A stretch of DNA of 64,000 nucleotides from Elephas maximus indicus (taxonomy: Eukaryota; Chordata; Mammalia; Proboscidea; Elephantidae): the NCBI RefSeq assembly GCF_024166365.1, contig NC_064826.1, forward strand, positions 26,002,001-26,066,000, in the 5' to 3' direction. This document shows positions 1 through 64,000 of this stretch, piece after piece. A program made the translations under genes and the position numbers. Position 1 is the stretch's first letter. Every line of letters starts with the position of its first letter. The notes under the pieces were generated by a model, which worked only from the letters and a program-made list of their open reading frames with translations, was not told the origin of the DNA and made no database searches.

Positions 1-480
1 TTACCACGGCCTCCACCAGGCTGAGTCCAGTACAACTAGATGGTGCCTGGCTACCACCACTGACTGCCCTGACAGGGATCAGAATAGAGGGTCCCAGACA
101 GAGCTGGAGAAAAATACAGAACAAAATTCTAACTTAAAAAGACCAGACTTTCTGGTCTGACAGTCTGGAGAAGTCCTGAGAGTATGGCCCCAGGACACCC
201 TTTCAGCTCAGAAACAAGGCCACTCCTGAGATTCACCCTTCAGCCAAAGATTGGACAGGCCCGTAAAACAAAACGAGACTAAAGGGGCACACCAGCCCAG
301 GGGCAAGGATAGAAGGCGGGAGGGGGCAGGAAAGCTGGTAATAGGGAACCCAGGGTTGAGAAGGGAGAGTGTTGACATGTCATGGTGTTGTTAACCAATG
401 TCATAAAACAATATGTGTACTAACTTTAATGAGAAACTAGTTCTGTAAGCCTTCATCTAAAGGACAAAAAAAAAAAAAAG
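1..480 (+). mobile_element. L1 LINE 3' end (3' UTR and A-tail)
   Basis: Matches, in opposite orientation, the L1 3' ends at 6076 and 52540 (shared ggtgcc...ctaccaccactgactgccc and agaccag blocks) and, in the same orientation, the copy at 15835. It ends in an A-run at 467-479. The 5' boundary is outside or at the window edge. Non-coding; no ORF2 sequence is visible. Confidence 0.7.
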
Positions 481-1185
481 GGTTAAAAAAATTTTCTAAC
501 TGAGCTGCTCAACAATATTTTTTTTTCCCTCTAATTGTGAGTTCTCCTTTACAGCAGGCATTCAAGCAAATGCTGTGTGATCATCTGTTAAGAATGTTAC
601 GTGAGGGATTCCTCTCCCTACACTCATACCCCATTGGCCTCTCCTACCTGTCTTATTCAGTGGATTTTTGAAGTTGCTCAGCCACAGTTATGAGTGAGGC
701 CACTGTATGCTAAAAGTTATTAAGCGTGGCTTGGCAAAATGAATATATTGGCTTAGATAGTTGTTCACTTTCTTTAGAAACAAAATTCTTTTGCTCTGAT
801 TGATGCATCATTTTCGCATGTTCAGCAGGGCTGATCCAGGTAGTGGCCTGAAGCTTGTACAACTTTGGGCGGGGCATGGGGGAGTAGTAAGGGAAGACTG
901 TCTTTAGAAAAAGAATACAAAATCAGGTATGAAAGTGAATGTTCATTTAGCATGAGGAAAGATCACAACAAATACCATGAACACCACAAAATCCACAAAA
1001 ACAAGTCATTACTGTTATTATTTAACTACCGGATGTACCTCCTCAACACTATTTTTTCTTACCCATTTTGGCCACATGTCTTTGATCGTCTTGTCACATG
1101 AAAACAATTTTGTAATATTTTCTATAGAGTCGGAAAATGATTCAGTCCACTTGTCTTTGTAAAGTTTTATATGAACACAAAACTC

Positions 1186-1393
1186 AAAAAATCTAAACTT
1201 ATTGCCGTTCAGTCGATTTCAAGTCATAGTGACCCTGCAGGACAGAGTAGAACTGCCCCACAGGGTTTCCAAGACTGTAAAGCTTTACAGAAGCAGACTG
1301 CCACATCTTTATTCCACAGAGCAGCTGGTAGGTTCAAACTCCCAACCTTTTGGTTACCAGCCGGATGTTTAACTACTGTGCCTTCAGGGTTCC
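1186..1393 (-). mobile_element. AfroSINE, long variant
   Basis: Reverse-oriented copy running from the tail (cagtcgatttcaagtcatag) to the tRNA-like head near tactgtgccttcagggttcc. Has the variant middle block gactgtaaagctttacagaa shared with 3790 and 48825. Confidence 0.85.
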
Positions 1394-1404
1394 TTCCTAT
1401 ATGG

Positions 1405-1495
1405 ATACAACCATCTCCAAATTTTTATGTCTGCTTTTGTGTGCTACAGTGGGAGTTGAGTAGCTGCAAAAGAGACCATCTGGACCACAAATGGT
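1405..1495 (+). mobile_element. hAT-type DNA transposon fossil fragment
   Basis: The segment gcttttgtgtgctacagtgg, gttgagtagctgcaaaagag, gaccatctgg matches the middle of the common mammalian hAT element also seen at 16835 and 58150. Confidence 0.5.
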
Positions 1496-3364
1496 CCTTG
1501 ACAGAAAAAGACCCCTGCTCTGGTATGTTGGATCAAAATTTATTTATTATTTATAGTTGCGAAGCTAAAAGACATTCTTTGAAATCATTTACTGGTAATT
1601 GTACATCTGTAATTTCCTTCTTGCTTTTTTTAATCACAGGAGGCTTTTTGCCAGAGAGAACTCCAACCCTTTGATCTCAGTTGGTCAGGCCACTGCCCCT
1701 TCCCTCAGAAGTGTCAGTGAAGCTTGGTCATAGCATGCTGTACCCCCAGCAGAGCCAGGCAGCCCTCATTCAGATCCTCTTTCCTGGGCTCAAAGAGTCT
1801 GGATGCATCATGTGGCCCACCAGGGACAGGCTATTGCTGGGGGCTGGACAAGTGTAGAGATAGTGCATTCTTAATGGAAGTATGATCACCATCAGGGATA
1901 GCTCCAGAGAAGCCCCTAGGCATGACCTTGGGGTTGCTGCTGCTTCCCTGTGTCCCCGAAGGAGAACAAGCCAAGCCTTGTAAGGGGTGCTAATACTTAA
2001 GTTTAATTAAAAAAAAAAAAAAAAAGTTTAATTGGCTCCTGGTAAATCCTCCTTTGTCCTCCAGGACATATAATTTACATCTGCTTGAAATTTTTCCCTA
2101 TATAAAAATGTTTTTATCGTGCCCCAACAATCTTTTGTTTTCCTATCACCAACAACCACCCCACCCCATTGTAAAAAATAAGGTGGGAAACAAACCAGGT
2201 GAGAGGCAGTGAAGGAGTAAAATTATATTGAGGTTGTATAGTTCTTGGAGAATCATTTAGATGGGATAGGGCGTAAAACACGACGAATGAGGAACTGGGA
2301 CAGACCAGGGAGTGTATGGTGAATATAAAATGAGCCAACTGACAAATTCAGGCGATGCTAACTAACGTATGACTGTTTGCAAATAAACTGACTTTGTCTA
2401 AAATGAGGGGATTAGATTATATACTTGGTAAAATTTACTGTGGAATGGTATCAGATGGTGTATGATCCAAATCCTGCCAGCAGCCTTGGTCCTCACCTTT
2501 CTACCCTTTCACCCCAAATTCTTCCCTAATATGTGGATGAGGAAGTTATAGCAGAGTAAAATATCCTCTTTTTTATCAGGGCTTGTGTCTCAGCTGGCCA
2601 TGTTAAACTTCGGTGAGCCGAATTAAGAGCCCTATTGAACCTCCTTCCCGCCCTCATTCCCTAAAAACCTAAACCCAAACTTCAGGTTTTACTGTAATCC
2701 AGCTGACCTTCGAGAGAGAGGGAAAGCAGTGGCAGGAGAGTAAAGAGAAGAAAAACTCCTTTTAAACAGGTCCACTTAGTAGCTACAGGGAAGAGAGCAG
2801 AAAAGAGCAAGCCACACCTGTGTGCTACCCTTTAACACAATGTCCTCACCTGTTGCAAACATGACCCAGTGAGATCAGTATCCCTCTCACCTTTACATGC
2901 ATATTATTATCTTTCAAGTAGAAAATTGATGATACAGTAAGCCTTGGCATTTACAGTTTAAAAGTTTAAACGTCTATAATTTTGGCTGTTTGCCAGTAAT
3001 GCTAAAGGTCTGTGCCACGTAGTAATTTATAGTTTTCTGGATGTGTGAATTTAAATCATTTATACTATATATGAGACTGGTGTGTGGCTGTGAGTGACTT
3101 AGTGAGTAAGCCTAGTCTACGCTCAGCACACACCTCGTGGTGTGGCTTTTTTTATATAAACTGATTTTAAAAAATGTTTCAAAAAAGGAAGTGTGCTGGT
3201 GATGAAAGTGGAGCCTAAAATTTTTATGATTTGTAGCTAAAAGTAGAAAATCTTGATAACTTTACTGGTAGTTTTAAACACATGTCCAGTATAAATAGAA
3301 TTGAGAAAGGAGCTAGGACCATTTGTTACAGGTCCTGTGTGTTTTTAGTATATTAGAACAATCC

Positions 3365-3600
3365 CCCCTGTATGTTGTCTGTTACTACGAACAAACCACC
3401 TCAAAACTTGGTGACTTAAAGCAGTATCAGTTTATTATTTTTCACAATTGTATGGGTTGGGTGGGTGATTAGCCTGGGTGTCACCTAGGCTCACTTTGCA
3501 GTCAGCTGGCAGGTCTGTGGGGAGCTGGGCTTAGCAAGGACAGGTGGGAAGTCTGGGGCCTCCCTCTCCGTGCAGTCTTTTATCCCAGATTTTAGGGTAG
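3365..3600. repeat. Old interspersed repeat, family not determined
   Basis: The phrases acaaaccacctcaaaacttg, gtgacttaaagcagtatcag and ttcacaattgtatgggttgg resemble a widespread ancient mammalian repeat. I cannot name the family without a library search. Confidence 0.35.
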
Positions 3601-3710
3601 CAGTTCCAAGGGGCAGGTGCAAATGTCAAGTACTGTTCAAGCTTCTGTTTGCATTACATATGCTGATGTCCTGTTGGTCAAAGCAAGTCACCTGCTCAAG
3701 CCCAGAGTCC

Positions 3711-3900
3711 TTAAAGCCCATTGCCATTGAACTGATTCTGACTCAGGGCAAGCCTACAGGACAGAGTAGATCTACCTTGTAGGGTTTCCAAGGCTTTAAT
3801 CTTTGTGAAAGCAGATTGCCATTCTTTCTCCTGGTGGGTTTGAACCACCCACCTTTCGGTTAGCAGCCAAGCACTTAATGATTGTGCCACCAGGTCTCCT
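3711..3900 (-). mobile_element. AfroSINE
   Basis: Tail at 3715 (gccattgaactgattctgac), tRNA-like head ending gtgccaccaggtctcct. Directly followed by another copy in the same orientation. Confidence 0.85.
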
Positions 3901-3910
3901 TCCAGAGTCA

Positions 3911-4061
3911 TTACCCACCACCCAGTGCCCTCGAGTCGATTCTGACTCATAGCGACCCTATAGGACGGAGCAGAGTTTCCAAGGAGCGCCTGGTGGATTA
4001 GAACTGCCGACCCTTTGGTTAGCAGCGGTAGCACTTAACCAGTACGCCACCAGGGTTTCCT
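3911..4061 (-). mobile_element. AfroSINE
   Basis: Well preserved: cgagtcgattctgactcata, gcgaccctataggacgga, tggttagcagcggtagcact, cgccaccagggtttcc. A short middle deletion removes part of the gaactgcccc block. Confidence 0.9.
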
Positions 4062-4189
4062 CCAGAGTCATTAGGGAAAGAGAATATACAAGAACTTAGA
4101 TCCTGAGAGGCGTCAGTGGCTGTATCACTGATGTACCTACCATTGTACCTTGTTTCCAGTCAAGGCTTCTAAACTGTATGGCGGTTTAT

Positions 4190-4635
4190 CTTTCCAAACC
4201 ACAGAGTTGAGCTGTTTCATGTTACTTTAATATTGTCTGTAACTTCATTCCACGCCACTATTCTCTTTCTTATCCTCCACCCCATACAGTTCCTAAAACT
4301 CCCCTAGCACTTTCCATGTGGGGTCTTTGCTGATGTGCTACCTAGAATGCTCTTTTCTCCCCACTCCTCCTCACCACTTTGCTCAACTGACTCTTCCCTT
4401 TTCATGCTTCAGGTAAAAAGTGACTTTAGGGAAGCCTTCCCACCTTAGTTAAGTTTGCATACTTGTATACTGGACTTTTATAATATTTATAAGCTATTAG
4501 TGTCTGTCTCCTCGTTTGTATGTTTCACAAGGACCATGTCTAATTCATTTTATGTTCGACCCCCCTTCTCTCACCCCCAGCTGTCCTAGTCTCTTGTATG
4601 TAGAAAGTATTTAATAAACATTTGGTGAATGAATA
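4190..4635 (+). repeat. L2 LINE 3' end
   Basis: Contains the typical blocks ctttccatgtggggtctttg, agggaagccttcccacctta, gtttcacaaggaccatgtc and aataaacatttggtgaatga, in L2 sense order. Confidence 0.65.
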
Positions 4636-4649
4636 TAGCTGGCACAGTA

Positions 4650-4845
4650 GTCTTTTTAAATAGCTTACGGTGACCCATGTGTGTCAGAGTAGAAGGGTGC
4701 ACCATAGGGTTTTCAGTGTCTGTGACCTTCAGAAGTAGATCACCAGGCCTTTGTTCCGAGGTGCCTCTAGGTAGACTGGAGCCTCCACCCTTTTGGTTAA
4801 TAGCCAAGTACTTAACTGGTTGCACCATCCTGGTAGCCTAAGGCC
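4650..4845 (-). mobile_element. AfroSINE variant
   Basis: Contains agaagtagatcaccaggcct, gaggtgcctctaggtagact and ttggttaatagccaagtact, the second SINE middle type also seen at 9238 and 21403. Confidence 0.75.
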
Positions 4846-5614
4846 TAAAAGACTGTTTGTATTTTGTCCATAAAACAGGAGCTGTTATAGTCTGGCTTTA
4901 TTTTTCTTCACTGTTGGATTTCTTCACAGTTGGGAAGACTACTTTTGTCCTCCTCTACTCCTAGCTTTTTTCATATTAACCGTTTCTTATCAAGTTTTCT
5001 GTCTTTGTTGAGTTTTTTATTTTTTAATCTTTACCTTTTTCATTTGTTTTTCCTTTTCTAGTTATTTTGCAGTATACAGATTGCCAGGTGATAAGATTAC
5101 TGCTTTCCAGAGTGAGTCAGTGATTTATATTTTCTTTTCCTGGCTAATTTTTATGGATACTCATCACTTAGGAGTTGCTTTTTCACTGCCAGAGATATTT
5201 TTATTTTTTAACGGTTGGTTTCTGTATTGGGTTTTTGAGTTTGTCATATAACTGAGGTGGTAGTGTTATACTTTACAAGAAAATTGCTCTTTGAAATCAC
5301 TACGTATAATTAATTATAAGCATTCAACCAGATTCTTTGTTTTTTCTTTACTTTTGTAGTTCATCTTACAATGCGTAGATTAAAATTTCCTATTTCGACA
5401 ATGTCACTAAGTTGTACATGTGAAGAATGTTGAAATGGCAAGTGTTTTATTACGTGTTTATCACAATAAAAAAAATTCATGTTCAGTGTAGTAATGAGTC
5501 ATTTCATGGGCATATCCTCAGAGCATCTAGAAACATATATAAAGCTTAGCTTTTACATAATGGGAAAATTTAGGATGGATTTTCCCAGATTAGTTTTTAG
5601 GAATTTGGAGCCAA

Positions 5615-5651
<37 letters not shown>
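5615..5651. repeat. (AC)n microsatellite
   Basis: About 18 uninterrupted AC units. Confidence 0.95.
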
Positions 5652-5652
<1 letters not shown>

Positions 5653-6075
5653 ATAAAAACTGGAGTGTTTTGCCTATTAATGTAAGCCAGTGTGATCATA
5701 GAAAATATTTTGTTCAGTCATTTGATTTCTACACTCAGTTTATTCTGGATATTTATTACGAATATATTTTTAGATTTTTATTTAATTAGGTTTATTAGAT
5801 TCTTAAAGTAATTGTTGTAGACAATTATTTAGTACCACGTCATCTAAGTACCTGTTGTAGGCAGTTGGTTGTTAATAGTGACAATTTCTGAGTCTTGCCA
5901 TTCATTTCCAGTTTTTTGCCTGTAATTAGCTAGTTGTCATCAAAGAACCACCTTATTTTTCTGGTCTAAAATTCTTTTTCTGACCTCTTACATATTCTGA
6001 AATTGTGAAAGGAATTTGAACTATAGAAGTGTTGGATATTTGTGGTTTAAATGTTTTTCAAGTTGAAGCTCCTTT

Positions 6076-6969
6076 TTTAAAAATTTTTTTTATTTATTTA
6101 TTGTGCCTTAAGTGAAAGTTTACAAATCAAGTCATTCTCTCATGCAAAAAGTTATACACACTTTGCTGTCTACTCCTAGCTGCTCTCCCCCTAATGAGAC
6201 AGCACATTCCTCATCTCCACCCTATATTCCCTGTGTCCGTTCAACCAGTTCCTGTCCCCCTCTGCCTTCTCATCTTGCCTCCAGACAGGAGTTACCCACA
6301 TAGTCTCATGGGTCTCCTTGAGCCAAGAAGCTCACTCCTCACCAGTATCATTATCTTACAGTCCAGTCCAATCCCTTTCCGGAGAGTTGGCTTTGGGAAT
6401 GGTCCCAGTCTTGGGCTAACAAAGGGTCTGGGGACCATGACCTCCAGGGCCTCTCTAGTCTCAGTCAGATCATTAAGCCTGGTCTTTTTACAAGAATTTG
6501 AGATCTGCATTCCACTGTTCTCTTGCTCGATCAAGGATTCTCTATTGTGTTCCCTGTCAGGGCAGTGATTGCTGGTAGCTGGGCACCATCTAGTTCTTCT
6601 GGTCTCAGGCTGATGGAGTCTCTGGTTTATGTGGCCCTTTCTGTCTCTTGGGCTCAACTTTACCATATGTCTTTGGTGTTCTTTATTCTCCTTTTCTCCA
6701 GGTAAATTGAGACCAGTTGGTGGTCATCTTAGATGGTCACTTGCTAGCGTTTGAGACCCTAGATGCCTCTCACCAAAGTGGATGCAGAATGTTTTCTTAA
6801 TAAATTTTGTTATGCCAGTTGACCTAGATGTCCCCTGAAACCATGGTCCCGAAACCCCCATCCCTGCTACTCTGGCCTTCAAAGCATTTGGTCATATTCA
6901 GGAAACTTTTTTGCTTTTGGTTTAGTCCAGTTGTGCTGACCTTTCCTGTATTGTGCGTTGTCTTTCCCT
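6076..6969 (-). mobile_element. L1 LINE 3' end, 5'-truncated, with perfect 16-bp target duplication
   Basis: An 894-bp insert beginning with a T-rich run (reverse A-tail). It is flanked by identical aagttgaagctccttt at 6060-6075 and 6970-6985. Sequence is homologous to the L1 3' UTR copies at 1-480 and 52540-53143. The 124-residue frames on both strands here are non-coding L1 UTR. Confidence 0.85.
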
Positions 6970-9237
6970 AAGTTGAAGCTCCTTTGAACAAATCTGGTAT
7001 GGTATAGAGGGAGTTGGAGGAAGTGGTCGTTTTCTTAGTTTTGAGTAGTGTGGTAGTGGCTCTTATACGTGGGGTAGCATGGCTCTGAGGGAAGAGCTGC
7101 CTTTTTGAGACTCTCATAGTGATGGGAGGGAGCTACGAGTCCTATTCTTTTATGAACCTTTGTTCTTTTTAAGAGTTTTTATTTTGAAATAATTTCTTAT
7201 CTATAGAAATTTGCAAATACAGTGCAAAGAGAGTCTGTATATCCTTCATCTAGATTTGCCAAATGTTAACATTTTACCGTGGTTCTCTCACTATATATAT
7301 CTGTGTGTGTGTGTGCATGAATATTTTTTTCTGAATTGCTTGAGACCAAGTTGTAGACACAATGCCCTTTTAGAGTACTTCAGGGTGTATATCCTAAAAT
7401 CAAGGTCATTCTCTTATTCTTTATCTGTCATTATCAAAATCAGAATATGTAATTTTTAATTTAACAAACATTTGTGAACTTGAGGGCAGTGAAAGCATAG
7501 GTGGAGTGAAAGTACAGGCTCATAAAACTATTTTAGGAGCCAAATGGAATTACAGTCTTATTTAATGGGTAAGAAATCAATACAGAGAATTCGTCTATTT
7601 TAATATAAAATCTGAGGCACAACAGAATTACACGAGATACACCAAAAAAAGTACTTTAGAAACGCAAAGGAAAAGCGGTCAGTCGTTTCAACCTAGGGAA
7701 TCAGGGCAGTGCTTCTTGCCAAGACAAGAGAGGTGGAAGTGAGCTACTGAGGGACGGGGAGAGGAAGTTCATATCCCAGAGCACATCCCCCATCTCATGT
7801 TCTGCCCTTGACAAAGAAAGTCCTGAGGCTGGGTGTGCTGCTGCAGTGACAGTACTGAGATAGCAGCGGTGCATAAGATAAGATAGGCCCTGTTTCTTCA
7901 AACGCTGACACAGTATATGTATGTTTTTAATGAACACATTTTAATCTTAACATTATCGGTCTAATAAATAGATGTCCTTTCCTAAGTACTTGTCCTTAGG
8001 TTGTTTTTCAGTAATATCTTCTTGATTATTAAAGGCAAGAAGTAACGGAGCTGATTAGCTGTAATTACTTTAAAGGAATGGAAGGAATGTTTATAAAAAC
8101 TTAATTAAGCCAGTGTCAATCTAGAGTTTAAGTGATAGTCATTGTTTTTTATATTGTCTAAATGGGTTAGCATTTATATACTAAATGTGTGAGTGTAAGC
8201 TATTCTTGCATTTACTGTAATTCGGAATAAATCAAGAAAAAGCTATGATGCGTAACATTCAGACTTGCCCAGTTAAAGGTAAGAAGGAATGAAATATGCA
8301 TATTTAGACTGATAATATTATTGTAATACACTTTTGAAAATCTAGTTACTGAAAATTGCTTATGATTTGTTGGGTTTTCTTCAGTATGAAAATATTTTAT
8401 ATAAAAATCAGGTCTATAATGTCTTGTGGAAAATTACAGAATTGTTTCAAGAATCTTTATTTTTTAAGCAGATATTTTAAGGATTTGTTTTAAATTTATA
8501 TCAGTGTTTAAATGTGGATTTTTAGGTTTCTTTTTTAGTTCACACATATAGCCAGATGATGTTTTACAAAGTTAATATTTGGTCCTTTGGCAAGGGAATT
8601 TCCACGGTGGAATTTCAGAAGCTGTTAGATAACACATTTTGAAAGCTTAACTTCTTGTTTTCTGGTTAAAAAGTAAAGTAAGGAGATTTTCAGATCTTTT
8701 TCCTGGCATCTGGTTTCCAAATTGCTTTTCTTTTCAGAAATGCATGTATTTTGACAGGATCATACTAAAAGCAGTGTATATGAATTTTCCTTAGAAAACA
8801 AATTTTTTCATTTGATTTTTGAATTCTTCAGCCTCGTCTTTAGTGCCTGTGGATGGTATACACAAAATCCATTTTTCTGAAGTTTTCAAAGCTAGGAGTT
8901 TGGGAACAGGGAGCCTATTCTATGAAGGAGCTGTTGTCCCGAGATTGTGCACTTGCACAAGAAGACTGGTGTTTTGAATGGGCCAAAGATACACCCACTT
9001 TCTTCAAGCTTCTGTTTTAAGCCCAGTATCCTAGTACATATATTTTTCATGTTTCTAAGTATCTTCATAATTTTTAAATAATACTTTCAAGTGACTCTTC
9101 TTGTGGAAATTTTCCTGCTGCTTTGTATCCAGTTTATATATAGATAAGGCCGTGTGTGAAATTCAGAGACATTTGGTGTGTAAGAGTTAAAACCATAGCA
9201 TTGACTGCTGTTATCTGGGAAATTCTATGAGCTTATG

Positions 9238-9443
9238 AACTACCAGCAGCCATTGAATTGATTCCAACTCATAGTGACCCCATGTGTACAGAGTAGATCT
9301 GTACTTCATAGGGTTTTCAAGTCTGTGACCTTTCAGTGACAACTTGCCAGGACTTTCTCCCAAGGCAACTCTGGCTGGGTTTGAATTGCTAACTTTATGG
9401 CTAGTAGTCAAGCACTTAACCATTTGCACCACCCAGGGACTCC
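9238..9443 (-). mobile_element. AfroSINE variant
   Basis: gaattgattccaactcatag tail, gtagatctgtacttcatagg middle, and tttgcaccacccagggactc head. Confidence 0.85.
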
Positions 9444-9458
9444 TAAACGGGTACTAAA

Positions 9459-9620
9459 CCAAAACCAACCCTTTTTGCCATCGTGTTGATTCCAACTCAT
9501 AGCGAGCCTATAGGACGGAGCAGAACTCCCCCATAGGGTTTCCAAAGAGTGGTTGACGGATATGAACAGCTGACCTTTTGGTTAGCAGCCGGGCTCTTAA
9601 CCACTGCACCACCAGAGCTC
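9459..9620 (-). mobile_element. AfroSINE
   Basis: cataggacggagcagaac-type body (9508-9540), ttggttagcagccgggctct, accactgcaccaccagagct. Lies 16 bp from the previous copy. Confidence 0.88.
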
Positions 9621-9804
9621 CAAAAGGATACTGGTTAGGTACTATTCGGGGGAAAATTGAGACATAAGTCACTCAAATCATTTTCATATCCTCATTACTG
9701 CTTACAAGTTGTATGGTCGCTTACAATCTTTTTTTGCTTAATTTCACCATCGTTAAGAAAAAAAAAAATTTACTAGAACAATGATGTGTTTAAATTGTCT
9801 ATTA

Positions 9805-10215
9805 CTATAATTGTTAGTTGCCATCAAGTCAGCTTCAATTCATGGCTGCTCCATGTACAAACGAATGAAACATAACTCGGTCCTGTGCCATCTTCACGAT
9901 CATTGGTTTGCTCAAGTCCATTGTTGCAGCCACTGTATATTTTGCCTGTCTTCCAACCTAGGGGACTCACCTTCCTGCACCATACCAGACAATATTCTAT
10001 TGTGATCTTTAGGGTTTTCATTGGCTAATTTTCAGAAGTAAATCTCCAGGTCTTTTTTTCTAGTCTCTTTCAGACTGGAAGTTCCACTGAGTCTTGTCCA
10101 CCACAAGTGACACTGCTGGTATTTGAAATACCAGTGGCATAGCTTCCAGCATCATAGCAACACACAAGCTACTACAGTATGACAAGCTTACGAATGGGCG
10201 ATGGTCCATTATAAT
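9805..10215 (-). mobile_element. Internally deleted RTE copy
   Basis: Positions 9815-9960 match the 3' end of the intron 8 RTE (32523-32680: gttgccatcaagtcagc, cattgttgcagccactg). Positions 10005-10215 match its 5' end (35585-35780: ttttcattggctaattttca, tggtatttgaaataccag, aagctactacagta). The middle, about 2.8 kb, is missing. Confidence 0.75.
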
Positions 10216-10359
10216 TAGTAACTGTCAATCTTGCTTTCAAGTTTGGTTAAGTGCCTGTAGTAAAATACTGCACAGCTTTATAGAAGTTAATCATTGTTAA
10301 TACTGCTATTTCATGGCTTAAATGTTCATTTTATTGGGAAACAATGTAATGTAGATACT

Positions 10360-10445
10360 AGAATACAGGACCTGAAGTCACAAATTGCCCAGATTGGAAT
10401 CCCAGCTCTTCCACTTAGCTATGTGACATTGGGCTAATTCCTTAT
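10360..10445 (+). repeat. MIR fragment
   Basis: cccagctcttccacttagct followed by atgtgacattgggctaattc, the MIR core in sense orientation. Confidence 0.6.
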
Positions 10446-10919
10446 TCTTTATAGTCAGCATTGTAGCTGGGTGGTTCTGGTTTGGTGTCTTTCATGAGGT
10501 TGAAGTCAAGATGTAAGCAGCAGCTGTGGTCATCTGAAGGCTTGATGACTAGGACTGGAAGATTTACTTCCAAGATGGCTATTTAGTGTTGGTTGTTGGC
10601 AGAAGACCTCATCTTCTCACTGTGTAGACCTCTGCCCAGGTCCGTGTGAGTCCTTGTGACATGACTACTGGATTTCTCTAAAGTGAGTGATGCAAGGCAG
10701 AAGCTGCATGTCTTTTATAGCCACTCCTGGGAAGTCACACTGAGCTCCCCAGACCTCTGATTTAAATCAGATTTCACCTGGCACAACTAACTTTGGGATC
10801 TTAAATGATATATAGTATATAGAAGAACTTGAAATAATCACAATAAATTATCAATTTTTTTAATCATGTTTTGATTTCTTTGTTTGAGATAAGATTACTT
10901 GAACTCATCATTTGTTTTT

Positions 10920-11095
10920 AAGCTAGCACTTCTCAAACAAAATGTATGTAGGAATCACTTGGGAGTCTTGTTAAAATGCAAATTCTTTTTCAGATGGTCT
11001 GAGATGGGGTCCTAGATTCTGCCTTTCTAACAAGCTCTTAGGAGATGCCGGTGCTGTTTTTCCATGGACCACATTTTGAGTAGCAAGGCTCTAAA
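10920..11095 (+). mobile_element. MER5-like hAT fossil
   Basis: cttctcaaacaaaatgtatg, ggaatcacttgggagtcttg, gcctttctaacaagctctta and ggaccacattttgagtag match the MER5 pattern. Confidence 0.65.
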
Positions 11096-11484
11096 CCTCT
11101 TTCCATTATACCGTACATATTTAGGAATATTTCCTTAGATAGATTCCTCAAAAAAGGAATTCAGGGTCAAGCAATATTAATGTTTTAAGGCTTTTTATAT
11201 AATAGCACTTTGTTTTCCAAAAGAATTGTGTTAATTTTGCTCCAGTACAGATCTAGGTTGTGAAAGCAAAATCCATGTTTTCACAATACTAAGGACCTAG
11301 TACCACCATCTCATTCGGTTCTCTGAGTAACTCGTGAAGCTGGGATGATCATCCTTGTGTTCCCAGTGAAATGGAAGAGAGGTGTGGTAGAGAGACTGAG
11401 GGACATACCGCTTGGTTAGTCTGATTTCTCTCCCACACTACACAGTTATATACGCTTCCGTCAAAGTCCTTTTTGGAGGGCTAA

Positions 11485-11665
11485 CGATAGTCACCTTGAA
11501 TTGACCACTTACTTACTGAAGCCAGGCATAATGCTAAACATTTTACCAACATTTTCATATAAAACTCAAAATTGTGAGGTAAATGGTGCTGTCCCATTTT
11601 ACAGAGGAGGAAACTAAATTGCCCATGATCACTCAGCAGGTGGCAGAAGCAGTCAGTTACTTCAG
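11485..11665 (-). repeat. MIR
   Basis: cccattttacagaggaggaa and gcccatgatcactcagcagg read as an inverted MIR. Contains a CTCF-core-like string tcagcaggtggcag at 11632-11645. Confidence 0.65.
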
Positions 11666-12319
11666 TGTGTGTGTCCATTTCATCATGTCTTATACAGACA
11701 GAATTCTAAGTTAGTTAATAAAGTTAAAAGAATGTCTTAGGTGGGGCCATTCCCCTGTGTTCAACCGCCAGCTTCCCTTGCTGCTGCCAATCTTGGGAAC
11801 ATCTGAAACATACAGATTTTCAATAACACACACTCTTCTGTCCACCACTTGCCCCCCATTCTTTAACCAAGCCATTTCTGTAGTTAAGAGAGCTTGGTTT
11901 CTCCAGATGGTTCCAGTTCCTCGACCCCATAGTGGGGCAGGGTGCCGTCCTTTTGGATTGCACAGGCTGTCTTGCTATCAGATGCTGCTGTGTCAGTAAT
12001 TGCTGGTGCGCTCTTCAGCAATTACTGTTGTTTCCTAGTCTGCTCCATAAATATTATAGTATTGTAGCTATAAACACCTCTAAATTTCTAGCATTTGTTA
12101 TTATCTTTAATGTTTGGTGCTGATACAAAATTTTTGCTCTTTGTATTTTTTTTTTTTTTTTAATTTATGGCTGATAGAGGAAGATCTCTCAAATGTACTC
12201 TTTCTCTAAAATTATTTCTACTTAAAATAGGTCTTGATGTTTCAGTCTTCATATTTTTAAAACTTTTCTTTCTGAATGCTACTTTGGGATTTGCCTTCAG
12301 AGAATTGCTGCGATAATGA

Positions 12320-12545
12320 TGACTTGACCATGAGAGGCACCATTTACTGGGCATGATCTCGGACACTGCTAAGCAGATTACCTATGTTACTTAGTTTGAC
12401 CTTAATTTTAGGAGGTGTGCAGTATTATCATTTTATAAATAGAGAGACTGGACTTTAAGTTCAGTGATGTGCCTGAAGTCACACAGCTGGACAGTGGATT
12501 TAAGTGCAGATCTGACTCTGTCTCTGCCTATGCTCTTAACCTCTA
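12320..12545 (-). repeat. MIR
   Basis: tactgggcatgatctcggac, tcattttataaatagagaga, cctgaagtcacacagctgga: an inverted MIR ending about 330 bp before exon 2. Confidence 0.7.
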
Positions 12546-12873
12546 TGATGTGTTTATATAATAAATCAGCAACATATTAGTGCACTGGTTTCTGTCCTGA
12601 TGTATCAGTATTCAATTTCTGGAATTGAAAAGGATAGGAAACATAATTTTGTGCCTTTTGCCAGATTTATACTTGAGACTGGCAAAAATACCTACCTTTT
12701 TTCCTGAAATCTTATATTTGGGATGTTGTGTTGACTCTGGGCTTATAAAATTATGTCTGCTAATTAGGTATATCTGTTTAAAAATGAACTTAATGTATAC
12801 TGTGTAGTTTTCCCCTAGAACCTTGGTTGAGTGTTATTTTGAACCTAATGGCTATGAATTTTGTATTTTGCAG

Positions 12874-13008
12874 ACTATGTCTTCGGCAGTGGTACAGTTA
12901 TATGCGGCAGATCGGAATTGTATGTGGTCAAAGAAGTGCAGTGGTGTTGCTTGCCTTGTTAAAGACAATCCACAGAGATCTTATTTTTTAAGAATATTTG
13001 ACATCAAG
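12874..13008 (+). CDS. WASL: WASL exon 2 (WH1 domain, first visible part)
   Basis: Codes residues 40-84, beginning [16 protein letters not shown] and ending RIFDIK. Acceptor ttttgcag and donor gtgagt flank an open frame of 45 codons in phase 0. This is the core of the WH1/EVH1 domain, which binds proline-rich WIP-family proteins. An ATG at the second codon is internal; the real start is in exon 1, upstream of the window. Confidence 0.97.
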
Positions 13009-16000
13009 GTGAGTTTAGATCACTTTCACTTTAAAGTGTAGGTGATTAGGTTTTGTGCCTCAGTTATAATGAAATATAAATTTCTTTTAAGAAATTTATA
13101 TTCCAGTATGTAGTATTTAAATCATACTACTGTTAGAAGGGTAAAACTTGGTGTTAGGTATTGAAGTATGGACATTGTGAGTAAACGGGAATATGCCCTG
13201 AGCTGGATCAGGAATCAAACCTTGTTTGATCTTTTCACTCTTTTCACTGCCGTCTGTCATTACAGCTAGTTTTGTTTTTAATTGTGCCTTTGGATCTTGA
13301 GCTTTCCCCACAGTTTCTCCTTTTCTAATAAAGTTCCTTTATTCCATCCTGTCCATTACAGACTAGTGTACATACTGCTTTCAGGGAATAGCATAAGCAT
13401 GTTTTAGTTCGGTATGTACTAGTGTTTACTCAGGTTTAAAGCATTATATAATATCTGTACTAATGTATTTGCTACCTATTTTTCTATATGTTGTTTCTCA
13501 ACAAGGTCCATTCAAATTTTTACAGCTCTGTATCCCTCACTCTCAATTATAAATCCATCTTGTCCTAGTTTGTATGCCTTTTGTCAAGGATTCATTTCCT
13601 ACAGTTACCACAGAAGTAATTATCATTTGCAAAGTTGAAGTCTCGTATTTCTTTTAAAACTTTTCGCATATGTGAACCTCCATGATTAATAGTTACATAC
13701 GTCAATATGATTCATGCATACACACCCACACCCACACCCATGGCTTTAAACTCCTGGGCTCTATTTATTATCTGAACATAATCAAGCTGTTTTTTTCCCA
13801 CATCTCTGGGCCTTAGCGTCTTTATTTGTAAAATGGGATGACTTTCTGGGTCTGTTGAAAAGTATTTCACTAGGATTAAATGAGATTTAAGTTATTATAC
13901 TTCGTAAATTAGTGCTTCTTAATATCCACTGTCCCCTACCCTCAAGACAGCTGAGAGATGTGACATGTTCCTGTTACCAATGGTGGCTCACTATGGCAAT
14001 GATTATGGCACGTGCATAGATTGAAAGACATCCCTAAGTGCTTTGATGTATGTCTCATCACCAGTGAGAAGCACTGTTTAGAAATGGGATTCACATACAG
14101 CTCCATTGAGAAGAAGAGATTCCATTACAGCGGTCATAATGTGTATACTTAGTGCATTTTAAATATTTTTAAAAATTATGATCTAGGTAGAACGTTGCGT
14201 TTCAGAATAGGGCTATGATTATGCATCCCTAACCACTCATTTCCAAGTGTAGGTAACAATTATGGAACACTCATTATTAGCCATGTTGGGTATTGAGGTT
14301 AAATATATTTCTTTTACTATGGCCATAGATATGACAATTATCCATGACTCTCTTTAACCATGGTGGGCTTTAGTCGTCAGTGTCTTTCTGTGGTATGAGT
14401 GATATTCCTAATACCAGTATTTAGTTAAGAGGCCATTCTGCAAAAGTTAGGAATTCGAAGATTGCTAATGAGCAGTACAGAGCCAGTACATCTGACCCTC
14501 CCAGCATCTACAGAATTGAGGAAAAGAACATGAGATATTCCTGTTATATTTGATAAACCAAACACCCAAACCCATTGCCCTCGATTGGACTCCAACTCAT
14601 AGTGACCCATAGGACAGAGTAGAACTGCCCAGTAGGGCTTCCAAGGCATAGCACAGTCTGTTACTGACGGGACGTCTTATTGGTGATTGGCATGTATACA
14701 AAAGTATCTTCCTCCTTCCATGTAACATTGGTGGTCTAATAATTGTTCTGGTTATGAATTTAACTAAATATATTTGAGAATGCTTGATTAATGAAATTAT
14801 ATCTTAAGCATACCAAATTAAACTCATTTGATATGTAGGTTTTATGAAAGAAACCTTATCTGGTATTTTCTGTTTTGTTAGTAAGAAATTGCTGATTAGC
14901 TAAATTATGTGATATTTATTTATTATAATATATATGGCATATATGTGTATAAAGCTATTGTTAGTATTAAAAATTCCCTTAACATAAGTCACCTGCTTTC
15001 CTTCATTCCTAGATACTATCTTTTTTGGTAACTCTTATTTTAATTTCTACTTTTTTTTCAGGATGGGAAACTATTGTGGGAACAAGAGCTATATAATAAC
15101 TTTGTATATAATAGTCCTAGAGGATATTTTCATACCTTTGCTGGAGATGTAAGTCGTACTTTCCTTTATTTCTCTATTTAATGTAATTGCTTTTATAGTT
15201 GTCTGGAAAGCGCTTATGAACTTTTTGTGTAAATACTGTATAAAATATAAAGAATTATTTTTAGAAGATGTCTTAATAAATATTCTAGCTAAATAGGAAG
15301 AAATTCCTAAGATTTTGGGGCCAACAAAAAGAAACCATGGGGGAAGGCTCAAAAAAGTACTGTAAATAAAATTTGCTATGGTAGAAAAGAGATTTTTCTG
15401 TTTTTTTTAATCATCTTTGTCTTAACTGTGTGATTTGGGTAAATAGTTTAACCTTTTGTGGACTTAGTTTTGATACCTATGAAAAATGAGTCTTAAATGT
15501 CCAATAATTGATAGTAACTTTTAAATATTGAATGTTATACAGCCATTCAAATTATTTCATGGAAGAATAGTTCATGACCGTGAAGGGTATTAAAATACAG
15601 TAAATGAGGGGGTGCATTTTAAAAATTAATTGTATATGCTTGGAGAAAATGTTGGAACAATTTTTATACCAAGTGCTCACAGGAATTGCCAGAGTAACTG
15701 GATTATAGGTGGTTTTAATTTTCTTTGTTTTGCATATTTGTATTTCCTAAATTTTATATAGTGAAAAAAAAAAAAGCTTAGATTAGATGATATATCCATC
15801 TCTTCAGAAAGCATTCTCTTCTTTATCCAAAGATCAGACAGGCCCATAAAACAAGCAGTAGTACCTGTAGTTTAGTAATGTATATGAGACTAAATGGGCA
15901 CACCAGCCCAAGGGCAAGGACGAGAAGGCAGGAGGGGACAGGAAAGCTGGACAAATGGAAATGGGGAGCTCAAGGTTGAGAAGGGGAGAGTGTTGACACA

Positions 16001-19000
16001 TCACTGGGTTGGCAACCAATGTCGCAAAACAATACAAGTATTAATTGTTTAATGAGAAACTAATTTGCTCTATAAACCTACATCTAAAGCACAATAAAAA
16101 AAAATTTTTTTTTCTTCTCTAACTTCATATTTTTTTGATAGGATATAGCTATAAGTCAAAATCGACTCGATGGCAGTGGGTTTTTTTTTTTTTTATGTAA
16201 CGGTTTGCATTAAATGCCGTGATAATGTCAGTGTTTCTACATTTTAATAATTTATGTTAATTAAAGTTATAATTTAAATACTGCCTCTAATTGAGCTGTA
16301 AAATAAAAACATAAGCTTATAGAATTGACCTGTATTTGACTGACTTTTCCAGTGTTTGCCTTTTCTAGCCCAGATTGTTTTCAGAACCCTACTAAAAAAT
16401 CAAATTTAATTTACTATTTTATTTTTTGCAGAAGGTGAAATATTTAGTTTCATATTTGATTATCTACTGCGATAGGTAACTTTTCTAACAGTATTCTTTT
16501 ACTTTACCTTTTTTGGGCTTTGGCCTTAAATGTTAAATTGCTCAGGTCATAAAATAATTTTTTGCGTGCTAGTAATGTCAACCTTTCTTTTTTCAGAAAT
16601 GTACTTCTGTTGGTCGTCATCTTTTTCTTTATACAAAGCTAAATTTGTGCGTTTTGTTGTTTATTCTTTTGATGAAAAAATTTCAGACTTGCCAAGTTGC
16701 TCTTAATTTTGCCAATGAAGAAGAAGCAAAAAAATTCCGAAAAGCAGTTACAGACCTACTGGGCCGGCGACAAAGGAAGTCTGGTAACTTTTTCTTTAAT
16801 TTCCTTAAAATCTGACATTTTTTTCTTAAATTTCTGACTACAGTTTGGAGGCCAGATATGCCCTATTGTCTGTTTTTGTAAGTGAAAGTGAATTGAAACA
16901 CAGCTATGTTCATTCATTCACATATTGTCTGTGACCGTGTTCACGTCACAGTGTAGTTGAGTATTCTCCGCAGACTGCATGGACTGCAAAGCCTGAAATA
17001 CATATTATTTGGCACTTAACAGAAAAAGTTTGCTGATCCCCACCCTAAAAGAAACTTTTTTTTTGAGAAATACTTTTTCCAGATTTAGTGTAGGACCCAT
17101 TGTAATAACTTTTTTGTTGGTAAAGTTTTATATCTTCTGGCTCTTAATTTACATTTTTGTGACATTGTTCATAACTAAAAAAAAAAAAAATTAAATATTT
17201 TATACTTTGTAAACAAGGATTTTAGGCAAGACTAGAAGTAAATAAGCAGAGTTGCAAACAAGAGCCACAAACGTTGCCTCATCTGTTTTCTCTCTAATGC
17301 TGTAAGTTATAAAACCATAAGGAACTTAGTTTAGTGCATGAGATGATTCCAGTACTATAAAACAGTTACAGAATGATACAGAATAAAATAGAGCTTTAGA
17401 TTTACTCATTTAGAACTATTGTTAACAGCAATGTACAAGACCTTTCTATTGTCAAGTGGGAAAATAGTGATTAGGAGAGGTGAGCATTCTCCAAAATGAT
17501 CTTCTCATGCAAATCAGTATTAGAAAAAAATATGGGAGTTGAGATCAGCCAAATAGATCCCCTTAAAACTTTCCATGCCCTCATACTCCTTGGAAAGTCT
17601 TTTCATACTGCCAGGAGTACGAGTTATCTCAGTTTGAAGATCACTGTATTCAAGGGTATAAACCAAGAAGAAGGAAGACACTGGATTAGGAAAAACAGGA
17701 GCGTAAAAGCGTGTATTCCATTGTATACATCTTTACTGTCATCTCAGTGGAGTTTTAAGAGGGCGGTGAGATAAAAATAAAAAATACAGTGAACTGAGTT
17801 GTTTCTTCGCTTTTGCCGTCTTATTATATTCCACTTGTAATGGGTGACCAGGAGAATTATTATTATTAGGGGTCTGTTATTTTTTATTTCTTTTGAAATA
17901 ACATTTACCACTAGATTCCATGCTAGGAAAGGATTTTATGCTGTTAGTGAAACCTCACCTTTAGGAATGACTATAGTTCCAGTGTCTGTTTTAGTGATGT
18001 GCTGTGGTGGAAGGCTAGGGACTCTCTGGTTCCTTTCAGTCAAAATATGTGACACTTCCAATATAAAAAAGAGTAAGAAATGAATCTTAAAATACTGAAA
18101 AATTGACTTGGAAATTAATGGGGCACTAAAAGATGTTTTCCAGCTTCCCACCTGGTACAGGAATTGTTTTATATAGTTCCTAAACTTTTGATCAGTGTTT
18201 CAGGAGCAGAAAGCTCACAGCATTAAGGAGATAGCTGATTGATTGTCGGGTAGTCCTTGATGCTGAGGCTAACCCCAATGTCGCATCTCTTTAACTTAGG
18301 CCCATAGGATCCAACTTAGGAGCAACAAAGATTTAGCCTGTTTCCCTTTGCTCACAATAGCTATTTAATATGGGAAGCCAGCAATCACGTCCTACCTTAT
18401 GCCTTTGCTTATTAATCCTAATCAGTACCAGTTTCCTGAGCCATTCCTCGCATGATATTGTTTATATAGACTTCTCATCTTGAGTACTATGCTCTGAATC
18501 CAGTATGGATTTTTATGACCTCTTAGAATAGGGTGTCCAGATTTGAATACAGTGTTGGAAAATGCTTACAACTGGGATGCTTTAACATCCCTTGACTTGA
18601 TTTAAACACTGTTCTGCTGATGTTCTACTCTGTCCTATAGGCTCGCTATGAGTCGGAATTGACTGGACGGCACTGGGGTTTTTTTGGGGGGTTCTGCTAA
18701 TGTTTTAGCAAATGCTTTAGAATGTTCAGCCTTCTTCAACCAAACCCTCCCCCTTTTTATGCATGAATTGCTTTCAAGCCAGGATGCCATCATATACCTA
18801 AGTGATTGCTTTTTAGAACTTATACTCTGACTTTTCTATTTATCTCAGTATATTTTCATATTTGTTCATCCACTAATTAAAAAGTGTGCCTCCTTGGAAA
18901 TTGGGGATTGGCATTCATTGACATGGATGGGACTTGCTTACTTCAAATGTTTCAGAAAGTTACTTTATCAGACCAACAGAGGAGAAATACATTTCTAGTT

Positions 19001-22000
19001 CCCATTGTTAGGATTTAAAATTCATCTCCTAGTTTAATTCTGTTGATTTTAGTTTGTGGTTATTTATAAAATAATAATTTAATTATACCAGTTATTTGTA
19101 TTTCTCTTGTAATTTCAAAAAAATATGTGTTAAAAAAATCTGTGAAAATGATACTCATTTAAAATTCTTCAGTTACACTTGAGACTTTCTTAAAGCCAAA
19201 GTAGGGTCTTATTGTGAGAAAACCTGGTAAGAATATAAATGCAAAGAATTGGTAGAAATTCTCCCGGTTTTTCTCCTCCCTAATTGACTGTAGCTTCTCA
19301 GTATTTTCTTGCTCTGTCCCAGTGCTCAGAATTCTTTGGAAAGTCTCATTCCCTTTCTGCTTTCCTTCAGTCCCATAGCTTTGAATACTGTCTATATGCC
19401 AGTGACTCCCAGTACTGACTTCTCCCCTGATCTCGGACTCTGTCTACTCAAATTGGATGTCAAAATAGCCTTCAAACTTAACAAGCCTGAGCAGAACACC
19501 TGGCTCTTGTCCCACACCCCCAAATGTAGCCCCACTGAGACTGGTTTTTCAGTGTCTTAGTCTTCCCTGTCTCAGTAAAAGGCATTGTACCACCTAGTCA
19601 CTCAGGCTCAAATCCATGCCCCCTCATAAATCCTGTCCGTAAGTCCCATTGACTCTACTTTAACCATTATCTCCTGAGTTTGACTACATCTCATCACTTT
19701 TGCTGTTACCACCCTAATCCAGTCACCATTATCTGCTGTTTGGATTACTGCATAGCTTTCTGGCTAGCCTCACCCTTCTACTCTGGCCCCCGTACTTTCT
19801 CTTTTCCACACATTAGCCAGACTGAACTTTGTAAAAACATAGATTAGATCATGTTACTTGCTGTATTCAAAACCCTACAAGAGCTTTCTATCATATATAG
19901 AATAAAATCTGTAGTCCCTAACCATGGTCCCATCATGTAAGTGGAACCCTACATGATCCAGCCCCTGACTCTCCTGATTTGTCTCCTTCCACTCTTCCTG
20001 TTGCTCATTCCAGTCCAGCCTTCATGATGTTCTGTCATACTGTTTCCTCCATGGGGCCTTTATATATATTGTTCCCTCCTCACTCCTTCAGATGTCCACT
20101 CAGGTATCAGTTCCTCACAGAAGCCCTCCTTATCTACCTGTATATCCACTTAAAAATAAGACAGTTTAAGTGAATTAGCTTTTTAAGTTGATGTCGTATT
20201 ATATATGTCTTAATAACATTCTTTTAATTTATTTTCTAACAGAGAAAAAACGAGACCCCCCAAATGGTAAGCACTTTGACAATTATTGGTCAAAAAATTT
20301 TAAATTACTGTTTAGTAATCCTCGTAAAGACATGCACCGTACACTAATACCCAATATTTACTATATTCAGATATAGTTTGGTTATAGTTTATTGTGTTCT
20401 TATTTTAAAATATTGAATGACAGGTGAGACTCAGTAAATATACTATTCTTTGGCTTTTTTCTAGAATGGGGGAATAATACTTAGGGTGAAGATCACTAGT
20501 GATATCTTAATTTTGTATTCACAGTTAACTAAGTTTAGAACCTGTACAAGATATCTTAATTTTGTATTCACAGTTAATTAAGTTTAGAACCTGTACAATC
20601 TGGTCTTAAAAATGTTCCTTAAAGGCAGTAAATTTTGTCTAGCATATTTATTAACTTCCTACTTTAAGATGTATCTTTTTTCAGTGTTTCAAAATATTAT
20701 TTCATACTGGTAATATGAAACTAGCCCCCGTTCAATATTAATACTTACAATGATGGTTTTTTTTTTTTTAGAACTAATAGTAGCTGCAGAGAACTGTCTA
20801 TATATATAAATTTATAATTGTATGTAATATATAATTATGTATCCACATTTATATAATAATATATAAATTTGTATTTATATAAATTTTATATAATTAAAGT
20901 GTTATGGGTATATGTATTTTTAATATTGAATATCAAAGAGTAAAAATGGGATATCAAGATGTAAAAGACAAGATGCCAGACCTCAAGGGCATAGAGCCTC
21001 ATCCTGGATTTCATAAACCCTTCCTGAAATTGTGTGCTAAATTTTATAAGTATGTATGTTCTTTTCTCTGGAGAGAGAGGATCCATGGCTTTCATCACAT
21101 TTCAATGGGGTCCCTGATCCAGTGAAGGTAAAGAACCATTGTTTCAGAAGCCTTCATTGTAATGGGGAATATAGCAGCCTTTTTGAAAAAAGCATCTGAA
21201 GTCCCGTCATCAGAACTTAGGATGATCGTTGGGGGGAATATATGTAATACAAAGTTCTTAAGATAGGACAACTATTAGTGATAGTTGGAGTTTGTTTCTT
21301 TTAAACAAGAACATATTCCTTTCTGATTTTGGCCGTAAATTTGTTTTCTTGATCTCAAAACATGAACCAAATATTGGTGTATTAAGTTTTGGATTATATT
21401 TCTTGTTGTTAGTTGCCATCAGGTCTGTTCTGACTCCTGGCGACCACATGTGTGCACAGTAGATCTGTACTTCATAGGGTTTTCAGTGGCTGATGTTTTT
21501 GAAGTAGCTCTCCAGGCCTTTCTTTCAAGGTGCCTCTGGGTGGAATCCGGCCTCCAGTCTTCAGTTAGCAGCTGAATGCATTGACCATTCGCACCACCCA
21601 GGGGCTTCATTTGGATTATATACCTTATTAATTTCTTTTAAATGGCTAACAGTAGTTCAGTAGTGCTTATCATGTGGCAAGTGTTACATACTTTGACTTG
21701 CTCTTTTAAATGCAAATGTTAATTCTTACTTATGAATACATGATAAAATAGGGCTGTATGGGGATTAAATGAGGTAATCAAAGTGCGTAGCATAGTGCTA
21801 GTACATAGTAGGTAATAAATGCTAGTTAGGAAAAAGGTTGTACAGTAATAATAATAGCAGCTATTATTTAATGATCATTTACTACTTGCAGGCACTGTTT
21901 AGAAACCTTATGAAGCAACTCCTATTACCCCCACCCCAATATTATAGATGAGGAAACTGGGAAGCACAGAAAGGTAACTTGTTCAATGTCAGATAACTAG

Positions 22001-25000
22001 TTAAGTGGTAGAACAGGATTCAGTCTCATGTGATCTGATGCCAGAGTCTGGCCCCTTAACCACTATGCTGTTACGTCAAGATGATTATGAGGGAGAAAGT
22101 GAGAGCTGCCTGAAGTTAAGAACACAGCCATAAATGGCAGAGGCAAAGGAAGCAGAGGTACAGCTGAGTCACAAGGCACTCACCTGTTAACTTTTAGTGC
22201 ATTGTAGAATGTTTTTTCTTGATGTACCCAATAGTTTAGCCTCTTTTTGAATTTATTAAATTATTTTGCATTATCTGTGAGTATTCACAGAGCTCTGGCT
22301 GCTAACCAAAAGGTCAGCAGTTCCAGTGTACTGGGTGCTCCTTGGAAACCCTATGGAGCAGTTCTACTCTGTCCTATAGGGTCACTATGAGTAATTTAAT
22401 CCTTCAGTACATTTGTAAAATGCATTTCTGAAAAGGTACCTAATTTCTACGAATAGGTAGACTTTGGGAAATCTTTCACTGACAGTGGTGTCTCATAATC
22501 ACATTACCTCTGCTGAGAGAGGCACTCTTAGTAGTTACAATCCTTTGGCGCAGTAGTCCCAAACTCTTTTCATTAAATACAATACGGAGTTAAAGAAAAT
22601 AAACTCACTGTCATTGAGTCGATTTCGACTCATAGCGACCCTATGGAATAGGGTAGGACTGCCCCATAGAGTTTCCAAGGAGTGCTTGGTGGGTTCCAAC
22701 TGCTGACGTTTTGATTAGCAGCTATAGTGCTTAACCACTGCGCCACCAGTGTTTCCAAAAAAAAAAGAGTATCATTAAAAAACAAAATTATATAGCATGT
22801 ATTACCAATATTTGTATACTTATTAATTTATAATATATGCATGTGAAATGTTATTAATATATTGCATACACAGTAAGAATGAAATAAATAATTATAAAGA
22901 GAAGTTCTAGTATTTTTTCCTGCTTTGTAGTAGATGGTCTTGCTCTCCCCACTGCTTGAAGACCACTGCTTCGGAGGAGGCAGATTACTTCCTGCACCAT
23001 CACTAGGTGGCAGTGCACCATCACTAGGTGGCAGTGGTACCTTAACCACATCATGCAGCATCCATGGAGGTGCTCTGTTTCAGATCCTCATTTAGGTTAT
23101 CAGTTTACCAAATTAGAGCTTTTAGAAAGATACTTTCAAATCTTCTGTAAGTTTTATTTTTTTTTAAGAAACATCTCTGTGCCTTATATAAGCTTGTTAG
23201 ACACTTCCTGCCCAGGGTTCACTTTTTTAGTTTGTTGTGTTTGAAGCAAATATTTAATTAGACTTTAGAACACCATTCCAATAAATGTATTTCCTGAGCC
23301 CTTTAAACTCTAAAGGTAAATGACTGTTGTCAACAGAATAACCAGGTACCTTGAAAGAGTAAAAAATCTTTTTCTAAATTCTCAAAGGTATTACTCAGTA
23401 TTTGTTAAATGATGAGCTACTGAACTACAAACTGAGAACTGATAAAGAAATAATACATGATGACATTTGTCAAGTTAGCATTATCAGTCACCTTGTGGTT
23501 TGACTTTTGTGTAAAGGGTAGAATAGTTAATAGAAAGCGTAGTAGAGTAGGAACTAAGATAGCAGAGTTCATCTTTGCGTCTCACTAATTGTGAGATTTT
23601 AGGCAGATGACCTGACTCTTCTAGTCCTTAATTTTCATCATTTGTAAAATGAAAAGTTTCAAAAAGGAACTTCCTAATTTTCTAGTGTTAATTTCCTGTA
23701 CATCTCTATAGTGTGGATTTTCCTATACAGATTCAGTTAAATAATGTTTTAACCAATATTTAGGAAATTCATTTGTAATAACCTAGTGAGTTAACGCCAG
23801 GGCTTTATAAACTGCTGGCAGATGTATAACAATATAATCATGCCTGATCTGGGGGTATAGAAAGGAGAGGAAGCACAGTGTGTTATGAGTTGAACCTTGA
23901 TATTCCTTCCACATACCACTTGTATTTTGTTCCTGTCCTCTTCACCCTTGAACAGTCTTCAGAGACAGCTGAGTTAACTTTCTCTAGTGAGTTATGAATT
24001 AGGCTTAAAAGATCTTTAACTTCCTTATTGTCCAGAAAAGAATTCACTGGCTTGGATAATTTAAACTGTTAAACTTTACCCAACTCTTTTACCTTTTAGA
24101 TCATCTGTAGTATAACATAGTATAATGGATTGCTTTTATATAAGCTAAAGCAGCATACAAATATTTTTGTTTTCTCCTAAAAACTATTATGCTGGCTTTT
24201 TTTTTTTTTTTTTTTATGGTAAATTTGGTTGCTCCCTTACAGTTGTTGTTCGAACACCTATTTCAGTAAGGGTGTATGTATATAGAGAGGGTCTAACTCT
24301 GATACTCTCAAGTTTGTCTTAAGTCAGTTCTTAAATTCTACTAAGTATAAAGGAAAAGAGTAAACAGTAATTTGCAGATTGGCATGGGTAAGTTATAAGA
24401 AAAGAATGGGAAGAAAAGGGAGAATGAGAAGTTAAAACAGATCAGTAGTTAAGTCCATGAAGATACGAGCGTGACCCCAATTCAACCCTCTGACACCCAA
24501 ATTCCGGGTTCTCAACAAGACCCTTATTTTTATGAAACTACAGGAATCTCTGAAGCCTGATATCTACACAAGTTGAAAAGTTCACATCTTTATCTACTAT
24601 TTAGTTAGCCTTTCAGCTCATACTGTACTGTGTAACTAACCTTTATTGCTCGATCCAGTTATTTTCAGGTTATTCTTGACACTGAATTGTATTATTCACA
24701 AGCTTCCCCTCCCCTCCCCTCCCTTTTTTCCCCCCAAGAAGAAAGTCTTTATTTCTTACTAAAATGAGCAACTCCCCATGGAATTAATTTTTTATTAAAT
24801 TATAAATAAAACTTTTAGACATGTATTTATATAAAAGTAAACTTTGAGGAAAAGTAGCCAAATTTTTGTGATAACTAGAAATGCCCATCCTTCTAAATTG
24901 ATTACTTGTCCACCAAGGTGACGATGGCTTTCATAATTTTATTTTAGCTATATTTCATCTTTAATAGTAGAGCTGAGAGAGAGAAAATGGGTTACATATG

Positions 25001-27718
25001 ATTTACCCAAGTGTAAGCATTTTTCTTTAAGTAGGATAAATTTGAAGTTTTCAGTATAACTAAAGGATTACAGTCAAATTGGCATTTAATGATTCCCTAA
25101 TATGCATTAATTAGCCTATAATTTCTTGATATTTCTATTTGCCACTCTATTATTGTGTTATGGGCTCCCAAGACCACCCTCAGGGTTGGTAACTCGCTAG
25201 GAGGACTCATAGGACTCAGCGTATAGCTATACTCATAGCTACAATTTATTACAGCAAAAGGATATGAAACAAAATCCGCAAAGGAAAAAAGGCATATGGG
25301 GTGAAGTCCGGAGGACACTCCCTGAAAACTTCCAGCAGTCACACAGGACTCCAGCAGTGAATCGGGACAGCTCCTATGAAATGTCTACCATGGAAGCTCA
25401 TTAGAGATTCTGTATTTCTAATAGTCAAGCATACTAGTGGGGAAAGTATTAGTGGACTTAATTGTGGCAGTTTTGGAAAAAATGGTAGTAATAATTTGAT
25501 AAGGACTTTTTCCCTCGTGGACTAATAAAATATAAACAGTTAAGACTAGATTTCTTTGTTAAATTTAAAACAAAGTAGGTTCTTCTCTCATTTTGTTAAC
25601 TTTGTTGTTGTATAATGTAGACCACTTTACAGTGTTGGGTATGAGATTTATAGTCAGAAATTAAGGGATCAGATCGGTTAATCTTAAATTCTAGTTAAAA
25701 GTTTATACTCATCATGAAGCTTAAATTACAAAAATAAGAAATTTGTTTTGAAATAATGTATGGTAATATGTTTAAGAATATTGTAAGTATCTGAAATTTA
25801 AGCTCTGCTTATGTATAAAAATCTAACATGCAGATTTAAATAAAAATTTAAATAGTTTACAATAATGTAGTAGTCCTATTTCAAAAATGTTCCTTAAATT
25901 ATGGTTTTTATTGTATGTAATTGTCTTGGAGCCCTGATGGCACAGTGGTTAAGGATTATGGCTCCATCCCAAAAAAGGTTGGCAGTTGGAATCCACCAGG
26001 GACTCCTTGGAAACCCTATGGGGCTGTTCTGCTCTGTCCTGTAGGGTAGTGATGAGTCAGAATCGACTCGACAGCAACGGGTTTGGCTTTTTTTTTTTTT
26101 AATGATTATCTTAACTGATATCCATTTCATAATTATTTTGGCTTTATTTTCAGGTCCTAATCTACCCATGGCAACAGTTGACATAAAAAATCCAGAAATC
26201 ACAACAAATAGATTTTATGGCTCACAAGTCAACAACATCTCCCATACCAAAGAAAAGAAGAAAGGAAAAGCTAAAAAGAAAAGATTAACCAAGGCAGATA
26301 TTGGAACACCGAGCAATTTCCAGTAAGGCAGTCCCATTGTCCTTGTCCTCGCCTTTGGTTTACTTGGGGAGGAGTCTTCCATTCATAACTTGCATACTTT
26401 TTGAGCTGGAGGTTTTGGTAGGATTTTTTTTAAAGCAGTTGCTCAATAGACATTCTGTGTATCTTCGTTTATTTAATTTTCCACTCATCAGAAAAGAAAA
26501 AGTTATTTCTTCAACTAATTTTTATACATAAAAATCACATCTTGTTTTTTTCTATGAATAGTTTTTGGAGATTGCCTAGATGCAACAAACCTTTGGTGTT
26601 TCTATATTTTTCAAGCATTTTCTTATACTTATTTTAATCATTATAAAACTTCTCTCATGTATGTAATGCATGTATTCTTACGTTAGAATGACAGATAAGG
26701 AAATGGGTGCTTACAGAGATTGTGCAAAAATATTAAGACTCAATTAATAGCAGAGCCAGGTCTAGGATCTTGGATTCCTGACTCCTTGTCCATAGTTTTT
26801 TCTCTGAACATGAATTATATCTATGGGAACTTACAAATTCAGGCTAAAAATTCAAAGGATGGATTGGATTTCATATCTATTATGTTTCTAATGCCGTTTA
26901 TGCATTTGGTTGTGTTCTGCTTTGTTTTTCCCTACTCCTTCAGGCACATTGGACATGTTGGTTGGGATCCCAATACTGGCTTTGATGTAAGTATCTTTTC
27001 AAGCCATAAATATTATTTGTCTAAATATGTGGGAATATTATAGCCTATCTTTAGATTTTTGTTACTATTCATTTTTGTCAGTTCTAGTGTTTATTTAAAT
27101 ATGCTTGTGTTTATGTCTTGAAGGTGTTGGATTTTGTGTTATGTATGTATGCTACTGAGGTTTGAAACCCTAGTATTCTTCTATCGTTCATGGCTAAGTT
27201 TCTAAAGGCAAAGTTTTTATAATCTTTGGCTTTATATTATTGTTTAAATAAAATTTGTTTTGAAAGCCAAGAGAAGAAAAGTATTTTTGCTAAATGATAA
27301 TAACTTTAGAGAAATACATACCAAATGACTGGAAGGTGCTGTCATAGTATTCTGATTATCCAGTTGTTGAGTTACCTAGATCTTTTTATTCTCTTGTTCT
27401 TTTTGACAATTTTGTAATTCATTAACTTACAGCACTGTGAGCAAGGTAGGTGAAACTTGTCAAAAATATTTTTTCTTTTTTTTTTTAAACATTTTACTGT
27501 TTTGGTTACCTAAGTTGTATGTATTTGGCATTTGACAGATAATTCAGGCTTGGATAAATTATTTTGAAGAGAAATAGTATTTGTGATTGGTGTCATAAAT
27601 CCTTTTCGTAACTTCTGTTATAATTTTAAATCTGCAGACATCTGTTGAGTGTCCCTTTGTGTTGGGAATATACAAAGTACTTGGGATTACAGGCAGTCTT
27701 TATTCTCAAATTGATTAA

Positions 27719-27751
<33 letters not shown>

Positions 27752-30700
27752 CTATGTTTGTACCCAAACCTTGCTTAGGACAAGGTAGAACAGGTGAGCA
27801 CTGGAAATGCTTGACTCTTGAATAAGTTAGTGAAAGTCTAAATGAGAGGCCTTTTTTTGAAGGCAAAGAATATAAGAGAAATGGGATGAAATATCAAATC
27901 TACTCTGCTTATTTGTTCTTTATGTAAGAAAATTTAGCATATAAGGAATGTGACTATATTAAAAGTTTATAAACTTAAAATAATTTCATAAAGGGCTTAA
28001 CTTCATAAATGAGAATTACATTTTATCATCCTCATGTTTTAAAAATTGTCATAGATATTATAGTTAGCAGTTATTTTATCTGTTATAGCTGAATAATTTG
28101 GATCCAGAATTAAAGAATCTTTTTGATATGTGTGGAATCTCAGAGGCACAACTTAAAGACAGAGAAACATCAAAAGTTATATATGACTTCATTGAAAAAA
28201 CAGGAGGTGTTGAAGCTGTTAAAAATGAACTACGAAGGCAAGGTAACTTTTAGTTCTGTTTATGCATTCTGATCCATTTTTTCTTTTAAATCTGTTGTGG
28301 TTATCGTCAGCTACACATATTCATACAAAACCTTCCCTGGGCAGTGTTGAATTTATGGATGGCTAGTTTGGCCCCACGTGCCAGGTCTTGTATTATTTTT
28401 GTGTAATTAAAAAGCTTGACAAGGTTTTGTTTATTATTAAAAAGTTTTATATTAACTTGATGAAAATCTGTATAAAATCTTCTGTTTTAAAATAAAAAAT
28501 GATAGTTGCCTAAATATTTTATCTAGAAAACACCTTAAAGTTGTTTTCTTTACAATTCAGAAGTAGTCATTTAAATATAATCACCCTAATCAATATTGTA
28601 AGGATGCACTGAGGGCGGAAGACGTCGAAGTTTTTAATCAATATTGTAAATATTTTCAGAATATAAATAATGTAAATTTTTCTGTTAATTTTGAAATACG
28701 AAAGTTTTTTCTGGGGGAAAGTATAAAATTTGCTTTTCAGTTCCTGAGAACACGACAACTTTGCAACCTTTTAAGGTCTGATATTTAAAGCCTTTTAGTT
28801 ATGTCTTCATTATGACAACAAAATGCAGATACAGTAACTCTAAATTTTCTAATGAGACTGTCATCTCTCTGCCACCTTATCCATTTGGGGTTGCTTTTCT
28901 TTCTTCCTAGTTTTTGCTTACAATAAAGAGTATAGCAGGGCAGAAACCCCAGCTGATCAAAGTGCTCATCTACAGAATTCAGCTGCCATTTTAAATTCAG
29001 CGTTTGGCTTACCTCTTTTTCACTTCTTAGGTTTATTTAGTTGATTGATTCATTCATTCATATATTTAATAAACATTATTATACCAGCACCAGCACTGGT
29101 CTCTACTCAGTATATTTAGATGAAAAGAGATGGTTTTGGTTCTTCCTTCAAAAACCTTACAACGTCATGTGCAAACAGATATGTAAAGAAATATAAGGTC
29201 AGAATTGCTATAATGGAAACATACTGCTAGTTCCCACTGAAATTAGCATTATGATTATTTATCTTATATGAAAAAATTGCATTTCTAAATTCTGTGGATT
29301 TAAGAAAAAAAAATCTTGGCCACAACGCCATTGTTGTTTTTAAACCCTACCAGAGTCACCAGCAGTTACCGTGAGTGTGCAGTCTGTAGAAGGAAGGTCT
29401 TGAAGACTCTAGTCTGTTCCTTGACACTTTCCTCTACTGCCACCACCCACCTTGCATTGCCCAACAAAGCTCGGGGTCTCGATCTCTCTGAGTAGTCCGG
29501 ATTTATTCTTGGCATTATTGGACCAGTCGGACTGCTTTTCTCTCACCTGAATGTAATTGAGAGTTGATTTATTAACTCGATTAGGTTTGTTATTTAAACT
29601 GTGATATTACTGTTTTTTTATTCTGGCTCTTTTTAAAACATCAAATTAGGCCAGACCTTTCTTCATTTGAATTACCTCAAACAAAAAAAAAAGACACAGG
29701 CATTAAAAAGACATGTTTTGAGAACAAAATCAAATCCTTATTATTTTTAAGAACCTAACTGCCAGTGTGTAACCTTTTAGACACCAAAGAGTGATTTAAC
29801 AAAGAGTGAAAAGGCAAATTAACGATTTAGTAAAGAAATTGTTTTCTAAGCTGAGTATATACATTGATATTCAGAAGTATGAAAAGAATAAATTCGGGTG
29901 AAATTTGTGAAGTTGTTTTAAAAATGTGCTTTGTAAAATCTACTGAATCAAATCTCTCAATTGATATTGCAAAATTGTGTAATCAGATTTATAAAAAGTA
30001 GTAAGTAGACTTATGATTTCCAACAGATTTTTTTCTGTGTCTGTGAAAGCGTTTGAAGTTTCTTAACTCATAACAGTCTGTTTGTAGGTCCACCACAATG
30101 GAGTGGTATGTATGTGGGATGCCATTTGATGTGATGCTCTAAATTACGCATGCTGCGATGTGTTGGTTTTCAAAGGAGTTAGCATTAGTGTATCCTGACT
30201 CCAAATCTAACTTCCAGTGACGCTTTTTGCCCTCTGCTCAAACTAATATTTTGGTCATATAGATACTAAAGTAAAAAAAAAAAAAAAAATCTTTATATTA
30301 GCCAGAGCTTATACTTCATCTGTATTTAGATAATTTTATCAGAATATTGTGGATTTTTAAAAAACGCCTCTTACCCACATCACCATTGTCTTTATAAATA
30401 TTTACTTATTTTTAGCGATAGCTTTTCACAGTTAACATTATTTCAGCAACCTGTGTAAAATAGATTTACATTTTTACATTAATTTGGGGCATGCAGGAGG
30501 GCTTAGCCAGAAATAAACAGCGTTCTACAAATGTCTACTCAGGGAATTGTCAGCATTCCCATAAATTTAAATTTGTGTTAAATAACATTTTTCTATTTGC
30601 TTCATCTCTAGAGTACATGAGAATAATTCTATGTTCCCTCAGTTCTATAGTACTACATTTCCTTTAACTATTAAAAAAAAAAAAATTTTTTTAACTATAA

Positions 30701-33700
30701 GTTATATTATCTCATAGTCTCTGCTTTAGAATTCCCATAAATATCTAGACAGTATCTACCAATTACTTTTAATATTAATATTGATCAGAAATAATTATTT
30801 TTAAATATGTCAACATTTTTTGAGTGCTGTCAAGACAAGGTTTTTTCTGTAATCTTCAGTCTTCCTTTTTAACTAAACTTTGATACTAAGAGCAGTTTTT
30901 ATTTGTTGTAATTTTTTGTTTCATCCTTTTTACTGTTTCCTTTTTAAAAATCTAAGAAATACTGTTGTTATTCTGATTCTGATATGTGTGGTGATTCTTA
31001 GAGCTTTGAAAATCTGTAGGCTGTCAGACTTTCTCTTAGTAGTATGTGGTGTCTGCCTAGCAAAAGTTTTTGTGCATGTAAGCCTAACTTCGTGCCATCT
31101 GTTCTTTCCTGTTGTACTTCTTAGGAATTCTTCTGTCATAATTCTCTGTTACGTTATGATATGATATGCCTTTTGGATACTTTCCTTCTTATGTAGACAT
31201 AATATAGACTATAAAAATTAAAGTTGGTGATAGATGTTTTCTTCAAGAAAATATGGAAAACTTCCTAGTCACTTTTCAAAGTAATAGAAATGCAGACCAT
31301 GTGCTGTTCTCAAACTGGATACAGCTGATAATTTATTCACCATAAAGTAAGGCTCTTCCTTTCTCTGAACAGTGGTTTAGAATTTGAATGGGCATTAGCT
31401 GGGCCCTAAATTATTCCACTAAATGCACTTACTGCAAATTGAAATTTAATTCTCTTATACTAAGGATATGTTTTTATATACAAAAGATTGTGAATCAGAA
31501 ATCCTTGGTGACTTCATGAGAAATGACTACCGTATTTTTTGCAAATAACATGCCCACATAAATAACGAGCCCACACAAGGCATAGCACACTGAAGAAAAT
31601 AGTGCGGGGGAGGGAGTTGCGTGGTTGGCAAAAAAATGTAAGACGCTCATGTTATTTCTGTAAAAATACGGCAGTACTTTTTGTGATAAAATAGGCTGGG
31701 CCTTTTCCTGTTGAACAATAAACAAATCATAAAAATGTAAATCTAGACAAATATTCTTATTTGAGATATAAACGTAAAACTGATTAAAATGAAACCTTTG
31801 TTATCTGGCATAAAGGGCTTAATTCAGTGTCTTGTTAAGGGAATATACATAATACATATATGCCATATCTACTTTTCTCTCTTTCGTTGTGAAGTTTATG
31901 TCAGAAAAAGAGCTTGTTGCTTTTAGCAGGTTTTACACATCCCTGCTCTGGATCCAGTGAGAAAATGGAAAGACCCTTAGCTGCAACTCTCAGATCCCCA
32001 ATACACCTTGAGTATAAAGGCATAGGACCTTTGCACTGTGATGCCCTATGTCTAATTAGAATAAACTCCCTTTCTTTTGAGCTGTATATTATTTTTTGTA
32101 TTCCAGAAATAAACCTCATATGATGGTGGCCTTTCTGCATGTTTCATCCAATGTTTATGATTATACCAAATGGCAGATGTTTATAGCATGATTCCTCTAG
32201 ATGATTTCAAATGGAATTGGAAGATACAACGTTACTCCCTTTGAAATTAGGGTTTTTTGTTTTGTTTTTGTGGGGTTTTTTTAACCTTTGTGTTACTGCA
32301 TTTTTGAGTATCTCTACCAGTTGTTATTTATGGTGGATACTTATAAATATACAGGGTAGCTGGGACTATTCATTAATATATTAGACTTTGTATCAAAAAC
32401 AAATAGCTATTATGGATTCTAGAAGTTCTCTACTTTTAAAAATAGTTAATTTTTCTATTCAGTCTTAAAATGCATGGAGAAATAATGAAGATGTTTATTA
32501 TTACGTGAATTTGTGTATGTTGTTGTTGTTAGGTGCTGTCAAGTTGGTTCTGACTCATAGCAACCTTTTATATAACAGAAGCAATACTTCCCAGTCCTGC
32601 GTCATCCTCACAGTTGTTGCTATGTTTGAGCCCATTGTTGCGGCCACTGCATCAGTCCATCTCATTAAGGGTCTTCCTCTTTTTTATGACCCTCTGTTTT
32701 ACCAAGCATAATGTCCTTCTCCAAAGACTGGTCCCTCTGGTTAACATGTCCATAGTATGTGAGATAAAGTCTCGCCATCCTTGCTTCTAAGGAGCATTCT
32801 GGCTGTACTTTCCAAGACAGATTTTTTCATTCTTCTGGCACTCCATGGTATGTTTAGTATTCTTCACCAACACCATAATTCAAAGGCATCAGTTCTTCTT
32901 CACTCTTCTTATTCATTGTCCAGCTCTCGAATGCATATGAGGCAATTGAAAATACATGTCTTGGGTCAGTCATACCGTAGTCCTCAAAGTGACATCTTTG
33001 CATTTTAACACTTTAAAGAGGTAATAGCAGATTTCTCCAATGCAATGCGTTGTTTGATTTCTTAACTTCTGCTTCCATGGGTGTTGATTGTTGATCCAAG
33101 TATAATGAAATCCTTGACAACTTCAGTCTTTTCTCCATTTATGATGATGTTGGTTTTTGGTCCAGTTGTGAGGATTTTTGTTTTCTTTATGTTGCGGTGA
33201 AATCCATACCGAAGGCTGTAGCCTTTGATCTTCATCAGTAAGTGCTTCAAGACCTCTTTGCTTTCAGCAAGCAAGGTTGTGTCATATGCATATCACAAGT
33301 TGTTAAGGAGTCTTCCTCCAGTCCTGATGCTGTGTTCTTCTTCATACGGTCCAGTTTCTTGAATTATCAACATGCAAATTGAATACATACAGTGAAAGGA
33401 TACAAGTCTGATACACACCTTTCCTGAATTTAAACCATGCAATGTCCTCTTGTTCTGCTCAAATGACTGCCTTTTAGTCTATGTACAGGTTCTGGATGAG
33501 CATACCCATAATTTGTTACGATCCACACAGTCAAATACCTTTGCATAGTCAATAAAACATCTTTCTCATATCTCTGCTTTCAGCCAGGGTCTATCTGACA
33601 TCAGCATTGATATCCCTCGGTCAATATCCTCTTCTGAACCTGGCTTGAATTTCTGGCAGTTCCCTTTGAATGTACTGCTGCAGCCATTTTTCAATGATCT

Positions 33701-36700
33701 TCAGGAAAATTTTAGTTGCGTGTGATATTGATGGTATTGTTTGATAATTTCTTCATTCCTTTGGATTGTCTTTCTTTGGAATGGGCACAAACATCGACCA
33801 TTTCCAGTCTGTTGGCTAGGTAGCTGTCTTCCAAATTTCTTGGCATAGACGAGTGAGCACTTCCAGCACTGCAACCATTTGTTGAAACGTCTCAATTGGT
33901 ATTCTGTCAATTCCGAGAGCCTTGTTTTTGCCAGTGCCTTCAGTGCAGCTTGGACTTCTTCCTTCAGTATCATCTGTTCTTAATCATATGGCACCCCCTG
34001 CAGTGGTTGAATATGGACAAATTCTTTTTGGTACAGTGACTCTGTATTCCTTCCAACTTCTTCTGATGCATCCTGTGTCATTTAATATTTTCCCTGTAGA
34101 ATCCTTCAGTATTGCAACTTGAGGCTTGAATTTTTTCTTCAGTTCTTTCAGCTTGAGAAATGCTGAGCATGTTGTTCCTTTTTGGTCTTCTATCCCCAGG
34201 TCTTTGCACATTTCATTATAATACTACTTTGTCTTCTCAAGCGACCCTTTGAAATCTTCCTTTCAGCTCCTTTACTTCATTATTCCTTCCATTTGCTTTA
34301 GCTACTCTACATTCAAGAGCAAATTTCAGAGTCTCTTCTAACATCCATTTTGGTCTCTTCTTTCTTTTCCTGTCTTTTTAATGACCCTTTACTTTCTTCA
34401 TGTATGATTTCCTTGTTGTTACCTCACAATTCGTCTGTTCTTTAGTCATTAGTGTTTGGTGCATCAAATCTGTTTTTGAGATGGTCTCTAAATTCAGGTG
34501 GAATATTCTAAAGGCTATACTTTACCTCTCATAGACTTGTTTTAATTTGCTTCAGCTTACGTATGAGCAATAGATGGTCTCTTTCACAGCCTGCCCCGTC
34601 CCTATTCTGACTGATGGTATTAAACCTCTCCATCAGCTCTTTCCACAGATACAGTTGATTTGATTCCTATGGATTCCATCCAGCAGGTCCACGTGTATAG
34701 TCACCATTTATGTTGTTGATAAAAAAAAAAAAAAAAAAACCCAGTGCCCTAAAAGTTATTTGCAATGAAGAAGCGGTTGGTGTAACAAAATTGTACCATT
34801 CGATCTCCTGCGTCACTTCTGTCACCAAGGCCGTATTTCCTAACTACCAATTCTTCTTTTTTGCTTCGAAGTCTTGCATTCCAGTCACCAGTACTTGTCA
34901 ATGTATCTTGATTGCGTGTCTGATCAATTTCAGACTACAAAAGTTGGTAAAAAATCTTCAGTTTCTTCGCCTTTGGCATTAGTGGTTGGCGCGTATACTT
35001 GCTTAATAGTCATGTTAACTGATCTTCCTGGTAGGTGTGTGGATATTATCACTGGCAGTGTTGTACTTCGGGATAGATCTTGAAATGTTCTTTTTGACAA
35101 TGAATGCGATGCCGTACCGCTTCATCAGTTTTGTCATTCCCGGCATAGTAGAACATATGATTATCTGATTTAAAACAGCCAATACCAGTCCATTTCAGCT
35201 CACTAATGCTTAGGATGTTGATATTCAAATGTTCCATATCATTTTTGACAGCGTCCAATTTTTCTAGATTCATACTTTGTGCACTCCAAGTTCCGATTGC
35301 TAGTGGATGTTTGCAGTTGTTGCTTCACATTTTAATTCACACCACATCAGCACATGAAGGCCTTGAAAGCTTTACTCCATCCATGTCATTAAAGTCAACT
35401 CTACTTTTAGGAGGCAGCTCCTGCTCAGTCATATCTTGAGTTCTGCCCACCCTGAAGTGCTCATGTCATTAAAGTCTACTCTATTTTTAGGAGGCAGCTC
35501 CTCCTCAGTCATATTTTGAGTTTCACCCAACCTGAAGTGCTCATCTTCTGGCAAAATATCAGCCAGTATTCCGCTGCTGCTCATAAGGTTTTCACTGGCT
35601 AATTTTTATCAGAAGTAGATCACTGGGTCCCTCTTCGCAGTCTGTCTTAGTCCGGAAACTCCATTGAAACCTGTCCATCAAGGGTGACCCTACTGGTATT
35701 TGAAATACCGCTGGCATACTTCCAGCATCACAGCGACACATAAGCTACTACAGTACAACAAACTGATAGACAAGTGGTGTATACTGTTGGTAAAATCATG
35801 CCTCCAGAAATATAATAAAAATAAAAATTTATACTTCAAGATTTTAGTCCTGTTCTCCAATCTAATGTCTACACTTGCCGTACTTTAAATTTCTTATGTA
35901 TTATATTTTCTGTTTTCACTTAATATAGGTAGAATAAGAATGTAAATGTTATTAAAAGCAGAATAATGGTAATATTTTATTAGTAAGTTTAGTTTAATTT
36001 TTCAACATGTAGAATCCTCAGTTATTACATTAATGATCATTTCATGTCTCATTGATAAGTGATTGAATATTTCACCTGAGCAGCCAGTCCTCCCTGTTGG
36101 CCACTACTAAAATTGCTGACTATCTTTTAGAAATATTAAAAAAAAAAAACTAAACCTGTTGCCATCAAGTCAGTTTTGACTCACAGCAGCCCCATAGGAT
36201 AGTAGGAACTGCTCCGTAGGATTTCCAGGGAGCAACTAGTAGATTCAGAGTGCCTAACTTTTGGTGGTTAGCAGCTGTAGTAGCTCTTTAACCACTGTGC
36301 CGGGACATATTATAGTAAAACCTGCAAAAGCCAGAACCTGTGTAAGGCAGAAACCTGTCAGAAAAGGAAAACACAAGTATTTTCCACTAATTGAGAGCAA
36401 AGGTGGGAAACCTGCGTGACCTCGAAAAACAAGGCAGTCTTGTCGAGTTCCAGCTCTCAGAGCTGTCACTGTATAAAGTAAAAGTACAAATGTAAACAAA
36501 GGTTATATTTTAAAAGAAAGAGCACTATACTTGTGTTTTAGCTCATACTAATGTGAATAAATCCTAACGGGTTATGCTATATTAGTGATTTAATTCTGAA
36601 AGTGAATTTATTTTATAAAGAAACATGCTGAATTCTTTAAAGAAGGTATCTACTGATATTTTATTAAAACGTGAAATTATACTTATTGATCAAAATGTTT

Positions 36701-39700
36701 AATTTCGTTGTTATATTTTTTAACTATATAAAGAAGAAAAGTGTTAATTTTCCCTTTACTACTTCTATATAAAAAAAAAAAATAGATTGTGCTAATTCCT
36801 AAAAACTAAATTCAACTGTTTTAGCTGATATTTTTTAAGAAACAACAGAAGGATGATTTTTAAGCTGAGTATTTCCAAATGGAATCATAAAATAAGATCT
36901 GTGTGTAGATATTTCTCTAAAATATAATACGAAGAGGCCTTTTTTCTTGTACTATTTTGTTCTTGTGCATGGTAAAGTGAATTGCTTTTTCAGTATGTTG
37001 TTTGTAAAGGGGAAAAGCATGCCTTCTTTTTTTCTTTTTTTATTTCAGCACCACCACCTCCACCACCCTTGAGGGGAGGGCCGCCACCTCCTCCTCCCCC
37101 TCCACATAGCTCAGGCCCTCCTCCTCCTCCCGCCAGGGGACGAGGCGCTCCTCCTCCTCCGCCTTCGAGAGCTCCCACCGCTGCACCTCCACCACCACCT
37201 CCTTCCAGGCCAGGTGTGGGAGTCCCTCCACCACCACCAAATAGGATGTACCCGCCTCCACCTCCAGCCCTTCCCTCCTCAGCACCTTCAGGGCCACCAC
37301 CACCACCTCCACCTCTGTCAGTGGCAGGATCAGTGGCACCACCCCCACCGCCTCCACCTCCTCCTCCACCCGGGCCACCGCCTCCCCCTGGCCTCCCTTC
37401 TGACGGCGACCATCAAGTTCCACCTCCTGCAGGAAACAAAGCAGCTCTTTTAGATCAAATTAGAGAGGGTGCTCAACTAAAGAAAGTAGAACAGAACAGT
37501 CGGCCAACATCCTGCTCTGGAAGGGATGCGCTTTTAGACCAGATACGACAGGGTATCCAACTGAAATCTGTAAGTAATCTCTTTTTTACATTTAGATCAT
37601 CTGCGTAACGGAGTTCTAAAATAATTTACGTGAAATCTTTGGAAAGTTTTTTTTTTTTTTTTCCCTTTTCTCTTGCCATTTATTTTTATTTAAGTTCTAT
37701 TTTGATAAATGACTGTATCTGTGTAAGCCATACTTCTGTATCATTTATACTTTGAAAGTAGCCATCCCAGTAACCCAGTGCCGTCGAGTCGATTCCGACT
37801 CATAGCGACCCTAGCCATAGACGGTATATAAATGAATGGGCATGATTGTGTTGTAATAAAACTTTATTTATGGACACTGAAATGTAAATACCCATATAAT
37901 TTTCACATGTCACAAATTTTTTTTTTCTCCAGCTACCTAAAAATATAAAAACCGTTCTTAGCTTTCAGGTCATAAAAAAGCAGAGGGCAGTATGGATTCA
38001 GCCCATGGGGCGACCCTGTCCGAAAGCCTACATTCACATGCTTCCTTTAGATGTAGTGTCTGAGTTCCAAGCAGAACACTTGTTCTACAGGGCTTCAGAG
38101 AGGTGATGGATGGTAGATTTTTCTCTGAAGTGAGTGGAGATGAAAGAAGGAAACTACAATTGAAAATTATTTTGCAATACTGTATAGGGAAGTATAGTAA
38201 CCTTTTCTATGTCAAGGAAACCCTGGTGGCGTAGTGGTTAAGAGCTAGGGCTGCTAACCAAGAGGTGGGCAGTTCGAATCCACCAGGCATTCCTTGGAAA
38301 CCCTATGGGGCAGCTCTGCTCTGTCCTGTAGGATCACTGTGAGTCTTTTTGACTCGACGGCAGCGGGTTTGGTTTTTTTGGTTTCTCTGTCAAAAGCTTT
38401 GGCTCTGAGAAGAGTGATGGGTAGAAGACACAGCTAATATAATGAAAATATTTAAACATCAGCATGACAGATTTAAGAAACTTCTGCTTTTTAATCCAAA
38501 GCTAGATCTTTTCTTGGTGTGTATTCAGAACAGGGCTTCAAATTGGGTTCCTTCAGGTTTGAACCCCTGCTGAGAACTTACATTTCTAATGAGTTCCTTG
38601 CTGAGAATTTGCATTTCCACCTGATAATACTGAATCAGAATCTACATTTTAACAAGATCCCCAGATGACTGTTATGTATAACTTCCTGGGAACTTGTTAG
38701 AAAATGAAGCCCTGATTCAGAATGACACTTAGACCAGCCTGTACACAGTCATCTCTGCCTGCTCCCTCCGTTTAATTTCGACCCAGGGTTTCTTAGGATC
38801 GGTTGAAGAGCTATGAACAGTGGTTACGGGCAAAATTAAATTAAATGTCAGCCCAGGTGAACAGCAGGCTTTTATAGTGCTAATTATTTTCAGTTAACTT
38901 TTATGTTAGAATCTATGCTTCTCCCTATGTCCCTTTCTTTCCTCCTCTTTCCCATGCCTAAACTACCTTTTTGTCATCCTGTTCTCGTTCCTCTGTCCCC
39001 CACAACCAGCTTTTGTTTCTTTCTCTCATTCAGCTATGATAAGAGGTGTTTTATTTTTAATAAAGTTGTGTCCTCTTTTCTCAATTTAAAAAAAATGGCG
39101 AGTTAAATTTCATGTTTTCCCCTTCCCACCACTTTTTCCAGCCCAGCTCTACCCACAGATGAAAGCAAACAAACAATCAAAAACACCTGCAACTTGATCT
39201 CTGCATTCCCTTTAGAGGGAAAAATGTCCATACTGAGTGTAGCCTAGTAAGCCATTTTTATCCTGAATAATCACTCCCTTTTTTATTGTATTTAGAGTGT
39301 TATCGTAGAGGGTATAATCAGTGAATTATTGGCATATTATACATTTGATCTAAGCCCACACATTTACTTCATTTTTTAAAAACTAACCATTCTGTGGTTG
39401 AATTTCTCTGGCCATGTTTCTTTGGATTATCAGTATAAATCATCAGTTTTTTCTGTGATGAATACGTCTGACATAAACCCACTGAATTACTTTAAAGAGC
39501 TAGCAAGAGATATGTACCCGTTCACTCACATATATTTTGAATTCCATGTTAATAGTGCCTCAAATAGCATTGTGTTCAAGGAAGTAAGAGCTTTCAAAAT
39601 GTCTTCAATAGCAGTATTGTACCGCTCCTTTATATTCTCAGGTTGTTTGAATGGTGCCTAAGTGTTTCCCGTTGCTGCTGTCATATTTCTTTGAAAGCCA

Positions 39701-42700
39701 CCTCATGCTGAAATTTAAAACTCTGAAACTATTTCTGTTGTCTTTTTCATTTGGGGGCACTTCTACACCAGTAATAGTTAATCTCTCGTCGTGTGCCATC
39801 AAGTTGATTCGGACTCATACACAACCCACAAAAACCTGAGTACTAATGAATGAATCTCTGTCTTATGGGAGTTACTCTGAATGTTTTTAAAAGAAAAAAG
39901 TTTCTTGACCAAACCAAGTACTAGGAATAGATGTGTAAATACCAAAAGGAAAAGTTTGTCCTAATGAAATAATTTTTCTTTGGGAGATAATTTGGAATTT
40001 TTATATTAAATAATTAATTAAAATAAATATTTAAAAACCTTGTATAGTTATTTAATACAGCTGTTCTAGTGCATCTTTAATTATACCAATAATATACCTT
40101 TTATATGGATAATATAAGTCCAAAGACAAAGTGCTACTGATTCTAGTCAAAGTGCATTTAGAGCAATACTTTCCAAATTATGGTTTTTTTTTTCCAGTCC
40201 CCTACAGACTTCCAGTATTTTCTCTCTCTCTCTTTTTGAAATAATAATTTAGTTTTTAGTGAAAGTTTGCACAACGAGTTAGGTTCCCATTTGACAGTTC
40301 CTACACAAATTGTTAAGTGACATTAGTTGTATTTATCACAGTGTCAACAGTCTTTGTGTTCTGTGTTCCCTTTCCAGTACTCTAGTTTCCCTGCCCCCTT
40401 ATCTTCTCATCTTTGCTTTTGAGAAATTGTTGACCATTTGATCTGATACTGATGGTCTTCTTATGGGTAATATCCTTTATTTTGTGTGCCACCCTGCTGT
40501 TTGGCTAAAAGGTGACCCTCAGGGGATAGGCTCTGTTCTAGGTTTAAAGAGTGTCTCAGGGAGTCCTCTGTTCTCTACTGTTCTAGGTTGTTTGGCTTTA
40601 GAAAAAAAAAAATTTTTATAAGAATTATTTCTGCTTCATATTTTTCTCCCATTCTATATGGGACCAGCTATTGTGTCCCCAGTCAGAATGGTCAGTGGCC
40701 ATCTAGTTCTCTTTTTTAATGTGAGTGTTGGAATAAAGATAATTATGTGTAGACTATCATTCTGATAAGTTAAATTTTGATGAGAACGTTTGATACTGAT
40801 TTTTTTCCCCTAAATGTACTTTGTGGGAGACAGAAGTGCTTTACTAAAAAGGTAGTTAGTTGCCTTGTGACACAGGTACATTTTGAAAGCTTCCCAACTA
40901 ATTTCCTTAAAGGGAAGTGATATGCTATGAAATACTCATTTTGAAGTATAATACACATGTATTAATCATATCTTTATACAGTGAAACCTGTGAGACCCGG
41001 AACTCAATGAGACTGCCTTGTTTTTCCAGGTCTCGCAAGTTTCCACCTTTGACAGGGTGCAGCCTTACTTTCGTAATAATTGTCTTAGTGGAAAATATTT
41101 GCGTTTTCCTTCTCTGACAGGTTTCCGCCTTACACGGGTTCTGGCTTTCACAGGTTTCACTATACCATATGAGGTATGACTATATAAAGGTTTATTAGTG
41201 AAGCCAAATTTTTCTAGAAATCTTTTCAGTTAAGTGTGCTTCCTTTCCTGCCTGACAACTCTTAAGAATTTAAATATTATCCCTAGGTGTGAAAATGATG
41301 TTTCTTGATGCTAGTTTATTCATCTAAGACTTTGTATACTGGAATGAACAGAAGTACCTCAGATACAAATCAGGTATTATTCGAAAGCGTGATATGCAAA
41401 TATGACCAAAATTTTGGAAATGTATTGATGGCTTATACATTAAGGAGAAGAGGAGACATTTCTTTAATATTCTTTTAAGGTGGTAGTATGTTTCTTCTTA
41501 ATTTGATTAATTTTGCCCTGGGCTTGCCTACTTTCTTTTCTTTGAAACTAAGAAGTGATGCTAAGAAAGTAAGATTTCCAGAGCCAGAGATTCTTTGTTA
41601 AGGATTCTTCACTGAATATTGCTCGCTTGCTTTTCCAAGGTATCTGATGGCCAGGAGTCTACACCACCTACACCTGCCCCCACTTCAGGAATTGTGGGTG
41701 CGTTAATGGAAGTGATGCAGAAAAGGAGCAAAGCCATTCATTCTTCAGGTATATCTGCATGTGTATATGTAATAAATTTGAATATATGACACTATTTTTT
41801 TATTTTACAACTCAGTCTTTGCTAGCTTTTTCTCTGCTGATTGAGTAACTTACTGATATGGGCTCTGGGGCCTATTTAAGGAAGTTATTGCCTCTATGAC
41901 TAGTCTATCTGAAACTTAACGGATGCCAGAACACCTTAGCTCTAACCGTAAATTTCAGATACTGGTGAGTGTTACAAGGAAAGCTTTTTAAAAATTAGGA
42001 GAATTACTGATAGGAAGAAGGGTTAAATTTTACATAGGATGGCCAAGAAATGCCTCTCTGAGGAGGTGAATTTTGAATGCAGCCTAAATGATGAGAATGA
42101 GTCAGCCAGCCAGAAGGAATAGCTGCTACAAAAGCTCTAAAGTGAGAATAAGTTTGGCATGTTTGAGGGACAGAAAGAAAGTCATGTTACTAGAAACAGT
42201 GAATTGAAGGAGGGGCGTTATGAGACAAGGTGAAAGGGCAAGCAGCAACTGGGCAAATCACGTAGCATCTTGTAGAGTGAAGTAACACGTCTGATTGCAC
42301 TGAAATAGCGGTACTCAGCCCCTGGAGGACTCTTAGAAGGGCAGCAACATGCTATCGCTAAAACTTAGCGCCTACATAATGTCACTCCATTGGGCCTGAG
42401 GCTCTGAGGCAAATGGAGTATAGATTAGCAATGATCCAAGCAAGATGCGATGGTGGTGTGCCGTGTAGCAGTGGAAGTGCCAAAAGCAGCCGACATGGTG
42501 GATTGGGTGTGAAGGATGATGGAAAAGAGGATGATGGAATAATTTCTAGGTTTTTGTCCTAATCACCTGTGAGGATAGAAATGCCATTAATTGAAAGTGG
42601 GAAAAGCAGGATGGAGGGGCAAGAGCCTGCTGGGAAAGGAAATAAAAATTTAGAATCTAGTTTTGAGTTTGAGAATTTGTGTGTGAAGAGTACAGGAAAG

Positions 42701-43446
42701 CATTTGGATTTGCAGTACGCAAGGCTAAAACTCAGAAAGACCAACCCAGACATGAATTTACACGTTAAGAAGTATACAGATTGCAACTTGTTACATAGAC
42801 ACTAAGGAACTAGAACCCAAGTCATCTGACTCCTGTTCAGGAACAGAGTATCCAGTAAGCAAGGTAATCACAGGCTTACTTACTAATCTGTAGTGAACAA
42901 TTTCACATTTTTTCACCACATCAGAGATACTGCTTCTAGGTATGGCTGTCATCTGTCTCTCTCCTAACCCTTCAGCACCTTCCTATTGAATCGAAGCCTC
43001 TTTTCAAATGTACAGTCCTTAACAGGGATGGATGACCCAGTAAGCCAGGTAGCCACTAATCTGTAGTGAACAATTTCACAATGTGGTGTGAAACCCGTGT
43101 GAAATTGTTCACTACAGATTAGTAAGCAAGCACAAGTAAGCTCGTGCTTACCTTGCTGATGAGATAATCCGCCCCTGCTCGTATTCTAAAATTCAATTCA
43201 CTGTCACACTCTGGATTTATTTCATTAGATTCATTTTAAACTATCTTAGTAACTAGATCCTTTCTGGAGTCAAATGATGTGTAATTCAGGAGTTAACTAA
43301 TGGGAGAAACCACCCAAGAATTATGTAATGTTATTTTATTTACATATAATGTTTTAATTGTTCATCTTGATCATTTTTGTCTAGATGAGGATGAGGATGA
43401 AGATGACGAAGAAGATTTTGAGGATGATGATGAATGGGAAGACTGA
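12874..43446 (+). CDS. WASL: WASL (N-WASP), spliced coding region, exons 2-11 (5' partial)
   Basis: Neural Wiskott-Aldrich syndrome protein activates the Arp2/3 complex downstream of CDC42 and PIP2 and drives branched actin assembly at membranes. Ten exons (135, 87, 97, 24, 169, 43, 154, 521, 109 and 62 nt of coding sequence) join in frame with consensus GT/AG junctions to give 466 residues plus stop. Adding the 39 residues expected from exon 1 gives 505, the human length. Domain order is WH1/EVH1 (to about residue 138), basic region (about 186-200), CRIB/GBD (about 203-274), proline-rich region (277 to about 395), two WH2 motifs, central helix and acidic tail ending EWED. Exon 1 with the start codon and promoter is outside the window. 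No frameshift or premature stop is seen, so the gene looks functional. The paralogue WAS is excluded by the two WH2 motifs and the near-identity to N-WASP as remembered. Confidence 0.97.
13755..13925 (+). repeat. MIR-like remnant
   Basis: ctgggccttagcgtctttat, ttgtaaaatgggatgacttt and aggattaaatgagattta follow the MIR order. Confidence 0.5.
14555..14652 (-). mobile_element. AfroSINE, 5'-truncated
   Basis: Only the 3' half: cccattgccctcgattggac, tagtgacccataggacagag, agggcttccaaggca. Confidence 0.85.
15062..15148 (+). CDS. WASL: WASL exon 3 (WH1 domain)
   Basis: Codes residues 85-113 ([14 protein letters not shown] through TFAGD) in phase 0, with acceptor ttttttcag and donor gtaagt. It continues the WH1 beta-sandwich. 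The [11 protein letters not shown] segment is typical of N-WASP and WASP. Confidence 0.97.
15835..16110 (+). mobile_element. L1 LINE 3' end fragment
   Basis: Shares with 1-480 the segments gacaggcccgtaaaacaa (approximately), gggcacaccagcccaggggc (approximately) and the terminal aatgagaaactagtt-like block before an A/T-rich tail near 16095. Confidence 0.7.
16150..16195 (+). mobile_element. AfroSINE tail fragment
   Basis: taagtcaaaatcgactcgat then ggcagtggg and a T-run: the last 40 bp of the SINE only. Confidence 0.7.
16687..16783 (+). CDS. WASL: WASL exon 4 (end of WH1 domain)
   Basis: Codes residues 114-145 plus the first base of codon 146 ([17 protein letters not shown] through RRQRKS), then donor gtaact. 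It contains the C-terminal helix of the WH1 domain and a basic end. It leaves phase 1, matched by the next exon. Confidence 0.97.
16835..17042 (+). mobile_element. hAT-type DNA transposon fossil
   Basis: gaaacacagctatgttcatt, catattgtctgtgaccgtgt, gactgcaaagcctgaaatac and gaaaaagtttgctgatcccc follow the order of the copy at 58150-58495. Begins about 50 bp after exon 4. Confidence 0.65.
18620..18690 (+). mobile_element. AfroSINE, 3' part only
   Basis: ttctactctgtcctataggc, tcgctatgagtcggaattga, ctggacggcactgggg and a T/G-rich tail. Confidence 0.85.
19560..20150 (+). repeat. L2 LINE 3' region
   Basis: aaaacatagattagatcatg, tacatgatccagcccctgac, tgctcattccagtccagcct and agatgtccactcaggtatca are in L2 order. 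Ends about 90 bp before the microexon. Confidence 0.6.
20243..20266 (+). CDS. WASL: WASL exon 5, a 24-nt microexon
   Basis: Acceptor ctaacag and donor gtaagc enclose only 24 nt. Spliced between phase-1 neighbours it gives EKKRDPPN plus the first base of a glycine codon, matching the known N-WASP linker after WH1. The exon length is a multiple of three, so skipping it would keep the frame and remove eight residues. Confidence 0.93.
20501..20598. repeat. 49-bp tandem duplication
   Basis: Units 20501-20549 and 20550-20598 begin gatatcttaattttgtattc and end gaacctgtacaa. They differ at one base (ttaactaag versus ttaattaag). Confidence 0.97.
21403..21608 (-). mobile_element. AfroSINE variant
   Basis: gttagttgccatcaggtctg tail, gtagatctgtacttcatagg middle and gcaccacccaggggcttc head. 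The tail also resembles the RTE end. Confidence 0.85.
21745..21830 (+). repeat. MIR 3' part
   Basis: ggggattaaatgaggtaatc, gcatagtgctagtacatagt and aggtaataaatgctagttag. Confidence 0.55.
21850..22075 (-). repeat. MIR
   Basis: ttatagatgaggaaactggg, cagaaaggtaacttgttcaa and ctggccccttaaccactatg. Confidence 0.7.
22288..22397 (+). mobile_element. AfroSINE, incomplete
   Basis: gctctggctgctaaccaaaa, ggaaaccctatggagcagtt, tctactctgtcctatagggt; the final tail is missing. Confidence 0.85.
22599..22757 (-). mobile_element. AfroSINE
   Basis: cattgagtcgatttcgactc, atagcgaccctatggaatag, tgcttaaccactgcgccacc. Confidence 0.9.
22993..23034 (+). repeat. Tandem 21-bp duplication with paired CTCF-core-like motifs
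   Basis: Two identical 21-bp units (22993-23013, 23014-23034), each ending in tcactaggtggcag. This fits the published CTCF core CCASYAGRKGGCR at all but the first base. Function is inferred only. Confidence 0.6.
23520..23665 (+). repeat. MIR remnant
   Basis: actaattgtgagattttagg, cagatgacctgactcttcta and cattttcatcatttgtaaaa-like blocks. Confidence 0.5.
25155..25415. repeat. LTR-like interspersed remnant, family not determined
   Basis: Blocks tcccaagaccaccctcaggg, gctaggaggactcatagga and acaatttattacagcaaaag resemble a common mammalian LTR-type repeat from memory. There is no coding part. Confidence 0.35.
25925..26101 (+). mobile_element. AfroSINE immediately upstream of WASL exon 6
   Basis: gagccctgatggcacagtgg head, gggactccttggaaacccta, agtcagaatcgactcgacag tail and a T-run. 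Its end is 52 bp from the exon 6 start, within branch-point distance. Confidence 0.92.
26154..26322 (+). CDS. WASL: WASL exon 6 (linker, basic region, start of CRIB)
   Basis: Completes Gly154 and codes residues 155-209 plus two bases of Gln210. It holds the lysine-rich PIP2-binding block ([15 protein letters not shown], about 186-200) and the start of the CRIB motif, ADIGTPSNF. Acceptor is tttcag and donor gtaagg. Compared with the human protein as remembered, FYGPQ reads FYGSQ here. Confidence 0.96.
26323..26943 (+). other. WASL: WASL intron 6
   Basis: 621 bp; holds a MIR-like - strand remnant at about 26640-26790. The open frame running into exon 7 (26720-27043) is read-through of intron sequence. 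Confidence 0.9.
26640..26790 (-). repeat. MIR-like remnant
   Basis: gacagataaggaaatgggtg then tagcagagccaggtctagga, as in an inverted MIR. Confidence 0.45.
26944..26986 (+). CDS. WASL: WASL exon 7 (CRIB motif)
   Basis: A 43-nt exon that completes Gln210 and codes [14 protein letters not shown] (211-224), the CDC42-contacting half of the CRIB motif. His211 and His214 of the conserved HxxH pattern are intact. Acceptor cttcag ends at 26943; donor gtaagt follows. Confidence 0.96.
26987..28088 (+). other. WASL: WASL intron 7
   Basis: 1102 bp of AT-rich DNA with a GT dinucleotide run at 27721-27749. No other feature recognised. Confidence 0.9.
27721..27749. repeat. (GT)n microsatellite
   Basis: Fourteen GT units in WASL intron 7. 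Confidence 0.95.
28089..28242 (+). CDS. WASL: WASL exon 8 (GTPase-binding / autoinhibitory domain)
   Basis: Codes residues 225-275 plus one base of codon 276 ([16 protein letters not shown] through NELRRQ). This helical GBD packs against the C-terminal central helix to hold the protein inactive. Tyr256, the Src-family phosphorylation site in VIYDFIEK, is present. Acceptor gttatag; donor gtaact. Confidence 0.97.
31527..31675. mobile_element. Small non-autonomous DNA element with inverted ends
   Basis: Left end ctaccgtattttttgcaaat and right end (reverse complement) ctgccgtatttttacagaaa match through the ATAACATG block. The element is 149 bp. No clear target duplication is seen, so the superfamily is uncertain. 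Confidence 0.5.
32515..35780 (-). mobile_element. Near-full-length RTE-type LINE, decayed
   Basis: Read on the - strand, this 3.26-kb element has an N-terminal apurinic-endonuclease fragment ([14 protein letters not shown] at about 35200), a linker ([13 protein letters not shown]), a reverse transcriptase segment ([15 protein letters not shown] at about 33960) and a C-terminal segment ([19 protein letters not shown] through [13 protein letters not shown] at about 33100-33230). This is the domain order of RTE/BovB LINEs. The frame is broken many times and no intact protein remains. It carries an internal A-run at 34719-34739 and an 80-bp tandem duplication at 35382-35541. Its 3' end at 32515 is similar to the AfroSINE tail. 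Confidence 0.88.
36152..36305 (-). mobile_element. AfroSINE, diverged
   Basis: cctgttgccatcaagtcagt, ccccataggatagtaggaac, gctctttaaccactgtgccg. Abuts the Tigger-like element. Confidence 0.82.
36313..36471 (-). mobile_element. Tigger-like non-autonomous DNA element, copy A
   Basis: Ends tagtaaaacctgcaaaag and (reverse complement of right end) cagtgacagctctgagagc. Flanked by TA at 36311-36312 and 36472-36473. Homologous to 40979-41162 and 54750-54928. Confidence 0.7.
37049..37569 (+). CDS. WASL: WASL exon 9 (polyproline region, WH2-1 and most of WH2-2)
   Basis: The largest exon (521 nt) codes residues 276-449 after acceptor tatttcag. It carries repeated runs of 5-11 prolines separated by short basic or Ser/Gly linkers, which bind profilin and SH3 proteins. 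It then carries WH2-1 ([17 protein letters not shown]) and WH2-2 up to QGIQLKS. Donor gtaagt falls directly before the final Val of WH2-2. It is strongly GC-rich against AT-rich introns, which yields long spurious antisense frames. Several linker residues differ from the remembered human sequence, as expected for low-complexity sequence. Confidence 0.97.
37768..37813 (-). mobile_element. AfroSINE tail fragment
   Basis: cccagtgccgtcgagtcgat and tccgactcatagcgacccta; sits at the edge of an hAT fossil. Confidence 0.8.
37814..37925 (-). mobile_element. hAT-type DNA transposon fossil fragment
   Basis: gccatagacggtatataaat, gaatgggcatgattgtgttg and taataaaactttatttatgg are the reverse of the copy at 58150-58495. 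Confidence 0.6.
38216..38385 (+). mobile_element. AfroSINE, well preserved
   Basis: Starts accctggtggcgtagtggtt, has gagctagggctgctaaccaa and ttcgaatccaccaggcattc (tRNA-like box B), and ends ttgactcgacggcagcgggt plus T-rich tail. Imperfect flanking repeat tctatgtcaa / tctctgtcaa. Confidence 0.95.
38531..38714 (+). mobile_element. hAT-like (MER5-type) non-autonomous DNA transposon, copy 1
   Basis: Terminal inverted repeats cagggcttcaaatt / cagggcttcatttt (reverse complement of the right end). Flanked by perfect 8-bp duplications attcagaa at 38523-38530 and 38715-38722, the size made by hAT transposases. Confidence 0.88.
39786..39830 (-). mobile_element. AfroSINE or RTE tail fragment
   Basis: gtgtgccatcaagttgattc and ggactcata only; too short to tell SINE from RTE. 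Confidence 0.5.
40236..40715 (-). mobile_element. Older L1 LINE 3' end
   Basis: Begins with the reverse of an L1 tail (tttagtgaaagtttgcacaa, compare gtgaaagtttacaaatcaag at 6112) and ends with ggccatctagttct, similar to the other L1 copies. It is more diverged than those at 6076 and 52540. Confidence 0.6.
40979..41162 (+). mobile_element. Tigger-like non-autonomous DNA element, copy B
   Basis: 184 bp. Begins cagtgaaacctgtgagaccc and ends ggctttcacaggtttcacta, flanked by TA on both sides (40977-40978, 41163-41164). Best-preserved inverted ends of the three copies. Confidence 0.75.
41640..41748 (+). CDS. WASL: WASL exon 10 (end of WH2-2 and central helix)
   Basis: Codes residues 450-485 plus one base of codon 486. 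Val450 completes WH2-2, then a Pro/Thr linker ([16 protein letters not shown]), then the central amphipathic helix [17 protein letters not shown] that contacts Arp2/3 and, in the closed state, the GBD. It ends with SS, the casein-kinase-2-type serines. Acceptor ttccaag; donor gtatat. Confidence 0.96.
41935..42690. repeat. Ancient interspersed repeat, family not determined
   Basis: Blocks ctctctgaggaggtgaattt, gatgagaatgagtcagccag and gcatcttgtagagtgaagta recall a long ancient mammalian repeat. I cannot name it without a library. Confidence 0.4.
42853..43160. repeat. Foldback structure with perfect 26-bp inverted repeat
   Basis: Arms 43055-43080 and 43098-43123 are exact reverse complements around a 17-nt loop. 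A further direct copy of the left arm (42883-42908) and flanking cagtaagcaaggtaatcaca / gtgcttaccttgctg blocks extend the inverted symmetry to about 56 bp per side. Confidence 0.92.
43385..43446 (+). CDS. WASL: WASL exon 11, acidic tail and stop codon
   Basis: After acceptor gtctag the exon codes residues 486-505: twenty residues, almost all Asp/Glu, ending FEDDDEWED and TGA at 43444-43446. The penultimate-region Trp inserts into Arp2/3. Only the coding part of the terminal exon is given here; the exon continues as the 3' UTR. Confidence 0.97.
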
Positions 43447-44612
43447 TCAATATATATTATATATATATATTTTTAAGGTGAAATACTAAACACTACTTTT
43501 CTGTCTATGGATTCTGTAAAGTTATCATGTAAATGTTCTACCAATTTGCTGTATATTTTTGTTGCCTTTTTTGCTTTTTTTGTAATTAATCTGTGCAATA
43601 CCTCATTTAATCTGTAAAGGTTTGTCATATCTTCAACAAAGCTACTCCCTGTTATTGTGTGCAAGTTTACACCAGAATGCTCACTTTATTTGTGAATACT
43701 TTTCATTCCATCAACAAGGGAGCTTGAATATTATGAGACTGACAAAAACCTTAATGTAATTTAGTTATAATGCCAGAAGGAAAACACTATTTTCATACCC
43801 TACTTTTTCTGTACCTAAATTTTCTTATTAAAATCTAGTATAGCACTACATTCTTTTTTAAGTGATGCAAACCTTAGTTTATGTAGCTCCTTCATTTTGA
43901 GTACAATGGTACATGAATGTTGAAGCTGATACATCGCGTCGTTCTTCAGACATCACTACACTGATGAGTTTCTGAAATTTTAGCAATACGCTCTACATAA
44001 AATCCCTGCCGAGATGCCAGTGGCGAAAAGCAGCCACACGCCTCTTACAGCAATATTGCCTGTGATTGTACAGCAGTGGCATTGGGAGGCTGGGATCAAA
44101 AGGAGCCCTCACGTACCTGCACTTGACTTAGGTGATTTTTATGCTTTACCAAATGTTGCAGGCTCTTTGGCAAACCAATTTTTTAAGCATTTTTGGTATT
44201 ATTCTGAAACAGCCAAGTTATTTAAGTTGTCGGAGCTTGAGGCATTATGGCCAGAGTTTCACTCTATATGACCTGAAGGGCTATGCATTGTGGTTACTCC
44301 AATATTTGGTTAAAAATACCATAAAAATCAGAACATGATAAAAAATGTTGTGGAATTAAGTATTTGTATTTTTCAGCTTACATGGGTTGAGATATTCAGA
44401 AATAGCAACCATGAAAGTCTAATCTAGAAAATTGCAAATAAATGCCCTATAATGCTAAACCTAATATGTTATATATATATATATATATATTTTGATAACT
44501 TCTCAAGGTTTTTGTCACATGTCAGGTGAAGGGTTACATTTTTCTTAAAAGATTGGTCATCTTAATGTCAAATTTCTTGCGACACATAACTGAATGATAG
44601 ATTTTTTTTTTT

Positions 44613-44618
44613 AATAAA
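44613..44618 (+). promoter_or_regulatory. WASL: Possible proximal polyadenylation signal of WASL
   Basis: AATAAA in ttaataaaattttacaacc, after a T-rich run. It would give a 3' UTR of about 1.2 kb. Use of this site cannot be shown from sequence. Confidence 0.4.
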
Positions 44619-46021
44619 ATTTTACAACCTGCACATTTGTTATGCATACTAAATGGTGTGTTAAAATTAGGGTCTCCTTGCCTCACTACAATACACTAAT
44701 CTGCCTAAGGTGGTGGTTTTACATTTATAGCGCTAACTACCGTACCTACCTACTTTAAATTTTAGGTGGAAAATGATTGGATTTAAATACAGACACATTT
44801 TTCTCACTTTGAGTCATATGCAGCATGTAGTTCCACATGTATTTCATTGCTGCAGTCACAATATCCACCTAAAAATTATGCTGTCTAGAATTGTACTGAC
44901 CAAAATCTAGCATTGTTGGCATGATCTTGACAGGCTGGACCTGCAAGATGTGGCTTGGATTTTAACCAGTTATCACGTCATCTCTAGGGATCATGTATCT
45001 ACTTATAATAAGAAATAATTTCAAGGGTTTTGTTGCTGAAAGCAGTAAGTGGTGCGGTAAAATAGTTAAGTTATTCAGAGAATGTTAACCTTCCTTGCAA
45101 GAGTAATTTAAGCACGTGGAAAAGATTCCAGGCCGTTCATTTCTTGCAAAAACAGTGCCCTCTGCTGCTAGAAACCTTTTTCTGCTTTTATTTTTATCGT
45201 GGCTTGAGCTCAGTGAGTCTGGTGTGGATGAGGCTGAACAACTATTAACCAATAGAATTAGGAATTTGTGAAAATGGTAAATAGAACAGTATAATTATTT
45301 TAAATAACATTAAGCATTTTCCTTTTGACATTATAAAAAACATTTTAAATTTTCTAGAAATGTCTTAAGGTAATGCCAGTTTAAGATCTTGCTTAACTTT
45401 TAGCCAAGGAATTCAGGGTTTTTCAGTTAACTTTGGTATGGTAAAAATTTATCAGGAACTGCTCTGAGCGGAGGACATCAATTCTTTAGGTTAGAAACAC
45501 AATTTTAAACATGTAAGAAGGGTGTATAATTTGCCAAAAGGTAATTGAGTTTATTCTTCCTTTCTAAAGAAAAAACGGTTTTGTCATCGTTGTTGTTACA
45601 CAAAGTCTAAATTACTGTTGGTTGAAACACGGCACTTGTAACGTTCCGTCCAGGCATGACGACTCAAATCTGCTTTACTAAGTGAGATGTAAAGGTTGCA
45701 TGTTTCAGTCCTCCGCCGTCTGGCTCTGTGGGCAGCACTGTACCTGTGCATCGTCTGAAAGCCTCCCATATATATTCCAGCTAAATGATTGTCTGATAGC
45801 CTTCCCGTTTAACAAGCTAGCATGAGGCTTTTTCTATCTAAACGCTACGTGATAGACAATTTCAGATAGCCACGAATTGTATGTATGAGATTCATAAAGA
45901 CTTTCAATCATTCATTTCCATTTATCAACTGAAATTTTGTTTAGTATGTGAATTTTTTTTTTTTTTTTTGAAATGTATAGTGAATAGGATGTTGCACTGG
46001 TGGCAATTCATCATGGAGCAT

Positions 46022-46027
46022 AATAAA
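46022..46027 (+). promoter_or_regulatory. WASL: WASL distal polyadenylation signal
   Basis: Canonical AATAAA inside gcataataaaattaatttg, about 2.58 kb after the stop codon, with a T/G-rich segment (tgtgtttttgtttattg) 30 nt further on as a plausible downstream element. Confidence 0.75.
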
Positions 46028-48782
46028 ATTAATTTGACCCAAATAGCATGAAGTAGTGTGTTTTTGTTTATTGTCAAGAGATTTAAATAGATAAAATTCT
46101 TTAAACTGCTAGGTATAGCAGAGGGTACACAACAGTGAATAATAATGGTTGAAGTTTTCAGAAGCCTGCATGCCCTCAGAGTTAGAGTGTGCCGTTAAGT
46201 AAACACAGCGAGTGGAAGAATGTTACACCCTGTACTGTTGGGAGCATGACAGCTGCTCTGCAGCTCCCTGGACGCCACACTGCAAGGTCAATGGCTCGGA
46301 ACTCTCACTTACCAAAAATGTTAGCGTTCTCTACATCAGAGTGACACTAGAGTTTACTAGTAATTTCAAAAAAGCCAAATATAGCAATTCACGTAGGACT
46401 TGAACAGCTTTTAGTAAACAGCATTAAAGATGGTGCTCATTTTAAACAGGAAACTCAGCTTTTGATAAATAGAATTTTCCATTCCATTGACTCTGGCACA
46501 AGTGGATGTCTGAAGATTAAACTGAGTTATGGAATCCAGTGTGTAGGATGCTACAAGATGCTTTCTGGAGCTTTAGCCACATTTAACAAGCATTTGAAGA
46601 ATATTAAAAAGTTGTTTCTGTTGTATATGAACATTTAAGACTACATTAACACTTTTTTTTTAAGAAAGAGAAATGTGCCTTAAAATTCTCCCTGTCGCAT
46701 CGCGTTTATCTAATCAATGGAGAAATTCCTGAAATGATTGACTTGCCTTTAGGAGTGGAGTTCCTAAAGGACATGTGTAGAGATAAGGTCTATTTATAGT
46801 ACAATCCAAAACCCTTTATTGAAAAAGTTGGAGAATTTTACCTTGCACATTTATTTTACTGGCATTTTCATAGCTCACCTCAAAAACAGCATTCTCTTAT
46901 AACCTCTTGGTCATTTATTCATAGATTTCTTTTAAAAACTGCTTTCTAGGGAAGCTACTGGGATAGAAGGTGTAGTAAACTAGCTGCTGTGAATATGATA
47001 GGGACCATGCTTTGCAGCTAAGACAGCCTTGCAGATGTTATAATAAGGTATGTCCGTTGCCATTAGGGAGCCTATTGAAAAATTTGGCTTTTAACAAAAT
47101 GGCCAGACACATCTGCCACAGCTTTTTTTTTTAATTTACTAACCATATATTGAGACTATTTAAAACAAGTCTAGTGTACATCTAAACTGGATAGGTGCAC
47201 CACTATCAGGACTGAAAACTCAAGATATGAATGGAACACAGTTATTTTAGGTAAGATACAAAGATAGTAGCTTTATAGGTAGTTTTCAATTTAGTCATAT
47301 ATTTGTATGTTTTCTACTTAGTGGTTGGGGATTCCTAGTAAATTTGAACTGACTCCTGATTCTTTTAACAAGAACAAAAAATCTATTATACTTACCTTGG
47401 TAAAGTTTTTTTTTTTCTGTTTGAGAGGAAATTCAGTTTTAACGGTATAAATTTGCATTATGGAGTTTAAACGGAAGACACTTTTCTGTTTTGAATTGGT
47501 TGTCATATTGTGACCTAAATTTGGTAAGTATTAGTTATTGCTAGATGTGGGAGGATTTTCATCAAGGTCTACTTCTGAGAATTTTTTAGAATTCTAGTTT
47601 GAAGGAAGCTAATTAGAAAGCATCAACATCACCATATTTAAACAACCGTTTAGTAAGAACTAAGTATGTGGTGGGCATTAAGATACAACAGTGAAGTAAG
47701 ATAGGCTGCCCACCTTAAATCTAAAATGCTTATATCACAACTGAAAGACACGTGAAGACCACTGAGTGAAAGCAGAACAGAAAACACACGGAGACCATTG
47801 AACCTAGCCTTCCGTTCCACAGGTGAAGGCAGGCATACTCCCAGTGGTTGAGGGGCTTGCCGATGGTCAGTTAGATGGAGTTAATGCACCATAACGTCTT
47901 TTTATTCTTTTTTTTTCCTCAATTTTCTTAAATTGTGGATTTAATTTGTTTCTGAAGGATTTTTGGCTATAAATTTCCCCCTTTTTCACGTATCTGGGTG
48001 TTGATGGAAGCCACCGGCGTCCTGTACTTGTCTGCCCAGGAAAGCTGGCTTGCTTTGAAGAGCTGGCCTCTGACTCTGAAGCATGTGATAATATTTTGGC
48101 TCAGTGATGGCGGTCACTCTACATTGTACAAGCATTTGGTCATCACAGGGCACTTCTGTCATTTAGTACTGGGTTGAAATGAGGTGTAGAACTTTTTATT
48201 CTACATTCACATAATGTTCATTAGTTTCTTATGGGTCTTTACTTAAATGTAAGTATTTGGTGAACTCTTACTACCAGCCTGCCTGATAGAGAATTAGTTT
48301 GAGAATGTATTAATCTTTCTCTATAGTTTTTCAGTCAACAGCTGCAATGTCAGTTTAAAGACCGGGAGTTCTTCCAAGGAACACAAGGACAAACAGCACT
48401 TTAAATCCAACTTCCTGGTTTTATTGTTGGTGAGAGGGGGGATTCTAATTTGGTTGCATGTACTTCACGCTTTTTGGAAAAGAGGCAGGAAAATAAAACT
48501 TGGATCCGGTGTTGAAAGAAACATTGAGTGAAAGGAAAAGATGTTATGTCCAATTAACTACAGGAAAACAGAAAACTGTTGTTTACAAAATGTCTCAATT
48601 CTTACTGTTGTCTTCTAGATATTTTATTTTTAACCCCTTAAATCAGCTTTTGAGCCCCAAAAGAAACAACCTGGTTTTTTTGTTGTTGTTTTTAGTACCT
48701 AGGATAGAAGTCTAAAGAAGCAGAGAAAGGACAATAGGATTTGTGTTTGTGAGCAGGTTTTTTTTTTAAGCTTGTAGAATGC

Positions 48783-48939
48783 TAAACCAAAACCAAACCC
48801 AGTGCCACGGAGTTGCTTCCGACTAAGGCTGTAGTCTTTACGGAAGCAGACTGCCACATCTTTCTCCTCAGGAGGGGCTTGTGGGTTCAAACTGTTGATC
48901 ATTCAGAGAGCCCTTAACCACTGCCCCACCAGGGCTCCT
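48783..48939 (-). mobile_element. AfroSINE, long-type middle
   Basis: aacccagtgccacggagttg, gaagcagactgccacatctt, actgccccaccagggctcct. Lacks the gaccctatagg block. Confidence 0.85.
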
Positions 48940-50312
48940 TTGGAGAAGGCTAGGTAAAAGTAAGAAATGTATTAGAATCTTCATTTTGAAGGAAGCTAGT
49001 TTTTAGTTAGAGAGAAGCTGATGAAATAGTATGTTTTTTGTTTATCGAGAAAGGGTCTAAATGTAGAACTGATGTTTTCTTTAAACCGCTCAACCTCATA
49101 GGATAATAATTTTGTATGTACTCAGCTAAACCTCAACTTACAGCTGTCCGTTGTAAATGTTTGTTTTTGTTTTTTAAAGAGTTTTCTAAACTTTACTGTG
49201 GGTATCTGTCAAAGGTTGTGATGTGGTTAACGTCAATAGTTAAGTGATTATGAGAGCATAATTTAATAAGCATTGTCCTAGAATTCCACCAATCACCTTT
49301 CCAAGCCACCTGTAATTGGAGCACGTTTTGACTGTTTAAGTGGCCTTGCTATGGCCATGGTTGAATGCCTGGATGCTGTAGAACATGTTTATATTGGGTC
49401 TGCTGCCCAACGATGTTTAGAAAGTTCGAGTAGACCCTGGGCCAGATGGTTGCTTTAGATCTGCACCAGTGCACAGAAGTGCTACAGCCAACATGCCTGG
49501 GTCAGCCTGACCAGATGGACCACGTGCAGAGAGACAAAATCTATGCACCTACTGACTCCATCCTTCTTTTTACTTAAGCATTTTCATCACTTTGCCAGAA
49601 GCCGAAACTACAGAAAAACTGATTTGATGAAAACTCATTTTCATATGTTTCTTCTTTTTCCAAATATCCAAATCTTACTAAACCTAACAGTGTTGTACCA
49701 GCTTAGAAGAAAAGGGATAGGGAGAAACAAATATATTGTGCATTTGAGTTCAGCTTTGATTCTCTAAAGACTTTGAGAAGCCCACTGTATGTACAGTTGA
49801 ACTCAAATGGGATGTGGTGGGTTGTTGGAAGACAGAATAACGTGTATAGAAAAAAAAAAAAATGTGGTGGTTTCCACTGCATGCCTGGGAACACTTAAGA
49901 TGTACCATTATCTTCCTGTCTTCATCTTGGTTTGTGACATATGGTGTGTTAGAATTTCAGTGTCAGCCTCACATGTGAACTGCTTGACATGAGAATAAAA
50001 CTGGGGGGTTCTTTGACCACGTGAATAGCATTGCTGTAGTTTCGTGTTGAGAAGACGCTCCACAAAATTGAGCCTAGGAATGGGCATTGTAAAAAAAGTA
50101 AAGGAACTTTTTTCTTGGAGAGTTTATTCTAAAGCTTTCAAATATACAAGTTTCTCGAGTATAAATGGGAACTGGTGAATAAGGAAAAAAACAGGAATAT
50201 AAGGAAATTTTTGCTTTATATCATATTCCTGAGTCTTCAGAAGTTTTCAGATGCCTGATTTATTTTCAAACCGACCAGGTGAATTCACTTGAATTAGAAT
50301 GTTGTCCTAATG

Positions 50313-50454
50313 TTCAGTGAATTCCAACCCATAGCAACCCTAGAGGACAGTAGAGCTGCCCCATAGGGTTTCCAAGGAATGGCTGTTGGATTTGAACTGT
50401 CGGCCTTTTGGTTAGCAGCTGTATCACCTAACCACTGTCCCACCAGGGCTCCTA
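50313..50454 (-). mobile_element. AfroSINE
   Basis: gaattccaacccatagcaac, ccatagggtttccaaggaat, ccactgtcccaccagggctc. Confidence 0.9.
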
Positions 50455-50500
50455 AAGTCCTATACTAAAATAAAATTTTAAATGATTATTGTTACTGTAA

Positions 50501-50725
50501 CAGGGCTTTGAACTGCTAAAGTTGCAGTTCAAACCCCTGCTGAGAATTTGCATTTCTCACGAGTTCCCTGCTGAGAATTTGCATTTCCACTCCAGATATA
50601 TTGAATCAGAATCTATAGTTTAACAAAATTCCCAGGTGATTCTTAATGTATAGTTTCCCAGGAACTTGTTAGAAATGCAAATTCTCTGCAGGAGTTCAAA
50701 CGGAATGAACTGGTTCAAAGTCTTG
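50501..50725 (+). mobile_element. hAT-like (MER5-type) element, copy 2
   Basis: Begins cagggctttgaactgctaaa and ends ggttcaaagtcttg. The interior (tgagaatttgcatttccact, aacaaaattcccaggtgatt) matches copy 1 at 38531. Flanks ttactgtaa and ttaactgtaa look like a target duplication with one indel. Confidence 0.75.
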
Positions 50726-52539
50726 TTAACTGTAAGTTGGAAGTAGACCCCGGAATAAAACAAAAATCTCTCACTGCATGTATAGAAATTCATGTCCTGT
50801 TGAGAAATCAGGCTCCCCCCACCCCCTGTACCTCCTTAGCAGATTTTCGTAGTTTATTAAATTGCCCTGACACAGTCGCGTTAGGAATAGAAGTTGTGCT
50901 TGTGATTAATGATGAAAGAATGACAAAGAACCATGCATTTGGTGAAGGAGGAAAGGAGAGCCAGAGACACCTTGGCACGAAATGTTGGAGATGTACAGGT
51001 ACCAGTGGCCGAGGCCATGCTAGCCACTTCTAAACCTGACAACACGAGGTCTGCTCTAGCAGGTGACTGGAGATGGCAGCCTTGGAGCTGCTTAATGCCA
51101 TTTAAACCTTTGTGTTGGTGTTCATGGGCATGAACGTTCACGTACACTGATTTATATAAAATGTATTTATGGAACTACTCGGACCCGTGGAAATTGAAAA
51201 CAAGTTGCCCAGGTACAACAAGGAGGAGTAATTAGTGTCACAGTTTCTTCTGAAGCTGACTCCATTTAGATAGAGCAATAAGCTTATTAGCCTTAGGTCA
51301 TGCTTCTGAGGATGTTTACATCACTGCCTCTGCATCTAATGAGAAAATTAGGGGGAAACTGTAAAGGATGAGGAAGAGATTTATGTTTGTAATCATTACC
51401 CATTAGACTGGCAGTGGGTTCGGTGGTGAAAATTTAGGCTAGTTGGGAGATTCGGTAATTATGGGCTGTTTTATAGAGGGTCATTAGTATAAAATTGCTG
51501 TGTACTTTATCTAAATATGGCAAGAGTTTAAATCACTGACATAGGCAAGACACATATCCTTCCAGAGTTTTGCCAAAGCAAAATCAGCATTTCTTATAAC
51601 TAGACAAGGGCCATCAGCTGTGGAATTTGGGGCATGCAAAAACCTCAGTGTTCAACATGGTATTTAGAGAAATGTAGGTGCCAGTGACATTTTAGGCTTT
51701 GTTATCTAATTATCCTAGAATAGCCTGAATAAATGTGCACCTTGAGAAAGGTATACATTGACTTACCAGCTCTGTTCCAGCTAAGTCTTCCGGAGGAACA
51801 GAAATAATTGTATGAAAAGTTTAAAATGTAGAAAACTGTGTTTTCCTCAAGGTTTTTTTTTGGTTTCAAGGCCTAAATTTTCCAGATAGAAACTATTGCA
51901 CAATGTTTATTATCCAAACAAGAAACATTAGAAACATCAGGTTTCAGAGAATTATGGGACTGCTCCCCAGTCTTCAGTTAACACTTCTCTTGAAGCCATT
52001 GCCCCATTAAATCACTCTCCAGTTGTTCACTAAATATTGTGGCAAAAACCTCTATTCTGCTTACCCCTCCTAGAGATTATCCAAAACAATTTGTTGTTTT
52101 ATACTTCTGCCAGTCCCTCCCACGTCCTGTCCCCATCACAGAAATGAAATGTCAACGGCAGGGAGGGGAGATATGAAATGCAAAGAAGAGGGTTTGGTTT
52201 GGCAGCTGTGGGTTCTCGAAACTTTTAAGAGGATTGATACTGGGGGATGGCAAGCACAGTGAAAATTCCATGGCCTTCTTGTAAGGAATATCAAGAACCC
52301 CTGCAAATATCAGTCCTGCTTTGTAGTGGCAATGGGTTTACCAGCCCATAGAAGTGTTTTCTGATGAACATTTTCCACAGAGTGCACAGTTAACACCTGC
52401 CCGTTTAGTTTGCAATTCCCTGTGTAGACTACGCTCTGACTTCCTCAGAGTGGTATCCCTTGGCTCTGTCTCCCTTCTGGATACTGCACTGTACAGAGGA
52501 CACTAATGTGGACACCACCTTTGCACTGGACTACTTTTT

Positions 52540-53143
52540 TTTTCAATATAATTTTTATTGTGCTTTAAGTGAAAGTTTACAAATCAAGTCAGTCTCACAC
52601 AAAAACCCATATACACCTTGCTAAATACTCCCAATTACTCTCCCCCTAATAAGACAGCCCACTGTCTTCCTCCACTCTCTTTTCGTGCCCATTTCACCAG
52701 CTTCTAACCCCTTCGCCAGCTTCTAACCCCCTCTACCCTCTCATCTCCCCTCCAGGCAGGAGATGCCAACATAGTCTCAAGTGTCCACCTGATCCAAGAA
52801 GCTCAGTCCTCACCAGCATCTCTGTCCAATCCATTGTCCAGTCCAATCCATGTCTGAAGAGTTGGCTTTGGGAATGGTTCCTGTCCTGGGCCAACAGAAG
52901 GTCTGGGGGCCATGACCACCAGGGTCTTCCAGTCTCAGTCAGACCATCAAGTCTGGTCTTTTTATGAGAATTTGGGGTCTGCATCCCACTGCTCTCCTGC
53001 TCCCTCAGGGGTTCTCCAGTGTGTTGCCTGTCCGGGCAGTCATCGGTTGTAGCTGGGCACCATCTAGTTCCCCTGGTCTCAGGATGACATAGTCTCCAGT
53101 TCACGTGGCCCCTTCTGTCTCTTGGGCTCATAATTACCTTGTA
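52540..53143 (-). mobile_element. L1 LINE 3' end with perfect 16-bp target duplication
   Basis: A 604-bp insert starting with a T-run, homologous to 6076-6969. It is flanked by identical cactggactacttttt at 52524-52539 and 53144-53159. The 148-codon - strand frame at 52733-53179 lies within this UTR and is not a gene. Confidence 0.85.
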
Positions 53144-53254
53144 CACTGGACTACTTTTTGATGATCGTAATGAAGCCATTTAAAAGGGCTTCCAAAAGTC
53201 CCAGGGCCATGCTTCTCTTACTTTGAAAAAAATTATACTTAAAATATCCATCAT

Positions 53255-53445
53255 AATACTAATCAATACTTATTGGAATACTTATTAAATGTTGGATAGT
53301 GCATGAAATGCTTTATATGAGGAAGGCATTATCCCAATTTTTCAGCCAAGGCAAAGGAAGCTTAGGTTAAATAATTTGCACAAAGCTAAATAGCCTGTAA
53401 GTGACAGAGCTGAACCTCAACCCAGGTTTGTCTTAATACAAGGGA
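53255..53445 (-). repeat. MIR
   Basis: cattatcccaatttttcagc, taaataatttgcacaaagct and agtgacagagctgaacctca. Confidence 0.6.
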
Positions 53446-53712
53446 TATACCCATCTGCTGTAATTCCCTGCCTACCAGGTGGCTTTAAGACAACAGTTAT
53501 GGTCTGGGTAAAAAATAGAAATGTTTCTTCAATATCTTGAAATGGAGGAGGCTTGGGATTTTTCTATTAATGCAGATGCAAAGACCCAAAGGGAAATGCT
53601 GTCATTCTCTGTTTTCCAAAAAACAAAAGGCAACAGAACGGATTTTATATTCTAATCATGCAGCTAAACCACAGCTACTAAGGTCGGCCAAAGAAAGTTT
53701 TGAGATGAGGAG

Positions 53713-54063
53713 TATTGTTGTTGGGTGCTGTAGAGTAAGTGTCGACTCATAGTAACCCTGTATACAACAGAAACACTGCCTCGTCCTGCGCCATCCCATT
53801 GTTGCAGCCACCGTGTCAATCCATCTCACCGAGGATCTTCCTCTTTTTTGCTGACCCTCTACTTTAACCAAGCATGATGTCCTTTTCTGGTGACTGATCC
53901 CTCTTGATAACACGTCCAAAGTATGTGAGACGTAGTCTGGCCATCCTTGCTTCTAAGGAGCATCCTGGCTGTACTTCTTCCAAGACAGATTTGTTGATTC
54001 TTTTGGCAGTCCACGGGATAATTCAATATTCCTCACCAACACCATAATTCAAAGGCGTCAATT
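53713..54063 (-). mobile_element. 5'-truncated RTE 3' end
   Basis: Aligns without large gaps to 32515-32900 (ccatcttgcttctaaggagc-type block, ccaacaccataattcaaagg). Orientation - with the SINE-like tail at 53713. Confidence 0.85.
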
Positions 54064-54749
54064 CAGATAGCCTCCGATTTTTGGAGTATTCAGTGAATAG
54101 AATGTCTTGTATCATTTCTCTTTGCTTTGCTCCTCCCCAGCCTCCATTTTCCCCTGCATCACCACAAAAATATTTTTTCATTTGAAATATTAGGTTAGGT
54201 AACTGGCCTGTTTGAGTAGTCCCAAATGTTTATAGATGATTATTTGGAATTACTTCAGAGTCCTCTCCGAGTTCAATCTCTGCAGTGTGTCTTCCTTCCT
54301 TAAGCATTTTCTATTTTTGTCAACCCAATGGTGACTTAATTTCTGAATGCTGTACATGGGACGTTGTTGGATTTGTTTTGCCTTTTTTTTTTTTGGCTAA
54401 TGTTGAAAAAAAGTTTGCATTTTGTTTCTTTAAAAGTATCTTTTATTAGGAAAAGCTCCAGGGTAAAAGAATTTTTATTCATTCCAACAAATTCTAACGG
54501 ATCAAAATTCCTCTTAAACTGCCTCCAAGTGTCTCTGCAAAGAGTCACCAAAAATCCTTGGCAGCTTTTAAAGAAAAATAAATAAGGGTGCTGTTGAGTA
54601 GCGTTACCTGGCTTCTTCGGAAAGTGACGTTTCCAGCTTTCTGTCTGGCCTCCTGCTTAGCCTCCACAACTCCTGCCGATAAAGCAAAAGCTGCAGAAGA
54701 TTGAAGCCTGACTTACAGAAAGACTAAGCCATTGGTATAAAGAAATGTA

Positions 54750-54928
54750 CAGTGAAATTTGTGAGAACCGGAACTCAAGGGGACTGCCGTGTTTCTCCAG
54801 GTCTCACAGTTTTCCACCTTTGACGGGGTACAGTCTTGCCACTTCTCTATTGCTTATTTAATATTTGAGTTTTCCTTCTCTTACTGGTTCCCGCCTTACT
54901 CAGGTTCTGGTTTTTGCAGGTTTTACCA
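54750..54928 (+). mobile_element. Tigger-like non-autonomous DNA element, copy C
   Basis: Begins cagtgaaatttgtgagaacc, ends ggtttttgcaggttttacca, flanked by TA at 54748-54749 and 54929-54930. Same internal order as copy B. Confidence 0.7.
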
Positions 54929-55594
54929 TATTTTTCCCCTGACCCTTTCCCTTCCATGTTAAAAAATAAGAATGCCCCATTTTTCCCGATTTTGCTTGCA
55001 ATATAAAGAGTTCCTCTGAGCTTTTATTTGTTGGATCATCTGTTTACATATGTAGGAGAATTATTGGTTTCTAATCCGGGGTGCTTTTTTCACCACCACC
55101 CCACCCCCAGGCTTGAAGGGGAATTATTCTTTGATAAGTTCAGGCGACAACTTGGAAGTGCAACCTGGGGGTGACTTTAGGTCATTTATTTTTGTATTTA
55201 AGTAACAGTGATTGATGGATCATAAGATTGCATTCAGGAAGATAGGGTACTTCATCAAGTCTGTGCTGGAGACAACAGTATTTTGATCTGAGGAGAATGT
55301 ATACTTTCCAATTCATGCCTCGTTTAAAAAAATTCTAAATATATGACCCAAAAGACTGAATGACTCAAAAAGAGTTGTGTTGCTAACAAACTAGCTTAGT
55401 ATTAAGACTGCACAGCTAATTAGTCATCTGAAAATTAGTGAAGAGTATCCAGTGGCCAAACATAATATGTCAAGTCAAAAACCTCAGCTTCTGTGTGAAA
55501 ATTTGTCTAATGAACTCAAGAGCTAGAGTTTTAAAGCTTATACTTTGAGAGACATAATTTTACCTCAGGATGGTTTACTTATAAAATAGGACTT

Positions 55595-55910
55595 TTGTGA
55601 TGGCTAAGGTTGTGTATTAACTTGGCTGGGCCATGATTCTCCGTGGTTTGGCAGTTTATAGTTTAGTACTTATGTGATGATGTAATCACCTCCATGATAA
55701 AATGTGTTGTGAGCAGCCAATTAGTTGAAAGGGAGTTTCCTTGGGGGTGTGGCCTGTGTCCAATATAGGTGGACTTTCTGGCCAAGTTCACTGGCTTTTG
55801 CTTGCTGTAGATCCTATAGCTGGTTCCTGTTCATCTGACCTCTCCTTATATATTTATACGCTTCACTGGTTTTACTTTTCTAGAGAACCCAGCCTAAGCC
55901 AATTTCCATT
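55595..55910. repeat. Interspersed repeat, family not determined
   Basis: gtgatggctaaggttgtgta, ttaacttggctgggccatga, agttgaaagggagtttcctt and tgcttgctgtagatcctata resemble a recurring mammalian repeat. The 114-codon frame from 55741 lies in it and is not a gene. Confidence 0.4.
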
Positions 55911-56639
55911 TTCCAATTGTCAGTCCTTCGCTTGTCCGAATATTCTGTGGACGACTATAGGCTACACAGCCAACCATGACAACAACCTGAGTGCTGCCCC
56001 TAGGTCACACATGGAAAAGAGATGGATTCTTTGGGGAGGAGGACCAGTGAGAATAGATGCAGATATTCTTAGAATTTGGCCCTAAAATGTACACACAGGG
56101 AAATGTCTACTGGCTGCTTCTTAGTGATAGGCTCCCTGGAGCCTCTTAGCCTCCAAGAGTAGGGCCTGCCCTGCCCTAGACCCTGGGGCCAATCTCCTCA
56201 TTGTCACTGAGTAGCTAATTATTACCATCTATTTTTTTTTTATTCAAATGTGTGTATTTATTTATTTTTTTTTATGTATATGGCATAACTATGACATACA
56301 ATCCCTGACCTCCAGTATACAATGCAGTAGGACAGGAGGAATTAGCTAGGTACACAAATAATATAATGCAAGGCAAAATGTGGTAGGCACCAAAAGAGAA
56401 GTTTGAGCAAAGAACAATGAGAATTCAGAGGATTGGAACAGATAAATTCATGGGAGAACTGGGCCTTGAAAGAAGAGTAGTTTATTGACCCAGGAAGATG
56501 GGAAAAGAATATTCTGAACTGAAGAGACAATGTAAGCAAACACATAGAAGTGGAAAGTCAGGATGTTGCTTGAGGATTAAGACCTGAATCTCATGCTGAC
56601 TAAAGACTAAAGGTGTTGAATGAACTAGAGGCATTTTCT

Positions 56640-57300
56640 ATCATGCCACATGACCCTCAAATCCTTACCTCAGGAACACATCCCACCCCCACAATTCTAG
56701 ACCCACACATCCAAATGGATAGGCACATCAAACACAATATATTTAAAACTCGTTTTCCTCCTCCAAAACCTGCTCCTCCTACATTCCCTGTCCCATTTTG
56801 TGGTACCATTATCCACCTAATTGGTCAAGCCAGGAATATGGGTGTCAACCTAAGACGCTTCTCTTTTATTGCCCTTGCCGACTACCTATAACCGGTAACC
56901 AAATTCTGGGGAGTATATGCTTTCTTTATTTCTGCTTTACCTATTCTGTCTCCTCTACACTTACGCAGCTTTCACAGGTCTGCATTCCTTGTTCTTAGAT
57001 CATTTCGTTGGTCTCCACCTGGTCTTCCTGCCACCAACGTGGACCTCGCCGAGTCCATCTTCCTTTCTGTTACACAGTCATATTTTTAAAACCTATAGAG
57101 GGCACTGGGTTGTTTTTTTTTTTTTTTTTAATATAAACATCATGTCATTCCTCCTCTTGAAATCCTTTGATGCCTCCCCCATGGCTTTCATGATTAAGTC
57201 CACATTCTTTAGTTAACAGGAAGTTCTTTAGGACACTCTTCTGTGAACCTTAGCCCAACCCCCAACTCTCTCCCATCCTTGCTTTTTTATTCAGCCTAAA
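56640..57300 (+). repeat. L2-like block
   Basis: atcatgtcattcctcctctt, tgatgcctcccccatggctt and gattaagtccacattcttta are the L2 3' pattern. Upstream pieces are weaker. Confidence 0.45.
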
Positions 57301-58149
57301 AAATGTCACAGACTTTTAGAAGTTTGTCTTACAAATTCATTCCTCTGTGATTCAGACAGGCATGCAATTCGGCTGAGAGAAAGCTGGTAAACATGGCAGT
57401 TGAGTTAAAACCCAGTTTCCAGCTTGGTGTACTGCAGTGATGGGTCACACCTGCTTATCTAGGAGACAGTTTTTTAGCTCTGATTTTCAGCCAATCGTTT
57501 CTTCTCTGGACTTTGTGGAATAGTTAAAACTTAGAATAACCAAATACTACGGATTCAGTTGGAACAGAACAATGGGAGGCTAATCAAAATAATCTAAATA
57601 TCCAACAATTGTTGAAATTACTTAAATAAAATGTGATGTATAATGGTATGTATGCTGTCTTCCCTTTTTGTAGAAAAAATATGTGTGTTCAAATATGCAT
57701 TAATTAGCCTTTAAAAAGACCTTTAAAAAGATATACAGTAAAGGGTTATCAGTAATCGTTCTATATGGGTGGGATAATGGGGATTCATTATGTTCTGCTT
57801 ATCTGTATGTTCTGATTTTTTCCTAATAATCATGTACTATTTTTGTTTTATTTTTGTAGTAAGCAAAGACCATACAGGAAAACCATCAAATAGCCCTATT
57901 TTTAATCCACCAAAATGACCAATACCAGGGGAAAAAATGACCAAAATATTAACATTTTTATCAAATTGTTGTTTTTACAGAATTACATTAAGCCCTGTGA
58001 TTTTCAGCTAATTTCTATACGATTCTGGTCCCTCAAGCTGAAATGTACTTCCCCAGTCCCCATGGCCATCATTCATTCCTCTATTCCTTAAAAATACAGA
58101 TCAGTGTCACCTTCTCCGAGAAGCTTTCCTCGACCCCTTAGTTTTAAGT

Positions 58150-58495
58150 CAAGGGTCTGTGGTAAACTGTGGCCCTCAGGCTGCATCCATCTAACACCTA
58201 TTTTTGACAGCCTGCACAGCAAGAATAGTTTTGCCTTTTTAAACAGTTGAAAAAATTTCAAAAGAAGATAAGTCTTTCACCACACATGAAAATTACATGA
58301 AATTTGAATTTTAGTGTCCATAAATTATGCGTTACTAGAACACAAACATGCTTATTCATTTTCGTATCGTCGATGGCTGTTTTTGCCCAGCAATGGCAGA
58401 GTCAAGTTGCCACAGACACTGTATGATCCACAAAGTCTAAAATATTTACTCTGGCTTTTTGTAGAAAAAGTTTGCTAATCCCAGCTTTAGATGGC
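58150..58495 (+). mobile_element. hAT-type DNA transposon fossil, longest copy
   Basis: gtaaactgtggccctcaggc at the left, aacacaaacatgcttattca and gatggctgtttttgcccagc in the middle, and gaaaaagtttgctaatccca at the right. The right end resembles copies near 17020. Confidence 0.7.
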
Positions 58496-58559
58496 CAGCC
58501 TTCTCCATAGGACCCTACACCTGCCTCTGACTCAGCTCTTACCACACATTCTGGAAAGG

Positions 58560-58775
58560 CTGGTTCCCTTCAGATGCCTCAGTCCCAGGGGGGCACTTGG
58601 TGAGTAAATGAGTGGATGCAGGAAGGAATGGTGAACGATCCCTCCATTAGGATGTAAGTTACTGGAGGACAGGGGTTTTGCCTCCTTTTTTCATTGTGTA
58701 TCCTCAGTGCCTAGAAGACTCTCTGGACCATTGTAGGTACTCAGAAGATATTTGTGGAAGTTGTTAAGTCCATGA
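58560..58775 (+). repeat. L2 3' end remnant
   Basis: actggaggacaggggttttg, tgtatcctcagtgcctagaa and gtaggtactcagaagatatt. Confidence 0.55.
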
Positions 58776-58847
58776 AGATTGGTTCAATGTTTCTGAATTT
58801 TATAATTCTTAGGTGAATTCTTGGTCTTTTTATGCCATGCTATTTGG

Positions 58848-58895
58848 TCCCTGTGAGTCAGAATTGAGTTGACTGCAATGAGTTTTTTGGTTTAT
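58848..58895 (+). mobile_element. AfroSINE tail fragment
   Basis: ccctgtgagtcagaattgag, ttgactgcaatgag and a T-rich tail just upstream of a full copy. Confidence 0.75.
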
Positions 58896-58904
58896 TTGGT
58901 GATT

Positions 58905-59060
58905 GGGTATCCCTGGTGGTGCAGTAGTTAAGAGCTAGGCTGCTAACCAAAAGGTTGGCAGTTTGAATCCACCAGCTGCTCCTGGAAACCCTATGGGGTA
59001 GTTTTGCTCTTCCTGTAGGTTCGCTATGAGTTGGAATAGACTGGAGAGCAACAGGTTATT
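58905..59060 (+). mobile_element. AfroSINE
   Basis: tatccctggtggtgcagtag head, aggctgctaaccaaaaggtt, cctggaaaccctatggggta, tcgctatgagttggaataga tail. Confidence 0.93.
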
Positions 59061-60115
59061 GCTGCATTTGATGATTGTTGCAAATACAGTTCCACCTTTC
59101 GAGCCTCAGAGAAACAAAGAAGAGACAGTTTTAACTTTGTCACGGAAGGAAGTAGTTATGAGGTCTTTTCAAGGACATATTGATTTAGCCCAGTGTTTAA
59201 TGTGGCTCAATCTATGCACTTCAGCTTGTTTTTACCTCTTCCTTTCACTCACTTCTAGCAATGAGCTCAGGGCAGATGTTAAATCAAGGTCCTGCTGACA
59301 CCGAGTTATTAAATACCCCATGGCAGTGGGCTGGTACAACAGAGTGAAACTCAGCATTCTGGCCCCATTTCAAATCAGGACGAGGTGTACTTTAGGAGAT
59401 TAATGTGCACATGTAAATCATAGCCTAAACACTTCATCTGGTCTTGGATGGCCTCTCTCCCAGTGAGTTGAAAGCTCTTTATAGACATGAGGTAGTTTTC
59501 ATACCAGCTCTATGAGTTTGCAGGGAAGATGAAGATTCCTGTCCTCAGCTAAATAATGATGGTCGTAATGCTTTGCGTGTTTATTGCACTACGGCCTGAC
59601 GTAACATGTTCTAGCCATGAGGAAGTGTTTTTCCTTGATGACAAATATGCCTTCTTAGTATCTAATCATATCATACTTGTCTCATTATGAGATTTGTACT
59701 ATTTAGTCTTACAGATTGAGCGTGAGGGTCATAGCTTCACATAAATGGTCTGAAGTCTGGTGGGAGTGTGCTGTTCTCTCCTGAGGCCCAAAGAGTTCCC
59801 CACATGACAGCCTTTGAAAAACTAAAGGAGGGAATGTTGGCCTGCCAATCGTTCACTGAGGCGAAAAGGCCTGGCCAGTCTCCCCAGCCCTCCTAGCTCC
59901 TGGCAGCATGGGTGTCAGCCCTTCCCTCCTCACTGGGGAGGGCAAGCTGCCATGTACCCACTTCCTGAGTTTTTGCATGATTTTACCCATGACCCAGTTT
60001 ATCAGCAAACATTTCCCCCTTTGCCTCATCTCTTTCCCTTCCTCTTAGAAGAGCCATGACCTCCCACACAAAGGATCAGGGGAGCGGAAGTTCTGCCTTG
60101 GCTTTCTGTTCTAAG

Positions 60116-60117
<2 letters not shown>

Positions 60118-60146
<29 letters not shown>
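60118..60146. repeat. (CA)n microsatellite
   Basis: About 14 CA units followed by a degenerate continuation. Confidence 0.95.
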
Positions 60147-60148
<2 letters not shown>

Positions 60149-60384
60149 TGCACACAGGTGCACACACAAATTCTTGTGTGCAACTACTTCAAAGAGGCCG
60201 TTAAAAACCTGAATTTTCCCTTGCATTTCTTTGAACAGCAATAATGAGCATTGGTTGTGGACATCAATGGGAAGAGGTGAAAATAATGTCGTTACTAAGG
60301 AAACTGAGATCCCCACTGTTATTTTAAGAGTGGGGAGTCTTTGGAAGGCTTGAGTCTGGTTGGAGGCTGAGAGGGGCAGTGCTG

Positions 60385-60535
60385 TGGAAGGGGCATGGGC
60401 TTACAGTCACAGATAGTTTCATATGCAACCTTTTCATCTCTGAGTCTCAGTTTCCTCATCCATAAAATGGGAATAGCATATTTTAAGGTCATTGTAAGAA
60501 TTACATGAAACAACTTAGCTAAAGTCTCTGGTAAA
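60385..60535 (+). repeat. MIR
   Basis: ctgagtctcagtttcctcat, ccataaaatgggaatagcat, ttgtaagaattacatgaaac. Confidence 0.7.
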
Positions 60536-61154
60536 TTCTAAGAGTTCAAAAAATGTCAGTCCCTCCCTGAATGGAGTCAGGGCACTAACTTAGCTTATGG
60601 ACCTCTGGAACCTTCTTCAAGTGATCCTATCAGTTGTCTTTATAGAAAAAGAAAATAGCCGAACAATATAAACAGACTAAAAGAAGCAGACCCAAGAACT
60701 ACTGGAGAAAATTTCTAGTAGAACACGATCGTCTTGACTGGAAACACTCTCAAAAGCTCTGTAAGCAAACAAGTATTGAATGTGTGGCCCAGAAGAACTT
60801 GCCAAGACCACTGTCACAATCTTTAGAACACAAAGGATGTGTCACTAATCGTAGTTAATACAAAGGACTTTAGAAGAGATTTATAGCTTTCATCAATTTG
60901 AGTGGCGCATTAGAGTGGAGGGAAGGTAATCTCTGAAATGTCTCTCTCCTGTTTGAGTTCAGACCTTTCTTGAGTGATGGGGATTGCAGACACACATGGG
61001 CAAGTCCAGGGGTGTGTGTTGTAGATGCTGGCATCACCGCTATTTCATAATGTCCAGAGAGGCTGAGACCCACTGGACTAAGGCTTTTTCAAAGAGAGTC
61101 CAAAAGGAATCTTCGGCACCAGCCAAAGTTAGCTCTAAATTTAGGGAGTCCCTA

Positions 61155-61312
61155 ACCCAAACCCAGGGCCGTTGAGTCAATTTCAACTCATACCGACCCT
61201 ATAGGATGGAGTAGAACTGCCCCACAGTTTCCAAGGAGCGCCTGGCAGATTTGAACTGTCAACCACTTGGTTAGCAGCCGTAGCACCTAACCACTACGCC
61301 ACCAGAGTTTCC
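61155..61312 (-). mobile_element. AfroSINE nested at the head of another SINE
   Basis: Flanked by perfect 12-bp repeats agggagtcccta (61143-61154, 61313-61324). The right-hand repeat is the first 12 bp of the SINE at 61313. Body is canonical (gccgttgagtcaatttcaac, gttagcagccgtagcaccta). Confidence 0.95.
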
Positions 61313-61514
61313 AGGGAGTCCCTAGGTGGTGTAAATAGTTAATGAGCTTGAATCGAAAGGTTGGAGGTTCAAGTCCACCCAGAGGCACCTTGGAAGAAAG
61401 CCCTGGTGATCTACTTCTGAAAAATCAGCTATCAAAAACCCTATGGAGTACAGTTCTGTCGATACACATGGGATCACAAGTTGAAACTGACTCGATGGCA
61501 ACTGGTTTTTTATC
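61313..61514 (+). mobile_element. AfroSINE variant
   Basis: Starts agggagtccctaggtggtgt, has ctggtgatctacttctgaaa, ends aactgactcgatggcaactg. The older of the nested pair. Confidence 0.92.
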
Positions 61515-61987
61515 TTCCTGTAACCCCTTAGCACTTACTACCTTCCACCAAGAAACTTCCTATATTTAAAAATTGTTTCCCCTTCCACAAATAGTTGATT
61601 TTACTTACAAATAATTGAATTGACTTCTGGGTGCCTATCAGACTTACGTGAATTTAGGAGAGTCAGCTGGCATACTGGCTTTAACATCAATGCATCCAGG
61701 ATGATAAGGGCCACACTGGGGTCTTTTTCCAACCTTTTCTCTCACTACACAAGAGCCTTTTAAGAAAGTTCTTGATTCTAATCCTTGAGAAAGATATCTC
61801 ATCGGATTTTCTTGGACAAGAAGAAACAAAGACAGGAAAATGCTCAGAACCCAAGCCCTTTTTGGGTGAGAATGTAATATTTTTAATATTTGGCAATGTT
61901 ACATACACACCTGACAGAAGTGAGTATCAACTCACAGAAAAATATTAGTTTGACTTAAAAAAAAGAAAAAAAAAACTTCAATCCAAA

Positions 61988-61993
61988 TTTATT
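61988..61993 (-). promoter_or_regulatory. LMOD2: LMOD2 polyadenylation signal
   Basis: TTTATT on +, AATAAA on -, about 315 nt after the LMOD2 stop. It is followed on the - strand by a long T-rich tract (+ strand A-run at 61958-61976), a good downstream element. Confidence 0.6.
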
Positions 61994-62120
61994 GGGATTA
62001 CAAAAATAAAAGCACAATTTCATTAACTCCTTACAGCTCAACATTACGAAGGCCTCCAGAGATACGAAAGCCTCTTTAGTAACTGCTGCTTGCCAATACA
62101 AATCTCATGACATAAAAAAG

Positions 62121-62126
62121 TTTATT
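62121..62126 (-). promoter_or_regulatory. LMOD2: Alternative LMOD2 polyadenylation signal
   Basis: AATAAA on the - strand (TTTATT on +) about 185 nt after the stop, followed by T-rich sequence. A possible earlier site; usage unknown. Confidence 0.4.
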
Positions 62127-62308
62127 TTCATATTTACAAAAGAAATAAACTGATAGTTTACTTAAATTCTCTCCAGAATTAAAGGCTGAAGCTACTTTTT
62201 AAAGTCAGGGAACATCTCAAATTGAAGAAAGTATTTTAGAAAGATCTCACGAGGCTTTTCATTTGATACCACTGAACAATTCTGCGTCCTCTGGTAAAGA
62301 TCGTGTTT

Positions 62309-62335
62309 TTATCGTAGAGCTTCTGGAACTTCCAC
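62309..62335 (-). CDS. LMOD2: LMOD2 exon 3, eight codons and stop
   Basis: On the - strand, tgtag is followed by codons for VEVPEALR and TAA. This joins in phase 0 to exon 2 ending QLRR, giving the C-terminus [12 protein letters not shown]. The tiny exon holds the last residue of the LKKV-type motif of WH2. It is too short to be found as an open frame and was placed from the splice junction. Confidence 0.92.
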   Translation of the reverse strand: MEVPEALR

Positions 62336-64000
62336 CTACAAAAACAGGGGATTTTCTTCAATAAAACAACACAAGTGATAAAATGAAAACTATCTCTAGG
62401 GTATCCGTGAGCCGGAATCACCTCGATGGCAACCACCACCAATGTCGTTTGCAGTATTCTCTGAGAGGACTCAGATATAGATTGGTTATTGTCAATATTA
62501 TCAATTAGGTTCTAAAATCAATTACAACTCTGTGGTAAAAGCTTAGACAAGCGATGCATCCTCGTGGAATGTAGATTATAAGGCCCGATTTTCTTATGGA
62601 AATGGGTTGTTTTAAATATTTTGGAGCTTCTTAAAAGGGGCATGGCTTTTACAGGACTAGGATGCCAAGAAGGTGGCCCCGGGACACCTCTCAAGTGAAA
62701 AGGTGCTCATTCATTCCTGTGCCCGCTCCTCATGTTTCACGATTGTACGCTTGCTCCCGCATACTAGAATACTAACAAATCTTTTGAGAGGGGGACTTGG
62801 TTACCGTCATAGAGGGCGGCCGACCCATCTACTGCATCTGTGCCCGAATGCCTGCCCTCGGGTTACTCACCCGCCTCAGCTGTTTTATGCTGCTCCCGCG
62901 GATTGCTTCCATAAGGTTGTCATGGGCTGACCTCTGCGGGGGAGAAGTTTGGGAACTGTCTTCCATTTTTTTCTCTGGCACGGACCTCAGGGAATTTTTT
63001 ATTTCCTTTAGGACATTGTTTGGCTGTTTCTTAACCTTTTTCCCTTTTTTCTTTTTCTGTCCATTGTGTAGTGCCCGTTGGGCACTCTCCTGTTGCTTGA
63101 TGACCTCGGCGATGTTTCGGGTGATTAACTTTTTCTCTGGGAGTGGAGGAGGAGGAGGTGGAGGTGGCGCAGACAGTGGCAGTGCTTGGGGGGGAGGAGG
63201 CGGAGGGGGAGGGGGAGGCGGGGGAGGGGGAGGAGGAGGCGTGGCCACTGGGGACAGAGGCCGGCTCCTCACAGTTTGGCCTTTCTTGGGAAGTTTTGGG
63301 GATGACCAAGGAGAGTGCCTGGGAGATGTGTAAGGTGAAGAGCCAGGAGTTCCTCTTTGCCAGACTTTGGTCCTAAGGTTGGCTCCTGCGTCACATCCCT
63401 CTTGCTGTTTCTGCTCCTGCATCCGCTTTTGCCTCTGTTTATCCATATTCCTGGTCAGAATGCTCGTCATGCTCATTCGTGGTCCTGGGAGCTCAAAATG
63501 GTAGCCCAGCCGCAGCAGCGTGGTGTTCTCCTTCAGCAGCTTGACGATCTCCATCTCCACCTGGCTGCCCATGATGTGCCTCTGGTTGTGGAAACGCAGC
63601 TCGCTGAGCACCGTGTTGTGCTGCAGGGCTCTCATGATGGCCAGGATCCCCTTCCCCGTGACGAAGTTGGACTCGATGTTGATGCTGGTGATGTGCTCGT
63701 TGACTCGGAGCATCTTCGCGATGGCCACAGCGGCGTTGTCGTCAGCGCGCGTGTTGGCCAGGCTGAAGGTCTTCACCACCGTGTTGTCCTTGAGGGCTTC
63801 AGCAAAGCGGGTGAGAGTCTGCGATGTGATGTTCTCTATATTGTTCAAATTGACTTCTATGGTGTCAGGGTCATTGTTTTTAATCTTTTCCAAAGCATCC
63901 TCGATAACTGTGGGATTTCCACAAGGGTGAATGGCGGCAGGAGACTCTGTGTTCCTTCCACTGTGGCCGTTGGTCAAGTTTATGTTTTCTATTTGACTTT
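62309..64000 (-). CDS. LMOD2: LMOD2 (leiomodin-2), 3' part: exon 2 (partial) and exon 3
   Basis: Leiomodin-2 is a striated-muscle, tropomodulin-related protein that nucleates actin and lengthens thin filaments at pointed ends in sarcomeres. The frame is open to the window edge, so the N-terminal part (tropomyosin/actin-binding site 1 and the acidic stretch) is missing. The visible 384 or so residues of an expected about 550 show, in order, the leucine-rich repeat actin-binding domain, a Glu/Gln/Lys-rich helix, a Ser/Pro linker, two polyproline runs, a lysine-rich segment and a C-terminal WH2 motif. Exon 2 joins exon 3 through a GTGAGT donor at 62870-62865 and an acceptor ending at 62336. LMOD1 and LMOD3 are less likely because WASL is the neighbour of LMOD2 in mammals. 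Confidence 0.93.
62336..62870 (-). other. LMOD2: LMOD2 intron 2
   Basis: A 535-bp intron with donor GTGAGT and acceptor AG. It contains a 40-bp AfroSINE tail remnant at 62398-62440 on the opposite strand. The remainder shows no recognisable feature. Confidence 0.88.
62398..62440 (+). mobile_element. AfroSINE tail remnant in LMOD2 intron 2
   Basis: gggtatccgtgagccggaat and cacctcgatggcaacca without the rest of the SINE. Confidence 0.65.
62871..64000 (-). CDS. LMOD2: LMOD2 exon 2 (continues beyond window)
   Basis: Reads from the right edge ([16 protein letters not shown]) through the LRR domain ([16 protein letters not shown], then [44 protein letters not shown] and [13 protein letters not shown]), typical of tropomodulin/leiomodin. 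It then has an EQKQQEG helix end, [16 protein letters not shown], polyproline (codons within about 63143-63246), [17 protein letters not shown], and WH2 [18 protein letters not shown] ending at 62871. TTG at 63975-63977 is an internal Leu codon, not a start. The frame would read on into intron residues (VSNPRAG) but the GTGAGT donor ends it. Confidence 0.94.

What the first reader, a model, noticed from the sequence alone, without database searches (positions are those of the whole stretch)
37500..62924. Same intron position and phase inside the WH2 motif of two neighbouring actin nucleator genes
In WASL, the phase-0 intron after exon 9 splits WH2-2 as QGIQLKS|V. In LMOD2, the phase-0 intron after exon 2 splits WH2 as SSIKQLRR|V. 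Both fall exactly before the last residue of the LKKV-type motif, and in both genes the exon before the intron carries a polyproline tract followed by WH2. The genes are convergent neighbours about 16 kb apart. Leiomodins are tropomodulin relatives that gained a C-terminal proline-rich plus WH2 extension. The shared boundary fits origin of that extension by duplication of a polyPro-WH2 exon from a WASP-family gene, perhaps locally. The alternatives are a common phase-0 exon boundary of many WH2 modules, or coincidence.
Basis: partly seen in the sequence, partly recalled or inferred. Interest (0 to 1): 0.72.

Follow-up and report, generated by a model that had tools for sequence, protein, structure and literature searches.

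The report
Leiomodin tail resembles Cordon-bleu exons
Two neighbouring actin-regulating genes are cut by an intron at the same spot in a small actin-binding motif, but a third gene, Cordon-bleu, is cut there three times and matches leiomodin better, so leiomodin's tail more likely shares its origin with Cordon-bleu than with its neighbour WASL.

Summary
Eight have this split: WAS, WASL WH2-2, LMOD1-3 and all three COBL WH2s. Seven do not: WASL WH2-1, WIPF1-3, two MTSS-type genes and one unassigned gene. So it is neither peculiar to WASL-LMOD2 nor universal; it marks one class of WH2 exon. Within it the LMOD core and loop length are nearest COBL WH2-2/3, not WASL WH2-2 or WAS. COBL also ends like LMOD: polyPro, WH2 split at LKK|V, tiny last exon (predicted [33 protein letters not shown]). 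I favour exon homology between the LMOD and COBL tails over local duplication from WASL. Limits: short motifs, one genome, LMOD3 ambiguous when flanks are added; direction and age untested; WASF1-3, COBLL1 and outgroups not searched because the genome tool was mostly unavailable.

The parts
37049..37569 (+). WASL exon with polyproline tract, complete WH2-1 and WH2-2 up to QLKS
   Evidence: acceptor TTTATTTCAG before 37049 (counted by me), donor gtaagt after 37569
37477..37488 (+). LKKV of WASL WH2-1, not interrupted (internal control)
   Evidence: CTAAAGAAAGTA within one exon
37570..41639 (+). WASL phase-0 intron inside WH2-2 (QLKS|V)
   Evidence: gtaagt...ttccaag
41640..41748 (+). WASL next exon [10 protein letters not shown]... 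(last residue of WH2-2 and C region); right end read by eye before gtatat
   Evidence: matches N-WASP chains 6uhc, 2vcp
43385..43446 (+). WASL last coding exon, acidic region [20 protein letters not shown] (first base of the first codon lies in the previous exon)
62336..62870 (-). LMOD2 phase-0 intron 2 inside WH2 (QLRR|V)
   Evidence: gtgagt...tttgtag
62309..62335 (-). LMOD2 terminal coding exon VEVPEALR*
   Evidence: matches the Leiomodin-2 C-terminus in 9zzj and 4rwt
62871..64000 (-). LMOD2 exon 2 (cut by window end): tropomodulin-like LRR region, polyPro, linker and WH2 up to QLRR, all in one exon
   Evidence: 376-codon open frame in the window part
63138..63240 (-). LMOD2 polyproline tract (ends approximate)

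Best explanation
The phase-0 intron just before the last residue of L-K/R-x-V is an inherited mark of one class of WH2 exon, found here in WASP (WAS, WASL WH2-2), Cordon-bleu (all three WH2s) and the three leiomodins. Within that class the leiomodin tail is most closely related to the C-terminal end of Cordon-bleu: a phase 0-0 exon carrying polyproline and WH2 that ends at LKK, then a tiny terminal exon starting with V. The likely mechanism is that a tropomodulin-type gene acquired such a COBL-type last exon pair in a chordate ancestor. Because such exons begin with V or T and end after LKK in phase 0, joining one to another keeps the frame and rebuilds a working LKKV motif at the junction. 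The shared split and the COBL-like layout are shown here in one genome (the COBL terminal exon is a prediction). The capture event, its direction (COBL to LMOD, the reverse, or both from a third gene) and its date are inferred.
For: Base-level split in WASL and LMOD2. WAS: QLNK|gtgagg and next exon CTGCAG|ACT = T; independently, human WAS splice variants c.1338+1 and +2 place an exon end at codon 446 (passage of PMC9304939) and chain 2a3z reads QLNKT. LMOD1: LKQLKK, terminal exon ACAG|GTGGAAGTGCCC = VEVPKLLQ*. LMOD3: VAYLKP|gtaagt and ACAG|GTACAGCTGCCC = VQLPKELE*. COBL: LRK|gtgaat, LKK|gtaaga, LKK|gtaact; downstream exons start TAG|ACT and TAG|GTG, and the best terminal candidate is CTGCAG|GTACCCTTGCTTGTGTGA = VPLLV*. 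Core similarity: the best non-LMOD match by z is COBL2 for LMOD1 (7.9), COBL3 for LMOD2 (6.7), COBL2 for LMOD3 (6.6); WASL2 gives 1.9, 1.9, 3.0, WAS 1.0, 0.7, 0.7. phmmer of the LMOD2 WH2 against PDB lists two leiomodin sequences and then only two Cordon-bleu/MIM chimera peptides, these at a non-significant E of 0.14.
Against: Motifs of 15-18 residues give weak statistics. COBL WH2-1 is not closer than WASL WH2-1 to LMOD1 (z 3.6 against 4.0) or LMOD3 (0.8 against 4.9). With tail and upstream residues added, LMOD3 is no nearer to COBL3 (z 2.9) than to WASL2 (3.3). WASF1's WH2 (from PDB) scores close to COBL for LMOD2 (z 4.3), and WASF genes could not be searched here. The COBL loop is one residue longer than LMOD's. 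LMOD1's donor in this assembly is not GT. LMOD2's junction is a favourable splice context (rank 3 of 55), so independent intron gain is possible. The VPLLV* exon is one of two candidates under my filter and has no transcript support. Only one species' genome was read; no outgroups.
Confidence: 0.55

Rival explanations
1. Local duplication: the LMOD extension is a copy of the neighbouring WASL polyPro-WH2 exon.
For: Adjacent convergent genes here; a human 7q31 duplication lists NDUFA5, LMOD2, WASL, HYAL4 in that order (passage) and in cattle ASB15, NDUFA5 and LMOD2 lie between IQUB and WASL (passage). Same split and phase. With flanks added LMOD3 matches WASL2 (z 3.3) as well as COBL3 (2.9).
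Against: WASL WH2s have a loop 2 residues shorter and, for the split copy WASL2, lower core similarity than COBL2 and COBL3 in 3 of 3 LMODs. Between the two exons the best protein hit is the WH2 stretch itself (WASL WH2-1, E 0.45) and the best DNA hits are proline-codon repeats. WASL continues into connector and acidic exons, LMOD stops 8 residues on. The WASL exon carries two WH2s. LMOD1 (C23) and LMOD3 (C28) lie on other contigs than WAS (C37).
Confidence: 0.08
2. Independent intron gains: V is coded GTN and K/R codons often end in AG or G, so the motif is a favoured intron insertion site and the three families acquired introns separately.
For: The LMOD2 junction ranks 3 of 55 by exon-side splice preference, with a 9.5% share (frequencies recalled).
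Against: The WASL junction ranks only 28 of 55. A GTN codon after K in WASL WH2-1, WIPF2 (AAGAAG then GTG) and WIPF3 carries no intron. The 8 split copies use one position and phase.
Confidence: 0.22
3. Common ancestral WH2 exon class only: COBL, LMOD and WASP (and perhaps WASF) each inherited the split from an old WH2 exon, with no special tie between LMOD and COBL.
For: The split occurs in three families (8 of 15 copies). [quoted passage not shown] exact base not given). For WASF1, a passage says that variants at c.1482, c.1516 and c.1558 lie either in the last 50 bp of the penultimate exon or in the last exon, without saying which; a junction at K513|V514 (numbering of 4n78) would fit, by my inference.
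Against: The LMOD-COBL similarity in loop length, core and terminal exons goes beyond the class.
Confidence: 0.15

Closest known systems
Cordon-bleu (COBL) WH2-3 exon and terminal exon
   Same: polyPro upstream of WH2 in one exon ending LKK in phase 0; predicted tiny last exon starting with V (VPLLV*); long loop between WH2 helix and LKKV; core z of COBL3 6.6, 6.7, 5.6 to LMOD1, 2, 3
   Different: Loop one residue longer; COBL has three WH2s and its own N-terminal part; the COBL exon is bounded by introns on both sides whereas the LMOD2 tail shares one exon with the tropomodulin-like body
WASL / WAS WH2-CA
   Same: same intron position and phase inside the WH2 next to the CA region; polyPro upstream
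   Different: shorter loop, lower core similarity for WASL2 and WAS, followed by connector and acidic regions; WASL has an extra unsplit WH2-1
WIPF1-3 and MTSS-type WH2s
   Same: WH2 motif
   Different: not split at LKK|V; the motif continues towards NDRSAP; the apparent WIPF donors come about 12 codons later in phase 1, the MTSS-type ones end with a stop in the same exon
Tropomodulins
   Same: LRR/ABS2 region homologous to LMOD2 exon 2 (other matches, named by recall)
   Different: no polyPro-WH2 extension (passages of PMC4571291); their matches fall in several short pieces

Membership tests
Leiomodin (LMOD2) | tropomodulin-like region plus C-terminal polyPro and WH2 | tested here: met
   C-terminal 99 residues match Leiomodin-2 of 9zzj at E 2.8e-48; WH2 profile 17.9 bits, under Pfam's 23.1 cut-off
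Leiomodin (LMOD2) | intron 2 inside WH2 with short terminal exon in all three paralogues | tested here: met
   3 of 3 paralogues; LMOD1 donor is not GT in this assembly
WASP family (WASL) | polyPro, two WH2s, central and acidic regions | tested here: met
LMOD extension as a copy of the WASL exon | closest WH2 relative is WASL, equal loop length | tested here: not met
   best non-LMOD match is COBL2 or COBL3 for 3 of 3 LMOD cores; loop +2 relative to WASL. Against: COBL1 is not closer than WASL1 to LMOD1 and LMOD3
LMOD extension as a copy of the WASL exon | ancestral linkage of LMOD and WASP genes before vertebrate genome duplications | not testable with these tools
   no outgroup genomes; 2R status of the MITF/TFE genes only from a passage, their positions recalled
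COBL-type polyPro-WH2 tail | WH2 split at LKK|V in phase 0, polyPro in the same exon, tiny V-first terminal exon | tested here: met
   COBL's VPLLV* exon is a prediction (CTGCAG acceptor, pyrimidine tract, AATAAA nearby), not transcript-backed
COBL-type polyPro-WH2 tail | sequence closest to COBL beyond the core | tested here: inconclusive
   LMOD1 (z 5.4) and LMOD2 (z 3.9) favour COBL3, LMOD3 does not (2.9 against WASL2 3.3)
Universal WH2 exon boundary | split present in all WH2 copies | tested here: not met
   7 of 15 copies read are unsplit

The most novel reading that the evidence does not exclude
Leiomodins arose when a tropomodulin-type gene captured the last two exons of a Cordon-bleu gene (polyPro-WH2 exon plus its tiny terminal exon), and WH2 exons of the COBL, LMOD and WASP families descend from one phase-0 exon whose boundaries cut the LKKV motif, so that exon joining itself rebuilds the actin-binding motif.
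Probability: 0.35. Interest if true: 0.66.

Novelty: new member of a known kind. Interest (0 to 1): 0.5.

Why it matters
The origin of the leiomodin tail is not explained in the passages I saw; one paper says that Lmod came from Tmod by duplication in the ancestor of tunicates and vertebrates (PMC10605842). A COBL-like exon pair gives a specific, checkable origin. It also splits the WH2 copies read here into two exon classes (LKK|V in phase 0, versus unsplit, most of these with DRSAP or similar after the motif) that can be scored in any genome and could help to order the history of actin nucleators where the 17-residue motif is too short for trees.

Tried and rejected
(1) WASL as donor: see above. 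(2) Whole-exon similarity between the WASL and LMOD2 exons: the WH2 stretch (E 0.45), a second weak protein hit (E 1.7) and, in DNA, mainly proline-codon repeats. (3) A second, decayed WH2 upstream in LMOD2 ([12 protein letters not shown]), suggested by that second hit: the WH2 profile does not match it. (4) Universal boundary: excluded by 7 unsplit copies. (5) Literature: searches listed no paper that by title or abstract start compares WH2 intron positions between LMOD and COBL or WASL (listings, and passages of 14 papers in all, seen; of two papers also one section each). One search yielded only the 2R status of the MITF/TFE genes; (Xp11.23 genes) found 0 papers. (6) Ancestral WAS/WASL-LMOD linkage through FOXP/MITF-type regions is a recalled idea and was not tested. 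(7) WASF1-3, COBLL1, SPIRE and other WH2 genes were not reached: the WASF query did not complete in all 11 tries.
Full report
Check of the observation. Both splits are in the sequence exactly as described. WASL reads ...GGTATCCAACTGAAATCT|gtaagt at 37569, with the next exon GTATCTGATGGC from 41640. LMOD2 (minus strand) reads ...AAACAGCTGAGGCGG|gtgagt at 62871, with the terminal exon GTGGAAGTTCCAGAAGCTCTACGATAA from 62335. Both are phase 0 and fall before the last residue of L-K/R-x-V. WASL's own first WH2, in the same exon, is not split.

How surprising is one such match? I scored 55 junctions per motif. With exon-side splice preferences (recalled frequencies) the LMOD2 junction ranks 3 of 55 and takes 9.5% of the weight, the WASL junction 28 of 55 with 0.2%, and the unused site in WASL WH2-1 9 of 55. 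A single coincidence between two genes is thus roughly a 2-10% event, found after the fact. A survey was needed.

Survey in the window's own genome. The window lies at G000:C12:26002001-26066000 of a 3.4-Gb genome in 64 contigs. A WH2 profile search at E 0.001 gave WASL plus seven other loci; an LMOD2 LRR query gave LMOD1 and LMOD3; a COBL query gave COBL. The survey therefore covers only what these three searches reached. Names rest on comparison by eye with PDB chains for WIPF1 (2a41), an MTSS1-like gene (2d1k), WAS (2a3z) and COBL (4jhd) and on recall for WIPF2, WIPF3, MTSS2, LMOD1 and LMOD3. LMOD3's WH2 spacing also fits the published residues R543 and L550 (passage).

Result, 15 WH2 copies, none dropped. 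Split before the last residue in phase 0 (8): WAS QLNK|T, WASL WH2-2, LMOD1 QLKK|V, LMOD2 QLRR|V, LMOD3 YLKP|V, COBL WH2-1 LRK|T, WH2-2 LKK|V, WH2-3 LKK|V. Not split (7): WASL WH2-1, WIPF1, WIPF2, WIPF3, the two MTSS-type genes, and an unassigned polyPro-WH2 gene L007. In WIPF1-3 an apparent donor comes about 12 codons later in phase 1; in the MTSS-type genes and L007 the frame runs to a stop. LMOD1 is counted as split because its terminal exon begins exactly at V, but its donor in this assembly reads TTAAGT instead of GT.

Independent support for WAS comes from human splice variants c.1338+1 and c.1338+2, which put an exon end at codon 446 (passage of PMC9304939); P460S (c.1378) in the same table fits the residue count TPGAPESSALQPPP from T447. 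For WASF1, a passage in PMC8629972 says that the variants at c.1482, c.1516 (R506) and c.1558 (Q520) lie either in the last 50 bp of the penultimate exon or in the last exon, without saying which lies where. In 4n78 numbering R506 is the R of EAIR and V514 follows LRK, so a junction at K513|V514 would fit, but this is my inference and not proof. [quoted passage not shown] the exact base is not given.

Which relative is closest to LMOD? phmmer of the LMOD2 WH2 against PDB lists two leiomodin sequences and two Cordon-bleu/MIM chimera peptides, the latter at E 0.14, not significant alone. In shuffled-sequence tests on the motif core, the best non-LMOD match is COBL2 for LMOD1 (z 7.9; COBL3 6.6), COBL3 for LMOD2 (6.7) and COBL2 for LMOD3 (6.6; COBL3 5.6); WASL2 gives 1.9, 1.9 and 3.0, WASL1 4.0, 3.1 and 4.9, WAS 1.0, 0.7 and 0.7. 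Results against: WASF1 scores z 4.3 with LMOD2, near COBL; COBL1 gives only 3.6 with LMOD1 and 0.8 with LMOD3, less than WASL1; and with upstream and tail residues added LMOD3 does not prefer COBL3 (2.9) to WASL2 (3.3), while LMOD1 (5.4 against 1.4) and LMOD2 (3.9 against 2.8) do. Length from the first helix leucine to V is 14 in WASL, WAS, WASF1 and WIP, 16 in LMOD2 and 17 in COBL.

Exon layout. COBL's WH2-3 exon starts TAG|GTGTCATCCCTTGCC (V S S L A), carries PPPPPLPP... and ends LKK|gtaact, phase 0 on both sides. About 13.9 kb downstream, cactgcag|GTACCCTTGCTTGTGTGAATACCAATAAAG reads VPLLV* with a polyadenylation-like signal. This was the better of two candidates that passed my filter in the 30 kb fetched and is not transcript-backed. 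LMOD genes end the same way: polyPro, WH2, phase-0 split, then [16 protein letters not shown] or VQLPKELE*. WASL instead continues into connector and acidic exons.

Interpretation. The split marks a class of WH2 exon shared by COBL, LMOD and WASP, and the LMOD tail looks most like COBL's tail. Exons of this class can be phase 0 on both sides, start with V or T and end after LKK, so head-to-tail joining keeps frame and rebuilds LKKV; COBL's own three copies suggest that it happened by exon duplication there. Capture of such a last exon pair by a tropomodulin-type gene is my favoured origin for LMOD. Shown: positions, phases, layout, relative similarity in one genome. Inferred: the capture, its direction and its date. 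[quoted passage not shown]

The neighbourhood. LMOD2 and WASL are neighbours in this genome and are listed next to each other in human (passage) and placed together in cattle (passage). COBL lies on the same contig C12 but 86 Mb away. LMOD1 (C23) and LMOD3 (C28) are on other contigs than WAS (C37). Nothing here shows that adjacency had a role.

Verdict. Observation confirmed; donor reassigned from WASL to a COBL-like gene with moderate confidence; ordinary as biology of introns, but a concrete new lead on leiomodin origin.

Noticed in passing
L027 (G000:C23:10484001-10494000), end of LMOD1 exon 2: The exon 2 donor of LMOD1 reads AAGAAG|TTAAGT instead of GT; the adjoining GT (AAGAA|GTTAAG) would shift the frame of the terminal exon. 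Assembly error, polymorphism or real change is unknown.
   Followed up: partly
window 61170-61310 (minus strand text): A SINE resembling AfroSINE elements (recalled), suggesting an afrotherian mammal; a similar repeat lies in a COBL intron.
   Followed up: no
L001, L002, L008, L004, L006: WIPF1-3 and MTSS-type genes continue after WH2 into NDRSAP and lack the LKK|V split, a second WH2 exon class; the apparent WIPF donors are phase 1 about 12 codons later.
   Followed up: partly
L007 (G000:C28:63019357-63019443): A polyPro-WH2 C-terminal frame SRGALLSSIQNFQKGTLRKAETCDHSAPKIG* that I could not assign; no PDB match better than E 0.56.
   Followed up: partly
window 10949-11051, both strands: mir-544-like match below Rfam's gathering score (62.8 against 66.5 bits), possibly repeat-derived.
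   Followed up: no
window 5590-5761, minus strand: Weak SCARNA7-like match, 32.3 bits against a gathering score of 65.
   Followed up: no
G000:C12: WASL/LMOD2 (26.0 Mb), WIPF3 (91.1 Mb) and COBL (112.3 Mb) lie on one contig.
   Followed up: no
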